Below, in pieces: positions 1 to 64,000 of a stretch of 64,000 nt of DNA. Within the stretch, counting starts at the first letter, position 1. Each line of letters starts with the position of its first letter. Under the pieces are notes generated by a model. The model worked only from the letters and a program-made list of their open reading frames with translations. It was not told the origin of the DNA and did no database searches. The position numbers were made by a program, and so were the translations under genes. This stretch comes from an uncultured Selenomonadaceae bacterium. GTDB taxonomy: Bacteria; Bacillota; Negativicutes; Selenomonadales; Selenomonadaceae. Where the stretch lies: positions 1 through 64,000 of the forward strand of contig CAJOHN010000011.1 of NCBI GenBank assembly GCA_905234235.1. Direction: 5' to 3'.

Positions 1-285
1 GTAGCGAGCCCTGCGCGAATATTCAAGCGCGTCGTTGTAACGTTTGGCTTGTGCAAAAGTCGTTGCGTCGAGATTCACGGAAGAATTTTTCTGTTCGACA
101 ATAACATTTGAGTCGGGAAAATAAACATCAATAAAACCGTGCGGAATCGGTACTTCAAAGCTGATAAATTCTTCCGGCTCGTCGATATTGAAAACGTCGC
201 GGATCAACGTTAGCCAAAACTTTTGATAATTGGCGCGTTCGCCGATGACGTTCGCCCATTGCTTAACAAATTCTTTTACGCTCAT
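1..285 (-). CDS. MmeI-like type IIG restriction-methyltransferase, N-terminal part (runs off left edge)
   Basis: Only the first 95 codons are in the window; no stop is seen. The start is the ATG at 283-285, behind a GGGAGG site, 12 bp after the mfd stop. The residues resemble the N-terminal nuclease domain of MmeI-like single-chain enzymes that combine DNA cleavage and adenine methylation: FWLTLIRDVF, then a PD-(D/E)xK signature with D53 (FIDVYF), E64 and K66 (VEQK), then FAQAKRYND. The D-x10-E-x-K spacing is close to that known for MmeI. The methyltransferase and target-recognition parts would lie left of the window. It could instead be a lone nuclease domain. Recognition is by eye from a short segment. 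Confidence 0.6.
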   Translation of the reverse strand, partial: MSVKEFVKQWANVIGERANYQKFWLTLIRDVFNIDEPEEFISFEVPIPHGFIDVYFPDSNVIVEQKNSSVNLDATTFAQAKRYNDALEYSRRARY

Positions 286-296
286 AAAAATCCTCC

Positions 297-3200
297 CTAT
301 CTGTTTAAAACCCTCAAAACGTTAAAAATTCGTGTCAGTAATTTATTTTTCGTCTTAAACATCAGGAAAATTCGTTTTGAATTCTCTATAAATTTAAAAT
401 CGCGTCGAAATACTCTTGAAAGTTCAATTATTCCCTGAGCAGAAATTTTTTCTACGTCATCAAAAATAATCTCGACGCGTAAATCTTTTTCGGTTATCGA
501 AGTCACAAATAAATTTTTCGCGGCAATTTTTATCCTCGCAACCATCAAAAGATTCTCCACTGGCTCCGTTATGTTCCCGAATCTATCTGTAAGTTCCTCA
601 CGCAGGTCTTTTACCTCTAAATCGTCCTTCACTACCGCTAATCGCCGATAAATTTCTATCTTGTCGCCCGCATTCGATATGTATTCGCGATTTATGAACG
701 CCTCAACCGGTAAATTGATTATCGGATCTGGTTTTTCGACGTTTTCAACCGTTTTATGCTGTAATTTGTTCACTGCTTCCTCTAAAAGTTGGCAATACAT
801 CTCAAATCCCACGCTCGCGATATGTCCATGCTGTTGTGCGCCTAATAAATTCCCCGCGCCGCGTATTTGCAGGTCTCTCATCGCAATTTTAAACCCCGCT
901 CCTAATTGTGCAAACTCTCGCATTGCTTGAAGACGTTTTTCAGCCGTTTCACTCAAAATTTTATCCGCTCGGTGCACAAAATACGCAAATGCCATGCGAC
1001 TTGACCTTCCAACGCGCCCTCTCATCTGATAAAGTTGCGCTAAACCGAAATTATCCGCGTCGTAAACAATAATTGTGTTCGCATTCGCCACATCAAGCCC
1101 ACTTTCGATAATTGTGGTCGTCAAAAGCAAATTAAATGCGCCCTCGTAGAAATTCATCATGATATTTTCCAAAAAATCGTTCGACATCTGCCCATGAGCC
1201 GTTTGAATCTTCGCTTCGGGCACTAATTCCGACAATCGGTCGCGCATTAAGTCTATCGTCTCGATTCGGTTATAAACGAAATAAATTTGTCCTCCGCGAC
1301 GAATTTCTCTGCGAATTGCCTCCGAAATTATAAAATCGTCGTCCTCAATCACATAAGTTTGAACCGGAAAGCGTTCAGCGGGCGCAGTTTCGATTAAACT
1401 CATATCACGCGCCCCGACAAGGCTCATATGTAAAGTTCTTGGAATCGGAGTGGCTGAAAGCGTTAAAACATCGACTCCGGCACTCAAAGCGCGAATTTTT
1501 TCCTTTTGTTTGACTCCAAAACGGTGTTCTTCGTCAATAATCAGCAATCCCAAGTCTTTAAACTGAATTTTTTTAGATAAAATAGAATGCGTGCCGATTA
1601 AAACGTCAATTTGCCCTGCGCGGACTTTTTGGAGAGTAATTCGCTGTTCTTTAGGCGTTCTGAAGCGACAAATCACATCGACGGTCGGCAAAAAGCCCGA
1701 AAATCGCTCTGAAAACGTTTGAAAATGTTGTTGAGCCAAAACAGTCGTCGGAACTAAAACTGCGCATTGTTTACCGTTCATAGCCGCCTTATAAGCCGCA
1801 CGAATCGCAATTTCAGTCTTTCCGAAGCCGACATCGCCGCAAATCAGCCTATCCATCGGTCTTTGGCGTTCCATATCGCGTTTAATATCGTTTACAGCTC
1901 GAATTTGGTCCGGAGTTTCTTCGTATGGGAAAGCGTCTTCAAATTCGCGTTGCGTAGCGTCATCAACATCAAAAGCAAAGCCTTGAGCCTTCTCTCGGCG
2001 TGCATAAATCTCCAAAAGTTTCTCTGCAATGTCTTCAACGGCGGCTGCGGCACGCGATTTAGCTTTAATCCAATCGCCGGAGCCTAAACGCGACAATTTC
2101 GGGACTGTATTATCGTCTGAAACATATTTTTGCAGATAATTAACCTGTTCGACTGGAATATAGAGTTTATCCGCGCCCGCGTACTGAATATGAAGAAAAT
2201 CTTTGCGTTGCCCGTTAAATTCGAGTGTTTCGACGCCTAAATATTTTCCGATACCGTTTTCGACGTGCACGACGTAATCTCCGGGCTTAATATCGCTGAA
2301 ATGTTTAATTCTCTCGCCCGAATCGGCAAATTTTTTATTTTTATAGCGATGAACTTGTCCGCCGAAGATATTTTTCTCAGTCAGGACGGTCAATTCTATA
2401 TTTGGGAGTGCAAAACCGTCGCTTAAATTGCCGAGCATAAAATTTACGCCGCGCAGATTATTTTCCTCGAAAAGTTTTTCTAAGCCGAGCATTTTAGATT
2501 GACTGCCGAATACGATAAAGATTTTTTGCCCTAAATCAATCAATCTGGACATTTCATCGAGGAAAAATTTAGTTTGCCCTTGAAAGTTAGTGATATTTGC
2601 GGCGTTGATACCGATATTTTCAGTCGGCTCAATGAATTTAATTTTTTTCAGCATGAGTTCGAGATAAACGAGACTTCCGGCGCGAGAACTCTTAACTAAA
2701 TCGGCGAATGTAAAAATATTTTTCTTAAGGTCGGGATTTTCGACGGTCAAATTGTGAATCGCCTCATAAATTCGTGCAGGTTCATCGAAAATAATGGTCT
2801 TACAGCAACTTAAAAATGGTTCACTAGTCTTTGAAAAGTTTTTAATCGGCAAAATGGTTACGGAGTTGATTTTTTTCTTAGTGCGGAGAGTTTCAGCGTC
2901 GATTTGGCGTAGTGAATCAATTTCGGTGTCGAAAAACTCAATTCTGCAAGGCGTAGGCTCATTAATCGGAAATAAATCGACGATACCGCCGTGAATGATG
3001 AATTTTCCGACTGAATCGAGTTCATCAGCGCGTTCGTAGCCAAATTCATTGAGTTTAGAAATAAATTTTTCGAGCGAAATATTTTGCCCGACCTCGATTT
3101 TCATTTGGAATTTCAAAAAATCTTGGCGCGAGAAATCTTTTTTGACTGCGGCGACGGTTGAGGCGAGTACAATTAAATTTTCGCCGCGCAGAAGTCTTGA

Positions 3201-3518
3201 AATAATCTCCAAACGCCTTGCTTGCCGTTCGATACCGACTGTTGAGGCTTGCACGGTGATTAAATCGAGTTCAGGAAGCTCAACGACCTCGACATTGGGC
3301 AAAAATTCTTCCAAATCGTTTTTCCAAGCAGGGATTTTGTCTCTATCGCTGACTAAAACGATAATTGGGCGCGGATTGAGTTCGTAAGAGGCTGCGACGG
3401 GCAAAATTTTCTGAGTTCCGCTTACTCCGTAGACTAAAAACTCTCCGCGACATGAAAATTTCTTAGTAGCCGTTGAAATTGTCGTGTCGCGAAGGGTTTG
3501 TTCCAAAATTTTATGCAT
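297..3518 (-). CDS. mfd: Transcription-repair coupling factor Mfd
   Basis: Mfd is a cytoplasmic DNA translocase that removes RNA polymerase stalled at lesions and recruits UvrA. Counting from an upstream ATG two codons earlier (3524), the protein shows the UvrB-like N-terminal module, the RNA polymerase-interacting CarD-like domain at about 405-500, Walker A GDVGFGKT at 563-570, the DEEH box at 663-666, the [10 protein letters not shown] motif and the TRCF C-terminal domain. I choose ATG 3518 because GAGG lies 8 nt before it, but only 2 nt before the ATG at 3524. At about 1073 residues it is slightly short for the family (about 1150) with no domain missing. It is transcribed from its own promoter and followed after 11 bp by the MmeI-like gene. 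The usual neighbour pth is elsewhere (32047). Confidence 0.97.
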
Positions 3519-3547
3519 AATCATTACCTCGAAGAGTTTTTGAGGCG

Positions 3548-3576
3548 ATTATATTTGCTGGCGGATTATTTTTCAA
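3548..3576 (-). promoter_or_regulatory. Predicted sigma-A promoter of mfd
   Basis: On the minus strand TTGAAA (3571-3576) is separated by exactly 17 bp from a perfect TATAAT (3548-3553), about 30 bp before the mfd start. It lies back to back with the sstT promoter. Confidence 0.65.
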
Positions 3577-3579
3577 TAT

Positions 3580-3608
3580 TTGCGCGGAGCGTGAATCGGT
3601 TGTATAAT
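3580..3608 (+). promoter_or_regulatory. Predicted sigma-A promoter of sstT
   Basis: A perfect TATAAT at 3603-3608 follows a weak -35 (TTGCGC, 3580-3585) at 17 bp. The start codon of sstT lies 30 bp downstream. Confidence 0.55.
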
Positions 3609-3638
3609 GCGCTTGAAAATTTTTGAGGAGGGAGCAAA

Positions 3639-4892
3639 TTGTTATCCAAAGTTACAAAAGTATACGGCGAGACTGCTCTGATAAAGTTAATCGCCATAGG
3701 ATTGGTAATCGGAATCATTTTAGCGTTATTCGTGCCGCAAGTGGTGCCGGTAATTGCAGTTTTCGGCAAATTATTCGTGAATGCGTTAAAAGGCGTGGCT
3801 CCGATATTAGTTTTCGTGCTGGTAATGAACGCGATGAGCCAAAAATCGGAATCGAACGCGACGATGAAGCCGATAATCCAACTTTACGTGCTCGGAACGT
3901 TTTTAGCGTCGTTAGTAGCGGTTACGGCGTCATTTTTATTCCCGACGACATTAAAGTTGCAAATCGGTGAGGACGTTACGATCACTCCGCCGGGAGGGAT
4001 TGTTGAAGTCCTACAAAATGTGATAATGAACGTCGTAGACAATCCGATACACGCGCTCACGACTGCGAATTACATCGGGATCTTGGCATGGGGCGTGATA
4101 ATGGGTTTAGCGTTCAGAAGTGCGGGCGACAAGCTCCACGTCATCTTAGGAGACTTAGCGGCGGCAGTTACAAAGGTCGTTCAATGGGTAATTCGATTTG
4201 CTCCGTTCGGAATAATGGGATTGGTAGCCGATGCGATAGCCACCAGCGGCGTCGACGCACTTTTAGGCTACGCGAAACTTTTGGCGGTACTTTTAGGAGC
4301 ATTCTTCAGCGTGGCGTTAATCATGAACCCGCTGATTGTCTTTTTCAAGCTTGGAATGAATCCTTATCCGTTAGTTTTGGCGACATTGAGGGAAAGCGGG
4401 CTTTATGCGTTCTTTACGCGATCGAGCGCGGCGAATATCCCCGTCAACATGAGCCTCTGCAAACGTTTGGGCTTGAACGAGGATTTATATTCGATTTCGA
4501 TACCATTAGGCGCGACGATTAATATGGCAGGCGCGTCGATAACGATAGCGGTTTTGAGTTTGGCAGCGGCTCATACGCTTGGAATTTCGGTTGATATGCC
4601 GACTGCGTTATTGCTTTGCATAATCTCAACTGTCGGAGCTTGCGGAGCGTCGGGCGTTGCGGGCGGTTCGCTACTTTTAATTCCGGTTGCATGTTCGAGT
4701 TTCGGCATTGATAACGATATTGCCATGCAAGTTGTCGGCGTCGGATTTATCATCGGCGTATTGCAAGATTCGTGCGAAACGGCATTAAATTCTTCGAGCG
4801 ACGCACTTTTTACCGCGACAGCAGAATTTGCCGAGCGTAAGAAGGAAGGCAAGCTTAAAGCCTCCGACTTAGTGCCGCGAGCCGAAGAATAA
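3639..4892 (+). CDS. sstT: Serine/threonine:sodium symporter SstT
   Basis: This is a 417-residue DAACS-family membrane carrier that imports serine and threonine with sodium. It has the hydrophobic helices of the family, the serine-rich hairpin [13 protein letters not shown], the helix-7 motif [10 protein letters not shown] and the C-terminal signature [17 protein letters not shown], which separates SstT from glutamate carriers such as GltP. The start is TTG at 3639, preceded by GAGGAGGGAG at a good distance. The gene is a single unit: its own promoter upstream and a strong hairpin terminator directly downstream. No frame damage is seen. Confidence 0.95.
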
Positions 4893-4903
4893 ACGTTAAT
4901 CGC

Positions 4904-4945
4904 AAAAAAAATCTCCCAACCAATATTCGGAAGGGAGTTTTTTTT
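4904..4945 (+). terminator. Rho-independent terminator of sstT
   Basis: The stem CTCCC/GGGAG (4913-4917 with 4933-4937) is flanked by eight A and eight T, extending the pairing, and ends in a T run. It sits 11 bp after the sstT stop. Confidence 0.85.
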
Positions 4946-4977
4946 ATTTCAGCAGTCCATTCGTCCCGAAAACAAAA

Positions 4978-5007
4978 TTGACTTACGTCCCGTTTTTGTG
5001 CTAAAGT
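4978..5007 (+). promoter_or_regulatory. Predicted promoter of the HNH gene
   Basis: TTGACT (4978-4983) and TAAAGT (5002-5007) are 18 bp apart. This leaves a leader of about 95 nt before the HNH start codon. Confidence 0.45.
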
Positions 5008-5107
5008 GTAGTTGTTACGAATCTACAGCACACGGAAACGCAAGTCGAAACTTTTTCTAATCATAATCGTTTCCGCGAGCAAAGTCAAATTTACGGAGGC
5101 GATTTTT

Positions 5108-5851
5108 ATGAATCACGAACAAGCAGGCGAAATTTTACGGACGAACGTCAAAAGTTTGTCGAAGCCGCTGAAATCGGCGGTTGAATTCACGTTGGCAAAT
5201 TTCTATGCAACAAAAACAGCTACTGAGGCGATAAAATTTCTGGTATCTAATTTTCAAATGCTGAGTCCGGAATTCCAGAATGCAGTTAAAGCTGTACTAA
5301 CGACTTTTGAGGAAAGATTAGGCGTGATCAACTTGCCAAACGAAGAATGGCGACCGGTCATCGGGTATGAAAGAATTTACGATGTCAGCAATTTCGGCCG
5401 AGTAAAGAGTTATCTTCGCGGGAAAGTTCATTTACTTAAATATCAAGTGGATGCTCAAGGTTATGTGATAGTTACGTTATATAAGAACGAACAAAGCAAA
5501 AGAGCTAAGGTGCATATTCTCGTAGCGCAAGCGTTCATTCCGAATCCCAGCAACAAGCCGCAAGTGAACCACATCGACGGAAACAAAGCGAATCCGCACG
5601 TATCGAATCTTGAATGGGTAACTCAATCGGAAAATATGTTACACGCATTCCGAATCGGATTAAAAAAGTCGGCAACAGGTTCGAAAAATGGAAAAGCAAA
5701 ACTCACTGATGATGATATTCGCTATATTCGCAATCACTACAAAAAAGGAAGTCATCACTTTGGTTTAAAAGCGTTCGCAAGAAAATTTAACGTAGATATT
5801 TCTACCATTGCAAGAATAGTGAAATATAAAGCCTATAAGAATGTTATTTAA
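5108..5851 (+). CDS. NUMOD4/HNH homing-type endonuclease
   Basis: The 247-residue protein has an unrecognised helical N-terminal segment (about 1-75), a NUMOD4 module (EEWRPVIGYERIYDVSNFGRV), an HNH nuclease core (KVHILVAQAF, then QVNHIDGNKAN and NLEWVTQSENM) and a C-terminal helix-turn-helix (LTDDDIRYI to IARIVKY). This is the layout of free-standing phage and intron homing endonucleases that nick or cut DNA site-specifically. I start at ATG 5108 because GGAGGCG lies just before it; the frame is open for 32 codons upstream but without a site. It is unrelated in function to its neighbours, has its own promoter and its end overlaps the convergent activase gene by 8 bp. It is a likely mobile or selfish gene. 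Confidence 0.88.
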   Translation: MNHEQAGEILRTNVKSLSKPLKSAVEFTLANFYATKTATEAIKFLVSNFQMLSPEFQNAVKAVLTTFEERLGVINLPNEEWRPVIGYERIYDVSNFGRVKSYLRGKVHLLKYQVDAQGYVIVTLYKNEQSKRAKVHILVAQAFIPNPSNKPQVNHIDGNKANPHVSNLEWVTQSENMLHAFRIGLKKSATGSKNGKAKLTDDDIRYIRNHYKKGSHHFGLKAFARKFNVDISTIARIVKYKAYKNVI

Positions 5852-8800
5852 GCTTCCTTGCTAAAATCTTCTTAGCCAAAGTTGTCATGAGCTTGATTCT
5901 GTTAATTTGATTAACCTCGCTCGAACCAGCGTCACAATCAATCGCCACGACGTTTATATCATCAAAATTTTCTCTAAGGGCGTGCAAAGTTCCCTTCAAA
6001 ATGATGTGGTTGGGCAAGCAAGCAAACGGCGACAAACCGACGATATTTTTAATGCCGTTTTCAATCAGCTCGACCATTTCGCCCGTCAATAACCAACCCT
6101 CTCCCGACAAGTTCCCGCTACTTAAAAATTTATTGGCAAGCCGCGCAGTATGTTTAATATCGTTTGGAGCGCGGAAGTGTTTAGAACTTTTCAGGGCATT
6201 TTTCATCGGGAGGCGGAAAAATTCAATAAAGCTGATAAACAACTCGGCAAAAATTTTATCTTTGCGACTGCCGCCCAACAATTCATGCTTAACAATCGCG
6301 TCGTGAGCGCAATAAAGGAAAAAATCTACGAACGAAGGCATAATTACTTCTGCGCCTTCGTCGTGCAAAACTTTTTCCAAGAAATTATTCGCGACGGGGT
6401 GATATTTAACTAGAATTTCTCCGACAATGCCGACTTTGGGCTTTTGAACGTCGTTAATCGGTATCGCATCGAATTGGCGGACAATCTCCTTGATGTTGCG
6501 CCGATAACTCAAATAATTTCCGTCAACCAAATCAGCTTTGGCAAGCGTCATCCATTCCGCGAAAAGTTTATCGGTTTCTCCGCGATTAATTTCGTAAGGG
6601 CGCATACGATTGGAAACATTCATCAATAAATCACCGTAAACGGAAGCTTTAATCGAGTCCATAAGGCAATCGCGGCTGAGTTCAAAGGCGTCGGTCTCGT
6701 CAGGCAATCCGTAGCACGCAAAAACGGGAACTTGACCGAAACCGGCGAATTTTAAAGCTCTGCGCAGGACAGAAATATAATTTGTGGCGCGACAACCGCC
6801 GCAAGTCTGAAATAAAATTATCGACGTGTTATTTGGATCGCATTCGCCCGACTTCAAAGCCGCAATCATCTGCCCGGTAACGATTATTGCCGGGTAACAC
6901 ATCTCGTTGTTCACGAATCGAAGTCCCAAATCAATCGCCGCCTTATCGGGGAGCGCGGGAATCAAAATTTTGTAGCCGTACTTGTTTAAAACAGTTTTTA
7001 TAAGTTCAAAATGGATTGGTGCCATTTGCGGCGCGAGGATTGTATGTTTTTTCTTGCAATCGGCGGTAAAATGCGGGCGTTCTGGGAATTTTTTGGGCGA
7101 ATAGACGACGGAAGATTTTCTTTTAAGAGCGGCGAGCAACGAACGCAATCTGATTCGAGCCGCGCCCAAGTTTGAAACTTCGTCAAGCTTAATCATCGTA
7201 TAAATTTTGCCGTGCGTCTCCAAAATCTCTTTGACTTGTTCAATCGTGAGTGCGTCGAGCCCGCAACCGAACGAGCTTAGCTGAATCAGCGTGACATTTG
7301 GATTTTGGGCGGCGAACTGAGCGGCGTGATAAAGTCTTGCGTGATAACTCCACTGATTGACGACGGAAATTTGCGGCGCGTCAATTTTTGTATGATAAAC
7401 GGAATCTTCGGAGAGAATCGGCAAGCCGTAGGATTGAATCATTTCAGAAATTCCGTGATTTATTTCGGGGTCGACGTGATAAGGGCGTCCGACGAGTAAA
7501 ATTACATGTTCGCCGCTATTTTTTATGCGTTGCAAGAGATTTTCGCCGAAAGTCTGAACGTCGCGGCGATAATTTTCCATTTCAGCCGCCGCCTTATCGA
7601 CTGCGCGGGAAATTTCATCAGAATTGACGCCTTCTGATTTAAATTCTTCGGCGAGACGCTTTTTTAATTTCTTCATGTCGTGGACGGGCAGGAACGGTTG
7701 AATAAATTTAATGCCGCGTTCCTTGAGAATGTCCATATTGTTGCGGATATTTTCGGGATAACTGGCGACAATCGGGCAGTTGTAAAAATTATCGGAGCGT
7801 GTATCAAAATTATATGGCTCGCAAGGATAAAAAATCTTTTTCAAGCCGCGTTCGACCAAATCCATAACGTGACCGTGCGCCAATTTCGCGGGATAACAGA
7901 GCGAATCGCTGGGAATCGTCGCCATGCCCTTATAAAAAATCTGCGCGGAGGACTTGGAAGAAATTTCGACGCGATAACCGAGTTCAGTCAAGAGCGTAAA
8001 CCAAAAAGGATAGTCTTCATAGATATTTAACGTTCTCGGAATGCCGATTGAGCCACGCTTGGGATTTTCCAACGGTTGATAATCGAAAAGCCGCTGATAT
8101 TTATAGGCAAAGGCGTTTAGAATTTCGGATTGAGCTTTGGGCTTGCCTCCGACGCCGCGCTCACAACGATTGCCCGTAAAATATTTGTCGCCGTCAGGGA
8201 ATTTCTGCATGGTTATCAAACAATTATTGCCGCAACGCCCGCAACGATAAGATTTCGTGACGACGGAGAAATTTTCCAATTCATCAGCCGTCAAAAGCTT
8301 TGAATCGCCCGCGCAGTTTTCTTTAGCGAGAATCGCCGCGCCATACGCTCCCATAAGCCCGGCAATGTCGGGACGAATAACATTTTTATGAAGAATCTCC
8401 TCAATCGAACGTAAAACGGCGTCATTGTAAAACGTGCCGCCCTGCACAACGATATTTTCGCCCAAATCTTCGACGTTTTTAAGTTGCATAACCTTAAAAA
8501 GCGCGTTTTTAATGACGGAAAGGGCAATGCCCGCCGAAATGTCGTTGACGGTTGCGCCTTCCTTCTGAGCCTGTTTAACTTTGGAATTCATAAAAACTGT
8601 ACAACGCGTGCCCAAATCGACGGGCGCGGAAGAATTCAGAGCTTTTTTGGCAAAATCGCCGACCGTCATGTTCAAACCCTGCGCGAAATTCTGGATAAAA
8701 CTTCCGCAACCCGCCGAGCAAGCCTCATTGAGCGTGATATTTCCGATTGAGCCGTCCTTGACGAAGAAACATTTCATATCTTGCCCGCCGATGTCCAAAA

Positions 8801-10037
8801 CAAAAGAAACGTCGGGGCAAAATTCCTGCGCGGCGGTCAAATGGGCAAAAGTTTCGACTTCGGAGCCGTCGGCATGAAGAGCGGCTTTAACAATCGCCTC
8901 GCCGTATCCCGTCGTGAACACGCCGCCGATTTTTGCAGTCGTGGGAAGATTTTCGTAGAGATTTTTAATTTGATTGACGACGATTTTAAGCGGCGCACCT
9001 TCATTCGAGCCGTAATTGGTATAAAGAATCTGTTTATCGTCGCCAATCGCGCAGATTTTGGTTGTGGTTGAGCCGGCGTCAATGCCGACGAAAATTTTTC
9101 CGCGATAACTTTGCAAATCGCCGCGTTTGACTTTATCTTTATCGTGCCGAGCCCGAAAAGTTTCCAAGTCCGCCGCGTCTTTGAACAAAATAAAATCAGT
9201 CTTGTAAGTTTCGGAGCGTGCCGCCTCATCAGACTTTTTAATTGATTCTTCGAGCTGTTTAACGGAAATTTCTTTAGCCTCGTCGCTGAGAGCCGCGCCC
9301 GTTGCCACAAAAAAATTTCCGTCGGGCGTGTCGACGACTTCACTTTGAGAAAGTCCGAGCGTCTCGACGAATCTTTTCTTGAGTTCGGGCAGAAAATGCA
9401 AAGGTCCTCCCAAAAACGCGACGTTGCCCGCAATCGGACGACCCTGCGCAAGATTTCCGATTGTCTGATTGACGACCGCTTGAAAAATCGACAGGGCAAT
9501 ATCCGCCTTCTTCGCGCCGTCGTTCATGAGGGCTTGAATATCGGTTTTGGCGAACACGCCGCAACGTGAAGCAATCGTGTAAATCTGCTTGCCCTTTTCC
9601 GCCAGTGAATTTAAGCCGAGCGCGTCCGTTGACAGCAAACTTGCCATGTGGTCGATAAAGCTTCCTGTGCCGCCCGCGCAGACGCCGTTCATTCGGACTT
9701 CAGGCGCGTTGCCGAGATAAATAATCTTCGCGTCTTCGCCGCCGAGTTCAACGACAGTATCGGTCTGCGGAATAAATTCTTCGACAGCACGTTGACAGGC
9801 GATAACCTCCTGCACAAATGGCAACGAAATTTTTTTTGCAATGCCCATACCCGCCGAGCCAGCCAACGCAATATTAAAAGTTTTCTCGCCGATGATGTCT
9901 TTCAGCGACGTTAAAGAATTTGTGAGCGCGTTTCCAATCTCCGAGAAGTGTCGCGCATAATTTTTAAAGACAAGCCGTTCCTCGTCCATGACGACAAGCT
10001 TTATCGTCGTGGAGCCGATGTCTATTCCGACTTTCAT
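5844..10037 (-). CDS. Giant acyl-CoA dehydratase activase-related protein (BcrA/BadF/HgdC ATPase repeats plus DUF2229)
   Basis: At 1397 residues this is the large fused form of the 2-hydroxyacyl-CoA dehydratase activase family. Two ASKHA-type ATPase modules are visible: one from residue 1 (VGIDIGSTTIKL, with VCAGGTGSFIDHM) and one from about 310 (VGIDAGSTTTK, with EACSAGCGSFIQNF). The cysteines in these turns hold the bridging 4Fe-4S cluster in true activases. A CGRCGNNC...CERG cysteine cluster and the DUF2229 region (GIPRTLNIYEDYPFW) follow, with a dehydratase-like C-terminal part. True activases feed an ATP-energised electron to a two-subunit dehydratase, but no such subunits are adjacent, so the substrate is unknown. 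The start is ATG 10035-10037 behind GAGGTG. It has its own promoter. Confidence 0.88.
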   Translation of the reverse strand: MKVGIDIGSTTIKLVVMDEERLVFKNYARHFSEIGNALTNSLTSLKDIIGEKTFNIALAGSAGMGIAKKISLPFVQEVIACQRAVEEFIPQTDTVVELGGEDAKIIYLGNAPEVRMNGVCAGGTGSFIDHMASLLSTDALGLNSLAEKGKQIYTIASRCGVFAKTDIQALMNDGAKKADIALSIFQAVVNQTIGNLAQGRPIAGNVAFLGGPLHFLPELKKRFVETLGLSQSEVVDTPDGNFFVATGAALSDEAKEISVKQLEESIKKSDEAARSETYKTDFILFKDAADLETFRARHDKDKVKRGDLQSYRGKIFVGIDAGSTTTKICAIGDDKQILYTNYGSNEGAPLKIVVNQIKNLYENLPTTAKIGGVFTTGYGEAIVKAALHADGSEVETFAHLTAAQEFCPDVSFVLDIGGQDMKCFFVKDGSIGNITLNEACSAGCGSFIQNFAQGLNMTVGDFAKKALNSSAPVDLGTRCTVFMNSKVKQAQKEGATVNDISAGIALSVIKNALFKVMQLKNVEDLGENIVVQGGTFYNDAVLRSIEEILHKNVIRPDIAGLMGAYGAAILAKENCAGDSKLLTADELENFSVVTKSYRCGRCGNNCLITMQKFPDGDKYFTGNRCERGVGGKPKAQSEILNAFAYKYQRLFDYQPLENPKRGSIGIPRTLNIYEDYPFWFTLLTELGYRVEISSKSSAQIFYKGMATIPSDSLCYPAKLAHGHVMDLVERGLKKIFYPCEPYNFDTRSDNFYNCPIVASYPENIRNNMDILKERGIKFIQPFLPVHDMKKLKKRLAEEFKSEGVNSDEISRAVDKAAAEMENYRRDVQTFGENLLQRIKNSGEHVILLVGRPYHVDPEINHGISEMIQSYGLPILSEDSVYHTKIDAPQISVVNQWSYHARLYHAAQFAAQNPNVTLIQLSSFGCGLDALTIEQVKEILETHGKIYTMIKLDEVSNLGAARIRLRSLLAALKRKSSVVYSPKKFPERPHFTADCKKKHTILAPQMAPIHFELIKTVLNKYGYKILIPALPDKAAIDLGLRFVNNEMCYPAIIVTGQMIAALKSGECDPNNTSIILFQTCGGCRATNYISVLRRALKFAGFGQVPVFACYGLPDETDAFELSRDCLMDSIKASVYGDLLMNVSNRMRPYEINRGETDKLFAEWMTLAKADLVDGNYLSYRRNIKEIVRQFDAIPINDVQKPKVGIVGEILVKYHPVANNFLEKVLHDEGAEVIMPSFVDFFLYCAHDAIVKHELLGGSRKDKIFAELFISFIEFFRLPMKNALKSSKHFRAPNDIKHTARLANKFLSSGNLSGEGWLLTGEMVELIENGIKNIVGLSPFACLPNHIILKGTLHALRENFDDINVVAIDCDAGSSEVNQINRIKLMTTLAKKILARKLK

Positions 10038-10061
10038 AAAAAAATCACCTCGCCGCCTGTA

Positions 10062-10090
10062 ATTTTATAATTCAAGCGTCAAGGTGTCAA
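10062..10090 (-). promoter_or_regulatory. Predicted sigma-A promoter of the activase-like gene
   Basis: On the minus strand a perfect TTGACA (10085-10090) is 17 bp from TAAAAT (10062-10067), just before the GAGGTG ribosome site. Confidence 0.7.
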
Positions 10091-10103
10091 TCTAAAAAGA
10101 TTT

Positions 10104-12296
10104 TTAGTCGATTGTCTTTGCACGGTTAGTGGTAAACAGTAAGTCGGCTTGTCGGCTGCTGTCAAGAGTTCCGTAGTTTGTCCGATTAAGCTCCGCGTCT
10201 TCAAATGTGCTGTAAAAAGAATTTGCGCTGAGATTTATGTAGGGGCAAGTCACTTTGTAAACCATTTCGCCGCTGTTCCAAATTGCAGAGGTTATGGAAT
10301 ATGTTCTATTGGCAAGAGCTTCCGCAAGTACTTGTTTTGTAACGTTCCCGCCTGTGCGATTTACGATTTTGTAATTTAATCCGATACCGTGCTCTTCGCT
10401 GAGGTCGGCGGCAAGAATGTTATAAACGCCGTTGCCTTCTCTTACTTCAGTGTAATAATTATCGGAGTATTTCAGATAAGAAATGGTATGGTCGGTTAAA
10501 TCGTAACTCCAAATTTTGTCGCCGTATTGCATGTACTTGGCGGGATTAAAGAGGGCTCGAGTCTGAACATTGCCGTTGGCGTCGACAATCATATCAAGAT
10601 TACTTTGGACGTTCGTGATTTTGTAATAAACTTTTGTGGCGTCTCGGTTGTCGGTAATTGTATCGCCGTCTACGGTATAAAATTTATGTTCGTCGCCGTT
10701 TTCGTCGAGCCACTTGCCCAAATAATCTTCTTCCGTCGCCAAGCGTAGAAATTCATTTGCGACGACGAAACCTTCCAATTTATGACCGTTGCCGATAACT
10801 ACGACGGGGCTGTTGGGCGCATATATACCGCCGCGCCAATCCGCATTGAGATTCAAGATAACAGGCTTTGAAACGCGCAAGTCGGAGGTCGGCTCCATTT
10901 TTTCGGGACCGTCATAGAAAATTACAACGGGACGATAGTTTTCATTCATATTGCTGTTGTTAATGTTGATTATAAGCTCGCGCACCGAATTAAGTTGAGT
11001 CATTGGTTTGATTGTGCCATCGGACTTTAGGATTTTATTGTAAATCGGCTCACTTTCAATGCGTGCCCAGAGAATATCGTTTTCTTTATCTTCACGAGTT
11101 TTATAGGGCGTGTTGAAATTAATCGTGGAATGTATTCGCAAATCGAAGGCAAGCCTTTTCCCATTTTTCCAATCGCCCCAGCCGTCTTTGGCAGCAGATA
11201 CGGGGCTAACGGTTACACCTTCGGAAGTTTTGTAGTTGGAATCCCACGCGCCTATATCCCAATCTTTTAAAAAGGTACTGCTACTAAATTCAACGTCCTG
11301 CGAGAAATCGATATTAATCGAGTCGAGTTCGTTTTCGGTGTAATACTTACTGCCATTTGCGGATGTCGAAACACCACTGCCGCCCGTTGGCTGAACGTCT
11401 ATTTTTTCATAGCGATATTTACTTGTGCCGTCGTAGCTGATTACTTTGCCGCTTTTTTGATATTGGAAATGGTTCCATTTTTCTCCGTCGGCTGTGTATA
11501 TGGTTTTGCCATCTAAGTTACTGAATTGAGTTTTGGCTTTATAACTTTTGACGTTGCCTTTGAAATTACTTTGAATTTCCCAGTTCTGCATAACTTTTGT
11601 TTTGATTTCCGTGTAAGTCCAGCCGTTCGTCTCCAACTCCGTTTGTGAAATGCCGTCGTTTTTATAATCGGTGATGACTTTTTGAATGCCGACGGTATTT
11701 TGAGCAACATTGCCGTTCATATCGCGGACTTCCATACCTGCTTTGGGAGTGCCGTCTTCGTCTGTAGCTTCTATAACCATGCCGCCTCTATCCAAAAGCC
11801 AAAGTTGATTAAATAAGCTAAGTCCGTGTTGTTCATCGCCGTCATCAGTACCGGTTCCTTCTTTTGAAATTGTCGCAACGGCAATGACGGGCGCGGGTAT
11901 CGGCTCGTATCTGCCCGGCATGAGAAAATGCTTAATATCTTCCGTCAGATGAACAACGTAATAGAAAACGTCGCCGTCCTGTCCCAAATGCGGCGTCATT
12001 GTAACTTGAGAGGCATTTTGACTCCAATTATCCGTCAGCGTGTAAGCGTAAATATTGCCCGCGTTGTCTGAGAGAGCCGTCACCTCATCATCGGAAGATA
12101 AATTTTTGCGTGCGTAGTTTGCGGCAACTTCATCGCTTTCGGAAGTAGGGATATTCAAATCAGGGTCGGGGTAGCCGGCAAATTTTTTATCAACGAGTGT
12201 AATTTGGTACCCGTTGAAAATCGTATTGTTACGCGCAACCAATTCTTGTGCGCCCGCCAAAGCCGCCGCGTCCGCCGCATTCTGTAAGCGTGACAC
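10104..12296 (-). CDS. TadG-like surface/pilus-associated protein, body of a gene with a broken N-terminus
   Basis: This 730-codon frame begins inside the conserved TadG-type segment WYYLNVSRLQNAADAAALAG. The GTG at 12296 is only where the frame first offers a start; the membrane anchor that should precede it is in another frame (12299-12414). The body is a long extracellular region with GGIYAPNSPVVVIGNGHKL and FVVANEFL, resembling domains of Flp/Tad pilus-related proteins, and ends in LLFTTNRAKTID. It is a paralogue of the protein at 40636-43623, matching in the N-terminal motif, the LMPG and LDSIN segments, the PVILNL/NSP/GNG region and the FFTT/LFTT end. Without an anchor the product could not be exported, so it is either inactive or the assembly has indels. 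The function is unknown; it may be surface attachment. Confidence 0.7.
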   Translation of the reverse strand: MSRLQNAADAAALAGAQELVARNNTIFNGYQITLVDKKFAGYPDPDLNIPTSESDEVAANYARKNLSSDDEVTALSDNAGNIYAYTLTDNWSQNASQVTMTPHLGQDGDVFYYVVHLTEDIKHFLMPGRYEPIPAPVIAVATISKEGTGTDDGDEQHGLSLFNQLWLLDRGGMVIEATDEDGTPKAGMEVRDMNGNVAQNTVGIQKVITDYKNDGISQTELETNGWTYTEIKTKVMQNWEIQSNFKGNVKSYKAKTQFSNLDGKTIYTADGEKWNHFQYQKSGKVISYDGTSKYRYEKIDVQPTGGSGVSTSANGSKYYTENELDSINIDFSQDVEFSSSTFLKDWDIGAWDSNYKTSEGVTVSPVSAAKDGWGDWKNGKRLAFDLRIHSTINFNTPYKTREDKENDILWARIESEPIYNKILKSDGTIKPMTQLNSVRELIININNSNMNENYRPVVIFYDGPEKMEPTSDLRVSKPVILNLNADWRGGIYAPNSPVVVIGNGHKLEGFVVANEFLRLATEEDYLGKWLDENGDEHKFYTVDGDTITDNRDATKVYYKITNVQSNLDMIVDANGNVQTRALFNPAKYMQYGDKIWSYDLTDHTISYLKYSDNYYTEVREGNGVYNILAADLSEEHGIGLNYKIVNRTGGNVTKQVLAEALANRTYSITSAIWNSGEMVYKVTCPYINLSANSFYSTFEDAELNRTNYGTLDSSRQADLLFTTNRAKTID

Positions 12297-12298
12297 GT

Positions 12299-12414
12299 TC
12301 AGATAATACCAAATGCTACGCCCAAGAATAAAAATAATAACGACAGCAGGAGGGCATAAAGTACCATCGCTTGCCCGCGATTATTATCCCCTCCCCCTGT
12401 ATCATTTTTAACAT
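12299..12414 (-). pseudogene. Displaced N-terminal membrane-anchor fragment of the TadG-like gene
   Basis: An AAAAGGAGCG site precedes an ATG at 12412-12414, but that frame leads away from the family sequence. A second frame encodes RGQAMVLYALLLSLLFLFLG, which matches the anchor RGQAAVFYAFLIPTLF of the paralogue, and then meets TGA at 12299-12301. The continuation WYYLNVSRL is in the third frame. Two indels are needed to restore the gene: one in the A5 run after the start codon and one near the codons for GVA, where the paralogue has about eight more bases. Confidence 0.65.
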
Positions 12415-12438
12415 AGTTATCGCTCCTTTTTGCTTGAT

Positions 12439-12467
12439 AAGTTATAGTTAAATCTGCGCGGTGTCAA
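12439..12467 (-). promoter_or_regulatory. Predicted promoter of the TadG-like gene
   Basis: On the minus strand a perfect TTGACA (12462-12467) has TAACTT at 17 bp (12439-12444) or TATAAC at 15 bp (12441-12446). An AAGGAG site follows. Confidence 0.5.
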
Positions 12468-12480
12468 CGATAAAAATTTT

Positions 12481-13017
12481 TCAGATTTGCGGATTCAGAT
12501 TCTTGCCAATTTCTTCTAAACATTTCTTGAAAGCACCTTTACGGGCGCGAAGTGCACTGCCTTTGGAATTTTGCTCACTACTGGCGGCGAAAAAATCAAC
12601 GACTCTCGCAGACGTGCAAAGGTAAGCGTCGAGTTGAACAGAAACGCGATCTTGCTGGCGATGACTGCCGCTGTTACGTTGGTCAACAACCGAATCCGTA
12701 ATCATGACGTAAATAACTTTCTTGCAACCGCTCGTCGCCGCGAAATTTATAAAATCTTCCTGCTCAGGCGTCTGTTCGCCGACGAAACCTTTGCTAACCC
12801 AATACTTTTTATAACGCGTCTGCAAATCGTTTCCGTAAACAATCTCCGCGCCGCTCAGAGGCTTAATCACACTCTTAACAATCTTGTAATAATCATCAGT
12901 CTTGAACTCTACGCCGCCGATTATCACAACACCAACTTTTTGAGGATTCGCCGCCGCCATCGCAACGCTCGCCATTCCCAAACAAATCATCATCGCCAAT
13001 AAAAAAATTTTCCTCAA
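12481..13017 (-). CDS. Secreted protein of unknown function
   Basis: I do not recognise the family. The 178-residue product starts with a clear signal peptide (RKIFLLAMMICLGMASVAMA, cleavage before AANP). The mature part is mixed alpha/beta with VGVVIIGGVEF near the start, two cysteines and a basic, serine-rich end. TTG 13015-13017 is chosen as start because GGGGGAG lies 6 nt upstream; an in-frame TTG at 13032 lies upstream of that site and would break the signal peptide. It follows the cinA-type gene by 15 bp and probably ends the operon that begins at 15845. It likely acts outside the cytoplasmic membrane. Confidence 0.75.
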   Translation of the reverse strand: MRKIFLLAMMICLGMASVAMAAANPQKVGVVIIGGVEFKTDDYYKIVKSVIKPLSGAEIVYGNDLQTRYKKYWVSKGFVGEQTPEQEDFINFAATSGCKKVIYVMITDSVVDQRNSGSHRQQDRVSVQLDAYLCTSARVVDFFAASSEQNSKGSALRARKGAFKKCLEEIGKNLNPQI

Positions 13018-13032
13018 GATAATCTCCCCCAA

Positions 13033-13461
13033 TCAATGTGTACGCTCCAACAAAATTTTGAACGCTTCATCCGCCGTCTGAAACTTTATCTCCGAACGCG
13101 TGCCCGTAAAATGAAACTCCTTGACATCAGCAAAATCCGCGCCCGCTATCGCAATAAAAACCGTGCCAACATCTTTGCCCTCGCTCTTATCGGGACCGGC
13201 AACGCCTGTCGTACTCATTCCAAACGTCGAATCAAAAATCTCGCGGACATTTTTAGCCATTGCCAACGCCGTCTGCGAACTCACTGCGCCAAATTTTTCT
13301 AACGTTTCTTTATCGACGCGCAGAATTTTATTTTTTATCTCGTTCGTGTAGGCAACCACGCCACCCTTAACATAATTCGACGCGCCCGCGAAGTCCGTTA
13401 ATCGGCTCATCAACAGCCCGCCCGTACATGACTCCGCGCAGGCTATAGTAAATTTTTCCAA
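13033..13461 (-). CDS. cinA: CinA C-terminal domain protein, nicotinamide-nucleotide amidase (PncC-type)
   Basis: The 142-residue protein is the stand-alone CinA C-terminal domain, which deamidates NMN to nicotinate mononucleotide in pyridine nucleotide recycling. It shows CAESCTGGLL near the N-terminus, GGVVAYTNEIK, VSSQTALAMA and TGVAGPD, all standard for the family. The N-terminal CinA domain of about 250 residues is absent. I use TTG 13459-13461, placed 10 nt after GGAGAGG and directly behind the rimO stop. A longer frame back to 13497 would run inside rimO. It lies in the same direction as rimO and the secreted unknown. Confidence 0.9.
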   Translation of the reverse strand: MEKFTIACAESCTGGLLMSRLTDFAGASNYVKGGVVAYTNEIKNKILRVDKETLEKFGAVSSQTALAMAKNVREIFDSTFGMSTTGVAGPDKSEGKDVGTVFIAIAGADFADVKEFHFTGTRSEIKFQTADEAFKILLERTH

Positions 13462-13462
13462 G

Positions 13463-14785
13463 TCAATCAATCCTCTCCGCCGCAACGTCATAAACAAAAC
13501 CCGCCAAAACTTTCACACGAACAATATCGCCCGCCTCACTGCGCCCGTCATTCTCAATGTAAACAAGCCCGTCGACTTCCGGCGCGTCGCGGTACGAACG
13601 CCCCGCTACAACCTCCGGAACTTCCTCGTCGCGATTTTCTATCAAAACTTCAAGCTCTTGCCCCTCCAAAGCTTCGTTCAACTGCTGCGATATTAAACTT
13701 TGCATGCTCATCAAATCGTGATAACGTTCCTGCATGACCTCTTCCGAAATTTGGTCGGGCAAGTCGTAAGCCGCCGTATCCTCCTCCCGCGAATACGTAA
13801 ATATTCCAACCTTGTCAAGCCGTTGCGACTGCAAAAAATTTTTCAGCTCTAAAAAATCCTCTTCCGTCTCGCCCGGAAAACCTACTATAAACGTCGAACG
13901 AATCACGACGTTGGGAATTTTCTCGCGGATTTTCTTAAGCAATGCTTCGATTGATTCGCGAGTGTCGGGACGATTCATCAGCTTTAAAATTTTATTGCTC
14001 GCGTGCTGAAGTGGCAAGTCAACATACTTACAAATCTTCGACTCGGCGGCGATTAAATTAATCAGTTCATCAGTGAATCTGCGCGGATAAGCGTAAAGAA
14101 TCCTTATCCAATGAACATCAACCTTAACAAGCTCGCGCAAAAGCTCAACAAGTCGCGGCTTCCCGTAAATGTCGACGCCGTAAGCTGTCGTGTCCTGCGC
14201 GATTAAATTTATCTCCTTAACGCCCTGCGCGGCGAGCCTTTCAACTTCAGATTTTATATCCTCAATCGGACGGGAAATTTGCCGCCCGCGTATCAACGGT
14301 ATCGAACAAAACGAACAGCGATTATTACAACCTTCCGCGATTTTGACATAAGCAGTATAATTCGGCGTCGTAAAAATGCGGGGCGTCTTCGCGTCGTAAA
14401 TAATTTCGCGCTCGCCAATCAAAATCACGCGCCGCCCCGATAAAGTTTCTTCGATCGCCTCCATGATTCTGTTCCAAGCACCCGTCCCGATAACCGCGTT
14501 GACTTCAGGCATTTCGTCTAAAAGTTCTTTTTTATAAAGCTGACCGAGACAACCCGCCACAATCAGCGAACGACATTTGCCCTTTTTATAATCGGCGAGA
14601 TTTAAAATCGTCGTGATAGATTCTTCCTTAGCCGATAAGATAAATGCGCACGTGTTGACAATCAGAATATCAGCTTCGGCAGGATTCGCCGTCAATTCGA
14701 TTCCGTGCGCCTCCATTATGCCGAGCATAACTTCCGTATCAACCAAATTTTTTGCACAGCCCAAGCTTACAAAGCCCGCTTTCAA
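13463..14785 (-). CDS. rimO: Ribosomal protein S12 methylthiotransferase RimO
   Basis: RimO adds a methylthio group to an aspartate of ribosomal protein S12, using two 4Fe-4S clusters. The 440-residue protein has the UPF0004 domain with C10, C46 and C79, the radical-SAM motif C153-x3-C157-x2-C160 in EGCNNRCSFC, and a C-terminal TRAM domain. The opening GFVSLGCAKNLVDTE is typical of RimO rather than MiaB. The start is TTG 14783-14785 with AAGGAGG upstream. It sits 13 bp behind the solute-binding protein gene and 1 bp before the cinA-type start, so the four genes are probably one transcript. Confidence 0.96.
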   Translation of the reverse strand: MKAGFVSLGCAKNLVDTEVMLGIMEAHGIELTANPAEADILIVNTCAFILSAKEESITTILNLADYKKGKCRSLIVAGCLGQLYKKELLDEMPEVNAVIGTGAWNRIMEAIEETLSGRRVILIGEREIIYDAKTPRIFTTPNYTAYVKIAEGCNNRCSFCSIPLIRGRQISRPIEDIKSEVERLAAQGVKEINLIAQDTTAYGVDIYGKPRLVELLRELVKVDVHWIRILYAYPRRFTDELINLIAAESKICKYVDLPLQHASNKILKLMNRPDTRESIEALLKKIREKIPNVVIRSTFIVGFPGETEEDFLELKNFLQSQRLDKVGIFTYSREEDTAAYDLPDQISEEVMQERYHDLMSMQSLISQQLNEALEGQELEVLIENRDEEVPEVVAGRSYRDAPEVDGLVYIENDGRSEAGDIVRVKVLAGFVYDVAAERID

Positions 14786-14798
14786 ATTTTTAGCCTCC

Positions 14799-15845
14799 TT
14801 ACTTCAATCGAACGTCCCTAATCCACTTATCCAAAAACTCGCGTTGTTGTTCCCGTGAAAATTTTTGCTGATTGTCAAAGAGTAAAAGATTCTTGCCAGC
14901 AAAAGATTTATAAGCCAACGTCTGCGGATTCGTCGGGATAAAATAAAAGTCGTTCGTCTGCAAATAAACTTGCGCCTCGTCGCCCAAAAGCCAATCAGCA
15001 AATTTCGCGGCGACTTGATTCTTAGCGGCGTCATCAGTCGTTATCGCGAAACCCGTTAATAAATAACTCGTGCCGTCAGCGGGATAAATTATTTTCAACG
15101 GGTAGCCGTTCTGCAAATAACGGAATGTCTCACTCGCGACCGCCACCGATATATCAACTTCGCCCATGCCCGCCTGTCGAACCGGATTCGATAAAAATTT
15201 CGCGTACTGAACAACTTTAGAATGAAGCCCTTCCAAAATTTCATAAGTCTTCGTGTCGCCGAAGTTGCCAATCATCTGGAACATGAGATTAGCCGAAGCA
15301 TCAGCCGCCAAAAAATCAGTTATCCCGACGCGAATTTTATGAGTGCTCGAAAGTTTCTCCCAAGTGTCGGGCAAGTCGACGGTCGTTTTAAGATAATCTC
15401 TGTTCGCGCAGAAAATTATCGGGTCGTACCAAACGCCAACCCAACGGTCTTGTTCGTCCTTGAAAATTTTTTTAACCGCGTCATTCGCCTCCGACGTGTA
15501 AGGCTTAAGCAGATTCAAATCAGCCGCCTCGCGCAAAATTTTACTGTCGGCAAGAACAATATCAACCGTGCGCACAACCGTCGGGTCGCTGACTGCGTCA
15601 TCTCTGATATTCTGCAAAATTTCTTGCGAACTCATCGGCACAAAATTAACTCGGACATGATTCTCGCGCTCGTAAACCTCCGACAAAATCGCCGCCGTCT
15701 CCGCCGGTAATGTCGTGTAAGCAGTGAGCTCTGCCGTCGGCACGCCCATTATTTTTTTATCCGCGTCGACCGGAAATGTCATGCCCGCCACTGCCGCTAA
15801 AACTATCATGAATGCCGTTAAAACTAAGATTGTATATCGTCGCAT
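14799..15845 (-). CDS. Periplasmic solute-binding protein of an ABC importer (iron/polyamine-type fold)
   Basis: The 348-residue product begins with an uncleaved or cleavable hydrophobic segment (YTILVLTAFMIVLAAVAGM) and then has the two-lobe layout of type 2 binding proteins: LTAYTTLPAE, VDIVLADS, WVGVWYDPIIFCANRDYL, a central hinge, and FADWLLGDEAQVYLQ with the late IPTNP motif. This pattern is common in ferric iron and spermidine-type binding proteins; the ligand cannot be read from the sequence. There is no lipobox cysteine and no permease or ATPase gene nearby, so it is an orphan. The start is ATG 15843-15845, 9 nt after GGAGG. It heads the run with rimO. Confidence 0.85.
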   Translation of the reverse strand: MRRYTILVLTAFMIVLAAVAGMTFPVDADKKIMGVPTAELTAYTTLPAETAAILSEVYERENHVRVNFVPMSSQEILQNIRDDAVSDPTVVRTVDIVLADSKILREAADLNLLKPYTSEANDAVKKIFKDEQDRWVGVWYDPIIFCANRDYLKTTVDLPDTWEKLSSTHKIRVGITDFLAADASANLMFQMIGNFGDTKTYEILEGLHSKVVQYAKFLSNPVRQAGMGEVDISVAVASETFRYLQNGYPLKIIYPADGTSYLLTGFAITTDDAAKNQVAAKFADWLLGDEAQVYLQTNDFYFIPTNPQTLAYKSFAGKNLLLFDNQQKFSREQQREFLDKWIRDVRLK

Positions 15846-15875
15846 TGCATGAAGCCTCCGTAAAATTTTTCAATC

Positions 15876-15904
15876 ATTATATCGATTTTCCCACGCCATT
15901 ACAA
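15876..15904 (-). promoter_or_regulatory. Predicted promoter of the solute-binding protein-rimO operon
   Basis: On the minus strand TTGTAA (15899-15904) is 17 bp from a perfect TATAAT (15876-15881). It is back to back with the fabF promoter. Confidence 0.6.
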
Positions 15905-15919
15905 GAAAATTTATTCGCC

Positions 15920-15948
15920 TTGCTTGAATTGGCGGCGCATGTTAAAAT
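15920..15948 (+). promoter_or_regulatory. Predicted promoter of fabF
   Basis: TTGCTT (15920-15925) and TAAAAT (15943-15948) are 17 bp apart; AAAGGAGG and the TTG start follow. I see no FapR or FabT palindrome in the short leader. Confidence 0.55.
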
Positions 15949-15972
15949 CTTTAATAAAGGAGGCTGATTAAT

Positions 15973-17217
15973 TTGATTGAAGAGAACAGAGTTGTAGTTA
16001 CGGGGCTCGGAGTCATCTCGCCGATTGGCATTGGCAAAGAAAATTTTTGGACGGCTCTGACAGCGGGCACAAACGGCATCGGGCGAATTACTCAATTTGA
16101 TCCAACCGGTTACATCGCGCAGATTGCCGGCGAAGTTTCAGATTTCGACCCCGCGCAGTTCATTGATAAAAAAGAAATTAAGCGCATGGACAGATACACG
16201 CAATTTGCATTGGCGGCGGCGAAGTTGGCTATTGAGGACGCGCAGATTAAAAATATCGACAGCGAACGCACGGGAGTTTTCGTCGGTTCGGGTATCGGCG
16301 GCATGGAGACGCTTCACAATCAGTACGAAAAACTTTTTACCAAAGGCGCGTCGCGAATCAGTCCGTTTTTTATTCCGATGATGATTGGCAACATGGCGGC
16401 TGGCAATATCGCGATTGCTTTTAAGTTGCAGGGAGCTTGTGAATGTATCGTGACGGCGTGCGCGTCGGGAACAAATGCGATTGGCGACGCTTACAGAATT
16501 ATTCAACGCGGCGAGGCTGATGTTATGGTTGCGGGCGGCTCGGAGGCGGCAATTTCTCCGGCGGGCGTTGCGGGCTTTGCGGCGATGAAAGCTCTTTGCA
16601 CTGACCATAATGAAGATCCGGCTCACGCGTCGCGACCGTTTGATAAAAATCGTAGCGGCTTTGTCATGGGCGAGGGCGCAGGAATTATTATCCTTGAAAA
16701 GTTGGAACACGCATTGGCTCGCGGCGCGCACATTTACGCGGAGATTGTCGGCTACGGACGCAACGACGATGCTTATCACATTACGACGCCTGCGCCCGGC
16801 GGTATCACTCAAGCAAAGTGTATGAAACTCGCGCTCGACGACGCGGGGCTTAAGCCGGAGGAAATTGATTATATCAACGCGCACGGAACTTCGACGCATT
16901 TTAATGATAAGGGCGAGACCGAAGCGATTAAAAATCTTTTCGGCGAACACGCTTACAAATTGGCAGTTTCCTCGACAAAATCTATGACGGGACATATGCT
17001 CGGCGCGGCTGGCGGTGTTGAGGCTATCGCGACGATTCTTTCCATTGAAAATAATATTGTCCACCCGACGATTAATTACGAAACGCCCGACGAGGGACTT
17101 GATTTAAATTACATCCCGAACACCGCGCAGGCTCGCACAGTCAACGTCGCCATTTCAAATTCTTTTGGATTCGGCGGACATAATGCTTGCCTTGCTTTCA
17201 AAAAGTTTATCGGCTAA
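15973..17217 (+). CDS. fabF: Beta-ketoacyl-[acyl-carrier-protein] synthase II FabF
   Basis: FabF condenses malonyl-ACP with acyl-ACP in fatty acid elongation. The 414-residue protein has the catalytic triad C163 ([10 protein letters not shown]), H304 ([11 protein letters not shown]) and H341 ([12 protein letters not shown]) and the C-terminal [10 protein letters not shown]. The start is TTG 15973-15975 behind AAAGGAGGC. It stands alone, far from any other fab gene in view, with its own promoter and a strong terminator, which is unusual because fabF is normally inside a fab cluster. No abnormality is seen in the protein. Confidence 0.97.
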
Positions 17218-17228
17218 GAATTTTCGAC

Positions 17229-17268
17229 AAAAAAAATCTCCCGACCAAATTGCATCGGGAGTTTTTTT
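17229..17268. terminator. Bidirectional terminator between fabF and rpoC
   Basis: The stem CTCCCGA/TCGGGAG (17238-17244 with 17255-17261) is flanked by eight A on the left and seven T on the right, so it can end transcription of both convergent units. It resembles the sstT terminator. Confidence 0.85.
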
Positions 17269-17282
17269 ATGGATTGTTAAGT

Positions 17283-20200
17283 TTATGCCTCGTTGTCGAC
17301 GACGGTAAGCTCACGATAACGCGCCATGCCCGTACCGGCGGGAATAAGTTTGCCGATGATGACGTTTTCTTTTAAGCCGATAAGCGGGTCGACTTTGCCT
17401 TTAATCGCCGCGTCGGTGAGGACTCTGGTTGTTTCTTGGAAACTTGCCGCGCTGAGGAACGAATCAGTTGCGAGCGAGGCTTTGGTTATGCCGAGCAAAA
17501 TCGGTTTGGCGACGGCGGGAGCTTTATCCTCTTCAATCGCTTTGGTATTCGCCGCCTCGAAAATATTAATATCCACGAACTCGCCCGGTAAAAACTCTGT
17601 CGAGCCGCTATCTTCAATTTTAACTTTGTGGAGCATCTGGCGTACCATAACTTCAATGTGTTTGTCGTTAATCTCGACGCCCTGAGATTTATAAACTTTT
17701 TGAACTTCCTTGACGAGGTAGCGATGAGTTTCTTTTAATCCGCAGATACGCAGGATGTCATGGGGATTTTTTGCGCCGTCGGTGATGTTGTCTCCTGCTT
17801 TGACTGCGTCGCCGTCCTTAACTCGTGGAATTATTCCGTATGGTATCACGTACTCGCGAGGCTGCTGATTCTCCGCGTCCGAAGGCGTTATCGTTACTTG
17901 CGTCAAATCATTTTTCTCAGCCTTGCCTATCGACACAATGCCATCAATTTCAGCGATTATCGCGTTGTTCTTCGGCTTACGAGCTTCAAATAACTCCTCG
18001 ACACGCGGCAAACCTTGAGTGATGTCGCCGCCCGCAACGCCGCCTGTATGGAAAGTCCGCATCGTCAACTGCGTACCGGGTTCGCCGATACTCTGCGCTG
18101 CTATTATTCCGACTGCCTCTCCGATTTCTACCGCAGATTTATTCGCCAAATCTTGACCGTAGCATTTTATGCAGACGCCTTGCGGGCTTTTGCACGTCAA
18201 CACACTGCGGATCAAAACTTTGTCACGTACCGCAGTTATCTTGTCGGCAAGCTTGTCCGTTATCGTCTCATTTATTCCGGCGATTAAATTGTTATCATCA
18301 TCATAAATATCCTCAGCTAACACGCGCCCTAAGATTCTGTCTTTTAAACTTTCTATAACGCCGCGAGTCCCTTCCGTTATCGCCTCAACTTCTATCCCGC
18401 GTATGTTATTGTTCCGAATCAGTATTTCGCCAACTTCCTCAGCGTCAAGTATCGCGTCCAACATGTCGTGAGTTAATATTTCCCCCGCCGACAACGTCAG
18501 CCCGCTTAACTCTACATCAGCCGCAAGCTCCTTGCCGATGTGTTCGTGAATGAACGCGTGCCGTAATTCTAGACGCTTTGCCTCGTCCCGCGTCCCTAAT
18601 TTTATCGTCTCCGTAACTCGACTGTGTTTCGCCGCCAACGGCTCCGTTAAACTCGAACCGCGTAATACTAACTCCGTCGCGCCCGTCTCTCCGATTTTTA
18701 TCAGCGTCTCGTCGTCAAGTATTGTGTCTTGCTTTACCGCAATTTCTCCGGTCTCAGGATTCACTATGTCTAACGCGTTCACTCGCTCGATTAACGATTC
18801 ACTCAGTATTTCCAATGCGTCAAACGTGTCCTCCGCCAGTAACGCTCGTTCCAGTACCAAGTTCACCGTCTCTACGTCGCAATCTTCCTCGCGAACAATT
18901 ACATCTTGCGCCACGTCGACCAATCGCCGTGTCAAATATCCGCTGTCCGCCGTTCTAAGTGCTGTATCCGCCAAGCCTTTGCGTGCGCCGTGTGAACTTA
19001 TGAAGTAATCAGAAACGCTTAAGCCCTCGCGGAAGTTCGCCGTTATTGGCAAGTCGATTATTTTGCCGGAAGGGTCTGCCATTAATCCACGCATGCCGGC
19101 GAGTTGGCGCATTTGTTGCTTGTTACCGCGCGCACCGCTGTCCGACATCATGAAGATTGGATTGAATTCGTCCATATTCTCCATCATCGCGTCGGCGACT
19201 TTGTCCGTCGCTTCATTCCACAGTTCAATTACTTTGTTGTAGCGTTCACGTTCCGTTATTACCCCGCGATTGTAATACGTCTCGACTTTCTTAACTTTCT
19301 CCGCCGTGTTCGATAATATTTCTTTTTTCTTCGGCGGCACGATTACATCCGATATTGCTACCGTCATTCCCGCTATGCACGCGAAGTGATAACCCAGTCG
19401 CTTTACCGCGTCGATAACTTCCGCCGTCCGCGTCGAACCAAATTCATTGTAGCACGACGCGACCAGCTTTCCTAACGCTTTTTTGTTCATGACCTCGCCG
19501 AGTATCCATGAACCATTTTCCTTATGATAGTATCGAAGTTGCTGAGGCAGTTTTTCGTTGAATATCATGCGCCCGACCGACGTTTTAACCATTATCGATT
19601 CGTCTTCCTCGTCGAGTTGCTCAACTACAAAGTCCGGCAACCTATCGATACTGATTCGCACATTTATCTCCGCTTGTAAATCTAACTCGTGCTGATTGTA
19701 CGCCATTAACGCTTCTTCTATTCCGGTATAATACTTGCCCTCGCCGATTACCCGACGTTCCGGCTTATCGCGGCGTATCTTCGTCAAGTAATAAGTTCCA
19801 AGCACCATGTCCTGCGTCGGTACGATTATCGGCTTTCCGTCCTTCGGCGCGAGGATATGATTTGCCGCTAACATTAATACCCTAGCCTCTGCTTGAGCCT
19901 CCGCACTTAACGGTAAATGTATCGCCATCTGATCGCCGTCGAAGTCAGCATTGTAAGCCGTGCACGCTAACGGATGTAATTTCAACGCCCGCCCTTCCGT
20001 CAAGACAGGTTCAAACGCTTGAATTCCTAACCTATGCAATGTCGGTGCACGGTTCAACAATACGGGGTGTTCTTTGATGACTTCCTCCAACACGCCCCAG
20101 ACTTCCGCCGTCGCACGGTCAACTTTCTTCTTCGCCGCTTTTATCGTTAAATTATTGTCCGATGATAATTTCTTCATCACGAACGGCTTAAATAATTCCA

Positions 20201-21290
20201 ACGCCATTTCCTTCGGCAACCCGCATTGATGTAATTTCAACTCCGGACCTACTACGATAACCGAACGCCCCGAATAGTCAACGCGCTTTCCGAGTAAATT
20301 CTGACGAAATCGCCCTTGCTTGCCTTTTAACATGTCGCTCAGACTTTTTAACGGTCGGTTGCCCGGTCCCGTTACCGGTCGTCCGCGCCGCCCATTATCT
20401 ATCAACGCGTCGACTGCCTCTTGCAACATGCGCTTTTCATTCCGAACAATTATATCCGGTGCTTTCAATTTCAAGAGCCGATTCAAACGATTATTCCGAT
20501 TGATAACCCGCCGATATAAATCATTCAAGTCCGAAGTCGCAAACCGTCCGCCGTCGAGCTGTACCATCGGGCGTAATTCCGGCGGTATCACGGGGATAAC
20601 ATTCATTATCATCCATTCCGGTTTGTTACCAGATTTCCGAAACGCCTCGACGACTTCCAACCGTCTTATCGCCCGAATTCGCTTCTGCCCGTTGGAACTT
20701 GTTAATTCCTTCCGCAGTTCCTCACTTAACGCATCTAAATCAATATCACGCAAAAGTTCTTGAATAGCCTCCGCGCCCATTCCAACTTTGAACGAGCCGC
20801 GACCGTACATTTCCCGATACGTCCGATATTGCCCTTCCGTCAATAAGTCTTTTTGCTTAAGTTCTGTTTCGCCCGCGTCTAATATTATGTACGAAGCAAA
20901 GTATAAAACTCGCTCCAATGCTCGCGGCGACATGTCCAGTAGCAAACCCATCCGCGAAGGGATTCCTTTGAAATACCAAATATGGCTCACGGGTGCCGCA
21001 AGTTCGATATGCCCCATGCGTTCGCGGCGGACTTTCGCACGTGTGACTTCAACGCCGCATCGGTCGCAGATTGTCCCTTTGTAGCGTACACGCTTATATT
21101 TCCCGCAGTGACATTCCCAATCCCGCGTCGGTCCGAATATTCGCTCGCAGAATAAGCCGTCGCGTTCCGGTTTCAACGTTCGGTAATTTATCGTCTCCGG
21201 CTTTTTGACTTCGCCATAAGACCACTCACGAATTTTTTCCGGCGACGCCAATCCGATTCTCATCGAGTCAAAAATATTAACGTCAAGCAT
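17283..21290 (-). CDS. rpoC: DNA-directed RNA polymerase subunit beta'
   Basis: This is the 1335-residue beta' subunit. The N-terminal zinc site is C60, C62, C75, C78; the catalytic magnesium motif [10 protein letters not shown] has aspartates 449, 451 and 453; a second zinc site includes [11 protein letters not shown]; the bridge/trigger region reads [28 protein letters not shown]. The start ATG (21288-21290) overlaps the rpoB stop by one base (TAATG), so the two are translationally coupled. Downstream there is no rpsL-rpsG cluster but a convergent fabF with a shared terminator. The length is typical for a clade without large insertions. Confidence 0.99.
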
Positions 21291-24200
21291 TATTCATCCT
21301 CCTCGCGACGAAATTTTGTGAGGTTGTCAATATCGTCTTGGAAATTATCATCGAGGTTCAAATCTTCGGGGAGTTCCATTTCGCCGAGTTTTTCTAGTTG
21401 AGCGTCAAGCTCCGCGTCTGATAAATCGGGCTCAATGTCATCGGCAATAATGTCGTCAGCGGCAATATCATCGGCAACAACATCATCGGGCGGCGGTTCA
21501 TCGGGGGCTTTAACTTCGTGGTCGCCGTAAGAACCGACATCGACGCCCATATCATCAGCCTTTTTGCGGACGGTGCGGTCGTCATCGTCATCGTCGTCGT
21601 GAATGATAATTTCTTTGGAGTCGCCGCTCAACACGCGAATATCTAAGCCGATAGATTGCAATTCCTTAATCAAGACTTTAAAGGATTCGGGGACGCCGGG
21701 CTCAGGAATATTTTGCCCCTTAACAATCGCCTCGTAAGCTTTGACGCGCCCGACGACATCATCGGATTTGACGGTAAGAATTTCTTGCAGAGTATAACTC
21801 GCGCCGTAAGCTTCCAGTGCCCAGACTTCCATTTCGCCAAAACGTTGTCCGCCGAATTGAGCTTTACCGCCGAGCGGTTGCTGAGTAACTAAGCTGTAAG
21901 GACCGGTTGAACGGGCGTGGATTTTATCGTCAACGAGATGATGAAGTTTCAACATATAAACACAGCCGACAGTAACGCGATTCTCAAAAGGTTCGCCGGT
22001 GCGCCCGTCATAGAGGATAGTTTTGCCGTCTTCGTCAAGCCCCGCCAATTTAATGGTTGCGGCAATATCTTCGTCGCGAGCTCCGTCGAAAACAGGCGTA
22101 GCGATATGAACGCCGGCTTCGGAAGGTTTAGGTAAGCCGTATTTATCGACATCAAAACCGAACTTGCGGAGGTCGCGTTCAATATTTTTATCGTGCGAGT
22201 TAATGCGCAAGCCGATTTTTCTAACAGCCATTCCTAAATGAGTTTCAAGGACTTGCCCGATATTCATACGGCTGGGGACGCCAAGCGGATTCAGTACAAT
22301 ATCAACAGGTGTGCCGTCGGGAAGGAAAGGCATATCTTCTTGCCGTCTAATATCAGAGACAACGCCTTTATTACCGTGACGACCGGACATTTTATCTCCG
22401 ACGGAGATTTTACGTTTTTGAGCGATATAGACGCGGACTTGTTTATTGACGCCGGGAGCCATTTCGTCGTTATTATCACGGGTGAAGACATTAACGGCAA
22501 CGACTTTACCGGATTCGCCGTGTGGGACGCGCAGGGAAGTATCGCGGACTTCTCGGGCTTTCTCGCCGAAAATAGCACGGAGTAAACGTTCTTCTGCAGT
22601 TAATTCGGTTTCGCCTTTAGGTGTGACTTTACCGACAAGAATATCTCCGGTACGAACGTCAGCCCCTATCGCTATAATGCCGTCGGAGTCGAGGTGGGTA
22701 AGGGATTCTTCAGCGACGTTGGGAATATCGCGGGTGACTTCTTCGGGACCAAGTTTAGTATCGCGGGCGTCGCACTGGTATTCTTCGATATGAATGCTGG
22801 TGTAAATGTCTTTTTTGATAAGGTTCTCGGAAAGGAGTATGGCGTCTTCGTAATTATAACCTTCCCAAGGCATATAAGCGACGATGATATTATAGCCAAG
22901 AGCTAATTCACCGTTGGAAGTAGCGGGACCGTCGGCGATAGGTTGGCGGGCGTAGACATGTTCGCCCTCGTCGACGATAGGAATTTGGTTAATGCAAGTG
23001 CCTTGATTGGAGCGTGTGAATTTTTGTAAATGGTAAACGTCGAATTTATCTTTGGCAGTAGCGAATCTATCATCGACTTTAATTTTAATGGTAGTGGAAT
23101 CGACGTTGACGACAGTGCCGGGGCGTTTAGCTAAAATCATGACGCCGGAATCACAAGCGGCTTTAAATTCCATACCGGTTCCGACAAGCGGGGCTTGAGT
23201 TTTAAGGAGCGGGACGGCTTGCCGTTGCATATTAGCACCCATGAGAGCGCGGTTAGCGTCGTCGTTTTCGAGGAAGGGAATCATAGCGGTAGCGATAGAA
23301 ACGACTTGTTTAGGGGAAACGTCCATATAATCTACTTTTTCGCGGCGAACTTTAGTAGTTTCTTCAGCGCGACGCACGGTAACGCGTTCATTCAAAAACC
23401 AATCATTATTATCGAGCGGCTCATTAGCCTGCGCGATGATAAGGTCTTCTTCTTCGTCAGCAGTCATATAACGAACGTCGTTGGTAACTTTTTTATTAAT
23501 TTTGTCGACGCGGCGATAAGGAGTTTCCATAAACCCGAACTGATTAACTCTGGCGTAGTTGGATAAACTGCCGATTAAGCCGATGTTAGGACCTTCAGGG
23601 GTTTCGATGGGGCACATTCTGCCGTAATGGGAGTTATGAACGTCGCGAACCTCGAAGCCTGCGCGTTCACGGGATAAGCCGCCGGGACCGAGAGCAGACA
23701 GCCTACGTTTATGAGTAAGTTCGGACAGCGGGTTATGCTGATCCATGAACTGAGACAGTTGGGAAGACCCGAAGAACTCTTTAATAGCGGCTACGACGGG
23801 GCGGATATTGATAAGATTCTGTGGAGTAACTATCTCCGCATCTTGCGAAGTCATTCTTTCACGGACAACGCGTTCCATGCGAGCCATACCGATTCTAAAC
23901 TGATTCTGAAGCAGTTCGCCGACGGCGCGGACACGACGATTGCCTAAGTGATCTATGTCGTCTTTAATACCGGAGCCGCTCATCAGTGCGAAGATATAAT
24001 TGATTGAGCTGATAATATCGGCGATACAGATAGTGCGGTTGTCCTTGATAGAAAGATTGGGCGCGCAGAGCATAGTATAATTGCCGTTATCAGTTTTAAT
24101 TTTAATAGGAATGGGAGTGATAAAACCTCTGCGGAGTTCGTCGGGAGTAAGTCCGAAAATTTCAGCCTCGCGTTCGTCGGGGATAGCGTCCAAGATTTTT

Positions 24201-25396
24201 TTAGTAACGACGGTATCCTTTTTGATTAAGAGTTCGCCGGTTTCCAAGTCGAAGAGATCTTCAGCGAGGGTTTGACCGAGCAATCTGCTTTTCCAGCCGA
24301 GTTTTTTAGTAATTTTATAACGTCCGACGGCGGCTAAGTCATATCTGCGCGGGTCGAAGAATTGTGAATGGAGTAAAGACGCGGCGTTATCAGCGGAAGG
24401 AGGTTCGCCGGGACGGAGCCTGTTGTAAATGCCGATTAGGGCTTTCTCCTTATTATCTTCGGAATTTTTCTTGTCAATGTCCAACATATCGACGAGAGCT
24501 TTATATCCGGCTGTTAATGGATTTTTATCATCAATCACGGTGAACAAATCGAGCAGATATTTGAGGTTAGAGATTCTGTCATTTTTAATATCGAGTTGCG
24601 AATAAGCGTTGAGCAGGGCGTTAAAAGTTTCCTCGTTGTGTTCGCCGGTACGTTGTAAGTAGCCGATAGTAAGAGAATTTCTGGGGTCGGGGCTGGCGTC
24701 GGAGTAGAGTAAATTAATTGTCTGTTCAGCAGAGTCATGAAGTTTCGAGGCTGTGAAAAATTCTACGTCGAACAGGTCGAGGATTTGGTCGTTAGTCTGG
24801 AAGTCGAGAGCGCGCAGGAAATAAGATACCGGCATTTTGCGAGTTCTATCGATACGCACTGAGATAGCGGCTGTATTATCCGTTTCGAGCTCAATCCACG
24901 CGCCACGATTCGGAATAACAGTTGCGGTGTAGATATTTTTACCGGTCTGGTCAATGGATTCATCGTAATAAGCCCCCGGACTCCTAACGAGCTGTGAGAC
25001 GATTACGCGTTCGGCACCGTTAATAATAAACGTCCCGGTCTGAGTCATTATCGGGAAGTCGCCCATGAAAACTTCTTGTTCCTTGACATCGCCTTTTGCT
25101 TTATTAAGGAGTTTGACTTTGACACGAACGGGCGCAGCGTAAGTGCCGTCGCGCCTCTTACATTCATCGAGCGTGTACTTGGATTCGCCGAAAGTGAAGC
25201 TTTCAAAGAACAATTCCAGATTGCCCGAAAAATCAGCTATCGGCGATACGTCCTTGAAAATTTCTTGCAAGCCTTCCTTTTTGAACCAGTCGTAGGAGTT
25301 GCGTTGGATGTCCAAGAGATGCGGCATCTCCATGACTTCCTTGATTCTGGCGTAGCTGTAGCGTGTTCGTTTACCCACTTGAACAGGATTAAACAT
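21290..25396 (-). CDS. rpoB: DNA-directed RNA polymerase subunit beta
   Basis: The beta subunit, about 1368 residues. Visible are the N-terminal [40 protein letters not shown], the rifampicin region [20 protein letters not shown] with wild-type Asp, His and Ser (LSALGPGG), and [14 protein letters not shown] start at ATG 25396 behind AAGGAG; the in-frame GTG at 25408 touches that site and is too close. After the universal core comes an acidic tail of about 100 residues with seven Asp in a row and repeated DDI/ADD units, which makes the protein longer than most Firmicute homologues. rplJ-rplL are not upstream; a divergent tRNA-Arg is. A leader hairpin lies between promoter and start. Confidence 0.99.
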
Positions 25397-25425
25397 TAAA
25401 GCCGTCACTCCTTGCTTAATTTAAA

Positions 25426-25470
25426 TGCGCGACGCAACCTTCTTAGAAACCGGAGTGGACACGACGCGCA
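25426..25470 (-). promoter_or_regulatory. Hairpin in the rpoB leader
   Basis: On the minus strand TGCGCG-T-CG pairs with CG-T-CGCGCA across a loop of 27 nt in the transcribed leader of rpoB. No T run follows, so it does not look like a simple terminator; it could be a pausing or processing site. Confidence 0.3.
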
Positions 25471-25505
25471 CAATTTTTCCATTCTATGTCAATCAGTAGC
25501 TTTGA

Positions 25506-25534
25506 ATTGTATATTCAAATGATTTGTATGTCAA
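25506..25534 (-). promoter_or_regulatory. Predicted strong promoter of rpoB-rpoC
   Basis: On the minus strand a perfect TTGACA (25529-25534) is 17 bp from TACAAT (25506-25511), about 110 bp before the rpoB start. Confidence 0.8.
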
Positions 25535-25546
25535 GCAGATTTATCG

Positions 25547-25575
25547 TTGACTTTCAGCGGGCGGCATGTTAAACT
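25547..25575 (+). promoter_or_regulatory. Predicted promoter of tRNA-Arg
   Basis: TTGACT (25547-25552) and TAAACT (25570-25575) are 17 bp apart and end 8 bp before the tRNA. Confidence 0.7.
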
Positions 25576-25583
25576 GCGCGCAT

Positions 25584-25660
25584 GCGGTTGTAGCTCAGCA
25601 GGATAGAGCAACTGCCTCCTAAGCAGTAGGTCGGGCGTTCGAATCGCCCCAATCGCACCA
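25584..25660 (+). tRNA. tRNA-Arg (anticodon CCT)
   Basis: The 77-nt sequence folds as a cloverleaf: acceptor GCGGTTG/CAATCGC, D arm with AGCTCAG and GGATAGAGC, anticodon stem ACTGC/GCAGT with loop CTCCTAA (anticodon CCT, reading AGG), and T arm GGGCG TTCGAAT CGCCC. The CCA end is encoded. It is transcribed alone from a good promoter and followed by a tandem repeat and a terminator. Confidence 0.97.
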
Positions 25661-25675
25661 GAATAGGAACTAGAA

Positions 25676-25708
25676 ATTAGGGATTAGGGATTAGGGATTA
25701 GGGATTAG
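25676..25708 (+). repeat. Tandem heptamer GGATTAG repeat
   Basis: A partial ATTAG is followed by four perfect GGATTAG units (25681-25708), between tRNA-Arg and its terminator. A related array lies at 38251-38312. This resembles the short tandem heptamer repeats known from cyanobacterial intergenic DNA. Confidence 0.9.
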
Positions 25709-25712
25709 GAAT

Positions 25713-25746
25713 AAAAAAAGCTCTCCGTAATACGCGGAGGGCTTTT
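25713..25746. terminator. Bidirectional terminator between tRNA-Arg and nadE
   Basis: A 12-bp stem (AAAAGCTCTCCG with CGGAGGGCTTTT, one wobble) encloses a 7-nt loop, with an A run before and a T run at the end. It serves both convergent units. Confidence 0.85.
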
Positions 25747-25761
25747 GCGTTTCAAAAATTT

Positions 25762-27447
25762 TTACTTGGCAAGCAGTTTATCTTTGAGTTCAAAATATTT
25801 TTTCGTGAAGTGCACGCCGTTTTGAGATTCTTGACGCGCTCCGAAAGATGAATTCGTGACCGCAAGAATCGGCGGCGATTGAATTCTCTTGGCAACGCCC
25901 ATAACCGTAAATTGTTTCCACCAACGCTCCAAATCTGCAATAAACGCCTGCGCGGTCGGGAAATATTTTTCAACAAGCCCCGCCTCGCAACCAATTTCCT
26001 TTTCAAGCTCGCCGCTTGTATAAAGTTTCAAAATATCTTCGGGCGTCAAATTTTCCTCAACAAAAGCGCGGAACAAATAATCGTGATAAGGATAACGGAG
26101 CGGGTCGCCCTTGCCCTCGTCGACGTTCTGCGCGGTTGAAAGTTCGGCACTCGGCACAATGTCAATTATCCCTTGCGGAATGACTTCGCGCTTAAAACGC
26201 GCCAAATCATAAACTTGGAACTTCCACAAGTCAGCCAACGCAGATAAAAATCCTGCCGAGTCGCCGTAAAGCGTGGCATAACCGACAGTTGACTCGGCTT
26301 TGTTCGCGTTGCAAGTGAAAACGCCGCCGACACTCGCCGCTATCGCCGCCAAAATCCTTGAACTCCTGTCGCGGGCTTGAATATTTTCCTTAACGAAATC
26401 GGAAACTTCAATCTGCGCGGATTCGAGTTGTTTAACAGTCCAATCGACGGATTCTTGAATCGGCACGACAAAATATTTGCAGCCGAGATTTTTTGCGAGT
26501 TGTTCGCTGAGATTTTTCGTCGTTGAGGAGTTAAATTTGCTCGGCATATTCACGAGATAAACATTTTCCGCGCCGACGACTTGAACATACAACGCGGCGG
26601 CTACTGCACTGTCAATCCCGCCCGAAACGCCGATTACAACCTTGCTCATGCCGATTTGCGACAAAAATTCTTTAACGCCGTAATGAATCGCACGATAAAT
26701 TTTATCCGCCTCGCTGACTTCGGGAAGTTTAAGCGCAGGCATTTTATCAATCTCATCAAGCTCGATAAAATTCAAACTCTCCGCAAAAGGTTCGGCAATC
26801 TGAACGACTTCGCCGCGTGAATTGAAAACCGCGCTGCCTCCGTCGAATGTGTAAATCTTCTTGCTCATGTTCTGTACGCCGACGCTACCGATTTTAATTG
26901 TCGGATGTGCAAATTCATAGTAGGTTTCATGGGAAATACTTTTTATTGATTCAAATTGGCTGTCAGTAAAGTTTATGTAAAGATCAGCTTCATTATGAGG
27001 ATTTTCAGCGTCGAAAGAAAATGCAACACGATAGATTTTTTCGTTAAGCTTAAATTTAGTTGCAGAAATTGTGTTAGTCGGGTCGTAGAAATATTTTTCT
27101 TCTTCACGTGACAAAAAGGTTTTCAAAACGGGAGCGGCAATTAATTTGCCGTCTCTTACAACAAAAATTGCGTTGAATTTTTCTAACCAATTAAGCGAGA
27201 CGTTGCCGAAAATAACGGTGATATTATCGCTTGCCTCAATAATTTCTTCGCCGCAAAGTTCGCAATCACGCATGAAAGATTCTTCCCAAAATGTATCGCC
27301 GAGCATTTGTCCCGAAATTGCAAGCTCCGGAAAAATTATCATGTCCGCGCCTTGAGAGCGTGCCTCGTTGATGAATTGCAAAATTTTTTTCGTGTTAAGG
27401 TCAGGATGTCCCGCCGCGATTTTCATTTGCGCATAAGCTATTTTCAA
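25762..27447 (-). CDS. nadE: NAD(+) synthetase with a degenerate glutaminase domain
   Basis: NadE makes NAD from deamido-NAD. The 561-residue protein has the long two-domain form: an N-terminal nitrilase-type glutaminase domain (1-240) and a C-terminal synthetase with the ATP motif SGGIDS (275-280) and GYATLYGDSAG. In the glutaminase part E41 (FPELAISG) and K109 are present, but the nucleophile motif ICED reads FSFD, putting Ser144 in place of the catalytic cysteine, and the segment after it is shortened. It therefore probably uses free ammonia. The start is TTG 27445-27447 behind GGAGG, and its ribosome site lies at the end of thiD. It is the last gene of the operon from 33542. Confidence 0.93.
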   Translation of the reverse strand: MKIAYAQMKIAAGHPDLNTKKILQFINEARSQGADMIIFPELAISGQMLGDTFWEESFMRDCELCGEEIIEASDNITVIFGNVSLNWLEKFNAIFVVRDGKLIAAPVLKTFLSREEEKYFYDPTNTISATKFKLNEKIYRVAFSFDAENPHNEADLYINFTDSQFESIKSISHETYYEFAHPTIKIGSVGVQNMSKKIYTFDGGSAVFNSRGEVVQIAEPFAESLNFIELDEIDKMPALKLPEVSEADKIYRAIHYGVKEFLSQIGMSKVVIGVSGGIDSAVAAALYVQVVGAENVYLVNMPSKFNSSTTKNLSEQLAKNLGCKYFVVPIQESVDWTVKQLESAQIEVSDFVKENIQARDRSSRILAAIAASVGGVFTCNANKAESTVGYATLYGDSAGFLSALADLWKFQVYDLARFKREVIPQGIIDIVPSAELSTAQNVDEGKGDPLRYPYHDYLFRAFVEENLTPEDILKLYTSGELEKEIGCEAGLVEKYFPTAQAFIADLERWWKQFTVMGVAKRIQSPPILAVTNSSFGARQESQNGVHFTKKYFELKDKLLAK

Positions 27448-27448
27448 G

Positions 27449-28237
27449 TCAATCGCCTCCTACAAAATCTGAGCCACGCAGATTGAAACCATGATTGAGA
27501 GGTCCGGAGTCCTTGCCGAGATTTAAATCTGTGCTCAATGCGCCCGTCAAATAACTTTTCGCACGCCCGACAGATTTTTTCAAGTCGAAACTTTTGGCGA
27601 GGTTGGCGGCAATCGCTGAACTCAACGTGCAACCCGTGCCGTGAGTGTTCGTCGTGTCGATTTTTTTGCCGTAAAACCATTTTCCCGCGCCGTCAAACAG
27701 ATAATCATTGGCGTCGTTATGCCCGTGACCGCCTTTTGCCAACACTGCACAGCCATATTCAGCGAAAATTTTCTGCGCGGCGCGTTCCATGTCATTATCG
27801 GCGGCAATTACTTCGAGTTCGGGGATATTCGGCGTTAAAATCGTCGCCAACGGAAATAATTTCGCTTTCAACGTCTGAATCGCATCATCATCAATCAATT
27901 TCGCGCCGGAAGTGGCAATCATTACCGGATCGACTACAATATTTTTCGCGCCGTAGAATTTTAGCCGCTCCGCAATGATTTCAATCAGTTTTGACGATGA
28001 AACCATGCCAATTTTAATCGCGTCGGGGTAAATGTCCTCAAATATCGCGTCGAGTTGGTCGGCTAAAAATTTCGGCGTCGAATTTTGCACCGAACGCACT
28101 CCCAACGTATTTTGCGCCGTCAATGCCGTTATCGCGCTCATTCCGTACACGCCATTTGCCAAAAATGTCTTCAAATCGGCTTGTATACCCGCGCCGCCCG
28201 AACTATCCGAACCCGCTATCGTTAATGCAGTCTTCAT
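27449..28237 (-). CDS. thiD: Hydroxymethylpyrimidine/phosphomethylpyrimidine kinase ThiD
   Basis: ThiD phosphorylates hydroxymethylpyrimidine twice for thiamine synthesis. The 262-residue ribokinase-fold protein shows [42 protein letters not shown] and the anion-hole motif [18 protein letters not shown]. The start ATG (28235-28237) overlaps the proS stop by four bases (ATGA). Its stop lies 1 bp before the nadE start. No other thiamine gene is near, so it may work in salvage. Confidence 0.95.
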
Positions 28238-29946
28238 AACGTCTTCAACAGCTCCAAAATATTTTTTACCACTTCTGCGCGGGCAAAATTCATAAATTCG
28301 CCGCTCCGACGGATTTTTACCTCGACATTGCCGCTCTCAAGCGTTTTCGGACTGATTGTTACGCGCAACGGATAGCCGATTAGGTCGCAATCCTTAAATT
28401 TCACGCCCGCACGCTCTTTTCTGTCGTCCAAAAGCACATCGACGCCCGATTTTGCAAGTTCGTTATAAATTTCTTCCGCGTAGGCAAGTTGCTTATCATC
28501 TTTTGCGTTGACGGGAACCACCACAACCTCGAACGGAGCGATATTTTTATTCCAAATTATGCCGTCAGCGTCGTTATTTTGCTCAATCGCCGCCGCCATC
28601 GTCCTTCCAACGCCGATTCCATAGCAACCCATTTCAAAAAAGCGTTCTTTGCCGTCTTCATCGAGGAATTTAGCGTTCAAAGCCTCAGAATACTTCTTTC
28701 CGAGCGTAAAAACCTGTCCGACTTCAATTCCGCGCGTCATTTTTAACGGTTTGCCGCATTTCGGACACGGATCACCCTCTTGAACCATGCGAATATCCGC
28801 AACAATTATTTTTTCCGCGTTAAAGTCTCTTTTCGGCGTCACGTTGATAAAATGCGCGTCAATTTCGTTCGCACCCGCCACAGCATTGTACATTTCCATA
28901 ACTGTAGCGTCGACAATGATAATCGCGTCTGAAATTCCTATCGGACTCATGAATCCCGCGCAACTTCCCGCCGCATTTATCAATTTTTCCTCCGCCATGT
29001 ACAAATGATTCGCGCCTTCAACGCAATTCATAACTTTTATCTCGTTTACGTCGTGGTCGCCGCGCACAAATGCCAAAATCAGCCGCTCGTCGTCGTCCAT
29101 GAACGCAACAGCCTTTATCGTCTTCTCAATCGGCACGTTCAAGAAATTTTTAACCAATTCTATCGTGTGACACGCGGGAGTTTGCACTTTTTCAAGCGGT
29201 TTAAGCTCTTCGGGCGCACTTTTTATGATTTTAAGCTCGGCTTTTTCGTCAGACGCGGCAAAATCGCAATTTTCGCAGTAAGCAATGGAACTTTCGCCGC
29301 TCGAAGCCAACGCAGTGAACTCGTGCGAGTGTCCGCCGCCGATTGCGCCGTTATCAGCCTCGACAGGGCGAAATTTCAGCCCGCAACGCTTAAAAATCCT
29401 GTCGTAAGCGTCGTACATCTTCTGATACGAAATATTCATGCCGTCAACGTCTTTGTCGAACGAATAAAGGTCTTTCATGACAAATTCGCGGCTCCGCATG
29501 AGTCCAAAGCGCGGTCTGCGCTCGTCTCGATACTTATTTTGGATTTGATAGAGCAAAAGAGGCAGTTGTTTGTAAGATTTTACTTCATCGCGGATTAAAG
29601 TGGTAATCATTTCCTCGTGAGTGGGTCCGAGCGCAAATTCTCTGCCGTGACGGTCCTTTAAACGCATCATTTCGGGTCCGTAGACTGCCCAACGCCCGGA
29701 TTCTTGCCAAATTTCGGCAGGTTGAACGATTGGCATCATAATTTCCTGTCCGCCTGCCGAATCCATCTCTTCGCGAATGATTTGCATGATTTTTTTCATT
29801 GTGCGCCAGCCCAACGGCAGATAAGAATAAATCCCGCCCGCTGCTTTGCGAATGAAACCTGCGCGGAACATCAGTTTATGACTGATAAGCTCTGCTTCTG
29901 CCGGAGATTCACGTAAGGTCGGCGCGTAAAGTTGTGTTGCTTTCAT
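28234..29946 (-). CDS. proS: Prolyl-tRNA synthetase
   Basis: A class II aminoacyl-tRNA synthetase of 570 residues charging tRNA-Pro. It is the bacterial form: motif 2 region [24 protein letters not shown], an inserted editing domain between motifs 2 and 3, motif 3 [16 protein letters not shown], and the anticodon-binding domain at the end. I use ATG 29944-29946 with AGAGGTG upstream; a frame extension to 30060 has no homology. It follows the AAA ATPase gene by 22 bp and overlaps thiD by 4 bp. No T-box is seen in the short gap. Confidence 0.97.
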
Positions 29947-29968
29947 TAAGTTCACCTCTAAAAAATTT

Positions 29969-30838
29969 TCAGCCATTATAACAGAAATTCTTATCGTTAG
30001 CGCGTTTGCTCTCCAAAATATTTTCCACAGCCTCAAATACCAAATTCTTATCCAGTTCATCGAGTTTTAAACGCGCCGCTTTGAATGCCGCATTCAACAT
30101 GGCGTTGGAAATGTCGGAGCCGCTTATCCCGTCAAATTTTTTTGCCAGCTCATCGAAGTCAAGATTATTCGGGACTTCGGGCGGCGTGTACATTCGCCAA
30201 AGTTTTTTACGGCATTCTTCATCGGGCAAAGTAAATTTTATGTGGATTGAAATTCTGCGCATAAACGCCGCGTCAAAATTTTCAATAAAATTCGTGGCGA
30301 AGATAATAAAGTCTTGGAACTCGTTCATCAACATAAGCATAACCGAGCGCGTCTGGTTGACGCTGACATCAACGGCTTGCGTCATATTCGTAACACGTTT
30401 GCTTAAAATGGCGTCGGCTTCGTCGAAAAATAAAATGCTGTTAGAATTTTTAGCGGCGTCGAAGGCTTTACGAATATTTTTAGGCGTTTCACCGACGAAT
30501 TTTGATTCAATGTCCGCGTAGTTGACGATTAAAATTTTTCTGCCGAGATATTTAGCGATAGCATGAGCCGCCATAGTTTTTCCGGTACCGGGTGCGCCGT
30601 AGAGATTTATTCCGATTCTGCGCGAATATTTATGAGTTTTTTTGAATCCCCACAGCTCAAAAACTCTGTGTGCATTGTCCGCGTAAGTCGCTACGTCCAA
30701 AATCTGATTCTTAACATCGTCGGGCAAAATTATTTCGTCAAGCGACCATTTCGGTTCTTCGGGGATAAAAATTTCCTCGACGGGCTGATTTTTTTCTTGT
30801 TTAGGCTCGTCGCCTGCGTGCTTTGGTTTAATCGGCAT
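29969..30838 (-). CDS. AAA+ ATPase (SpoVK/FtsH-type module)
   Basis: A 289-residue soluble ATPase with one AAA+ module after a charged N-terminal stretch of about 40 residues. Walker A GAPGTGKT is at 81-88, Walker B ILFFDEAD at 135-142, sensor-1 ATN at 181-183 and arginine fingers at 194-195 (MRRIS), followed by the small helical lid. The order fits a hexameric remodelling enzyme; the substrate is unknown. I start at ATG 30836-30838, 8 nt after AAGGAG; the start overlaps the end of the radical SAM gene by 11 bp, suggesting coupled production. The pairing with a radical SAM enzyme may mean it helps install or remodel the modified product. Confidence 0.85.
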
Positions 30839-32072
30839 TTTTATCACTCCTTACGTAGTGGCTGAAGTTCCCGATTGTTAAGTTAGGAAAATTCTTTTGA
30901 AGTTCGCGCAAGAATTTTTTGGTGCCTAAAAAATCTTTATCGGGCGGCATGATTCTAAAAAATTCGTCGGGGTCGTAGTTTAAATTTCGGATTTGAATCA
31001 TCTGCACGGGCAATTCTTCCAAAAAATTTTTCCACGCGGCAAATTCTGATTCTCTGTCGTTGAAACCGGGCATGTAAAGCATATTCAGCGAAACATGAAC
31101 ATTTTTACCAAGCGCATAACTGATTGAATCCTTCACGGCGTCGAGTTTATAACCCGCGCGGTAATACTTTTGATAATTTTCGGCGTTCGCACTGATAATC
31201 GAGACGCGCATTGAATTCAAGCCCGCGTCGACGATTTTTTTTATGCCCGACGTAAAGCCAGCGTTGGTGTTGATGTTAATTTGCCCGCGCAGAGTTTTTT
31301 GACGAATTTTTTTTATGGCGGAGGAAATATTTTCGTATTGCAAACTCGGTTCGCCCTCGCAACCCTGCCCGAAACTGATAATCGCGTCTTCGGCGTGATT
31401 CAAATGGTAAATCCCAATGTCTGCAATTTCTTCGACGCTCGGCACAAAATTTATTCGACTCTGCGGACTCGGACAGCACTCCGAACTTTGCAAAGAGATA
31501 CAACCCAAACAATTCGCATTGCAGACTGGCGAAGTCGGAACGCCGCACTCCCAACGTCGATAGAATAAATTCTGCGCGGTGAGGCAATGCCATTCAAGCG
31601 AACAATTTGCAACCTGCGCGACGATTCGATTGTCGGGCAAATCTTTTTTGATGCGGCGAATCAATTTCTTCAAGCTCGGCGTGTTGTAATTTTGCGGATC
31701 CCATTTAAAATTTTCGTCGGTATAAATTGAGGCGGCGTGCAACTCATTTTTATGCAAAACCACAGCGGCATAACCATACAGCGGCAAAATTTCGGCGTTG
31801 GGAGATTTTTTGAAGGCGGGTAAATGCGTCCGCGTGTAACCTTGCGGCAAAATCGCCGAGACTGCTCGTCCCTTTAACGTAAAAAATTCTCCGCGCTTAA
31901 ATCCTACAGCTTTTCTATCGGGCAGGTACATTAAATCCGCCGAATCTGGAAGTTTGATTAAATCTTCGGGCTTGAGTTTGAAAAATTTTTCTCCGACGCG
32001 CCCGACGCCTTCAGCCTCCGGTACGTCGAAGATATTTCCGCGTTCATCAGCTATCAATGCCGTTATCTTCAT
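30828..32072 (-). CDS. Radical SAM enzyme of unknown substrate
   Basis: This 414-residue protein has an unfamiliar N-terminal domain (1-170) and a radical SAM core with C184-x3-C188-x2-C191 (CNANCLGC), a GEP-type motif in FGQGCEGEPSLQYENI, and NINTNAGFTSGIKKI. Further cysteines at 157, 163, 176, 199 and 200 could bind a second cluster, but that is inference. The start is ATG 32070-32072 inside the last codons of pth, with AAGAGGAAA upstream. It overlaps the downstream AAA ATPase start. I cannot name its reaction; its neighbours deal with tRNA (pth, proS), so tRNA or peptide modification is possible. Confidence 0.85.
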   Translation of the reverse strand: MKITALIADERGNIFDVPEAEGVGRVGEKFFKLKPEDLIKLPDSADLMYLPDRKAVGFKRGEFFTLKGRAVSAILPQGYTRTHLPAFKKSPNAEILPLYGYAAVVLHKNELHAASIYTDENFKWDPQNYNTPSLKKLIRRIKKDLPDNRIVAQVANCSLEWHCLTAQNLFYRRWECGVPTSPVCNANCLGCISLQSSECCPSPQSRINFVPSVEEIADIGIYHLNHAEDAIISFGQGCEGEPSLQYENISSAIKKIRQKTLRGQININTNAGFTSGIKKIVDAGLNSMRVSIISANAENYQKYYRAGYKLDAVKDSISYALGKNVHVSLNMLYMPGFNDRESEFAAWKNFLEELPVQMIQIRNLNYDPDEFFRIMPPDKDFLGTKKFLRELQKNFPNLTIGNFSHYVRSDKNAD

Positions 32073-32649
32073 CAGCTTTTTTCCTCTTAGGGTTGAATTT
32101 ATTCATGGCGTTGTTAATGCCTTCCTTGAAAATGCACAACACGGCGGGCACAAGTTCCTCAAGCGCGGTGGAAATTTTATCGGCGTCCTCTTGATTGAAC
32201 GGGCTCAACACGTGATTATTCACCGTCCAATTTTTGGGAGGGCGACCGACACCGATTCTTACACGCGGGAAATTTTGTTCGCCACCAAGATGTTGGATAA
32301 TCGATTCGATACCGTGATGACCGCCGCCGCTACCTTTTGGGCGCAACCTAATCATTCCGAGCGGCAAATCCATATCGTCATGCGCGACAACCAAATCCTC
32401 AACGCCGAGCTTATAAAAATTCATAACCGGAGCGACCGCCTCGCCGCTCAAGTTCATAAAAGTTTGCGGCTTCACGATCAAAATTTTTTCGCCGTCAAAG
32501 AAACTCTCAGCGACAAGAGCATTAAATTTCTCGCGCCAATTATCGGCTGAAATTTTCTCGGCAAGTTTGTCTGCCAACATAAAGCCGACGTTGTGTTTTG
32601 TCGCGGCGTATTCGGGCGTCGGGTTGCCTAAGCCCACAAAAATTTTCAT
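32047..32649 (-). CDS. pth: Peptidyl-tRNA hydrolase
   Basis: Pth frees tRNA from prematurely released peptidyl-tRNA. The 200-residue protein has the family signatures GLGNPTPEYAATKHNVGF, with the catalytic histidine H19 and N9, FMNLSGEAV with N66, and the catalytic aspartate in HDDMDLP. The usual GGHNG motif reads GGHHG, so the asparagine corresponding to E. coli N114 is a histidine (H112). The start ATG (32647-32649) overlaps the upstream hydrolase stop (ATGA). Its end overlaps the radical SAM gene by 26 bp. The normal partner mfd is 30 kb away. Confidence 0.95.
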   Translation of the reverse strand: MKIFVGLGNPTPEYAATKHNVGFMLADKLAEKISADNWREKFNALVAESFFDGEKILIVKPQTFMNLSGEAVAPVMNFYKLGVEDLVVAHDDMDLPLGMIRLRPKGSGGGHHGIESIIQHLGGEQNFPRVRIGVGRPPKNWTVNNHVLSPFNQEDADKISTALEELVPAVLCIFKEGINNAMNKFNPKRKKADEDNGIDS

Positions 32650-33542
32650 AAGTTCGCCTCCAAGAACTCAAAAACTTTATCAAAATAAGCTTTGGGATTT
32701 TTTGATTTTGAATCAGCATGCCCCGCTCCCGCGACGATGAATTTTTCCTTAGGAGCCGCGCAGGCGTCGAAAAGCCTCTCCATCATTTCAAGCGGAATAA
32801 GTTTATCAGCGTCGCCGTGAATGAACAGCACAGGAACTTTAATCTTGTCGACGACTTCAATTGGGGCGGCGTCGGAGATTTTTATGCCGGTTTTGATTTT
32901 GCAAACGATATTGGCGCAAGGCATGATTGGATATTCTGGCAAGCTGAAAATTTTATCAACCTGCGCGGTGAACATTTCATAAGCGGAAGTGTAACCGCAA
33001 TCCTCGACGACGGCATAAAGATTCTCCGGATTCTGCGCGGCAGTAAGCAAAACGGTTGCGGCTCCCATCGAAACTCCGTGCAAAATAATTTTCGCGTCGG
33101 GAGGAAGTTTATCCATCCAATCCACAATGTCACGACTCTCCAATGCGCCCATCGTTATAAATTCGCCCTCGCTCTTGCCAGCCGCCCGTAAGTCAGGAAT
33201 TAAAACATTCCAACCGCGCTTAAGATACTCTTCGGCGTAGTCATAAGCAAAAGTGCCGTCGCGCCCGTAACCGTGAACCAAAATCGCCCAACGATTAGAC
33301 TTCTCAGCGGGAGAAAAATGTTTAGCGTGGAGTTTAAGCCCGTCGAAACTTTCAAGCGTCCAATCTTCATTCGGAAAGTTCGGCGCGGGCGGAGCTTTCA
33401 AATTGGGGTCGGCAATGTTCGCGCAAGCCTTAGGCGACGATAAATCTTCTCCGCGTTTCAATGCAAAATCCACAAAATAATTTCCGACAAAATATCCCGC
33501 GCCAGCCAACAAAATAATCAAAGCGACTAAAAGTTTTTTCAT
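32646..33542 (-). CDS. Membrane-anchored alpha/beta hydrolase
   Basis: A 298-residue serine hydrolase with an N-terminal hydrophobic anchor (KKLLVALIILLAGAGYFVGN), then an outward-facing alpha/beta-hydrolase fold. The oxyanion motif is VHGYG, the nucleophile elbow GVSMG, and the acid and histidine come from HGDADKLIP and AGAGHADS. It is similar in layout to the YqkD/BAAT-like family; the substrate is unknown. I begin at ATG 33540-33542 with AAGGAG upstream; the longer frame to 33671 only reads through the palindromic repeat. It is the first gene of the seven-gene operon ending with nadE. Confidence 0.88.
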   Translation of the reverse strand: MKKLLVALIILLAGAGYFVGNYFVDFALKRGEDLSSPKACANIADPNLKAPPAPNFPNEDWTLESFDGLKLHAKHFSPAEKSNRWAILVHGYGRDGTFAYDYAEEYLKRGWNVLIPDLRAAGKSEGEFITMGALESRDIVDWMDKLPPDAKIILHGVSMGAATVLLTAAQNPENLYAVVEDCGYTSAYEMFTAQVDKIFSLPEYPIMPCANIVCKIKTGIKISDAAPIEVVDKIKVPVLFIHGDADKLIPLEMMERLFDACAAPKEKFIVAGAGHADSKSKNPKAYFDKVFEFLEANL

Positions 33543-33581
33543 GACGAACTCCTTAAATTTAATTACGATAAGTGAAAACCC

Positions 33582-33683
33582 GGCGCGCACGGACGCGCGC
33601 CGCCCCGCATTGAAAACGTGATGTTTTCTAGCGGGGGGCGTCTTTCTTTGCATACTTTCTTTGACGCCCACAAAGAAAGTATG
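33582..33683. repeat. Cluster of three adjacent palindromes
   Basis: Three hairpins follow one another: GGCGCGC/GCGCGCC with a 6-nt loop (33582-33601); CCCCGC..GAAAAC-GTGAT-GTTTTC..GCGGGG (33603-33636); and a perfect 13-bp repeat CATACTTTCTTTG/CAAAGAAAGTATG with a 7-nt loop (33651-33683). GGGCGTC (33635-33641) can instead pair with GACGCCC (33663-33669), which competes with the third stem. The layout is that of a dispersed palindromic element or a small non-coding RNA. Confidence 0.8.
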
Positions 33684-33685
33684 AA

Positions 33686-33730
33686 CAAAAAATTAAAATG
33701 TGAAAGGCGGAAGTTTTCAGCTCCCGCCTT
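33686..33730 (-). terminator. Possible terminator of tRNA-Pro
   Basis: On the minus strand AAGGCGG pairs with CCGCCTT across a 13-nt loop, 14 bp after the tRNA end, followed by TCACATTTTAATTTTTT. The T tract is not immediate, so the call is tentative. Confidence 0.4.
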
Positions 33731-33743
33731 GAGATTTCAATAT

Positions 33744-33820
33744 TGGTCGGGTTGACAGGATTTGAACCTGCGACCCCCGCGTCCCGAACACGGTGCTCTA
33801 CCAAACTGAGCCACAACCCG
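33744..33820 (-). tRNA. tRNA-Pro (anticodon CGG)
   Basis: The complement folds as a 77-nt cloverleaf: acceptor CGGGTTG/CAACCCG, D arm with GGCTCAG and GGTAGAGC, anticodon stem CCGTG/CGCGG with loop TTCGGGA (anticodon CGG, reading CCG), T arm with TTCAAAT, and an encoded CCA. It lies between the unknown gene ending at 33879 and the palindrome cluster. Confidence 0.96.
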
Positions 33821-33878
33821 TAAAACAGCGCAATTATAGCCGATTGGTTTTCAAATTGCAAGCAGAAATTTTTGCCGC

Positions 33879-34451
33879 TTAGAAAATCGACGCGATTAAA
33901 TCCGCCACGTCGCCGATTATACTGTTGTTGCTTTCAACTGTACCCGTGAGGTAATTGGAAAGTTTCTCGCTGAGTCCGTCGTAAGTCGTCGAATAATCAG
34001 CCTCCTGCGCCAAAGAATTTATTTTTTTCTCAAGCGCGTCAGCCGTCACGCCCCGCTTAATTGCCGCGTCTAAAATTTTCCCGTCAAGCTTAAGGCAATA
34101 ACTCACAAGCGCGTTGTAATGAATGTTGTAACGATTTTCGTAGAGAACATGCGTCAAATATTTCGCAAGCCCAATCTGCAACGCCGAAGAATCTTCAAAC
34201 GTTATGTAAGCCCGCTGTTCAACCTCATTCAAATTGCAAACAGCCCAATTCTCCAGCGCGTCAACGTTACGGAAATCCTGTTCGCGTTCAAGTTCGCTGA
34301 GTTCCTTAGCCAAAGCCGAACGCATAACCTTTTCAAACGGCAACGCAGAAAATCCGTCGAGGGTACGCTTACAAAATTCATACTCCCGCCCCGTCAACGT
34401 TCCACATGGATTATAATCCTTGCGCCGCAAATTTTTTGTCAGCTCATGCAT
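33879..34451 (-). CDS. Protein of unknown function downstream of ThrE
   Basis: I do not recognise this 190-residue protein. It is soluble, charged and mostly helical by eye, with LTKNLRRKDYNPCGTLTG near the start and no signal peptide, membrane helix or metal motif apart from three scattered cysteines. ATG 34449-34451 is preferred: GAGGG lies 9 nt upstream and it begins 4 bp after the thrE-type stop. An upstream ATG at 34481 would overlap that gene. The tight spacing places it as the last gene of the two-component/exporter operon. Confidence 0.7.
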   Translation of the reverse strand: MHELTKNLRRKDYNPCGTLTGREYEFCKRTLDGFSALPFEKVMRSALAKELSELEREQDFRNVDALENWAVCNLNEVEQRAYITFEDSSALQIGLAKYLTHVLYENRYNIHYNALVSYCLKLDGKILDAAIKRGVTADALEKKINSLAQEADYSTTYDGLSEKLSNYLTGTVESNNSIIGDVADLIASIF

Positions 34452-34455
34452 ATGT

Positions 34456-35805
34456 TCAATCCCTCGTTTCGTAAATTTCATTGAGGAGTTTCTCTTGCTT
34501 ATCCTTGCTGAGTCGCGCCAATGAACGGCTCGCGAAAATATTCGGCATTGCCGCGCCGATTGCTATCGCCAAAATTATTAACAGCGCGTCGACGCCCGAT
34601 TGAACTGCCGATAATAATTCGTCAACCGTGATTCGACGGATATTTATTATCGCGAACAACAGCCGATAAATCAGCACGCCGGGAACAAGCGGGATAACTG
34701 CCGGCACAACCAAGACTAACGACGGCGCGTGTAACCAATGAACTACTTCGACTGCGATAACGCTGACTAAAGTTGCGCCCGCCAAAGTTCCGACCGCCGA
34801 ACTCATGCCCAATTCAAATACTAAAAAATTTCTCGTGCAAACGCAAATTAATCCGCCCGCCGCTACTGCCAATAATAATCTCGGCGGGACGTTAAAGAAA
34901 ATCGCAAAACTCATCGCGCCGATTGCCGCCGCCAATGCAAAAATCAGATAATCACTATCGGGACGCATTGCGAGATTCGTAAAAGAATCAAAATCCGCCA
35001 TGCCGATTGCAAACACAATTCCAAAAGTCATCGCGCCGATAATTATCAGCGTGTGAATCGTCCGCGCCGCGCCGCTTATCAGATACGTGTTCAGCATGTC
35101 GCTTAAGGCGTTAATCATCGGGACGCCCGGCACTAAGAATAATGCCGCCGCTATCAACGGGTGCCAAGCCGTCGCCGTCGGCAGGAGGTGCGAGAAATAA
35201 GCGACCATCGTCGCCGAAAATGCTGCGCCCATCATCGAAACATAAACATTAACCCCGAAACGTTCGGCGCATTGCATTTGGACGAGCTTACCGATAATCG
35301 CCGCGACTGCCGTATAAATCGCCGCGTTAATGTCGCAACCAAACAGCGTACAAAATGCTCCGCAACCCGTGCCCGCCGCGCAAACTGTCATCCAATGCGG
35401 ATAGCGCGGACGTTTGGCGACAGCTTCGAGTTCGCCTCTAAATTCGTCAAGCGTGTAATGGTCGCGTAAAGCCCGCCACGTCAGCCGACTCACTGCGGAA
35501 ATTATTTTCATGTTGACGGCGTGCTTCGGACATTTCCTAAACGACGTATGCGAATGATGTTCATCACTGATATTCAACATTAGCGTCGTGTACATTATGT
35601 GCAGATGAAATTTTTCGGCGGAAATTCCCATGTACGCGGCAACTCGTTTCATATCGCGCACGATTTGCGGAGTATCCGCGCCATTCTCCATAAGCAACTG
35701 CCCGACCGTCAAAATTAGCTCCGCCTTCAAACCGATTTCGGCGAACGCCTCACGCAAGAGCTCTTGTTGCTCCGAGTAGTAAGTTTTAAAGTCGTCGTCT
35801 CTCAT
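34456..35805 (-). CDS. Threonine/serine exporter family protein (ThrE, both domains fused)
   Basis: The 449-residue protein joins a cytoplasmic/first domain of DUF1212 type (LTVGQLLMENGADTPQIVRDM, then IMYTTLMLNI and TRLTWR-like SRLTWRALRD) to ten or so membrane helices ending in the DUF3815 part (ALFLVPGVPMINALSDML, VVPAVIPLVPGVLIYRLL). ThrE homologues export threonine and serine driven by the proton gradient. Many Firmicutes split it into two genes; here it is a single chain, as in Corynebacterium. The start ATG 35803-35805 follows AAGGGG. It lies 23 bp behind the histidine kinase, which may control it. Confidence 0.88.
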   Translation of the reverse strand: MRDDDFKTYYSEQQELLREAFAEIGLKAELILTVGQLLMENGADTPQIVRDMKRVAAYMGISAEKFHLHIMYTTLMLNISDEHHSHTSFRKCPKHAVNMKIISAVSRLTWRALRDHYTLDEFRGELEAVAKRPRYPHWMTVCAAGTGCGAFCTLFGCDINAAIYTAVAAIIGKLVQMQCAERFGVNVYVSMMGAAFSATMVAYFSHLLPTATAWHPLIAAALFLVPGVPMINALSDMLNTYLISGAARTIHTLIIIGAMTFGIVFAIGMADFDSFTNLAMRPDSDYLIFALAAAIGAMSFAIFFNVPPRLLLAVAAGGLICVCTRNFLVFELGMSSAVGTLAGATLVSVIAVEVVHWLHAPSLVLVVPAVIPLVPGVLIYRLLFAIINIRRITVDELLSAVQSGVDALLIILAIAIGAAMPNIFASRSLARLSKDKQEKLLNEIYETRD

Positions 35806-35828
35806 TGCAAAATCCCCTTCCGCGCAGA

Positions 35829-36527
35829 TTATGAACTTCGTATCGTCGGGATTGTCAAAATGAACGTCGAACCTGCGCCGAGCTCGCTTTCTACCTCGAT
35901 TATAATTCCGTGACGGTCTGCAATCCATTTGGCGACGGAAAGCCCAAGCCCCACCGAACTTTCCCCGTTGAATTGTTTGGTGCGCGATTTGTCTATGCGA
36001 TAGAAACGGTCGAAAATCTTAGCGCGGTCTTCCGTCGCAATGCCTATGCCCTTGTCGATAAATTTCAACGTCGCAGTATCAAGCTCGGTAGTCAGCTCCA
36101 CTTCAACGACGGTATCGGGCGCGCTGTAGCGGAGGGCATTATCCAAGAAGGCGGCGAACATTTTCTTTAAAAATTCTCCGTCCGCCAGAATTCTGCACGG
36201 CGTGAGCTTTGAAATTTCTATGCGTGGCGATTGATAATCTTCGATAAATTTTTTCAGCAGTTCGTCGAGTTCTATTGGCACTTTGTTAAGCGGCTGACGT
36301 CCTTGATCTGCGCGGGCGAGGAACAATAAACTTTCGATGAGGCTTTGCATATTCTGCGCGGATTTTTTAATTGACGTGACAGCCTCGTTAAAAAGTTCGG
36401 GGTCGTCCGCGCCGCAAGTCTCCAGCAAATCGATATAGCCGCGAATTATCGTTAAGGGAGTCCTCAGTTCGTGCGATACGTCGTTTATAAACCGGCGTTG
36501 TTCCTCCGCGTCAATCCCGAATTGCAT
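35829..36527 (-). CDS. Histidine kinase without sensor domain
   Basis: The product has only the catalytic half of a sensor kinase: the phosphorylation site FINDVSHELRTPLTIIRGYID within the first 40 residues, an N box (FLDNALRYS), DKGIGIA, an F-box-like FDRFYRID and the G box SVGLGLSVAKWIADRHG. Family members normally have one or two membrane helices and a HAMP domain before this; none is present. I take ATG 36525-36527, with GAGAGGC upstream and a 17-bp overlap with the regulator gene; 232 residues result. It probably partners the regulator encoded just before it and must sense a cytoplasmic signal or a partner protein. Confidence 0.85.
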   Translation of the reverse strand: MQFGIDAEEQRRFINDVSHELRTPLTIIRGYIDLLETCGADDPELFNEAVTSIKKSAQNMQSLIESLLFLARADQGRQPLNKVPIELDELLKKFIEDYQSPRIEISKLTPCRILADGEFLKKMFAAFLDNALRYSAPDTVVEVELTTELDTATLKFIDKGIGIATEDRAKIFDRFYRIDKSRTKQFNGESSVGLGLSVAKWIADRHGIIIEVESELGAGSTFILTIPTIRSS

Positions 36528-37194
36528 AGCCGACGCCTCTGGTCGTGTGAATATATTTCTCGCCGAACCTGTCATCAATCTTGGAGCGCAGATAACTTAT
36601 GTACACGTCCACAACATTTGTATCGCCGACGTAATCATAGCCCCAGACGCTCTGGAGAATTTGGTCGCGGCTCAGGACGTTGCGCTTATTTTCGACAAGA
36701 TATTTCAACAGCGCGTATTCTTTGTGCGTCAACTCGACGGGCTCGCCATGAACAGTAACTTCGTAGCGTTCGGGGTAGAGAATCATATTTTTTACGACGT
36801 AACGAGTTTCCTCAGCCTCGCGCACGCGTTCGGTGTGGCGGCGTAATGTCCCTCTTATCCGTGCTAAAAGTTCTTCGGCGGCGAAAGGTTTAGTCATGTA
36901 ATCGTTTGCGCCCAAGTCAAGCCCTTCGACTTTATCGCGAATTTCATCACGCGCCGTCAACATAATTATCGGGACTTTGCTGACTTCGCGGACGCGTTTG
37001 CAAATTTCCATGCCGTCCATTACGGGGAGCATAACGTCCAGCAAAACCAAATCATATTTTTCCTGCAAGATTCGTTCGTAAGCGCGCCGCCCGTTTGATT
37101 CGGTAGCGGTTTTGAAGCCCTCGCGTTCGAGTGTTAATTGGAGCAACCGCGCTATTGGTCGTTCGTCTTCCACGATAAAAATTTTTTCGCCCAT
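36511..37194 (-). CDS. OmpR/PhoB-family response regulator
   Basis: A 227-residue DNA-binding response regulator. The receiver domain has the acidic pair ED (9-10), the phosphoacceptor aspartate in LVLLDVMLPVMDG, the conserved T (MLTARD) and K (TKPF). The winged-helix domain at about 130-227 contains LTHKEYALLKYLVENK and VVDVYISYLRSKID. The start is ATG 37192-37194 after AGGAGG. It is the first gene of the run regulator-kinase-ThrE-unknown, and no promoter motif of good quality is visible beyond a TTGACG at about 37250. Confidence 0.93.
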   Translation of the reverse strand: MGEKIFIVEDERPIARLLQLTLEREGFKTATESNGRRAYERILQEKYDLVLLDVMLPVMDGMEICKRVREVSKVPIIMLTARDEIRDKVEGLDLGANDYMTKPFAAEELLARIRGTLRRHTERVREAEETRYVVKNMILYPERYEVTVHGEPVELTHKEYALLKYLVENKRNVLSRDQILQSVWGYDYVGDTNVVDVYISYLRSKIDDRFGEKYIHTTRGVGYAIRD

Positions 37195-37293
37195 CTATCA
37201 AGTCCTCCTGTTTTTTTTACAGCTTATCACAAACGCGAGCAAAAAAAAAGCGTCAAGAACATTCAAATTCAATCTGGAAAAAGTTTACGGTCG

Positions 37294-37302
37294 TGCTATA
37301 AT
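37294..37302 (+). promoter_or_regulatory. Extended -10 promoter of the PHP gene
   Basis: TGCTATAAT (37294-37302) is a perfect extended -10 element with no clear -35; the PHP start lies 33 bp downstream. Confidence 0.5.
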
Positions 37303-37335
37303 TCATGAAATAATTTTAGTGCCGGAGGCGATTTT

Positions 37336-38184
37336 ATGCGGTTCGATTATCACATGCACTTTGAATACGGCGATTACGATGCGGCTTGGGTTGAAGGATT
37401 TTTTGACGCGGCGAAGTCTCACGGTCTCGACGAAATTGGCGTAAGCGAACACACGCACACCTTCCCCGAGTTTGAAAAATTTTATTACGACGATCTGATT
37501 TTGGATTCGTCGCCCGTCGGTGAGTTTCAAAAGGTCTGGCTTAAGACGAACAAATTTAAGCACACGCTCAAAGATTATTTTGAGTTCATGGCGCGGCTTA
37601 AAGAAAATCACAACGTCAAGATTGGGATTGAGGTTTGCAACTTTAAAAATCAAGACGCCGTCAAAAAAATTCTCGACGCTTGGGATTTTGATTATCGGAT
37701 TGGTTCGGTGCATTTTTTATGGGGCTGGGGCTACGACGCTTCCAAACTTATCGACGAGTGGAATAATCACGCCTTGAAAAATATTTACGACGAATACACC
37801 GCGCAGGTTGAGATGTTAGCGGCAAGCGGCAATTATGATATTCTTGGGCATCCGTTCAACATTCGGCTGTTCAAAATTTTTCCCGACTTCGACGCGACGC
37901 CTTACCTTGAACGAGTTGCCGCCGCGCTTAAGAAAGCTGATATGGTTATCGACGTGAACACCGGCACACTTTACCGCTACCCCGTCAAGGAAATTTCTCC
38001 CTACGCCGATTTTATGAAAGTTGCCGCCGCTTACGATTTACCCATTACGATAAATTCCGATGCTCATCAGCCCGAAGACTGCGGGAAATTTTTTGAGGAG
38101 GCTCGTGATTACGTTCTCGGGTTCGGCTTCAAAAAAATTGCGCGCTTCGATAAAAGACGCCGTGAACTTGTCGACTTGACTTAA
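37336..38184 (+). CDS. PHP-domain phosphatase, histidinol-phosphatase-like
   Basis: The 282-residue PHP protein carries the metal-binding histidine/aspartate set: DYHMHFE near the N-terminus, GVSEHTH, GIEVCN, GSVHFLWG, GHPFN and INSDAHQPEDCG. This matches HisK/HisJ-type histidinol phosphatases, which release histidinol in histidine synthesis, though related PHP enzymes act on other phosphoesters. No his genes are nearby, so the substrate remains open. The start is ATG 37336 behind GGAGGCG. It has its own promoter and is followed by the tandem repeat array. Confidence 0.85.
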   Translation: MRFDYHMHFEYGDYDAAWVEGFFDAAKSHGLDEIGVSEHTHTFPEFEKFYYDDLILDSSPVGEFQKVWLKTNKFKHTLKDYFEFMARLKENHNVKIGIEVCNFKNQDAVKKILDAWDFDYRIGSVHFLWGWGYDASKLIDEWNNHALKNIYDEYTAQVEMLAASGNYDILGHPFNIRLFKIFPDFDATPYLERVAAALKKADMVIDVNTGTLYRYPVKEISPYADFMKVAAAYDLPITINSDAHQPEDCGKFFEEARDYVLGFGFKKIARFDKRRRELVDLT

Positions 38185-38193
38185 AATCTTTGA

Positions 38194-38199
38194 TATAAT
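38194..38199 (+). promoter_or_regulatory. Possible -10 element before the GTPase gene
   Basis: A perfect TATAAT follows the PHP stop by 10 bp. TTGTCG and TTGACT occur upstream but at 20 and 12 bp, so the -35 is uncertain. Confidence 0.35.
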
Positions 38200-38250
38200 T
38201 TTAGGGGTCGGGTGTCAGGGACTAGGGGTTTTAATCCCTGTCCCCTGAAC

Positions 38251-38312
38251 CCTAAAACCTAATCCCTAAAACCTAATCCCTAAAACCTAATCCCTAAAAC
38301 CTAATCCCTAAA
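38251..38312 (+). repeat. Tandem 14-bp repeat CCTAAAACCTAATC
   Basis: Four perfect 14-bp units (38251-38306) plus six bases of a fifth run directly into the GGAGG ribosome site of the next gene. The complement contains GGATTAG, the unit of the array at 25676. A degenerate GGGACTAGGGG/CCCTGTCCCCTG hairpin (38216-38247) precedes it. Confidence 0.92.
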
Positions 38313-38326
38313 GGAGGCGTGCGTTC

Positions 38327-38767
38327 ATGAGGCAAGTAGGAATATTCGGCAAGCGCAAGAGCGGCAAATCGGCGTTGATGTACGCGCTGACGAGGCACAA
38401 AGTTAATGCGACGTTCAAGGCAATGGAAATAAGCGGCGTGACACGCGTTATGCTGGTTGACACGGTCGGCGTTGACGTTGAAGGCTCAACCGCTGAAAAA
38501 TCCGCGCAGACTGTCGAAGTCGCGCTGATGTTAATCTGTGATGATTCATTTGAGTTGGAGCTGGCGTGGATAAGCAAACTTCGCAAAGCGGGCTCGTCGG
38601 TTATCGTCGTCATAAGCCAAGCGGATAAATTCACGGACGGCGGATTGGCATTGGCGGCGGCAGTCGAGGAAGTATCGGGGCTTAAAACACTTTGTGTAAG
38701 TTCTGTTACGGGCGCGGGTGTCGTGGAACTCGACGAGGAAATTAATCGCCGACTCGCTAAGGAGTGA
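38327..38767 (+). CDS. HydF-like small GTPase domain, stand-alone
   Basis: A 146-residue P-loop protein with G1 GKRKSGKS (8-15), KAMEI at 31-35, the G3-like DTVG (45-48) and a G4-like SQADK (97-101). The combination FGKRKSGKSALM, KAMEI and DTVGVDVEG resembles the N-terminal GTPase domain of HydF, the maturation factor of [FeFe]-hydrogenase. The dimerisation and iron-sulfur domains of HydF are absent, and the stretch between G1 and KAMEI is about 12 residues shorter than in HydF, removing the G2 loop. It may instead belong to the EutP/PduV group. Its start ATG 38327 follows GGAGG, which abuts the tandem repeat. The next gene starts 5 bp after its stop. Confidence 0.6.
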   Translation: MRQVGIFGKRKSGKSALMYALTRHKVNATFKAMEISGVTRVMLVDTVGVDVEGSTAEKSAQTVEVALMLICDDSFELELAWISKLRKAGSSVIVVISQADKFTDGGLALAAAVEEVSGLKTLCVSSVTGAGVVELDEEINRRLAKE

Positions 38768-38772
38768 TTGCT

Positions 38773-39648
38773 TTGCTTAGGAAATTTTTATCACTCGCGA
38801 TAATCTGCGCGGCAATTTTTATCTGCAACAACGCCTGCGCGGAAACACAATGGTTTTGGCTCGACTCCAACGACAAATACAGCAAGTACTTCGACCCCGA
38901 CTCCGTGATGATTAAAAAGAAAGTTGTAACCGACGACGGCAGAGAAGTTGCGATTGAAATTGAGGCTTGGACGAAAACGACTTACTCCTACGAAGGCGCG
39001 GCGGAGACAATTAAAAATTACGGCATACAAAACATTTTGCCCGACCCTAAATCGTTGAATTACAGTTTGGCGTTGCTCAGGGTTAATCCGCAAAATCGCA
39101 CGCTCCAATACATCCGCGAAGATTTTTATAACGCGAATCATCAAGTTGTTTGGTCTAAGGAAGAAGGGCGCGTCAAAGAAATTACCTCGCGTTCCTTCGA
39201 CGAAGAATTTTACTGCGCGATTGTCGACGAAGTTTTTAGGTTAGGCGAGCGCGATAGAAAACGTGCCTCGCGACAGGAACGTTGGCTTGATTTATGGACT
39301 TATACTGACGGCGAGGGCAATACGATAAATTTAACAGCCGACACTACAACCATGCGACTAAAGGGCACTAATTTAATTTTATGGGAGTGGCAAGTTAAAA
39401 AGGACGCGAGCGATAAGACGGTTGAAATTCGTTTCGTTAAAAAGTCTGTCAACTTGACGCAAGGCACCGAAGTCATTAAGGGCGGGCAGATGTGGACGCC
39501 GACGAATTCTTGGCAAGAACTTATGGACGAATACGACGGGGCTTATCGCATGATTCGGAGCGACGAGCCCGATTATAAAGGCTTGGTTCGGCTCCGCGCT
39601 TACGTCAAAAATAATTCTAACTGGGTAACCCGCTACTCGCTGGATTGA
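38773..39648 (+). CDS. Secreted protein of unknown function
   Basis: Family not recognised. The 291-residue product has a signal peptide (FLSLAIICAAIFICNNACA, cleavage before ETQWFWL). The mature part is hydrophilic and appears to hold two related halves: WFWLDSNDKYSKYFDPDSV at the start, and WLDLWTYTDGEG near the middle, each followed by a beta-rich stretch and an EIEAWTK/EIRFVKK strand. This surface-exposed duplication is common in Negativicute secreted proteins, but that is an impression. TTG 38773 is chosen because AAGGAG lies 8 nt upstream; GTG 38764 is too close. It precedes metA by 13 bp. Confidence 0.72.
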   Translation: MLRKFLSLAIICAAIFICNNACAETQWFWLDSNDKYSKYFDPDSVMIKKKVVTDDGREVAIEIEAWTKTTYSYEGAAETIKNYGIQNILPDPKSLNYSLALLRVNPQNRTLQYIREDFYNANHQVVWSKEEGRVKEITSRSFDEEFYCAIVDEVFRLGERDRKRASRQERWLDLWTYTDGEGNTINLTADTTTMRLKGTNLILWEWQVKKDASDKTVEIRFVKKSVNLTQGTEVIKGGQMWTPTNSWQELMDEYDGAYRMIRSDEPDYKGLVRLRAYVKNNSNWVTRYSLD

Positions 39649-39661
39649 GAGGTGAATAATC

Positions 39662-40594
39662 ATGCCGATAAAAATACCGAACAATTTACCTGCGGCGCAC
39701 GTTTTGGAGGGCGAAAATATTTTCTTCATGCGTGCCGACCGAGCCTACGCGCAAGACATTCGCCCGCTGAAAATTTTAATCCTAAACCTCATGCCGATAA
39801 AATCAGTGACGGAAACGCAACTGCTGAGGCTTTTGGGCAATACGCCGTTGCAAGTCGAAGTTGATTTCATTTACACGCGCACTTACACGCCGACGCACAC
39901 CTCCAAAGATTATCTCACGGAGTTTTATGGGACGTTCGACGATGTTAAAAATAAAAATTACGACGGCTTTATAATCACGGGCGCACCGATTGAACTTGTA
40001 GATTTTGAGGACGTTGCTTATTGGCGTGAGCTTGTTGAAATTATGGAGTGGAGCAAGTCTCATGCTTGGTCGACGTTCCATATTTGCTGGGGAGCGCAGG
40101 CGGCTTTATATCATCATTACGGCGTGCCGAAATATTTATTGCCGGAGAAATTTTCGGGCGTGTATAAGCATCATCTCTGCGTTCAACACGAAAAACTTCT
40201 GCGCGGTTTCGACGATGAATTTTTTGTGCCGCATTCGAGGTACACTGAAGTTCGCCGTTCCGATATTGAAAAAATTTCCGAGCTTACAATTTTAGTGGAG
40301 TCTGATGAAGTTGGAATTTATGCCGTTGCCGATTTGGACAAGAGATTATTTTTTATCACGGGGCACGCCGAATACGACCCGAACACTTTGCAAAACGAAT
40401 ATGAACGCGACGTCCGCGCAGGCTTGAATCCGAACGTTCCGCAAAATTATTATCCGAATGACGACCCGACTAAGGAGCCTGTAGTTAAGTGGCGGAGCGT
40501 GGCGCATTTGCTCTTCGCTAACTGGTTGAATTACTACGTTTATCAAGAGACGCCTTACGAATTGGAGGCGATCAGCAGTAAATCGTTTCTCTGA
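39662..40594 (+). CDS. metA: Homoserine O-acyltransferase MetA (predicted acetyl-CoA specific)
   Basis: MetA acylates homoserine in methionine synthesis. The 310-residue protein has the catalytic C142 (HICWGAQAA), H235 and E237 (TGHAEYD). At position 111 it has glutamate (GAPIELVDF) where the E. coli succinyltransferase has glycine; published work on this family ties glutamate here to acetyl-CoA use, so O-acetylhomoserine is the expected product. The start is ATG 39662 behind GAGAGGTG. No SAM riboswitch or S-box fold is possible in the 13-bp gap, so any methionine control must act upstream. Confidence 0.95.
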
Positions 40595-40635
40595 AATTTT
40601 TGCCGTCGATAAAAAATATTTGGGAGGGAGTGGCG

Positions 40636-43623
40636 ATGATGTTCAAGAAATTTTTTAAGCAACGGGGGCAGGCGGCAGTTTTTTACGCGTTCCTTATCCC
40701 GACGTTATTCCTGTGTGTCGGCGTTGGGATAGATTTGGGCTGGTATTATCTGAATGTGTCGCGGCTCCAGAATGCGGCAGATGCGGCGGTTTTAGCGGGA
40801 GCTTGGAAACTCGTCGAAGACGATAAAACCATGAGGGATTACTTCGTTGACGGTTTGACTACCGAGCCGAGTAGCGTAAGAGATGAAAATTATTACAGCA
40901 GCTTTAATGTCGATACGGGCGAAGTCGATGAACAAGGCAACGTCATAATTGATAGAATAAACCTCGCGAAGAAAAATGGACTTGAAATTAGTGAACTTCA
41001 GCAGGGCAAGCGGGAGGCTCGTTCCTATGCAACCGAAAATCTCTACGATGTCGCCGGTGAACACGCTACCATTAAAGATGAGAAAAAAGTTGCTAACGAG
41101 TGGACGAAAAATAAAAATGTTACCTTCAGCGCAACGTTGTTCACGAGAAATTTAGACGCAGACCGCGAAAGATTTTCAGACATTGTCAGTATCGGTTTCA
41201 GATATTACAAGGTTGAACTCACCGAGAAAATTGCCCATTTGTTCATGCCCGGCTGGTTCGACCCGATGGACGCCAAAGTTGTTGCTTGGGCTGTCATCAA
41301 GCCGCGCGACCTCGACTTAGTTACCATTCTTAACGACAAGGACAAATCCGAAACTATTCAGAACATCATTTACCAAGACAATAATAAAAACAATCCGGAA
41401 GCAAGTTATAAAGGCAAGTGGGCGCACTTCCAAGAATCAGACCAAGATGGCGTTCATTATACAGCGGGCGATGTTAATCGTAGGGAAGTTGTAAACATTC
41501 ATAACGATTTGCGCAGTAGCACAAACAACAGCGACCGTACACAAAATGTCTACACGGGGGGCGGCGGCAACAATAACGGTACAGATCTTGACTCTATTAA
41601 CCTTGACTTCAGAGTAGAGTATACCTTCAGCAAGAAATTCAATGGCACCAACTGGGATTTGCGCTCCGCTTTACCTGAGGGGGTAACCAAATCGGCAGGT
41701 GGTGCAGCGAAAGGTTGGACTTCAACAGACAAAGCCGCCGATATGCGCTTAATCACCTCGTTCAATTTTAATTACGCTTGGACAGACCGCAACGAAGACG
41801 ACTTGCAAACCGATGTTTTGTGGACGCATATTGAGAGCGACCCGCTCTGGTTTGAATACGGCAGCAGTTGGAATTCCGTTCATCAGATAGTTTTAAATGC
41901 TCACGTCAAAAATACCGGAACCGACGAAAAGAATGGCGTTACCTATTACACACAGCGTCCGTTTATTATCTTTTATACGGGGCCCGAAATTTACGGCGTA
42001 AGTAGCACTGTTCGGCAATCGCAACCCGTTATCCTGAATCTTTACAACGATTGGAACGCCATTTTGTACATGCCAAACAGCCCCATAATCATAAACGGCA
42101 ACGGATACAAGCTCACGGGTTTTGTTGTCGCTAAGGAATTTCGTCGCCTCAAAACCGCAGCTGACATGCTAGCCGAAGGTTATACGCAAGTCACTGATAT
42201 GTACAACAAAAAGCTGTTTACTAAACAAAAACTTTTCACCGAAGACGAAGTCGCGCAACTGGTAACGGACAATACCAGAAAAACTACCGACGATAAAGGT
42301 AATATCCAGATTAAGGAAAAAATCAACGCGCCGAATCATTTAATCTTGAGCATAACCAGAGCTAAATTCTCCGAATACGGCTACAGCGATTTGGCTACGT
42401 TTAAACAATACGGTCTTTCCACGTATATAGCCGCCACTTACAAGGAGCAGTTTAAAAAATTCAGAGGAATTACCGATGATAACTTGCTGACGACTGTCAA
42501 ATTCCCAACGGGTGCATGGAAATATGTAAATACCGAAGAGGCTTATACCGTCGCCAAATCCGACCTTTTATCCGCGCCCGGCAATGAGAGCGGCGTCACT
42601 TACATTAAAGTTATTGATACGGCAGACAATGCGGAAAAATATCTCGACAAGGACAAATTGCCCTACATAAAAATTCGCAGAAATGAACTCAGACCTTACA
42701 TTTCCGTTTACGATCTCGGTAACAAAAAGAATAACGGTGACGGTTCCTACGCCGGTGTAACGATTCAAGACGATAGCCTTACTGCTTCCGGTAACAATAA
42801 CAGTTCTGACGTTGGAACTGATGTGAATAATGTTAAAGACCACAGAAGCGTCCAGACAAATCCTTTCTTTTCCGGAACACAACAGTATAAAAATTATCTA
42901 GAGGGAAATACTATTAGCGTATACACTGACGACGAGGGCGGCTATAAATACTTTGTGTTCAAATCGGACGAAGAGGATCCGAAAGTACTTTACGAATTCC
43001 GCAGAGTCAAAGATAGCACGGGCAATGTTTTCTATATCGAGGAAAAAGAATGGAGCGCGGATAATGCGGCTTATTATATGGAAGTGCTCCCCGACGGTGC
43101 TGAAGGTAAAAACGCTGCTGGCAACGACATAACCAATCCTATAATCGTCGACAACTGGGGCGACCTGCAGACAGAACAAATTACGCCGCTTGGAATTCTC
43201 AATATCGAAACAGTAGCTCAAAATGCTGCCGCAGAAAAAAATCCTGAATTCAGTGATTATTACAATGCCTATACTCGTCCGGCACACGACGACGACCACC
43301 CCTACGAAAAAGGTATGATAGACTATCCTGTAGATGACAGTACAGGTAAGTACAGAGGAAGTACAGAAGCTCGAACCAAAGAAGATTATCTTATACCGGC
43401 ATTGGAGCGCGTCTACTATCCTTCCGTAAAAAAGGATAATAAAGAGGTGGGCTTCGGCTTAAGCGAGGATTCTTGCTACAGTTACTTCGGAGTTGAAGAG
43501 TTTAGGCGCGTAAATTATTACTATCTGAATGTCAACGAACTGGATAAGGATGAAAACGGTAAGTTTGACAGGCACGTAAAAGATATGTTCTTCACGACTA
43601 AGCGAGCGAGTTGGGTAGACTGA
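40636..43623 (+). CDS. Giant TadG-like surface/pilus-associated protein
   Basis: A 995-residue protein with a short basic N-terminus, one membrane helix (RGQAAVFYAFLIPTLFLCVG) and the TadG-type motif GWYYLNVSRLQNAADAAVLAGA. About 900 residues follow outside the membrane. They include ELTEKIAHLFMPGWF, LDSINLDF, LWTHIESDP, PVILNLYNDW, YMPNSPIIINGNGYKL and FVVAKEFRRL, and end in FFTTKRASWVD. It is an intact paralogue of 10104-12296. Neither is near other tad genes, so an adhesin role is as likely as pilus assembly. ATG 40636 follows GGGAGGGAG; ATG 40639 is an alternative. The middle region is Asn/Asp/Lys rich and unlike the surrounding genes. Confidence 0.8.
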   Translation: MMFKKFFKQRGQAAVFYAFLIPTLFLCVGVGIDLGWYYLNVSRLQNAADAAVLAGAWKLVEDDKTMRDYFVDGLTTEPSSVRDENYYSSFNVDTGEVDEQGNVIIDRINLAKKNGLEISELQQGKREARSYATENLYDVAGEHATIKDEKKVANEWTKNKNVTFSATLFTRNLDADRERFSDIVSIGFRYYKVELTEKIAHLFMPGWFDPMDAKVVAWAVIKPRDLDLVTILNDKDKSETIQNIIYQDNNKNNPEASYKGKWAHFQESDQDGVHYTAGDVNRREVVNIHNDLRSSTNNSDRTQNVYTGGGGNNNGTDLDSINLDFRVEYTFSKKFNGTNWDLRSALPEGVTKSAGGAAKGWTSTDKAADMRLITSFNFNYAWTDRNEDDLQTDVLWTHIESDPLWFEYGSSWNSVHQIVLNAHVKNTGTDEKNGVTYYTQRPFIIFYTGPEIYGVSSTVRQSQPVILNLYNDWNAILYMPNSPIIINGNGYKLTGFVVAKEFRRLKTAADMLAEGYTQVTDMYNKKLFTKQKLFTEDEVAQLVTDNTRKTTDDKGNIQIKEKINAPNHLILSITRAKFSEYGYSDLATFKQYGLSTYIAATYKEQFKKFRGITDDNLLTTVKFPTGAWKYVNTEEAYTVAKSDLLSAPGNESGVTYIKVIDTADNAEKYLDKDKLPYIKIRRNELRPYISVYDLGNKKNNGDGSYAGVTIQDDSLTASGNNNSSDVGTDVNNVKDHRSVQTNPFFSGTQQYKNYLEGNTISVYTDDEGGYKYFVFKSDEEDPKVLYEFRRVKDSTGNVFYIEEKEWSADNAAYYMEVLPDGAEGKNAAGNDITNPIIVDNWGDLQTEQITPLGILNIETVAQNAAAEKNPEFSDYYNAYTRPAHDDDHPYEKGMIDYPVDDSTGKYRGSTEARTKEDYLIPALERVYYPSVKKDNKEVGFGLSEDSCYSYFGVEEFRRVNYYYLNVNELDKDENGKFDRHVKDMFFTTKRASWVD

Positions 43624-43633
43624 AAAAATTTTT

Positions 43634-43672
43634 TGCGTCGCGGGGAGAAATTCCTTGCGGCGTATTTTTTTT
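43634..43672 (+). terminator. Terminator of the TadG-like gene
   Basis: A 13-bp stem with wobbles (TGCGTCGCGGGGA with TCCTTGCGGCGTA) around GAAAT is followed by eight T, 10 bp after the stop. Confidence 0.75.
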
Positions 43673-43688
43673 ATTGTCAATCTGAATA

Positions 43689-43717
43689 TTGACTGAAAGT
43701 TAAGGATTTGTTACAAT
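43689..43717 (+). promoter_or_regulatory. Predicted promoter of the prpC-prkC-rsgA unit
   Basis: TTGACT (43689-43694) is 17 bp from TACAAT (43712-43717), about 40 bp before the prpC start. Confidence 0.7.
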
Positions 43718-43756
43718 CACTGAAAGATTCACTCGGCATGGAAGAGGTGAAAAATT

Positions 43757-44458
43757 TTGGCGAAGGTATTTCAAGCGACAAACGTCGGGAGGGTGCGCGA
43801 CAACAACGAAGATTCGCTGATAATCATAGAACCGACAACATACGCAGTAGCGGACGGAATGGGCGGAGCTCAAGCCGGCGAGGTAGCGAGTCGGATGTTA
43901 ATCGAGACCGTGAAAAATTTTTTATCGAAGACGCCACAACTTTGGGACGAAAAAATTTTGGCGCAGGCAATTCTCTTGGCGAACGATAAAATTTTAAATT
44001 TGGCTCGGCGGCACGAAGAATATCACGGCATGGGCACGACCGCGACGATTTTACACCTGCGCGGCAATCAAGCTTACTTCGCGCACGTCGGTGACAGTCG
44101 GCTTTATCGGCTTAGGGATAACGTCCTTGAACAAATTACCGAAGATCATTCCTACGTTGAAACTTTGGTTCGGCGCGGCGAATTGACGGCGGAAGCGGCT
44201 CGTATCCACCCGATGAAAAATGTTTTGACGCAAGCAGTAGGTGCGATGGCGACACTTCATATCGACACGGCAAATTTTCCCATTGAAAGCGGCGATATAT
44301 TTTTACTGTGCACGGACGGCTTAACGAACATGGTTGACGACGCAACAATCCAAAAAATTTTACAAACCGCCTCCGAACCCGCCGCCGCATTGATTGAAGC
44401 CGCACTGGACGCGGGCGGCAAGGATAATGTTTCTGTTATCGTCGCAGGAGTTGATTAG
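43757..44458 (+). CDS. prpC: PP2C-family protein serine/threonine phosphatase PrpC
   Basis: A 233-residue soluble PPM phosphatase that reverses PrkC phosphorylation. The metal-binding motifs are present: RDNNEDS near the N-terminus, ADGMGG, GTTAT, HVGDSRLYRL, TDGLTNMVD and GKDNVSVI. TTG 43757-43759 is the start, 9 nt after GAGG. It is the first gene of the cell-wall/translation signalling cluster prpC-prkC-rsgA. The small ORF at 44461 starts 3 bases after its stop and takes its ribosome site from the prpC end. Confidence 0.93.
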   Translation: MAKVFQATNVGRVRDNNEDSLIIIEPTTYAVADGMGGAQAGEVASRMLIETVKNFLSKTPQLWDEKILAQAILLANDKILNLARRHEEYHGMGTTATILHLRGNQAYFAHVGDSRLYRLRDNVLEQITEDHSYVETLVRRGELTAEAARIHPMKNVLTQAVGAMATLHIDTANFPIESGDIFLLCTDGLTNMVDDATIQKILQTASEPAAALIEAALDAGGKDNVSVIVAGVD

Positions 44459-44460
44459 CC

Positions 44461-44559
44461 ATGTTCCGCGAAATTTTTAACAGCGCGTTGAAGTTTTACT
44501 ACGCGATGCGAGGCGCGATTAATTGTGCTTGCCGCATTGCGCACGACGCATTAACTTAA
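44461..44559 (+). CDS. Small 32-residue ORF between prpC and prkC
   Basis: ATG 44461 follows AGGAG by 10 nt, and the frame codes for a 32-residue peptide (begins MFREIFNSALKFYYAM, ends RIAHDALT) before TAA 44557-44559. It is cationic with a hydrophobic centre and two cysteines, CAC, and so could be a membrane-active microprotein. The prpC-prkC gap is 113 bp, while these genes usually overlap or touch; the ORF fills most of it. No homologue is known to me. It may be chance or a leader peptide. Confidence 0.45.
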   Translation: MFREIFNSALKFYYAMRGAINCACRIAHDALT

Positions 44560-44571
44560 GGGGCGGGGAAA

Positions 44572-46437
44572 ATGATTCAGGAGGTCTTAAGCGGGCGATA
44601 TGAGCTCGAAGAGAAAATCGGTAGCGGCGGCATGGCTGAAGTCTATAAAGCTCACGACCGACTTCTTGCTCGTCCCGTTGCAATAAAAATTCTCCACGAG
44701 GAATATCGTTCGGACGTGGAGTTTATAGAGCGTTTTCATCGCGAGGCAAAATCGGCGGCGCGTTTGTCGCATCCGAATATCGTCAGCATTTACGACGTAG
44801 GCGTCGCGGGCAACGACCATTACATTGTTATGGAGTATGTGCAGAGCAATACTCTCAAGAAAAAAATTCAGGACGAGGGCGCGCTCGACATTTTAACGGC
44901 GATTCGCATTGCCAAAGATATTGCCAACGGGCTCACGCACGCGCACGCCAATAACATTGTCCATTGCGATATTAAGCCGCATAATATTTTGATGACGGAC
45001 GACGGACGCGCTAAAATTACTGACTTTGGCATTGCCCGCGCAGTGACCGAGTCGACGCTGACTTACGGCGGGAGCGTTATCGGTTCGGTGCATTATTTTT
45101 CACCGGAACAAGCTCGCGGCGGCGCGATAACTCCCAAATCTGATGTTTATTCGCTTGGAATTGTGCTTTACGAAATGTTGACGAATCGCTTGCCGTTTAC
45201 CGGTGATAATCCCGTTGCAATCGCGATGAAACATATCGAGGAGGAGCCAATTTCTCCGAGCCGTTATCGTCCGCAAATTCCGCCGATGTTGGAGGCAATC
45301 GTCTGCCGCGCAATGAGTAAAAGCCCGGAAATTCGCCCGTCGAGTTTCGAGTTGGTGCAGGAACTTTCAAACGTCGAGGCGGCATTGAGCGTATCAGTAA
45401 AAAGCGACCCAGACGCCACGCAAGTTTTACCGCGAGCAGAATTACCGTCGCGCCGCGCAGTCCGTCAAGGATTAGGCACGCAAGCCGCGCAGGAAGAAAA
45501 ACCTAAAGAGCCCGAAGTCGAATCCAAACCTTTTTACAAGTCAAAATTTTTTATGCTGATGATGACGTTCGTATTGCTTATGGGCTTTGGGATAGGGATA
45601 CTCGGCGCGTTCGGGAAAGTTTGGACTAAAGAGGAAACCGTCACAGTTCCCGAAGTCAAAGGCAAACAGTTGGCATTGGCGCGGCAGATTTTGGAGGATA
45701 ATAAACTCCGCGTCAACGTCGCCGAAACTTACGATGCAAACGTTCCTGCGGGGCAAGTTGTTTCTCAAGACCCCGACGTCGGCAAAACCGTTAAGAGCGA
45801 CCGCTTAGTTACAATTTACGTCAGCAAAGGCGGCGAGGCGATTGATATGCCCGACCTCGCGGGGCTTGCCAAATCTGCGGCGATTGAACGCCTTCAAAAA
45901 CTCGGCTTGAATTTGGGCAGTGTTTACGAAAAAGATTCTTCCTCTGAACCTGGTACTGTTTTATCGCACGACCCGACGACCGGCACTAAAATTATTCGCG
46001 GGCAATCGATTGACTTGGTAGTTTCTCGCGGCGAGCCTGAGAAAAAAGTTGAGGAGGTTAAAGTTACGCGGAATGTTACGCACGTCCCCAACGTCGAAAA
46101 TGCAAGTCTTGGCGTCGCGGAGGACGGCATAGAAAGTCGCGGGCTTTACGTCGGCTCGGTTACTTATCAAGAAAGCTCGCAGGCGGAGGGCACGGTTATA
46201 GCGCAATATCCCTCGCCTAATTCCGAGATTGAAGTTGGTTCAAGTGTTGATTTGGTTATCGCTCGCCGCGCAGAAGAAACACAACCTCCCGCGCCGGAAC
46301 CCGAACCTCAGCCCGAACCGGAACCGCAACGTGAGCCGGAGCCGCAACCTTCAAGCGAACCCGTAACCATCGAACCCGAACCGACTCCGCAACCCGAAGT
46401 GCCAAGCCCAGAAAGTGATTCGCCAAAGGAACGTTGA
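44572..46437 (+). CDS. prkC: PASTA-domain serine/threonine protein kinase PrkC
   Basis: A 621-residue transmembrane kinase that senses peptidoglycan fragments. The kinase domain (about 1-270) has GSGGMAEVY, the lysine in VAIKIL (K39) and DFG (151-153). The catalytic loop reads H131-C132-D133, a cysteine replacing the usual arginine of HRD. A membrane helix lies at about 326-347, three PASTA repeats at about 357-423, 426-492 and 505-570, and a Pro/Glu-rich tail at 575-621. The start ATG 44572 follows GGGGCGGGG. It is followed at once by rsgA, a known PrkC-linked GTPase. Confidence 0.95.
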   Translation: MIQEVLSGRYELEEKIGSGGMAEVYKAHDRLLARPVAIKILHEEYRSDVEFIERFHREAKSAARLSHPNIVSIYDVGVAGNDHYIVMEYVQSNTLKKKIQDEGALDILTAIRIAKDIANGLTHAHANNIVHCDIKPHNILMTDDGRAKITDFGIARAVTESTLTYGGSVIGSVHYFSPEQARGGAITPKSDVYSLGIVLYEMLTNRLPFTGDNPVAIAMKHIEEEPISPSRYRPQIPPMLEAIVCRAMSKSPEIRPSSFELVQELSNVEAALSVSVKSDPDATQVLPRAELPSRRAVRQGLGTQAAQEEKPKEPEVESKPFYKSKFFMLMMTFVLLMGFGIGILGAFGKVWTKEETVTVPEVKGKQLALARQILEDNKLRVNVAETYDANVPAGQVVSQDPDVGKTVKSDRLVTIYVSKGGEAIDMPDLAGLAKSAAIERLQKLGLNLGSVYEKDSSSEPGTVLSHDPTTGTKIIRGQSIDLVVSRGEPEKKVEEVKVTRNVTHVPNVENASLGVAEDGIESRGLYVGSVTYQESSQAEGTVIAQYPSPNSEIEVGSSVDLVIARRAEETQPPAPEPEPQPEPEPQREPEPQPSSEPVTIEPEPTPQPEVPSPESDSPKER

Positions 46438-46438
46438 C

Positions 46439-47305
46439 ATGAGAGAAATCGGACGCGTCATAAAATTTTACAATAGTTTTTTCTTCGTCAAGGTCGGCAA
46501 TGAAATTATTCCCTGCAAACTACGCGGGCTCTTGAAACGCGATAAAAAAATCGGCTCTGCGGTTTGCGTCGGCGACTTTGTAGAAATTTCTAGGCTAAAA
46601 GATAAAAGCGGCGTGATTGAAAACGTTCAGTCGCGCCGTAATATTTTGATTCGCCCCGTCGTCGCCAATGTCGACAGAGTTATTTTAACTTTTGCCGTCG
46701 ACGAGCCGAAACTCCATCCGCTCCTGCTGAACAGATTTTTAGTTCTCGCAGAAAAATCCGCGCTTGACGAAATAATTATCTGCGTGAACAAAATCGACTT
46801 GGCGGCGGAGAAAAATTTTTTATCGGGATACGAATCGCTGTATAAAATTTTGCGCGTGTCGGCTCTAACGGGCGAGGGCGTCGCGGAGTTGAAAAAAATT
46901 TTATCGTCGGGCGTAAGTGTCTTCGCGGGAGCTAGCGGCGTCGGTAAGTCTTCGTTGCTTAATTCCGTTGATAAAAATTTAAAATTAAAAGTCGGCAAGG
47001 TCAGCGAAAAAATTCTGCGCGGCAAGCACACGACGCGAGTCTCGGAACTTTTGGAATTTGGCGGCGGTTTTTTAGTCGATACGCCGGGCTTCAGTGCGGT
47101 TGATTTGACGGAGGCGGGGCTTGATAAAAATAATCTCCGCCACTGCTTCAAAGAGTTTAAAAATTTTGTGGGCGCGTGTAAATTCCGCAACGTCTGTTCA
47201 CACAGCCACGAGCCCGATTGCGGTGTCAAAGCGGCGGTTCAACGCGGAGAAATTTTGCGCGAACGCTACGACGCTTATTTAACTTTGCTGGCGGAAGTTC
47301 ATTAA
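46439..47305 (+). CDS. rsgA: Ribosome small subunit-dependent GTPase RsgA
   Basis: RsgA (YloQ/YjeQ) assists 30S maturation. The 288-residue protein has an N-terminal OB fold, the circularly permuted GTPase order with NKID first, then GASGVGKSSLLN and DTPGFS, and the zinc site CKFRNCSH-type (CKFRNVCSHSHEPDC). ATG 46439 follows AAAGGA by 8 nt and the prkC stop by 1 nt; the open frame to 46415 has no site. It is translationally linked to prkC. The usual following genes rpe and thiN are replaced by the FRG gene. Confidence 0.95.
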   Translation: MREIGRVIKFYNSFFFVKVGNEIIPCKLRGLLKRDKKIGSAVCVGDFVEISRLKDKSGVIENVQSRRNILIRPVVANVDRVILTFAVDEPKLHPLLLNRFLVLAEKSALDEIIICVNKIDLAAEKNFLSGYESLYKILRVSALTGEGVAELKKILSSGVSVFAGASGVGKSSLLNSVDKNLKLKVGKVSEKILRGKHTTRVSELLEFGGGFLVDTPGFSAVDLTEAGLDKNNLRHCFKEFKNFVGACKFRNVCSHSHEPDCGVKAAVQRGEILRERYDAYLTLLAEVH

Positions 47306-47323
47306 GTTAGGAGAGGATTTATT

Positions 47324-48838
47324 ATGAGCGAAATTAACGCGCAGGAAGTTTGGTTTGTACTGGAAGCTCTCGGAAACGATTTGCAACAAACTTTGATTAA
47401 ACGAGTGCGACCGGTTATTGTGCTTGAAATTCGTAACGTCGGTAAAAATTCCGAACAAATTTTGGTTGCCGATATTGTTGACGGCACGTTTTTAAAAAAT
47501 CATGGTTTGTTCGAGGAAAAATTTGACATCCCGATAAAAAATTGCGCGGCTGTTGATTATTTGATTAAACCTCTGGCGATTGCCCGCGTTGGTCACATGA
47601 ATTACATAGACCGCGAAAAATTTACCGAACTTAAAGGACGCGTGGACGACGATAACTGGCAAGAAATCAAGGCGGCTAAAGAAAATTATCTTAAGGAGCA
47701 GGAAGATACATACGGCGAATTTTTAAAGCGTCGTTTAGCTTTGAACTTTGCTAATTACAGCATAAAAGGCGATGCTCCTAAGTTAGGGACGATAAAATAC
47801 CAATTTAGCAGCGCGAAGGAACTTTTAAAAGCTAAGGAAGATGACATTGACAAGGGTTATTGGGCGTTTAATGATTGTATTTTTCGCGGGCATTCTTCCG
47901 AGCATTATAAACTTTTGCCGGGCGTCAAGCGCGAAAACGATAAATCCTTCTTGATAGAAATTAAATTACTGAGCGCATTAGCCGAACAATTAAATCGTCG
48001 CGGCTTATTTATGCCGAACGGAGCCTCGTTATTTCCGCGCCCGATTGATTTATTAATGACTATGGACAGATGGATTCCGTTAAATCAACTGGATTTCGTG
48101 GCATACGCGCAACACGAGGGCATAGAAACCAGAATGCTTGATTGGACGTACGACCTTAAAACCGCAATTTGGTTCGCGGCTTCGGGCGTAGTTAATAAAG
48201 TTTGGGAAATTTTGTTGCCCGAAGTAAAAAAAGAACGCCAATCTACCGGCGTAAAAGAATTGGATAATGCGCAAGCCATGAAAATAATTAAAACTTGCAT
48301 GGATGACTTGGATAAATTCAAAAAAGATAACGGCGACATGAACGTCTGGGCGTTTAACGTTCAGCTTTGGGACGAAATGACTAATCCGTTGAAAGCGGGC
48401 TTCTATAGAAAAACTTATGATGAGCCGTTGCGAATACATACTCCTTATTACGGCGAAAATAATAATGCTCGTGCACAAAAAGGACTGCTGACTTATTTTA
48501 TCTTGCGGAATAACGACTTTAACAGCTCAAATCTCCAAAAAATAATTAACCATTGGGATTATCTCTCCGGAAAGCCCGAAGATAATTTGCCGCTTGATGA
48601 TTATATCGCCGATTTTGTCAAAAGATTATTGGCTGACGGCAGAGCAATTCTTTTTACGGTGCCATTCTTGTATCTGTTTGCTATCCCGTGTTCTGAAGCT
48701 CTGGAAATTTATGATAGACTTCGCGCTGAGAGTTACAAAGAGAGTTCGATTTATCCTACGCCGGAAAACGTCGCCAAAGAAATTAATTCCGAAATGGATT
48801 ATCGCCTTTTATACGACGCATTCCATTACCTAAAATAA
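47324..48838 (+). CDS. FRG-domain protein with an unknown N-terminal domain
   Basis: A 504-residue soluble protein. The FRG signature is clear: FRGHSSEHYKLLPGVKR (from 188), QHEGIETRMLDWTYDLKTAIWFAA (from 263) and ARAQKGLLTYF (near 390). The first 170 residues form a separate domain that I cannot assign, and the last 100 are helical. FRG proteins are often found near phage defence or toxin genes but have no settled activity. The start is ATG 47324 with AGGAGAGG upstream, 18 bp after rsgA, so it is probably in the same transcript. The codon use is more AT-rich than in rsgA, suggesting transfer. Confidence 0.85.
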   Translation: MSEINAQEVWFVLEALGNDLQQTLIKRVRPVIVLEIRNVGKNSEQILVADIVDGTFLKNHGLFEEKFDIPIKNCAAVDYLIKPLAIARVGHMNYIDREKFTELKGRVDDDNWQEIKAAKENYLKEQEDTYGEFLKRRLALNFANYSIKGDAPKLGTIKYQFSSAKELLKAKEDDIDKGYWAFNDCIFRGHSSEHYKLLPGVKRENDKSFLIEIKLLSALAEQLNRRGLFMPNGASLFPRPIDLLMTMDRWIPLNQLDFVAYAQHEGIETRMLDWTYDLKTAIWFAASGVVNKVWEILLPEVKKERQSTGVKELDNAQAMKIIKTCMDDLDKFKKDNGDMNVWAFNVQLWDEMTNPLKAGFYRKTYDEPLRIHTPYYGENNNARAQKGLLTYFILRNNDFNSSNLQKIINHWDYLSGKPEDNLPLDDYIADFVKRLLADGRAILFTVPFLYLFAIPCSEALEIYDRLRAESYKESSIYPTPENVAKEINSEMDYRLLYDAFHYLK

Positions 48839-48864
48839 AAACAGCCTCAATAATTTTGAGACTG
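48832..48864 (-). terminator. Terminator of the 5'-nucleotidase gene
   Basis: On the minus strand CAGTCTCAA/TTGAGGCTG forms a 9-bp stem with one wobble and a 5-nt loop, followed by TTTTTATTTT. It lies 20 bp after the nucleotidase stop and overlaps the end of the FRG gene. Confidence 0.7.
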
Positions 48865-48884
48865 CCTGATTTGTTAATTAACGA

Positions 48885-50426
48885 TTATTCGCCGTCGGCT
48901 TTTTCATCGGGTATAGGGACTTCAACGAGGCGCGTGATTCTGCCGACTTCAATACCATTCATGCCGACTTCGTTAAGATAATCAGCGAGAATTTCATCGC
49001 AGGTGCCGAGTTCGCCGGTAATTTTAAGGTTAGTCAACATGTTATAATCGTCGCCGCCGGAAGTTTGGAAGTCGACGAGCGCGATCGTATAAATTTTATC
49101 AGCGTTTAGCGGTTGCCCGCCGATTAAAATTTCTTCGACGCGGTGTTTAGCGGGCTTTGAGGGGTCGTAACTAAATTTCATGCCGCTGACGTTGAGGAAA
49201 CCGCCGAAGCTCGCGGGATAATATTCAACGGAATGCTCAAGCATGGCGCGAATGGTTTTGCCTTGAATTTCGGCGACGCGCAGAGTATTTCCAAACGGGA
49301 AAATCGCCATCGTGTTACGCTTTTTAACGTCGCCTTCGGGCAAATCGTCGCGAAGACCGCCGCCGTTGGCAATAGCAACATCAGACTTCGCCGCCCAACG
49401 GAATGCATCCGCCGCAAGGTTACCAAGTTCAGATTCATTACGGCGAACGAGCAATCTGTTGCTTGAAAGATGTTTATCACTGTGAGCGACGACTTCATCT
49501 AAAAGTTTTTCAGCCTTAGCGTTGACTTCAGCGAGCGTCGCGAGGATTTTTTTATCGGGCGTCGGAGCAATAGCTTTTACGTCGTCGGCGTCGAGAAGTT
49601 CAGCCTTCTTGGAAATAATTTTGTGGTTGTCAACTTCAATCGTGGCGCGACCGAGTCTGTATTCGTGCCAACCAGTTTGAACAATAAGCGTATCGTTGAC
49701 GAGTTCGCCGTCGGCAAGGGCGGTGTGGCTGTGCCCGTCGACGATTAAATCAATGCCGTTAGTTTCGCGGGCAATGCGTTCGCTGGTAAATTCGGAGCTG
49801 GCGTCAACGCCCATGTGCATAACGGCAATTAACACGTCGCATTTAGGGCGGAGCTTTTTAATCATAATCTGCGCGGCTTCAACGGGGTTCAGAAATTCAA
49901 TCGTCGTGACGTTAGCGGGATTAGTTTTGAAAGCGCATTCGGGCGTTGATAAACCAAACACACCGACTTTAATTCCATTGAGCTTGAAAATTTTATACGG
50001 CTTGAAAACGTATTTGCCGTTGCTTTTGCGGACAACATTGGCGTCGAGGATCGGGAACTTGATTTGTTTGGCGAGCCTTTCGAGTTGCGCGGAGCCGTAA
50101 TTAAAATCGTGGTTACCGGCGGTCATCGCGTCGAGTCCGGCTTCGTTGAGGAGCGGCACGAGATTTTCTCCGCGACTGATTGTAATCATCGGCATACCGT
50201 GAAAAGTATCGCCGGCATCAAGCCAGAGCGTCGCGGGATTTTTTGCTTTGACAGCTTTAACAGCCGCCGCCATTTCCGCAAGCCCGATACTTTTGCCGCT
50301 GTCGTCCGAAGTCTGAACGCGAGCATGCATATCGTTCGTGTGGAAGATAATTAATTCAGCCGCCGCGCAGATTGACACGTTCAAAATCAACAAGGCAATC
50401 AGCACGCCGAAAAACTTTTTAACCAT
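48885..50426 (-). CDS. Secreted 5'-nucleotidase/metallophosphoesterase (UshA family)
   Basis: A 513-residue exported phosphatase. After a signal peptide (KKFFGVLIALLILNVSICAAA) come the metal sites HTNDMHA, DAGDTFHG, GNHDFNYG, HMGVD and GHSHTAL, then the C-terminal nucleotide-binding domain with NGGGLRDDL, FPFGNTLRV and FQTSGGDDY. It probably releases nucleosides from extracellular nucleotides for uptake. The start is ATG 50424-50426 with GGAGGTG upstream. It is transcribed alone, divergently from mnmG through overlapping promoters. Confidence 0.93.
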   Translation of the reverse strand: MVKKFFGVLIALLILNVSICAAAELIIFHTNDMHARVQTSDDSGKSIGLAEMAAAVKAVKAKNPATLWLDAGDTFHGMPMITISRGENLVPLLNEAGLDAMTAGNHDFNYGSAQLERLAKQIKFPILDANVVRKSNGKYVFKPYKIFKLNGIKVGVFGLSTPECAFKTNPANVTTIEFLNPVEAAQIMIKKLRPKCDVLIAVMHMGVDASSEFTSERIARETNGIDLIVDGHSHTALADGELVNDTLIVQTGWHEYRLGRATIEVDNHKIISKKAELLDADDVKAIAPTPDKKILATLAEVNAKAEKLLDEVVAHSDKHLSSNRLLVRRNESELGNLAADAFRWAAKSDVAIANGGGLRDDLPEGDVKKRNTMAIFPFGNTLRVAEIQGKTIRAMLEHSVEYYPASFGGFLNVSGMKFSYDPSKPAKHRVEEILIGGQPLNADKIYTIALVDFQTSGGDDYNMLTNLKITGELGTCDEILADYLNEVGMNGIEVGRITRLVEVPIPDEKADGE

Positions 50427-50453
50427 AAAAACACCTCCAAAGATTTTGAGGAA

Positions 50454-50482
50454 ATTATAACAGAAAATTGACGCGCCGCTAA
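50454..50482 (-). promoter_or_regulatory. Predicted promoter of the 5'-nucleotidase gene
   Basis: On the minus strand an extended -10 TGTTATAAT (TATAAT at 50454-50459) has TTAGCG at 17 bp (50477-50482). It overlaps the mnmG promoter. Confidence 0.6.
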
Positions 50483-50496
50483 ATTTTTTTTAAAAT
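50468..50496 (+). promoter_or_regulatory. Predicted promoter of mnmG
   Basis: TTGACG (50468-50473) is 17 bp from TAAAAT (50491-50496), and the octamer CTGCGCGG follows at 50497-50504. Confidence 0.65.
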
Positions 50497-50543
50497 CTGC
50501 GCGGGAAATTTACAGTCAAAAAATTTTGGAGGTAGAAGAGAAT

Positions 50544-52409
50544 TTGTTTATAGCTGATAGATATGATGTGATAGTAATTGGTGCGGGGCACGCGGGCATT
50601 GAGGCGGCATTGGCAAGTGCGCGGCTGGGTTGCAAAACTCTGCTGACGACTTTATCTTTGGAAAATTTGGCGATGATGCCTTGCAATCCGTCAATCGGCG
50701 GACCGGCTAAAGGGCATTTAGTTAGGGAAGTCGACGCGCTCGGCGGGCAAATGGGCATTGTTGCTGATTTAACTTGCATTCAATTCCGCACGCTCAACAC
50801 CGGCAAGGGATTTGCTGTTCAAGCGTTGCGCGCCCAAGCCGATAAAAAAATTTATCAAGCCGTCATGAAAAATTTTTGCGAGAACGTCGACGGGCTCGAC
50901 CTTAAGCAGTTGCTGATAGAAAATATTTTGGTCGAGAGTAATAAAATCGTCGGCGTCGAGGCGGAGACGGGCGAAACTTTTTTGGCAAGCGCGGTGATTC
51001 TTGCGAGCGGCACTTACCTCAGCGGACGAATAATTATCGGCGAGAGTATTTTTGACGGCGGTCCAAACGGTCAGCGGGCGGCGATTAAACTTTCAACCTC
51101 GCTGAAAAATCTCGGCGTCAAACTTATGCGCTTTAAAACCGGCACGCCTGCGCGGGTCGACGGTAGAACTTTGGATTTTGACAGAATGGAATTGCAACGC
51201 GGCGACGAACCTCCGCAAAATTTTTCCTTCATGACAAAGACGCCGCCGATTAATCGCGTCAACTGCTACTTGACATACACCAACGAACGCACGCACGAGA
51301 TTTTAAGAAAAAATTTACACCGCGCTCCGATGGCGAACGGAATTATTGAAGGTATCGGACCGCGCTACTGCCCGTCGATTGAGTCAAAAATTATCCGCTT
51401 CCCCGATAAGGAACGTCATCAACTTTTCTTGGAGCCGGAAGGTTTGAACACGCAAGAATATTACGTTCAAGGCATGTCGACTTCAATGCCAATGGACGTG
51501 CAGATAGAATTTTTGCACACGATACCGGGACTTGAACACGCAAAAATTATGCGGGCAGGCTACGCGATTGAATACGATTGCTTAGACCCGTTGCAACTCA
51601 AGCCGACTTTGGAATTTAAAACAATCGCGGGATTTTTTTCGGCGGGACAATCCAACGGCACTTCCGGTTACGAGGAGGCGGCGGCGCAAGGATTAATCGC
51701 CGGAATAAACGCGGCGGCTTTCGTCAAAAAATCCGAGCCGCTCATCCTTAAACGTTCGGAGGCTTATATCGGAGTTTTAATTGATGATTTGGTTACGAAG
51801 GGCACGAAAGAACCTTATCGCATGATGACTTCGCGGGCTGAATATCGTTTGCTTTTAAGACAGGACAACGCAGATTTAAGATTGACACCGCACGCGATTA
51901 GAATTGGTTTAGCCTCGCCCGAACGCCAAAAAACTTTCGAGACTAAGCGCGACGAAATTTTATCGGCAACTCAACGCCTCAACGAAATTAAATTGACGCC
52001 GAGCGCGGAAGTTAATCAAAAACTTTCCGAGCTTGATTTGGGAGAAATTCATAACGCAATGCCACTCGCCGAACTTTTACGTCGCCCCAACGTCACTTAT
52101 GAAAAAATCCGCGCCGCATTCGATTTGCCCGAAATTTCTGCTGAAGCCGCCGCGCAGGTCGAGATTGGAATTTTTTACGAGGGCTACATAAAAAAACAGG
52201 CGGAGCTCGCAAATAAGCTTGACCGCCTTGAAAATAAAATTATCCCCGCCAATATCGATTATCACGCCATGAAAAATTTGCGCGTAGAGGCTCGCGAAAA
52301 ACTTTCCGAAATTCGTCCGCATTCAATCGGGCAGGCGTCGAGAATTTCTGGAGTATCGCCCGCCGATATTTCAGTCTTGCTCGTCCAGCTTGAAAGCATC
52401 CGCAACTAA
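50544..52409 (+). CDS. mnmG: tRNA uridine-5-carboxymethylaminomethyl modification enzyme MnmG
   Basis: MnmG (GidA), with MnmE, modifies the wobble uridine of several tRNAs using FAD. The protein, about 621 residues, has DVIVIGAGHAGIEAALASARLG, the GidA signature GGPAKGHLVREVDALGG, CNPSIGG just before it, and GLFFAGQxNGT-like FFSAGQSNGTSGYEEAAAQG. The start is TTG 50544, 11 nt after GGAGG; TTG 50526 precedes that site and is less likely. The gene does not sit by mnmE or rsmG. Its last 39 bases overlap the convergent gene at 52371. Confidence 0.96.
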   Translation: MFIADRYDVIVIGAGHAGIEAALASARLGCKTLLTTLSLENLAMMPCNPSIGGPAKGHLVREVDALGGQMGIVADLTCIQFRTLNTGKGFAVQALRAQADKKIYQAVMKNFCENVDGLDLKQLLIENILVESNKIVGVEAETGETFLASAVILASGTYLSGRIIIGESIFDGGPNGQRAAIKLSTSLKNLGVKLMRFKTGTPARVDGRTLDFDRMELQRGDEPPQNFSFMTKTPPINRVNCYLTYTNERTHEILRKNLHRAPMANGIIEGIGPRYCPSIESKIIRFPDKERHQLFLEPEGLNTQEYYVQGMSTSMPMDVQIEFLHTIPGLEHAKIMRAGYAIEYDCLDPLQLKPTLEFKTIAGFFSAGQSNGTSGYEEAAAQGLIAGINAAAFVKKSEPLILKRSEAYIGVLIDDLVTKGTKEPYRMMTSRAEYRLLLRQDNADLRLTPHAIRIGLASPERQKTFETKRDEILSATQRLNEIKLTPSAEVNQKLSELDLGEIHNAMPLAELLRRPNVTYEKIRAAFDLPEISAEAAAQVEIGIFYEGYIKKQAELANKLDRLENKIIPANIDYHAMKNLRVEAREKLSEIRPHSIGQASRISGVSPADISVLLVQLESIRN

Positions 52410-52748
52410 TACGAATTTTTCCCGCGAAACAAGCATTAACTCAATTAACAACAACGAAAATGCCCGCTTGCGCAAATCGTACTTTGTCGGCAACATTTCC
52501 GCGATAAAAGATTTTGCGTCCGTGCCCGTGAAAAATTGTTGTCCGAGAGCGTAGAAGCCGTAAGCCAACGCATAAATCGCCGCAGCTATCCAAGACAAAA
52601 GCCTTAAGGATTTTTCTAAGACAAAACAAAGCAATACAACCAGAGTCGTTAAGATGTACTTCAGAAGTTTAAGCGCGTGCGGCAACAACGCAATAATCAA
52701 CGCAATAGCCACGCCGAGCGAAAAGAAAAGGGCTCCCAAAAAATGCAT
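52371..52748 (-). CDS. Small membrane protein of unknown function
   Basis: A 125-residue protein with two or three hydrophobic stretches (FLGALFFSLGVAIALIIALLP, YILTTLVVLLCFVLE and WIAAAIYALAYGFYALG), then a charged C-terminal half. I do not recognise it. ATG 52746-52748 is chosen because AAAGGAG precedes it by 10 nt; the in-frame GTG at 52757 is too close. It starts 5 bp beyond the TRAP permease stop, so it probably is part of that operon. Its end overlaps mnmG by 39 bp in the opposite direction. Confidence 0.65.
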   Translation of the reverse strand: MHFLGALFFSLGVAIALIIALLPHALKLLKYILTTLVVLLCFVLEKSLRLLSWIAAAIYALAYGFYALGQQFFTGTDAKSFIAEMLPTKYDLRKRAFSLLLIELMLVSREKFVLVADAFKLDEQD

Positions 52749-52753
52749 AGTGT

Positions 52754-54667
52754 TCACGCTCCTTTACGACGAATTTGCAACAATAAAATCGCGACGAAAA
52801 TCGTAACGCCCGCAATGTCCGTGACAAGTCCCGGCTTAATCATCATCAGACCGCCCGCCCCTAAAATTAAACGTTGCCAACTTATAAGCGGCGCGGCAAG
52901 ATAACCGATAAGCGACGAACTCAGCGCGACCATTCCGACTATCGCCGTCAGCAACGACCAAACTAATCCTAACGTCAAGCCGTCCATTAACAACAATTCA
53001 GGGCTCAATACAAACATGTAAGGAATTATGAACGCCGCGATTGCCAATTTCGACGCGTTGATTCCCGTGCGTAGCGCGTTGCCGCCCGATATTCCCGAAC
53101 CCGCATATGCCGCCAATGCTACCGGCGGTGTCACGTCCGCGATTATTCCGAAGTAAAAAACAAACATGTGCGCCGCCAACATCGGCACGCCCATTTGAAT
53201 CAGCGCGGGAGCCGCTATCGTCGACGTGATAACATAATTCGCCGTCGTCGGCACGCCCATTCCCAATAAAATCGCGGTTATCATCGTCAAGAACATGCTC
53301 GGCAAAATCATTCCGCCCGATAAATCCAACAACGCTGACGCTAATTTTAATCCGACGCCCGTTTTCGTCACGACGCCGATTATTATCCCCGCCGCCGCGC
53401 ACGCTACCAATACTCCCAAAACATTTCTCGCGCCCGTTTCCAAACCTTTTAAAATTTCTCTTGGAGTCATACGCGTGGATTTTTTTATGCTCGAAACCAG
53501 AATCGATAAAATTATCGCAACCAACGCCGCCCGCATCGGAGTGTAGCCGCTCACCAATAAATAAACGATTACTATCAACGGTATCGCCAAATGTCCCCGC
53601 GTCTTTAAAAGTTCGCCAAGCTTCGGCAACTCTGCGCGGGGCACCCCCTTTAAATTGTTTCGTTGCGCCTCGAAGTGCACGCCGAGCCATACGCCCGCAA
53701 AATATAAAAACGCAGGAATGACTGCCGCCTTGACAATTTCAACGTAAGGGACGCCGACAAATTCCGCCATTAAAAACGCCGCCGCGCCCATGACAGGAGG
53801 CATTAATTGCCCGCCCGTTGACGCCGCCGCCTCGACTGCTCCCGCAAAATCTTTGTGATAGCCAAGTTTTTTCATCATAGGGATTGTTAATGAGCCGGTA
53901 CCCACGACATTTGCAACGGAACTTCCGCTGACCGTTCCCATTAATCCGCTCGATAAAACCGCAACCTTAGCAGGACCGCCGCTCGCCCAACCTGCCACCG
54001 CATTTGCAACGTCGATAAAAAATTTCCCAAGACCCGTGCCTTCCAAGTACGCGCCAAATAAAATGAACAAAAATATAAACGTCGACGAGACGCCCAACGG
54101 TATCCCGAAAATTCCTTCCGTCGTAAAGTAAACGTGGCTGACAAAATAATCAAGCGTCAAACCTCTGTGCGCCAAAAGCCCCGGCATGTACTCTCCAAAA
54201 AATGCGTAGCCGATAAAAAATAAAACTACGCAGACCATTGGAATGCCGACAACTCGCCGCGCCGCCTCGATTACCAATAAAATTCCAAGCCCGCCGATTA
54301 TTACGTCCGTCGAAGTCGGCAACGCCGCCCTCAATATTAATTCGCGGTAATTTATCACGATGTAAGCCGGAGTCGCCGCGCCCATGGTTGCCAATATCAA
54401 ATCAAGCGGATGAAGTTTATCGCGCCGCCAAGATTTTCGCGTCGGGTACAATAAAAATGACAAGCACAGCCCGAAGCCCAAATGAATTGCCCGCTGAAGT
54501 TGCGCGTCCAAAAGCCCGAAGCTCGCCGTGTAAATTTGGAACACCGAGAAACTTATCGCGATTGCTGAAATTATTTTCGCCATCACGCCCGTATATTCCA
54601 TTGTGTTTGATTCGGCGTCGTATTTTTTCAGAACTTCTTCGGCAGTCAATTCTTTTTTATCGCTCAT
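52754..54667 (-). CDS. TRAP transporter fused permease (DctQM-type)
   Basis: A 637-residue membrane protein of the TRAP family with small and large permease domains in one chain, about 16 helices. Signature stretches are GLMGTVSGSSVANVVGTGS, AAASTGGQLMPPVMGAAAF, GMGVPTTANYVI and ADVTPPVALAAYAG. This form usually works with a TAXI-type solute-binding protein for organic acids; none is in the window. Its start ATG 54665-54667 follows GAGGTG, and it lies 19 bp after mutS2. The substrate is unknown. Confidence 0.92.
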   Translation of the reverse strand: MSDKKELTAEEVLKKYDAESNTMEYTGVMAKIISAIAISFSVFQIYTASFGLLDAQLQRAIHLGFGLCLSFLLYPTRKSWRRDKLHPLDLILATMGAATPAYIVINYRELILRAALPTSTDVIIGGLGILLVIEAARRVVGIPMVCVVLFFIGYAFFGEYMPGLLAHRGLTLDYFVSHVYFTTEGIFGIPLGVSSTFIFLFILFGAYLEGTGLGKFFIDVANAVAGWASGGPAKVAVLSSGLMGTVSGSSVANVVGTGSLTIPMMKKLGYHKDFAGAVEAAASTGGQLMPPVMGAAAFLMAEFVGVPYVEIVKAAVIPAFLYFAGVWLGVHFEAQRNNLKGVPRAELPKLGELLKTRGHLAIPLIVIVYLLVSGYTPMRAALVAIILSILVSSIKKSTRMTPREILKGLETGARNVLGVLVACAAAGIIIGVVTKTGVGLKLASALLDLSGGMILPSMFLTMITAILLGMGVPTTANYVITSTIAAPALIQMGVPMLAAHMFVFYFGIIADVTPPVALAAYAGSGISGGNALRTGINASKLAIAAFIIPYMFVLSPELLLMDGLTLGLVWSLLTAIVGMVALSSSLIGYLAAPLISWQRLILGAGGLMMIKPGLVTDIAGVTIFVAILLLQIRRKGA

Positions 54668-54686
54668 GAAAATCACCTCGCAAAAT

Positions 54687-57059
54687 TTATTTTATGGTGA
54701 CAAGCGTCGCGCCCGTGCCGCCTTCGTCTTGGTCGGCGAATTGAAAACCGGCAACCGAATTATTGCCGCGCAGATAATCTTGCACGCCCTTGCGAAGTGC
54801 GCCCGTCCCCTTGCCGTGAATTATCAGAACTTGCTTAAGTCCGGAAAGTTGCGCGTCGTCGATGAATTTGCCGCAAATTTGTTCCGCCTCGTCAACCGTC
54901 ATGCCGCGAATATCGATACTGCGCATAACGTTCGCAACTTTCTGCAAAAGCCCCGTCGAACCGCGATTTTGATTATACGTTGGCGAAAAATTTTCCTGCG
55001 AATTGTGACTGACGAAGCGACAAGACGAAGTTTTAACGGTCGTCCGCATTGCGCCGATTTGAACGCTGAGTTCGTCGCCGTCCTTTTCAATCGCAAGCAC
55101 TGTGCCCTTTTGGTCAAGCGGCTTGATATAAACGGTGTCGCCGACAAAAATTTTTTTCTTGTCAATGCGCGTGCCGACGTATTTATCGGCGATAATGCCC
55201 GTCGCGGATTCAAGTTCCGTCTCGCGAAGTTTATCGCGTGCCTGCTGAATGACTTGCTGACGACGTTTAACGCCCGCGTCATCGAATTGTTCTTTGAGGG
55301 CGGCGATAATTTCTTCAGTCTCGCGCTTAGTCTCGCGAACCATTGCGGCAGATTTTTCCTTAGCCTTGCGAATAATTTCGCCCTTAGTCTTGGCAATTTC
55401 GTCGCGCATCTCGGCGATTTTTTTCTCGTGCTTGATGACTTGTTGCTGACGTTCAAAAATTTCGGCGTTGCGCTGTTCAAAAAGCATTCGTTGACTTTCA
55501 AGCTCGGAAATAATTTTTTCAAAATTAGCGTGGTCGGCGGTGATAAGTTGTTTAGCGCGGAGAATCAAACTCTGCGGAAGTCCCAAGCGTTGACTGATTG
55601 CAAAGGCGTTGCTCGCGCCGGGAATTCCAATTAACAATCGATAAGTCGGGCGCAAAGTTTCAGAATCAAATTCGACGCAAGCATTTTCAATCCCGTCCGT
55701 CGAGTAAGCAAAAGTTTTCAGTTCGGAGTAATGAGTTGTGGCGATAGTCGCCGCGCCGATTTCCAACAGCCGTTCGAGGATTGACATAGCCAACGCCGCG
55801 CCCTCGTCGGGGTCGGTACCTGCGCCGATTTCGTCGAGCAGAACCAAATCGCTTGCCGTCACGTCGTCGAGAATCGCAACGATTTTTTTCATGTGCGCCG
55901 AGAAAGTCGATAAGCTCTGTTCAATGGATTGTTCGTCGCCGATGTCCGCAAAAATATTCGTGAACACAGCAATTCGCGAGCCGCTTGCCGCCGGAATGTA
56001 AAGCCCCGTCTGCGTCATAAGCGCGAGAAGCCCGAGCGTCTTCATGGAAACGGTTTTGCCGCCGGTATTCGGACCGGTAACTAAAAGCATTGAAAAAATT
56101 TCGCCGAGTTGAATGTCAATCGGAACGACGCTTGCCGAATCAATCAGCGGGTGCCGCGCAGATTTTAAGTCGGTGAAATTTTCGAGAATCGGCTCCGTAG
56201 CGTTGAGGTCGCGGGCGAGTTTTGCTTTGGCGAATAATAAATCAACGTCCGCCAAAATTTTAATGTTGTTAGTGAGCGCGTCGAGATTTTTTCTGACGGC
56301 GTCGCTTAAATTCCTTAAAATCCTCATGACTTCGTGACGTTCGGCGGCTTCCAATTCCTTGACGCTGTTATTTAAGTTGACGACGGCGAGCGGTTCGATA
56401 AACACAGTCGCGCCGGTCGCTGATTGGTCGTGAACAATGCCGGGAAACTGCGCCTTATATTCAAGCTTGACGGGCAAAACGTATCTGTCGCCGCGCATCG
56501 TGACAATCGCATCTTGGAAAAATTTTTGCTTACCGGCGTCGTGGAGGATATTAAAAATTTCGTTCTTGATTTTATTTTGAGCCCCGCGCAGGTCTCGGCG
56601 AATTTTTTGGAGTTCGACGCTGGCGGTATCGCGAACGGTTCCGTGTTCGTCAATAGCGTTATCCAGTTGGCGTTCCAAGTTCCCAAGAATTTCAATCTCT
56701 GTGGCGCGAGCTTTAAGTTGCGGAGCGTCGGCGTCAGTTTCCTTGAAAAAATTTTTAACTTGCCGCATTGCGTACATAGTCGACAGCACGTCAAGGAGTT
56801 CTTCGGCGTCGGCGACACTTCCCAATTTTATTTTTTTAAACGTCTCGCGAACGTCGCAGAAACCTCCGAGCGGCGGCGAACTTACTGCGAAAATTTTAAC
56901 AGCCTCCGTCGTCAACGATAAATTTTCTTTAACGGTATCGAAATCATCGGCGGGCTGAAGTTTTATTGCCAGCTCCTTACCAAAAGTACTTGTCGCACAA
57001 TCTCGGAGCCGCGCCAGAATTTTATCAAACTCAAGTGTCTTGAATGAAGTCTTCAGCAT
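54687..57059 (-). CDS. mutS2: Endonuclease MutS2
   Basis: A 790-residue MutS2 with the ATPase core GPNTGGKTVSMKTLG, LLDEIGAGTDPDEGAALA, ATTHYSELK, a coiled coil at about 510-630, and a C-terminal Smr nuclease domain with SIDIRGMTVDEAEQ and IIHGKGTGALRKGV. It suppresses recombination and rescues collided ribosomes in Firmicutes. The start is ATG 57057-57059 behind GAAGGA. It leads the operon mutS2-TRAP permease-membrane protein and has a promoter that faces and overlaps that of the glycosyltransferase. Confidence 0.96.
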   Translation of the reverse strand: MLKTSFKTLEFDKILARLRDCATSTFGKELAIKLQPADDFDTVKENLSLTTEAVKIFAVSSPPLGGFCDVRETFKKIKLGSVADAEELLDVLSTMYAMRQVKNFFKETDADAPQLKARATEIEILGNLERQLDNAIDEHGTVRDTASVELQKIRRDLRGAQNKIKNEIFNILHDAGKQKFFQDAIVTMRGDRYVLPVKLEYKAQFPGIVHDQSATGATVFIEPLAVVNLNNSVKELEAAERHEVMRILRNLSDAVRKNLDALTNNIKILADVDLLFAKAKLARDLNATEPILENFTDLKSARHPLIDSASVVPIDIQLGEIFSMLLVTGPNTGGKTVSMKTLGLLALMTQTGLYIPAASGSRIAVFTNIFADIGDEQSIEQSLSTFSAHMKKIVAILDDVTASDLVLLDEIGAGTDPDEGAALAMSILERLLEIGAATIATTHYSELKTFAYSTDGIENACVEFDSETLRPTYRLLIGIPGASNAFAISQRLGLPQSLILRAKQLITADHANFEKIISELESQRMLFEQRNAEIFERQQQVIKHEKKIAEMRDEIAKTKGEIIRKAKEKSAAMVRETKRETEEIIAALKEQFDDAGVKRRQQVIQQARDKLRETELESATGIIADKYVGTRIDKKKIFVGDTVYIKPLDQKGTVLAIEKDGDELSVQIGAMRTTVKTSSCRFVSHNSQENFSPTYNQNRGSTGLLQKVANVMRSIDIRGMTVDEAEQICGKFIDDAQLSGLKQVLIIHGKGTGALRKGVQDYLRGNNSVAGFQFADQDEGGTGATLVTIK

Positions 57060-57087
57060 TGAATCAATCCTTCAAATGTTTTTACCG

Positions 57088-57116
57088 ATTTTAATTGACT
57101 TTAGGCGGCGCGTCAA
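57088..57116 (-). promoter_or_regulatory. Predicted promoter of mutS2
   Basis: On the minus strand TTGACG (57111-57116) is 17 bp from TAAAAT (57088-57093). It overlaps the glycosyltransferase promoter. Confidence 0.65.
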
Positions 57117-57123
57117 ATATATT
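57095..57123 (+). promoter_or_regulatory. Predicted promoter of the glycosyltransferase operon
   Basis: TTGACT (57095-57100) is 17 bp from TATATT (57118-57123), 21 bp before the start codon. Confidence 0.65.
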
Positions 57124-57143
57124 GTTTATCGGAAGGCGATTTT

Positions 57144-58133
57144 ATGGACAGAATTACAATCATCGTGCCCTGCTACAACGAGGAGGAAGTTATCGAGCTG
57201 TTTTATCCGGCGGTGCAAGTTTGCGTTGAAAAAATTCCCAACAGCGAGTTCAATTATATTTTCGTAGATGACGGCAGTCGCGACAACACTTTGAATAAAC
57301 TCCGCGAACTTTCCGCGAATCATGACGACGTTAGTTACATCAGCTTATCGCGGAATTTTGGTAAGGAAGCGGCGATGATGGCGGGCATTGATTTTGCTGA
57401 CGGCGACGCGGTGATAATTATGGACGCCGACCTCCAACACCCGCCCGATAAAATTCCGGAGATGATTAGTTACTGGCGCGCGGGCTTTGATGATGTTTGC
57501 GGCAAACGTATCGACCGCGCAGGTGAAACTTTTCTCAAGCGCAGTTGTGCGAATATTTTTTATGCGGTTATGAAGAAATTCAGCACGTCTTACGAAATGC
57601 AACGCGACGTTGGCGATTTCAGATTGCTTGACAGGCGTTGTATCGAGGCGTTAAAACTTATGCGCGAGAATCAGCGATTTACTAAAGGTTTATTCACGTG
57701 GGTTGGCTATCGTAAAAAAGAAATACCGTTTGAAGTCCGCCCGCGAGCCGCAGGAACTACGACGTGGAATTATTTTGCGCTGTTCAACTTGGCGATGAAA
57801 GGCATGACATCATTCACGACCGCGCCGCTGAGATTGATGACGTTTCTTGGAATGATAATTTCTTTTGGCGCGATGCTGTACATGTTTTTTGTATTGGCGA
57901 TGGCGATTTTATACGGCGACCCTGTTGCGGGCTACCCGACGCTGATGACGGTAATGTTATTTCTCGGCGGGATACAAATTTTATCGCTGGGGATAATCGG
58001 CGAGTATTTGGGGCAAATTTTCCACGAGAGCAAACGCCGCCCGATTTATTTAGTTGATGAGATTGACGGCAAGCGCATGATGTATGCGTCGCGATTTGTG
58101 CCGACGGAGCGCAATGCAAAGTTTAGGGAGTGA
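57144..58133 (+). CDS. Family 2 glycosyltransferase (dolichyl-phosphate mannosyltransferase-like)
   Basis: A 329-residue GT2 enzyme with two C-terminal membrane helices. The catalytic domain shows IIVPCYNEEEVIELF, FVDDGSRDNT, SRNFGKEAAMMAGIDFA, MDADLQHPPDKIPEM, and DFRLLDRR; helices lie at about 235-255 and 265-290. This is the layout of undecaprenyl-phosphate sugar synthases such as CsbB and GtrB, which load a sugar on the lipid carrier for wall or LPS modification. ATG 57144 follows GGAAGGCG. The stop overlaps the next start by four bases. Confidence 0.92.
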   Translation: MDRITIIVPCYNEEEVIELFYPAVQVCVEKIPNSEFNYIFVDDGSRDNTLNKLRELSANHDDVSYISLSRNFGKEAAMMAGIDFADGDAVIIMDADLQHPPDKIPEMISYWRAGFDDVCGKRIDRAGETFLKRSCANIFYAVMKKFSTSYEMQRDVGDFRLLDRRCIEALKLMRENQRFTKGLFTWVGYRKKEIPFEVRPRAAGTTTWNYFALFNLAMKGMTSFTTAPLRLMTFLGMIISFGAMLYMFFVLAMAILYGDPVAGYPTLMTVMLFLGGIQILSLGIIGEYLGQIFHESKRRPIYLVDEIDGKRMMYASRFVPTERNAKFRE

Positions 58134-59374
58134 TAAAAATTTTTACGGAACGATTGCTTGACTTAAAAAAAACTGTACTCGCTGAAGTCGCGGAGAATTT
58201 TAAACGTGTCGAAGAAATTTCTGAGTGCAATACGTTAAAAGTTTTGGACGCGATGCGGCGGCTTAAAATTTCTGATGTGCATTTCAAAACGTCAACGGGC
58301 TATGCATACGGAGATATTGGGCGCGAGAAATTGGACGAACTTTTTGCCGAGATTTTCTGCGCGGAGGCGGCGTTGGTTCGGACGCAATTTGTATCGGGCA
58401 CACACGCATTGGCGACGGCGTTATTTGGAATACTTCGCCCCGATGATGAATTGGTTTCGTTGACGGGCGCGCCTTACGACACATTGCAGACGGTTATCGG
58501 GCACGCGCACGCCGCTAAAGGTTCGCTTAAAGAGTTTGGAATTTCTTACCGCGAGTTGCCGCTGATTAATGGCAAAGTCGACGTTGCCGCGATTAAAAAT
58601 TTCATCACGCCCAAAACTAAAATGGCATTGATTCAACGTTCGCGGGGATATTCAATGCGCGACCCGCTTACAACTTTTGACATTGAAAAAATCTGCGCGG
58701 CGGTTAAGGCGGCTAATCCTGCTTGCGTGACGTTCGTTGATAATTGTTACGGCGAATTTGTCGAGACGCGAGAGCCTATTGAAGTCGGCGCGGATTTGGC
58801 GGCGGGCAGTTTGATAAAAAATATTGGCGGCGGCTTGGCTCCGACGGGCGGCTATATCGTCGGCAAAAAAGATTTGATTGAATTGGCGTCGTATCGATTG
58901 ACGGCACCGGGCATGGGCAACGAATTAGGCGCGAGTTTGGGGACACCACGACTTTTGTATCAAGGATTATTCATGGCTCCGCACGTGACCGCGCAGGCGT
59001 TGAAGGGCGCGATATTTGCGGCGGGGATTTTTTCAAAGCTCGGCTATCAAACTCGACCGTTGCCCGAAGAAATACGCGGCGATATAATTCAAGCGGTTGA
59101 GTTACGTTCGGCGGAGCGGCTGATAAAATTCTGTCAAGCGATACAAAAATTTTCGCCGGTAGATTCATTTGCCATTCCTGAGGCGTGGGACATGCCGGGC
59201 TACGAGGACAAAGTTATCATGGCGGCTGGGACGTTTGTACAAGGCGCGTCGATTGAACTGTCGGCGGACGCCCCGTTGCGCGAACCTTACACGGTTTATT
59301 TGCAAGGCGGCTTGACGTTTGAACACGCGATGATTGGAATTTTAGGCGCGGCGCAGGAGTTGGAAAATTTGTGA
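58130..59374 (+). CDS. Methionine gamma-lyase family protein (aluminium-resistance type)
   Basis: A 414-residue PLP enzyme of the Met_gamma_lyase (YnbB) family. It has STGYAYGDIGR, VRTQFVSGTHALATALFGIL, SLTGAPYDTLQ, the aspartate in VDNCYGEFVE and the PLP-lysine region SLIKNIGGGLAP. The family cleaves sulfur amino acids or cystathionine-like compounds; the exact reaction is not established here. The start is given as GTG 58130, overlapping the glycosyltransferase stop (GTGA), but the AGGGAG directly touches it, so a start a few codons later is possible. The stop overlaps the next gene. Confidence 0.88.
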   Translation: MIKIFTERLLDLKKTVLAEVAENFKRVEEISECNTLKVLDAMRRLKISDVHFKTSTGYAYGDIGREKLDELFAEIFCAEAALVRTQFVSGTHALATALFGILRPDDELVSLTGAPYDTLQTVIGHAHAAKGSLKEFGISYRELPLINGKVDVAAIKNFITPKTKMALIQRSRGYSMRDPLTTFDIEKICAAVKAANPACVTFVDNCYGEFVETREPIEVGADLAAGSLIKNIGGGLAPTGGYIVGKKDLIELASYRLTAPGMGNELGASLGTPRLLYQGLFMAPHVTAQALKGAIFAAGIFSKLGYQTRPLPEEIRGDIIQAVELRSAERLIKFCQAIQKFSPVDSFAIPEAWDMPGYEDKVIMAAGTFVQGASIELSADAPLREPYTVYLQGGLTFEHAMIGILGAAQELENL

Positions 59375-60063
59375 CGGAATTTCATTTCGCGGGAATTGGG
59401 ACGCTGATTAACGTCGTTGGGATTTTTATTGGCGGGCTGATTGGATTATTCGGCGGGAAATTTTTAACTGCGAAGATTCAAAAGACATTACAAGACGCCT
59501 GCGCATTGGCGGTAATTTTTCTTGGCGTCGACGGTGCGCTGAAAAATTTGGACACGATGCTTTTAATCGCGAGTTTGATTGGCGGCGGGCTTATCGGAGA
59601 AATCATTGACATTGACGGCAAGTTTGAACGGTTTGGAATTTGGCTCCGTAATCGTTCGGGCAATGACGGCGATACTAAATTTGTTGATGCGTTTGTGACG
59701 GCGTCGCTGACTGTTTGCATTGGTGCGATGGCGGTTATCGGCGCGATTAACGACAGACTTTTGAACGACGCCACGATTTTAATTGCCAAAGCCGCGCTTG
59801 ACTCGATTATAATTTTGGTGATGACGGCGAGTCTCGGCAAGGGCTGTATATTTTCTTGCGTGAGCGTCGGGATTTTTCAAGGCGCGATAACTTTCTGCGC
59901 GGGTTTTCTCGAACCGTTTATGACGGAAATTGCGCTGGCTAATCTGTCGAGCATAGGGAAAATTTTAATTTTTGCCGTCGGAGTTAATTTGCTTTTACCG
60001 AGTAAAAAAATTTCCGTCGCGAATTTTTTGCCCGCGCTGATTATCGCTTGTTTATGGAGGTAA
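59371..60063 (+). CDS. DUF554 family membrane protein (YqgA-like)
   Basis: A 230-residue protein with six or seven membrane segments, including GTLINVVGIFIGGLIGLFGG at the start, AVIFLGVDGAL, LTVCIGAMAVIGAINDRL and a late KILIFAVGVNLLLP. The pattern matches DUF554, which is of unknown function, perhaps a transporter. GTG 59371 overlaps the previous stop (GTGA). It is the third of four tightly linked genes. Confidence 0.88.
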   Translation: MTEFHFAGIGTLINVVGIFIGGLIGLFGGKFLTAKIQKTLQDACALAVIFLGVDGALKNLDTMLLIASLIGGGLIGEIIDIDGKFERFGIWLRNRSGNDGDTKFVDAFVTASLTVCIGAMAVIGAINDRLLNDATILIAKAALDSIIILVMTASLGKGCIFSCVSVGIFQGAITFCAGFLEPFMTEIALANLSSIGKILIFAVGVNLLLPSKKISVANFLPALIIACLWR

Positions 60064-60067
60064 TGAC

Positions 60068-60517
60068 ATGACAAAAATAATTTTCGTTTGCTTCGGGAAT
60101 ATTTGCCGTTCGCCGATGGCGGAGTTTGTTATGAAACATTTAGTCGCCCGCGCAGGTTTGGAGAAAAATTTTCTGATTGAATCGGCAGGCTGTCACGCCG
60201 CAGTTGGGACGCCGTTATCAGAGGGCACGGCTCGCGAACTTAAGAAAAATAATGTACCGTTCACGCGCCGCACGTCCAAACTTTTGACGGCTGAAGATTA
60301 TTCGCGTTTCGATTATCTTATTGGGCTTGACCGCTCTAACGTCCGCGATATGAAGGATATTTGCGGCGGCGACCCCGATAAAAAAATTTTCCTAATGATG
60401 GATTTTGCGGGCGAACATCGCGACGTTGACGACCCTTACTACACCGACGATTACGCCGCCAGTTACCGAGATATTTTGATTGGTTGTAAGGCTTTGCTTG
60501 CTATTGCCGAGAAATAA
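60068..60517 (+). CDS. Low-molecular-weight protein-tyrosine phosphatase
   Basis: A 149-residue phosphatase with the P-loop C8-FGNIC-R14-S (VCFGNICRSPMAEF) and the general acid in DVDDPYYTD. Such enzymes often control bacterial tyrosine kinases in capsule and polysaccharide export, which fits the glycosyltransferase at the head of the operon, but an arginine-phosphatase role is also known in the family. ATG 60068 follows GGAGG. The stop codon is directly adjacent to the convergent radA stop, leaving no room for a terminator. Confidence 0.93.
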   Translation: MTKIIFVCFGNICRSPMAEFVMKHLVARAGLEKNFLIESAGCHAAVGTPLSEGTARELKKNNVPFTRRTSKLLTAEDYSRFDYLIGLDRSNVRDMKDICGGDPDKKIFLMMDFAGEHRDVDDPYYTDDYAASYRDILIGCKALLAIAEK

Positions 60518-61879
60518 TTATGTGCGCGGCATAGAAATTTTAAGAGCATCGCGGAGATTTTCAGCGGGCAAAAGATTTACTGTAGATAACTTTGAAAGCT
60601 CTGCGAAATTTTTTTTAGGCAGGATAATATTCGTGAAGCCCATGCGAATTGATTCTTCGACGCGCTGGCGAGCTTTGCTGACGGCTCTGACTTCGCCGCT
60701 CAATCCGACTTCGCCGAAGATAACGCATTGCGGCAAAAGTTTTCTGTTCGCGAAACTCGACGCCAAAGCAATCGCAATCGGTAAATCAGTCGCGGGCTCA
60801 TCAATTTTAATCCCGCCCGCCGTCTTAACATAAACGTCGCAAGCTCCAATGCTAAGGTGCAATCTTTTTTCCAACACCGCCAGCAAAAGTTGAATCCGTT
60901 TGATGTCGACGGCGTCTGAAGTTCTGCGCGGCGGCATGAAGGGCGTTGGCGCAACGAGGGCTTGAACTTCGACGAGAAGCGGGCGCGTCCCCTCGACAGT
61001 CGGAACAATCACGCTACCAATATCATCAGCGCGTTCCGGTAAAAATAACTTCGAGGCGTCGGGCACATCTTCCAAACCCGTGTCGCGCATTTCAAACAAG
61101 CCAATTTCGCTCGTCGCGCCGAATCTATTTTTTATCGCCCGTAAAACTCGGAAGTCGGCATTGCGTTCGCCCTCGAAAAATAAAACCGTGTCGACGATAT
61201 GCTCAAGAACTCTCGGACCGGCGAGGCTCCCGTCTTTAGTAACGTGCCCGATAACAAACGTCGTGACGCCCAAACTTTTTGACATCCGCATTAAACCCGC
61301 TGAACATTCGCGCACTTGCGACACAGAGCCCGGCGCACTTTCAATTTCGGTTTTGTAAATGGTTTGGATTGAATCGACGATTAAAAGTTCGGGCTGAAGT
61401 TTCTCGACGTGGTATTTGATTCGTTCAAAATTATTTTCCGCGCAGATAAAAAGTTCATCGGCGAGCGCGTTCAAACGTTCGGCACGCATTCTTATCTGCC
61501 GCGAACTTTCCTCGCCCGTCACGTACAAAACTTTTTTCCCGCCGCGAGCAACGTTAGCACAAACCGCCAGTGTTAAACTCGACTTGCCGACGCCCGGATC
61601 TCCCGCGATTAAAATTATCGAGCCCGGTATCAAGCCGCCGCCTAAAACTCTATCCAATTCGCCCGAACCCGTCATGAAACGCGGCAACTCTTCCATATCG
61701 ACTTCGGCAATCCTGCGCGGAATTTCAAAGTTCGTCAGCGCGTGAGGATTTTTTATATCGTCAGCAATTTCTTCCTCAACGAGCGTATTCCAATTACCGC
61801 ACGCGGGGCATTTGCCGAGCCACTTAACCGACTCCGCTCCGCATTCTTGACAAACATATTTAACTTTTTTCTTAGCCAT
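60518..61879 (-). CDS. radA: DNA repair protein RadA
   Basis: RadA drives branch migration in recombination. The 453-residue protein has the N-terminal zinc finger CQECG...CPACG, Walker A GDPGVGKSSL, the RadA signature KNRFG and the Lon-type C-terminal domain with GGIKIDEPATDLPIAIALASS. Start ATG 61877-61879 has GGAGG upstream. It is monocistronic in this window and lies tail to tail with the phosphatase gene. Confidence 0.97.
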   Translation of the reverse strand: MAKKKVKYVCQECGAESVKWLGKCPACGNWNTLVEEEIADDIKNPHALTNFEIPRRIAEVDMEELPRFMTGSGELDRVLGGGLIPGSIILIAGDPGVGKSSLTLAVCANVARGGKKVLYVTGEESSRQIRMRAERLNALADELFICAENNFERIKYHVEKLQPELLIVDSIQTIYKTEIESAPGSVSQVRECSAGLMRMSKSLGVTTFVIGHVTKDGSLAGPRVLEHIVDTVLFFEGERNADFRVLRAIKNRFGATSEIGLFEMRDTGLEDVPDASKLFLPERADDIGSVIVPTVEGTRPLLVEVQALVAPTPFMPPRRTSDAVDIKRIQLLLAVLEKRLHLSIGACDVYVKTAGGIKIDEPATDLPIAIALASSFANRKLLPQCVIFGEVGLSGEVRAVSKARQRVEESIRMGFTNIILPKKNFAELSKLSTVNLLPAENLRDALKISMPRT

Positions 61880-61904
61880 AAAGTTTCAACCTCCGAAAAT
61901 TTTT

Positions 61905-61933
61905 TTGCGTAAAGTTTTTTTGTTTTGTATAAT
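61905..61933 (+). promoter_or_regulatory. Predicted promoter of the cobD-like gene
   Basis: TTGCGT (61905-61910) is 17 bp from a perfect TATAAT (61928-61933), 29 bp before the start codon. No cobalamin riboswitch fits in the 83-bp gap. Confidence 0.6.
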
Positions 61934-61962
61934 GGCGGGAAAATCGGCGGGAGTGAAAATTT

Positions 61963-62973
61963 TTGGAACGCTACGAACACGGCGGGCAAATTTACGATTC
62001 GGCGGGCAATGCGGGCGATTGGCTTGACTTCAGCGCGAATATCAATCCGCTTGGCTTATCGGAAAAAATTTTGCGGACGCTTACTGAAAATCTGCGCGGC
62101 GTCGTGAATTACCCCGACCCTAATGCCGCTGAACTTAAACGCGCCATTTCAAATCGTTACGACGTGCCCGAAAATAATTTGGTTTTACTCAACGGCGCGG
62201 CGGAATTTTTTTATCTGTATTTTAACGCGACGCGTCCAAAGCGTGTGATAATTCCGGTTCCGAGTTTCAGCGAATACGAACGAGCGGCGAGAGCGGCTTG
62301 TTGCGACGTTGAATTTTTTATCACAAAGCCGGAAGAAAATTTTTCATTGGATGTTGAAAAGCTCCGCGCAGATTGTGTGATACTTGGTCGCCCTAATAAT
62401 CCGACGGGCAATTTAATTTCGTTGGAAAAAATTTTACAGCTAGCCGAAGTCGCAAGCGTTGTGGTTGACGAATCTTTTATCGATTTTATTAACGTTGAAT
62501 CGGCTAGAAAATTTATCTCGGAAAAAATTTCTGTGGTGCAGTCGTTGACAAAAATTTTCGCGATACCGGGCTTGAGGCTCGGCTTTGCAGTCGTCGAAGG
62601 AAATTTGGCTCGGCGATTAAATTTATCAAAGGACGTTTGGAATGTAAATTTCTTAGCACAAAAAGCGGGCGTCGCGGCGTTATCCGATGAAGATTTTTTA
62701 CGGCGAACACGCGCTTGGCTCGCAACCGAGAAAAAATTTTTTATCGAACGGCTGGGCAATCTGCGCGGAGTAAAAATTTTCCAACCGTCGGCGAACTTTA
62801 TTCTGTTCAAACACGAACGCGCCGAAGAAATTTTGGATTCATTACGCCGAGAAAAAATTTTGCTGAGGAGTTGCGCGAACTTTGCGGGGCTTGATAAATT
62901 TTATCTGCGTTCGGCGATTAAATCACGAGAGGAGAATCTGCGCCTGTTCAATGCTCTGGAAAAAATTTTTTAA
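61963..62973 (+). CDS. cobD: Threonine-phosphate decarboxylase-like aminotransferase (CobD/HisC family)
   Basis: A 336-residue class I PLP enzyme. It opens with HGGQIYDSAG and LDFSANINPLGLS, a beginning typical of CobD, which makes aminopropanol phosphate for cobalamin. It has NYPDPNAAELK, GRPNNPTGN and the PLP lysine in SLTKIFAIPGLRLGF. CobD and histidinol-phosphate aminotransferase look alike; the N-terminus favours CobD. No other cobalamin gene is in view. TTG 61963 follows GGGAG by 9 nt. The downstream cation-efflux gene begins inside its last codons. Confidence 0.8.
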   Translation: MERYEHGGQIYDSAGNAGDWLDFSANINPLGLSEKILRTLTENLRGVVNYPDPNAAELKRAISNRYDVPENNLVLLNGAAEFFYLYFNATRPKRVIIPVPSFSEYERAARAACCDVEFFITKPEENFSLDVEKLRADCVILGRPNNPTGNLISLEKILQLAEVASVVVDESFIDFINVESARKFISEKISVVQSLTKIFAIPGLRLGFAVVEGNLARRLNLSKDVWNVNFLAQKAGVAALSDEDFLRRTRAWLATEKKFFIERLGNLRGVKIFQPSANFILFKHERAEEILDSLRREKILLRSCANFAGLDKFYLRSAIKSREENLRLFNALEKIF

Positions 62974-64000
62974 CTTATCGACGCGCGAGGGCTACGGTCA
63001 ATTCGTGAGCGTCGCGGGCATTTGCGTAAACATTTTACTGAGCGTCGTCAAGCTGATTATCGGGCTTTTGAGCGGCGCGATTTCGATTATCGCCGATGCC
63101 TTCAACAATCTTTCCGACGCTGGGACTTCCGCAGTAATGTTGGCGGGATTTAGGATAGCCGCGAAGCCTGCCGATGAAGAACATCCATTTGGGCACGGGC
63201 GCGCGGAATATCTAGCGGGATTGTTCATAGCGGCGGCGATGATTTTAGTTGGCGGCGAGCTCCTTCACTCTTCCGTAAAAAAAATGATCGAACCCGAAGC
63301 TTTGAACGTCGACGGAATAACTTTGCTTGTGCTGAGTTTATCGGTTGCGGCGAAATTTTTCTTGGGAATATTTTATCGACATGCGGCGCGAAAAATAAAT
63401 TCGGCGGCGATAGCAACGGCGGCTCTCGATAGTTTTACTGACTGCCTCGCGACGGGTGTTGTGATTATTTCCGTCGTCACGTGGATAAATTTTGGCGTGA
63501 ACATTGACGGCGGCGCGGGAATTTTTATTGCGGCGTTTATACTGCGCGGCGGTTTGACTTCGTTAAAAGAAATTTTAAATCCTCTGCTTGGCGACAGAGC
63601 GAGCCCCGAACTTATTGACGGCATAAAAAAAATTGTCACGAACACGCCCGAAGTTTTAGGCGTCCATGACTTGATTGTCCACAGTTACGGCGCGAACAGA
63701 ATTTTTGTTTCGATGCACGTTGAAATGCCCGCGACCTTGAAACTTTTGGCGGCGCATGAAATTGTTGACCGCCTCGAAAAGAAACTTCAATCGACGTTTC
63801 AAATTTCAGTGACGTTGCACATTGATCCCGTCGTCATTGGCGATAAGGCTTTTGATGAGCACAAGGAGCTTGCCGAAAAAATTTTGTACGATATTGATTC
63901 GCGATTGTCGTTGCATGATTTTAGAATTGTGCCGTACAAGACGGGCAGGAAGTTAATTTTCGACGTGGCAGTCCCTTGGAATTTTTTAATGAACGACCGC
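62951..64000 (+). CDS. Cation diffusion facilitator family transporter (truncated by right edge)
   Basis: The frame is open from ATG 62951 to the window end (350 codons, no stop). It has a first helix after EGYGQFVSVAG, the metal-site helix ADAFNNLSDAGTS, HPFGHGRAEYLAGL, the second site AALDSFTDCLAT, and a cytoplasmic domain with VHDLIVHSYG and VTLHIDP. Family members export divalent cations such as zinc, iron or manganese; the HNLSD histidine is an asparagine here, a form seen in manganese-type members. No good ribosome site precedes the ATG (GAGAGGAG lies 16 nt away), and it overlaps the upstream gene by 23 bp. Confidence 0.88.
   Translation, partial: MLWKKFFNLSTREGYGQFVSVAGICVNILLSVVKLIIGLLSGAISIIADAFNNLSDAGTSAVMLAGFRIAAKPADEEHPFGHGRAEYLAGLFIAAAMILVGGELLHSSVKKMIEPEALNVDGITLLVLSLSVAAKFFLGIFYRHAARKINSAAIATAALDSFTDCLATGVVIISVVTWINFGVNIDGGAGIFIAAFILRGGLTSLKEILNPLLGDRASPELIDGIKKIVTNTPEVLGVHDLIVHSYGANRIFVSMHVEMPATLKLLAAHEIVDRLEKKLQSTFQISVTLHIDPVVIGDKAFDEHKELAEKILYDIDSRLSLHDFRIVPYKTGRKLIFDVAVPWNFLMNDR

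Follow-up and report, generated by a model that had tools for sequence, protein, structure and literature searches.

To our knowledge, uptake tags have so far been described in two families of Proteobacteria, and in one of these, the Pasteurellaceae, the uptake signal sequence (USS) has an A/T-rich flank. Other short words are also abundant in bacterial genomes. The HIP1 element of cyanobacteria is a palindromic octamer of unknown function that is over-represented in both coding and non-coding DNA, and we know of no dialect clade for it, while Chi sites are short, frequent, non-palindromic words that differ between lineages and are usually skewed to one replication strand. The octamer CTGCGCGG, found in a member of a large genus of Negativicutes, shares several properties with the proteobacterial tags and, with a probability of roughly two in three, is a self-DNA uptake sequence with dialects in a naturally transformable genus outside the Neisseriaceae and Pasteurellaceae. 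Like the Neisseriaceae DUS, as presented in PMC3630211, it is a non-palindromic word with thousands of copies in organisms with type IV pilus machinery, and its dialects, differing by few bases, follow phylogeny, with some relatives lacking the word; like the Pasteurellaceae USS in that source, it is short, occurs about once per kb and exists in two versions. Uptake bias towards the USS has been mapped in Haemophilus (PMC7811141). Within the Negativicutes, Veillonella parvula is naturally competent, and the authors of PMC5397411 judged an uptake word unlikely in it. There are also differences from the proteobacterial systems: the host belongs to another phylum than the Neisseriaceae and its word has another sequence, without the excess of close inverted pairs, and word and lineage likewise differ from those of the USS.

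The window, i.e. the whole stretch of 64 kb analysed here, contains 64 exact copies of CTGCGCGG by direct count, 36 on the forward and 28 on the reverse strand. The first-pass annotation, with 35 and 27, had nearly the right numbers, and all 28 coordinates that it listed were recovered in the recount. The copies located by exact count are:

1616..1623, forward, CTGCGCGG copy
7601..7608, forward, CTGCGCGG copy
7941..7948, forward, CTGCGCGG copy
8826..8833, forward, CTGCGCGG copy
12454..12461, forward, CTGCGCGG copy, intergenic
14079..14086, forward, CTGCGCGG copy
14225..14232, forward, CTGCGCGG copy
24345..24352, forward, CTGCGCGG copy in the gene preceding rpoC (rpoB, judging from place and size)
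25948..25955, forward, CTGCGCGG copy
26128..26135, forward, CTGCGCGG copy
26413..26420, forward, CTGCGCGG copy
27773..27780, forward, CTGCGCGG copy
28275..28282, forward, CTGCGCGG copy
29859..29866, forward, CTGCGCGG copy
31572..31579, forward, CTGCGCGG copy
32961..32968, forward, CTGCGCGG copy
33033..33040, forward, CTGCGCGG copy
36308..36315, forward, CTGCGCGG copy
36354..36361, forward, CTGCGCGG copy
38805..38812, forward, CTGCGCGG copy
38835..38842, forward, CTGCGCGG copy
40199..40206, forward, CTGCGCGG copy
44057..44064, forward, CTGCGCGG copy
47015..47022, forward, CTGCGCGG copy
49869..49876, forward, CTGCGCGG copy
50497..50504, forward, CTGCGCGG copy, intergenic
51148..51155, forward, CTGCGCGG copy
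53632..53639, forward, CTGCGCGG copy
58357..58364, forward, CTGCGCGG copy
58693..58700, forward, CTGCGCGG copy
59895..59902, forward, CTGCGCGG copy
60924..60931, forward, CTGCGCGG copy
61713..61720, forward, CTGCGCGG copy
62092..62099, forward, CTGCGCGG copy
62761..62768, forward, CTGCGCGG copy
63542..63549, forward, CTGCGCGG copy
2449..2456, reverse, CTGCGCGG copy
3184..3191, reverse, CTGCGCGG copy
6141..6148, reverse, CTGCGCGG copy
8309..8316, reverse, CTGCGCGG copy
9674..9681, reverse, CTGCGCGG copy
13434..13441, reverse, CTGCGCGG copy
16151..16158, reverse, CTGCGCGG copy
17123..17130, reverse, CTGCGCGG copy
31285..31292, reverse, CTGCGCGG copy
32756..32763, reverse, CTGCGCGG copy
35820..35827, reverse, CTGCGCGG copy
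37799..37806, reverse, CTGCGCGG copy
38502..38509, reverse, CTGCGCGG copy
40414..40421, reverse, CTGCGCGG copy
45036..45043, reverse, CTGCGCGG copy
45453..45460, reverse, CTGCGCGG copy
45485..45492, reverse, CTGCGCGG copy
46266..46273, reverse, CTGCGCGG copy
50363..50370, reverse, CTGCGCGG copy
52150..52157, reverse, CTGCGCGG copy
54766..54773, reverse, CTGCGCGG copy
56154..56161, reverse, CTGCGCGG copy
56584..56591, reverse, CTGCGCGG copy
57515..57522, reverse, CTGCGCGG copy
58989..58996, reverse, CTGCGCGG copy
60148..60155, reverse, CTGCGCGG copy
61438..61445, reverse, CTGCGCGG copy
62364..62371, reverse, CTGCGCGG copy

On both strands of the window base composition predicts 1.3 copies (an excess of ~49-fold) and Markov models of orders 1-3 predict 3.3-3.5 (~18-fold); with order-5 and order-6 models it climbs to 25 and 44, because those models hold most of CTGCGCGG itself. 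Together with its complement the word is the top 8-mer of the window by z-score at orders 1-3 (z ~33). Thus, the excess claimed in the first-pass annotation is real, but its factor of about thirty is not reproduced and overstates the excess relative to the order 1-3 models. Genome-wide the count is likewise far from expectation, with 2007 copies (1022 + 985) in 2.15 Mb, or ~1 per kb, as against 145 + 133 for the reversed word. As in an uptake sequence, this is a short, non-palindromic word far above both Markov and shuffle expectation, and it shows neither strand nor replication bias: the strands are balanced (1022 vs 985, p = 0.42), as the earlier impression of no clear strand bias had it, and across 29 stretches orientation shows no relation to GC skew (rho = -0.09). 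Locally the two orientations are in fact more even than random, and the spacing of copies is overall near random. The previously remarked absence of the word from 17131-24344 (7.2 kb, rpoC and most of rpoB) was confirmed by exact count; this is one of 2 gaps of such length among 497, where random placement, estimated from the mean gap, predicts ~0.25. The intact TadG-like gene said to lack the word is indeed free of it (Tad-like gene, 40600-43623). The HNH gene of the first-pass annotation was not recognised: the motif-free 730-aa gene at 10104-12296 matches nothing in Pfam at E <= 1e-4. Among 511 sites, 11 pairs lie less than 60 bp apart, 3 of them inverted; this is no excess, and the idea of inverted pairs as terminators was rejected.

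The base preceding the octamer is G in 0 of the 511 copies in 500 kb; therefore the recognised unit exceeds eight bases. The word is better written A-A-(T/C)-CTGCGCGG, and its upstream side is rich in A, reminiscent of the A/T-rich flank of the USS.

Related genomes carry either this word or a one-base variant of it. Among 66 genomes, sorted by thresholds of our own setting, 25 have CTGCGCGG (G-type), 7 have CTGCGCGA instead (A-type), 18 are weak or mixed and 16 have neither. The exchange shows in the counts of CTGCGCGG and CTGCGCGA: the host has 2007/306, G004 has 123/2206 and G006 has 170/2335. In a scan against shuffled genes the dialect words ranked first among 8-mers in samples of both types (five G, four A) and in 0 of 3 outgroup samples; six further genomes were uninformative due to few or no genes being called (0 in G009, G032 and G033; 6 in G013, 3 in G015, 4 in G022). 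In the rpoC tree the three A-type genomes included, of the seven known, form one clade with support 100/100, and two genomes labelled G-type there (G016, G026) were later classed as weak or mixed; over its best segment rpoC of the nearest named relative is 75% identical. Dialects one base apart that follow the phylogeny are again a feature of uptake sequences, with the qualification that 18 of 66 genomes are weak or mixed, which a clean dialect model would not lead one to expect. Weaker candidates for other words are GCCCGTGA in G021 and, in G003, CAGATCC (134 copies as against 36 in shuffled genes).

Individual sites tell the same story: genomes of the same type conserve copies above background, and across types some sites persist with the last base switched. 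In four G-type genomes 42 of 92 aligned host sites are kept exactly (controls 27, 19, 20 and 9%). In six A-type genomes only 3 of 102 are kept (controls 8-14%), and 17 of the 102 show CTGCGCGA at the aligned position, which amounts to 9 of 63 distinct host sites. In five motif-poor genomes none of 63 is retained (controls 3-7%). An uptake sequence would be expected to be better conserved than what surrounds it, at permissive places of the core genome; here the flanks of the word are significantly less conserved than the gene mean in one of three sets. It would also be expected to be missing from newly gained genes. A contrast in density between core and accessory genes was sought and gave no difference between genes with and without relatives, a weak test with too little relative sequence, as the sampled sequence offered no relative for 212 of 409 genes.

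The host has the type of gene complement that accompanies uptake sequences, which bears on the first-pass suggestion to look for a competence system. It encodes PilB-like and PilT-like ATPases, a PilC-like T2SSF protein, a PilQ/GspD-like secretin, a ComEA-like HHH_3 protein, ComEC and DprA. However, this set does not discriminate among relatives: matches to ComEC, DprA, secretin and HHH_3 (the latter two tallies including Tad-type and other proteins) also occur in most motif-poor congeners and outgroups, so that having these genes is no predictor of the motif. Conversely, DprA has no match in the strongly A-type G006 (99% complete) or in the G-type G036, and ComEC none in G002 (80% complete) and G011 (70% complete). 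Four small pilin-like genes are also present in the host, and the first of their operon combines a pilin-like N-terminus with a C-terminal GRxR. This is reminiscent of FimT, in which GRxR is conserved in the C-terminal DNA-binding region according to PMC8897410. The host protein differs in that neither Pfam nor NCBIfam yields a family above the cut-off, and a PDB profile search with it gave no more than weak matches (best E 0.02), to the pilin N-terminus. Nor is GRxR universal in the genus: it occurs in 29 of 36 pilin sequences examined, and two G-type genomes, G023 and G002, lack it. The idea that its loss tracks loss of the motif was rejected, since its presence shows no significant correlation with motif excess (p = 0.25, 30 genomes, the 36 sequences without those of G006, G004, G025, G034, G023 and G002). 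An RGxY tail is found in 5 of 5 A-type pilins (from 5 of the 7 A-type genomes) vs 0 of 31 other sequences, an association that loses weight because the A-type looks like one clade. Where the Neisseriaceae have the receptor ComP, here there is a candidate pilin.

The alternatives to an uptake sequence jointly claim a sizeable minority of the probability. That the abundance is a by-product of codon, codon-pair or protein composition is scarcely credible: some frames do yield frequent peptides (LRG 87 and AAQ 58 of 460), but within-gene codon usage is refuted by synonymous shuffling, which predicts 37.6 +/- 5.1 genic copies where 463 are observed, and a codon-pair model covering six frames simultaneously is implausible. 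Genic copies occupy all six frames, and 51 copies are intergenic (0.88/kb vs 1.04/kb genic), bearing out the earlier statements that the word lies in different codon frames and between genes and that codon use alone does not explain it. The reversed word too exceeds its own shuffle (71 vs 26.8), so that ~2.7-fold of excess may be general, as against twelve-fold for CTGCGCGG. Recognition by a protein that organises or segregates the chromosome (KOPS-, matS- or nucleoid-protein-like) would fit the genome-wide spread of about one site per kb; yet known segregation sites are far fewer, and the independence from GC skew and near-random spacing make such a role quite improbable.

A Chi-like hotspot, read by a RecBCD/AddAB enzyme in repair, would account for the abundance and the shared sites, but the expected orientation bias with replication is lacking both locally and genome-wide, which renders it unlikely. 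Only slightly better placed, and still doubtful, is a HIP1-like repeat whose copies are maintained through DNA modification, through mismatch repair or through a bias in mutation, and not through uptake. The evidence on the word, being sequence statistics, is compatible with it, and both are over-represented octamers lying in and between genes. However, the HIP1 parallel drawn in the first-pass annotation fails in form because CTGCGCGG differs from its complement, and the one-base switch carried by a clade, together with the upstream preference and the exclusion of G at -1, suggests a protein that reads the word. The other parallel proposed there, the DNA uptake sequence, fits in density, strand balance, frames, dialects along the tree and competence-type genes.

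If CTGCGCGG is such an uptake sequence, a DNA-binding minor pilin on the type IV pilus would prefer word-bearing DNA, and pilus retraction would draw it through the PilQ/GspD-like secretin. The DNA might then be held by ComEA, one strand brought in by ComEC and recombined by DprA/RecA. Because fragments with the word would enter and recombine more frequently, copies might accumulate in both orientations at tolerant sites by molecular drive. A shift of receptor preference in one lineage would have turned its copies into CTGCGCGA, giving a dialect. Copies would have decayed in lineages that lost specificity or transformation, so that genomes with neither word may have lost it rather than never having had it. 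A more specific version, on which we are evenly divided, is a third independent origin of sequence-specific uptake, in outer-membrane Firmicutes, with AA-Y-CTGCGCGG read by a FimT-like minor pilin, CTGCGCGA installed genome-wide in one clade by a change of the receptor, and 16 of 66 members of the genus without either word.

If true, a third such case, far from the other two in phylum, would come with 66 genomes that cover both dialects as well as intermediate and word-free states. It would allow the spread of uptake words by drive to be tested against benefit, and would help to show how receptor and word change together. It would offer a natural series for the origin, switch and death of a self-recognition code. 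Efforts to transform intractable gut Negativicutes might gain a practical tool from it as well.

An exact search of the window recovers 36 copies of the octamer CTGCGCGG on the forward strand and 28 on the reverse strand, against a both-strand expectation of 1.3 from base composition and 3.3-3.5 from Markov models of orders 1 to 3; all 28 positions listed in the first-pass annotation are correct. Expectations at orders 5 and 6 rise to 25 and 44, because such models hold most of the motif. The excess is genome-wide: the host assembly (the genome that holds the window; 2,148,753 bases in 46 contigs) carries 1,022 + 985 copies, against 145 + 133 of the control, the same word read backwards.

The first-pass annotation had also judged codon use alone insufficient, and this is borne out. 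In a 500 kb host sample (the window and 23 more stretches, with our own gene calls) 460 copies are genic (1.04/kb) and 51 intergenic (0.88/kb), the genic copies occupying three frames in both orientations with 24 to 131 copies per class. When synonymous codons were shuffled inside each gene (20 rounds), 37.6 +/- 5.1 copies were expected against 463 observed, a twelve-fold excess; for the reversed word 71 were observed against 26.8 expected, and thus part of the octamer excess is general. The abundance of CTGCGCGG is nevertheless not a product of codon use.

The base at -1 is T in 310, C in 138, A in 63 and G in 0 copies (n=511), and A occupies -2 and -3 at 52% (n=532). The remaining flanks are near random, which rules out a mobile repeat. 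Spacing is also near random (coefficient of variation 1.005), with gaps below 100 bp rarer than expected (5.4% versus 10%) and two of 497 gaps exceeding 7.2 kb (about 0.25 expected), one of which spans the rpoC/rpoB stretch previously noted as octamer-free. Only 3 of the 11 pairs less than 60 bp apart are inverted, and hence the words are not general terminator stems. The earlier impression of no clear strand bias likewise holds: the split is 1022 versus 985 genome-wide (p = 0.42) and 216 versus 244 relative to gene strand (p = 0.21), and orientation and GC skew are uncorrelated across 29 stretches (rho -0.09, p = 0.63). Locally, the two strands differ less than a binomial predicts (chi-square 13.1, 29 df), and neighbouring copies slightly alternate in orientation (277 versus 220, p = 0.012).

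The host also carries intergenic tandem repeats with 7-bp units (ATTAGGG, TCAGGGT, CCCTGAA, CCCTAAC) and a 14-bp unit, CCCTAAAACCTAAT; one 7-bp array lies directly 3' of a tRNA-Arg gene. Positions are:
window 25676-25709, tandem repeat
window 38250-38312, tandem repeat
L094:11629-11649, tandem repeat
L094:14354-14374, tandem repeat
L096:13415-13442, tandem repeat
Among arrays with at least 3 exact copies and units of 5-12 in the 500 kb sample, only unit 7 occurs (4/4 intergenic). These arrays recall the heptamer repeats carried by filamentous cyanobacteria.

In its best segment, the host rpoC shares 75% identity with Selenomonas ruminantium RUG14411 and with Mitsuokella, and 73% with Pectinatus, which by sequence places the host in the class Negativicutes, the outer-membrane Firmicutes. 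CTGCGCGG and its version with the last base changed, CTGCGCGA, were counted in all 66 genomes of its genus. By our own thresholds 25 are G-type (rich in CTGCGCGG), 7 A-type (rich in CTGCGCGA; G004, G006, G019, G025, G034, G035, G078), 18 weak or mixed and 16 neither.

Extreme counts of CTGCGCGG/CTGCGCGA
host: 2007/306
G010: 2103/356
G004: 123/2206
G006: 170/2335
G013: 3/11
G008: 5/5

In a k-mer scan of genome samples with a synonymous-codon control, CTGCGCGG is the top 8-mer in the host, G010, G012, G017 and G023, and CTGCGCGA in G004, G006, G025 and G034; CTGCGCGA ranks second in A-type G035 and outside the top five in A-type G019. The word is absent from the scan of G-types G015 and G022, whose samples are tiny, and neither word appears in that of outgroups G038, G046 and G051. 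An rpoC tree with 25 rows groups the 3 A-type genomes that it includes into one clade (support 100/100), with G-types on both sides of it within the genus; motif-poor genomes are scattered, and therefore the word looks to have been lost repeatedly. Across 23 genomes from 21 other Negativicutes families the copy number of CTGCGCGG ranges from 2 to 378, never exceeding 7.7 times control (3 against 0 in G044) and always far below host density.

The most basal congener in this tree, G003 (stretches L101-L104, L238-L240), lacks both words and has CAGATCC 134 times in genes versus 36 expected, which may represent a further dialect or an effect of coding. A Markov model marks GCCCGTGA-like words as over-represented in G021 (L235-L237), and they fall outside the top five after synonymous shuffling; AAAATTT- and CCGATAA/GCCGATAA-like words also exceed the shuffle expectation in samples of several congeners.

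The expectations for conservation, for permissive regions and for inverted pairs come from PMC2397512. To compare individual sites, host genes were aligned by codon with their counterparts in relatives.

Host copies exactly kept in G-type genomes
G017: 12/27, control 27%
G012: 7/11, control 19%
G010: 10/20, control 20%
G023: 13/34, control 9%

Six A-type genomes keep 3/102 (controls 8-14%), and CTGCGCGA is aligned to host copies in 17/102, covering 9 of the 63 different host sites (G006 7, G004 5, G035 2, and one each in G019, G025 and G034); these 17 are not independent, since A-type genomes are kin. The G-type comparisons give 1/92 such alignments, and five motif-poor genomes keep 0/63 (controls 3-7%). 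Copies can thus persist in place from one dialect to the other, only their last base having changed, and none is found where neither word is used. In A-type comparisons, conservation of the protein sequence flanking the word is below the gene mean (0.670 versus 0.718, p = 0.0002); G-type (p = 0.31) and motif-poor (p = 0.15) comparisons point the same way without significance.

The first-pass annotation proposed looking for a competence system, and the host has these genes of competence type:
contig C15, L253:9110-10252, GspE/PilB-like ATPase
contig C29, L254:10136-14950, run of PilT-like ATPase, PilC-like protein, FtsE and four small pilin-like genes (N-termini judged by eye)
contig C8, L283:5159-6628, PilQ/GspD-like secretin
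contig C8, L255:8879-11173, ComEC
contig C18:51008, DprA
contig C5:49704, ComEA-like HHH_3 protein, 194-aa frame
PilT and ComEC score above NCBIfam cut-offs, PilB and PilQ below. The ftsE gene (L254:12305-13027) lies between the pilC-like and pilin-like genes, as in G017, and adjoins pilC in G004. Tad-type pilus genes also occur: a gene for a TadG-like protein (PF13400; window 40600-43623), two T2SSE ATPases resembling CpaF/TadA on contig C13, and additional secretins on C13 and C33.

Among 60 genomes searched, ComEC is matched in 58, DprA in 56, secretin in 57 (including Tad-type) and HHH_3 in 58 (including other HHH proteins). Motif-poor G003, G007, G008, G013 and G028 match all four; in this search DprA is unmatched in G006 (A-type, 99% complete) and in G036 (G-type), and ComEC in G002 and G011. 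Thus the host has uptake-type genes, yet these do not explain which genomes carry the word.

The first pilin of the host run, 154 aa long, has the N-terminus of a type IV pilin (PDB hits weak), ends in FDSVGRFRGGREEP and is detected in 61/66 genomes of the genus. FimT carries a conserved GRxR motif at its C-terminus, and the arginines of this motif contribute to DNA binding (PMC8897410). GRxR is present in 29 of 36 pilins examined, GRWSG replacing it in G-types G023 and G002. By eye, the tail R-G-(S/T/N)-Y marks 5/5 A-type pilins in the sample (G004, G006, G025, G034 and G078) and 0/31 others, and may reflect a single event. As GRxR does not significantly track motif excess (p = 0.25), this pilin remains a candidate receptor.

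Among the papers searched, none links a DNA uptake sequence or uptake signal sequence with Negativicutes, or an uptake sequence and transformation with Selenomonas; papers containing the letters CTGCGCGG, among the matches listed, seem from their titles and the openings of their abstracts to be unrelated. PMC12616744 gives the two proteobacterial families as the only ones known with uptake words, and PMC5397411 shows Veillonella parvula to be naturally competent, its authors considering an uptake word unlikely in that species.

In conclusion, the abundance of CTGCGCGG is real and genome-wide, independent of reading frame and neutral in orientation; its two dialects are structured by clade, and some sites have switched between them. 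The inference that in these bacteria the word acts as an uptake sequence and biases DNA uptake has a probability of roughly two in three, and the remainder is divided among readings in which the word is Chi-like, HIP1-like or chromosome-organising.
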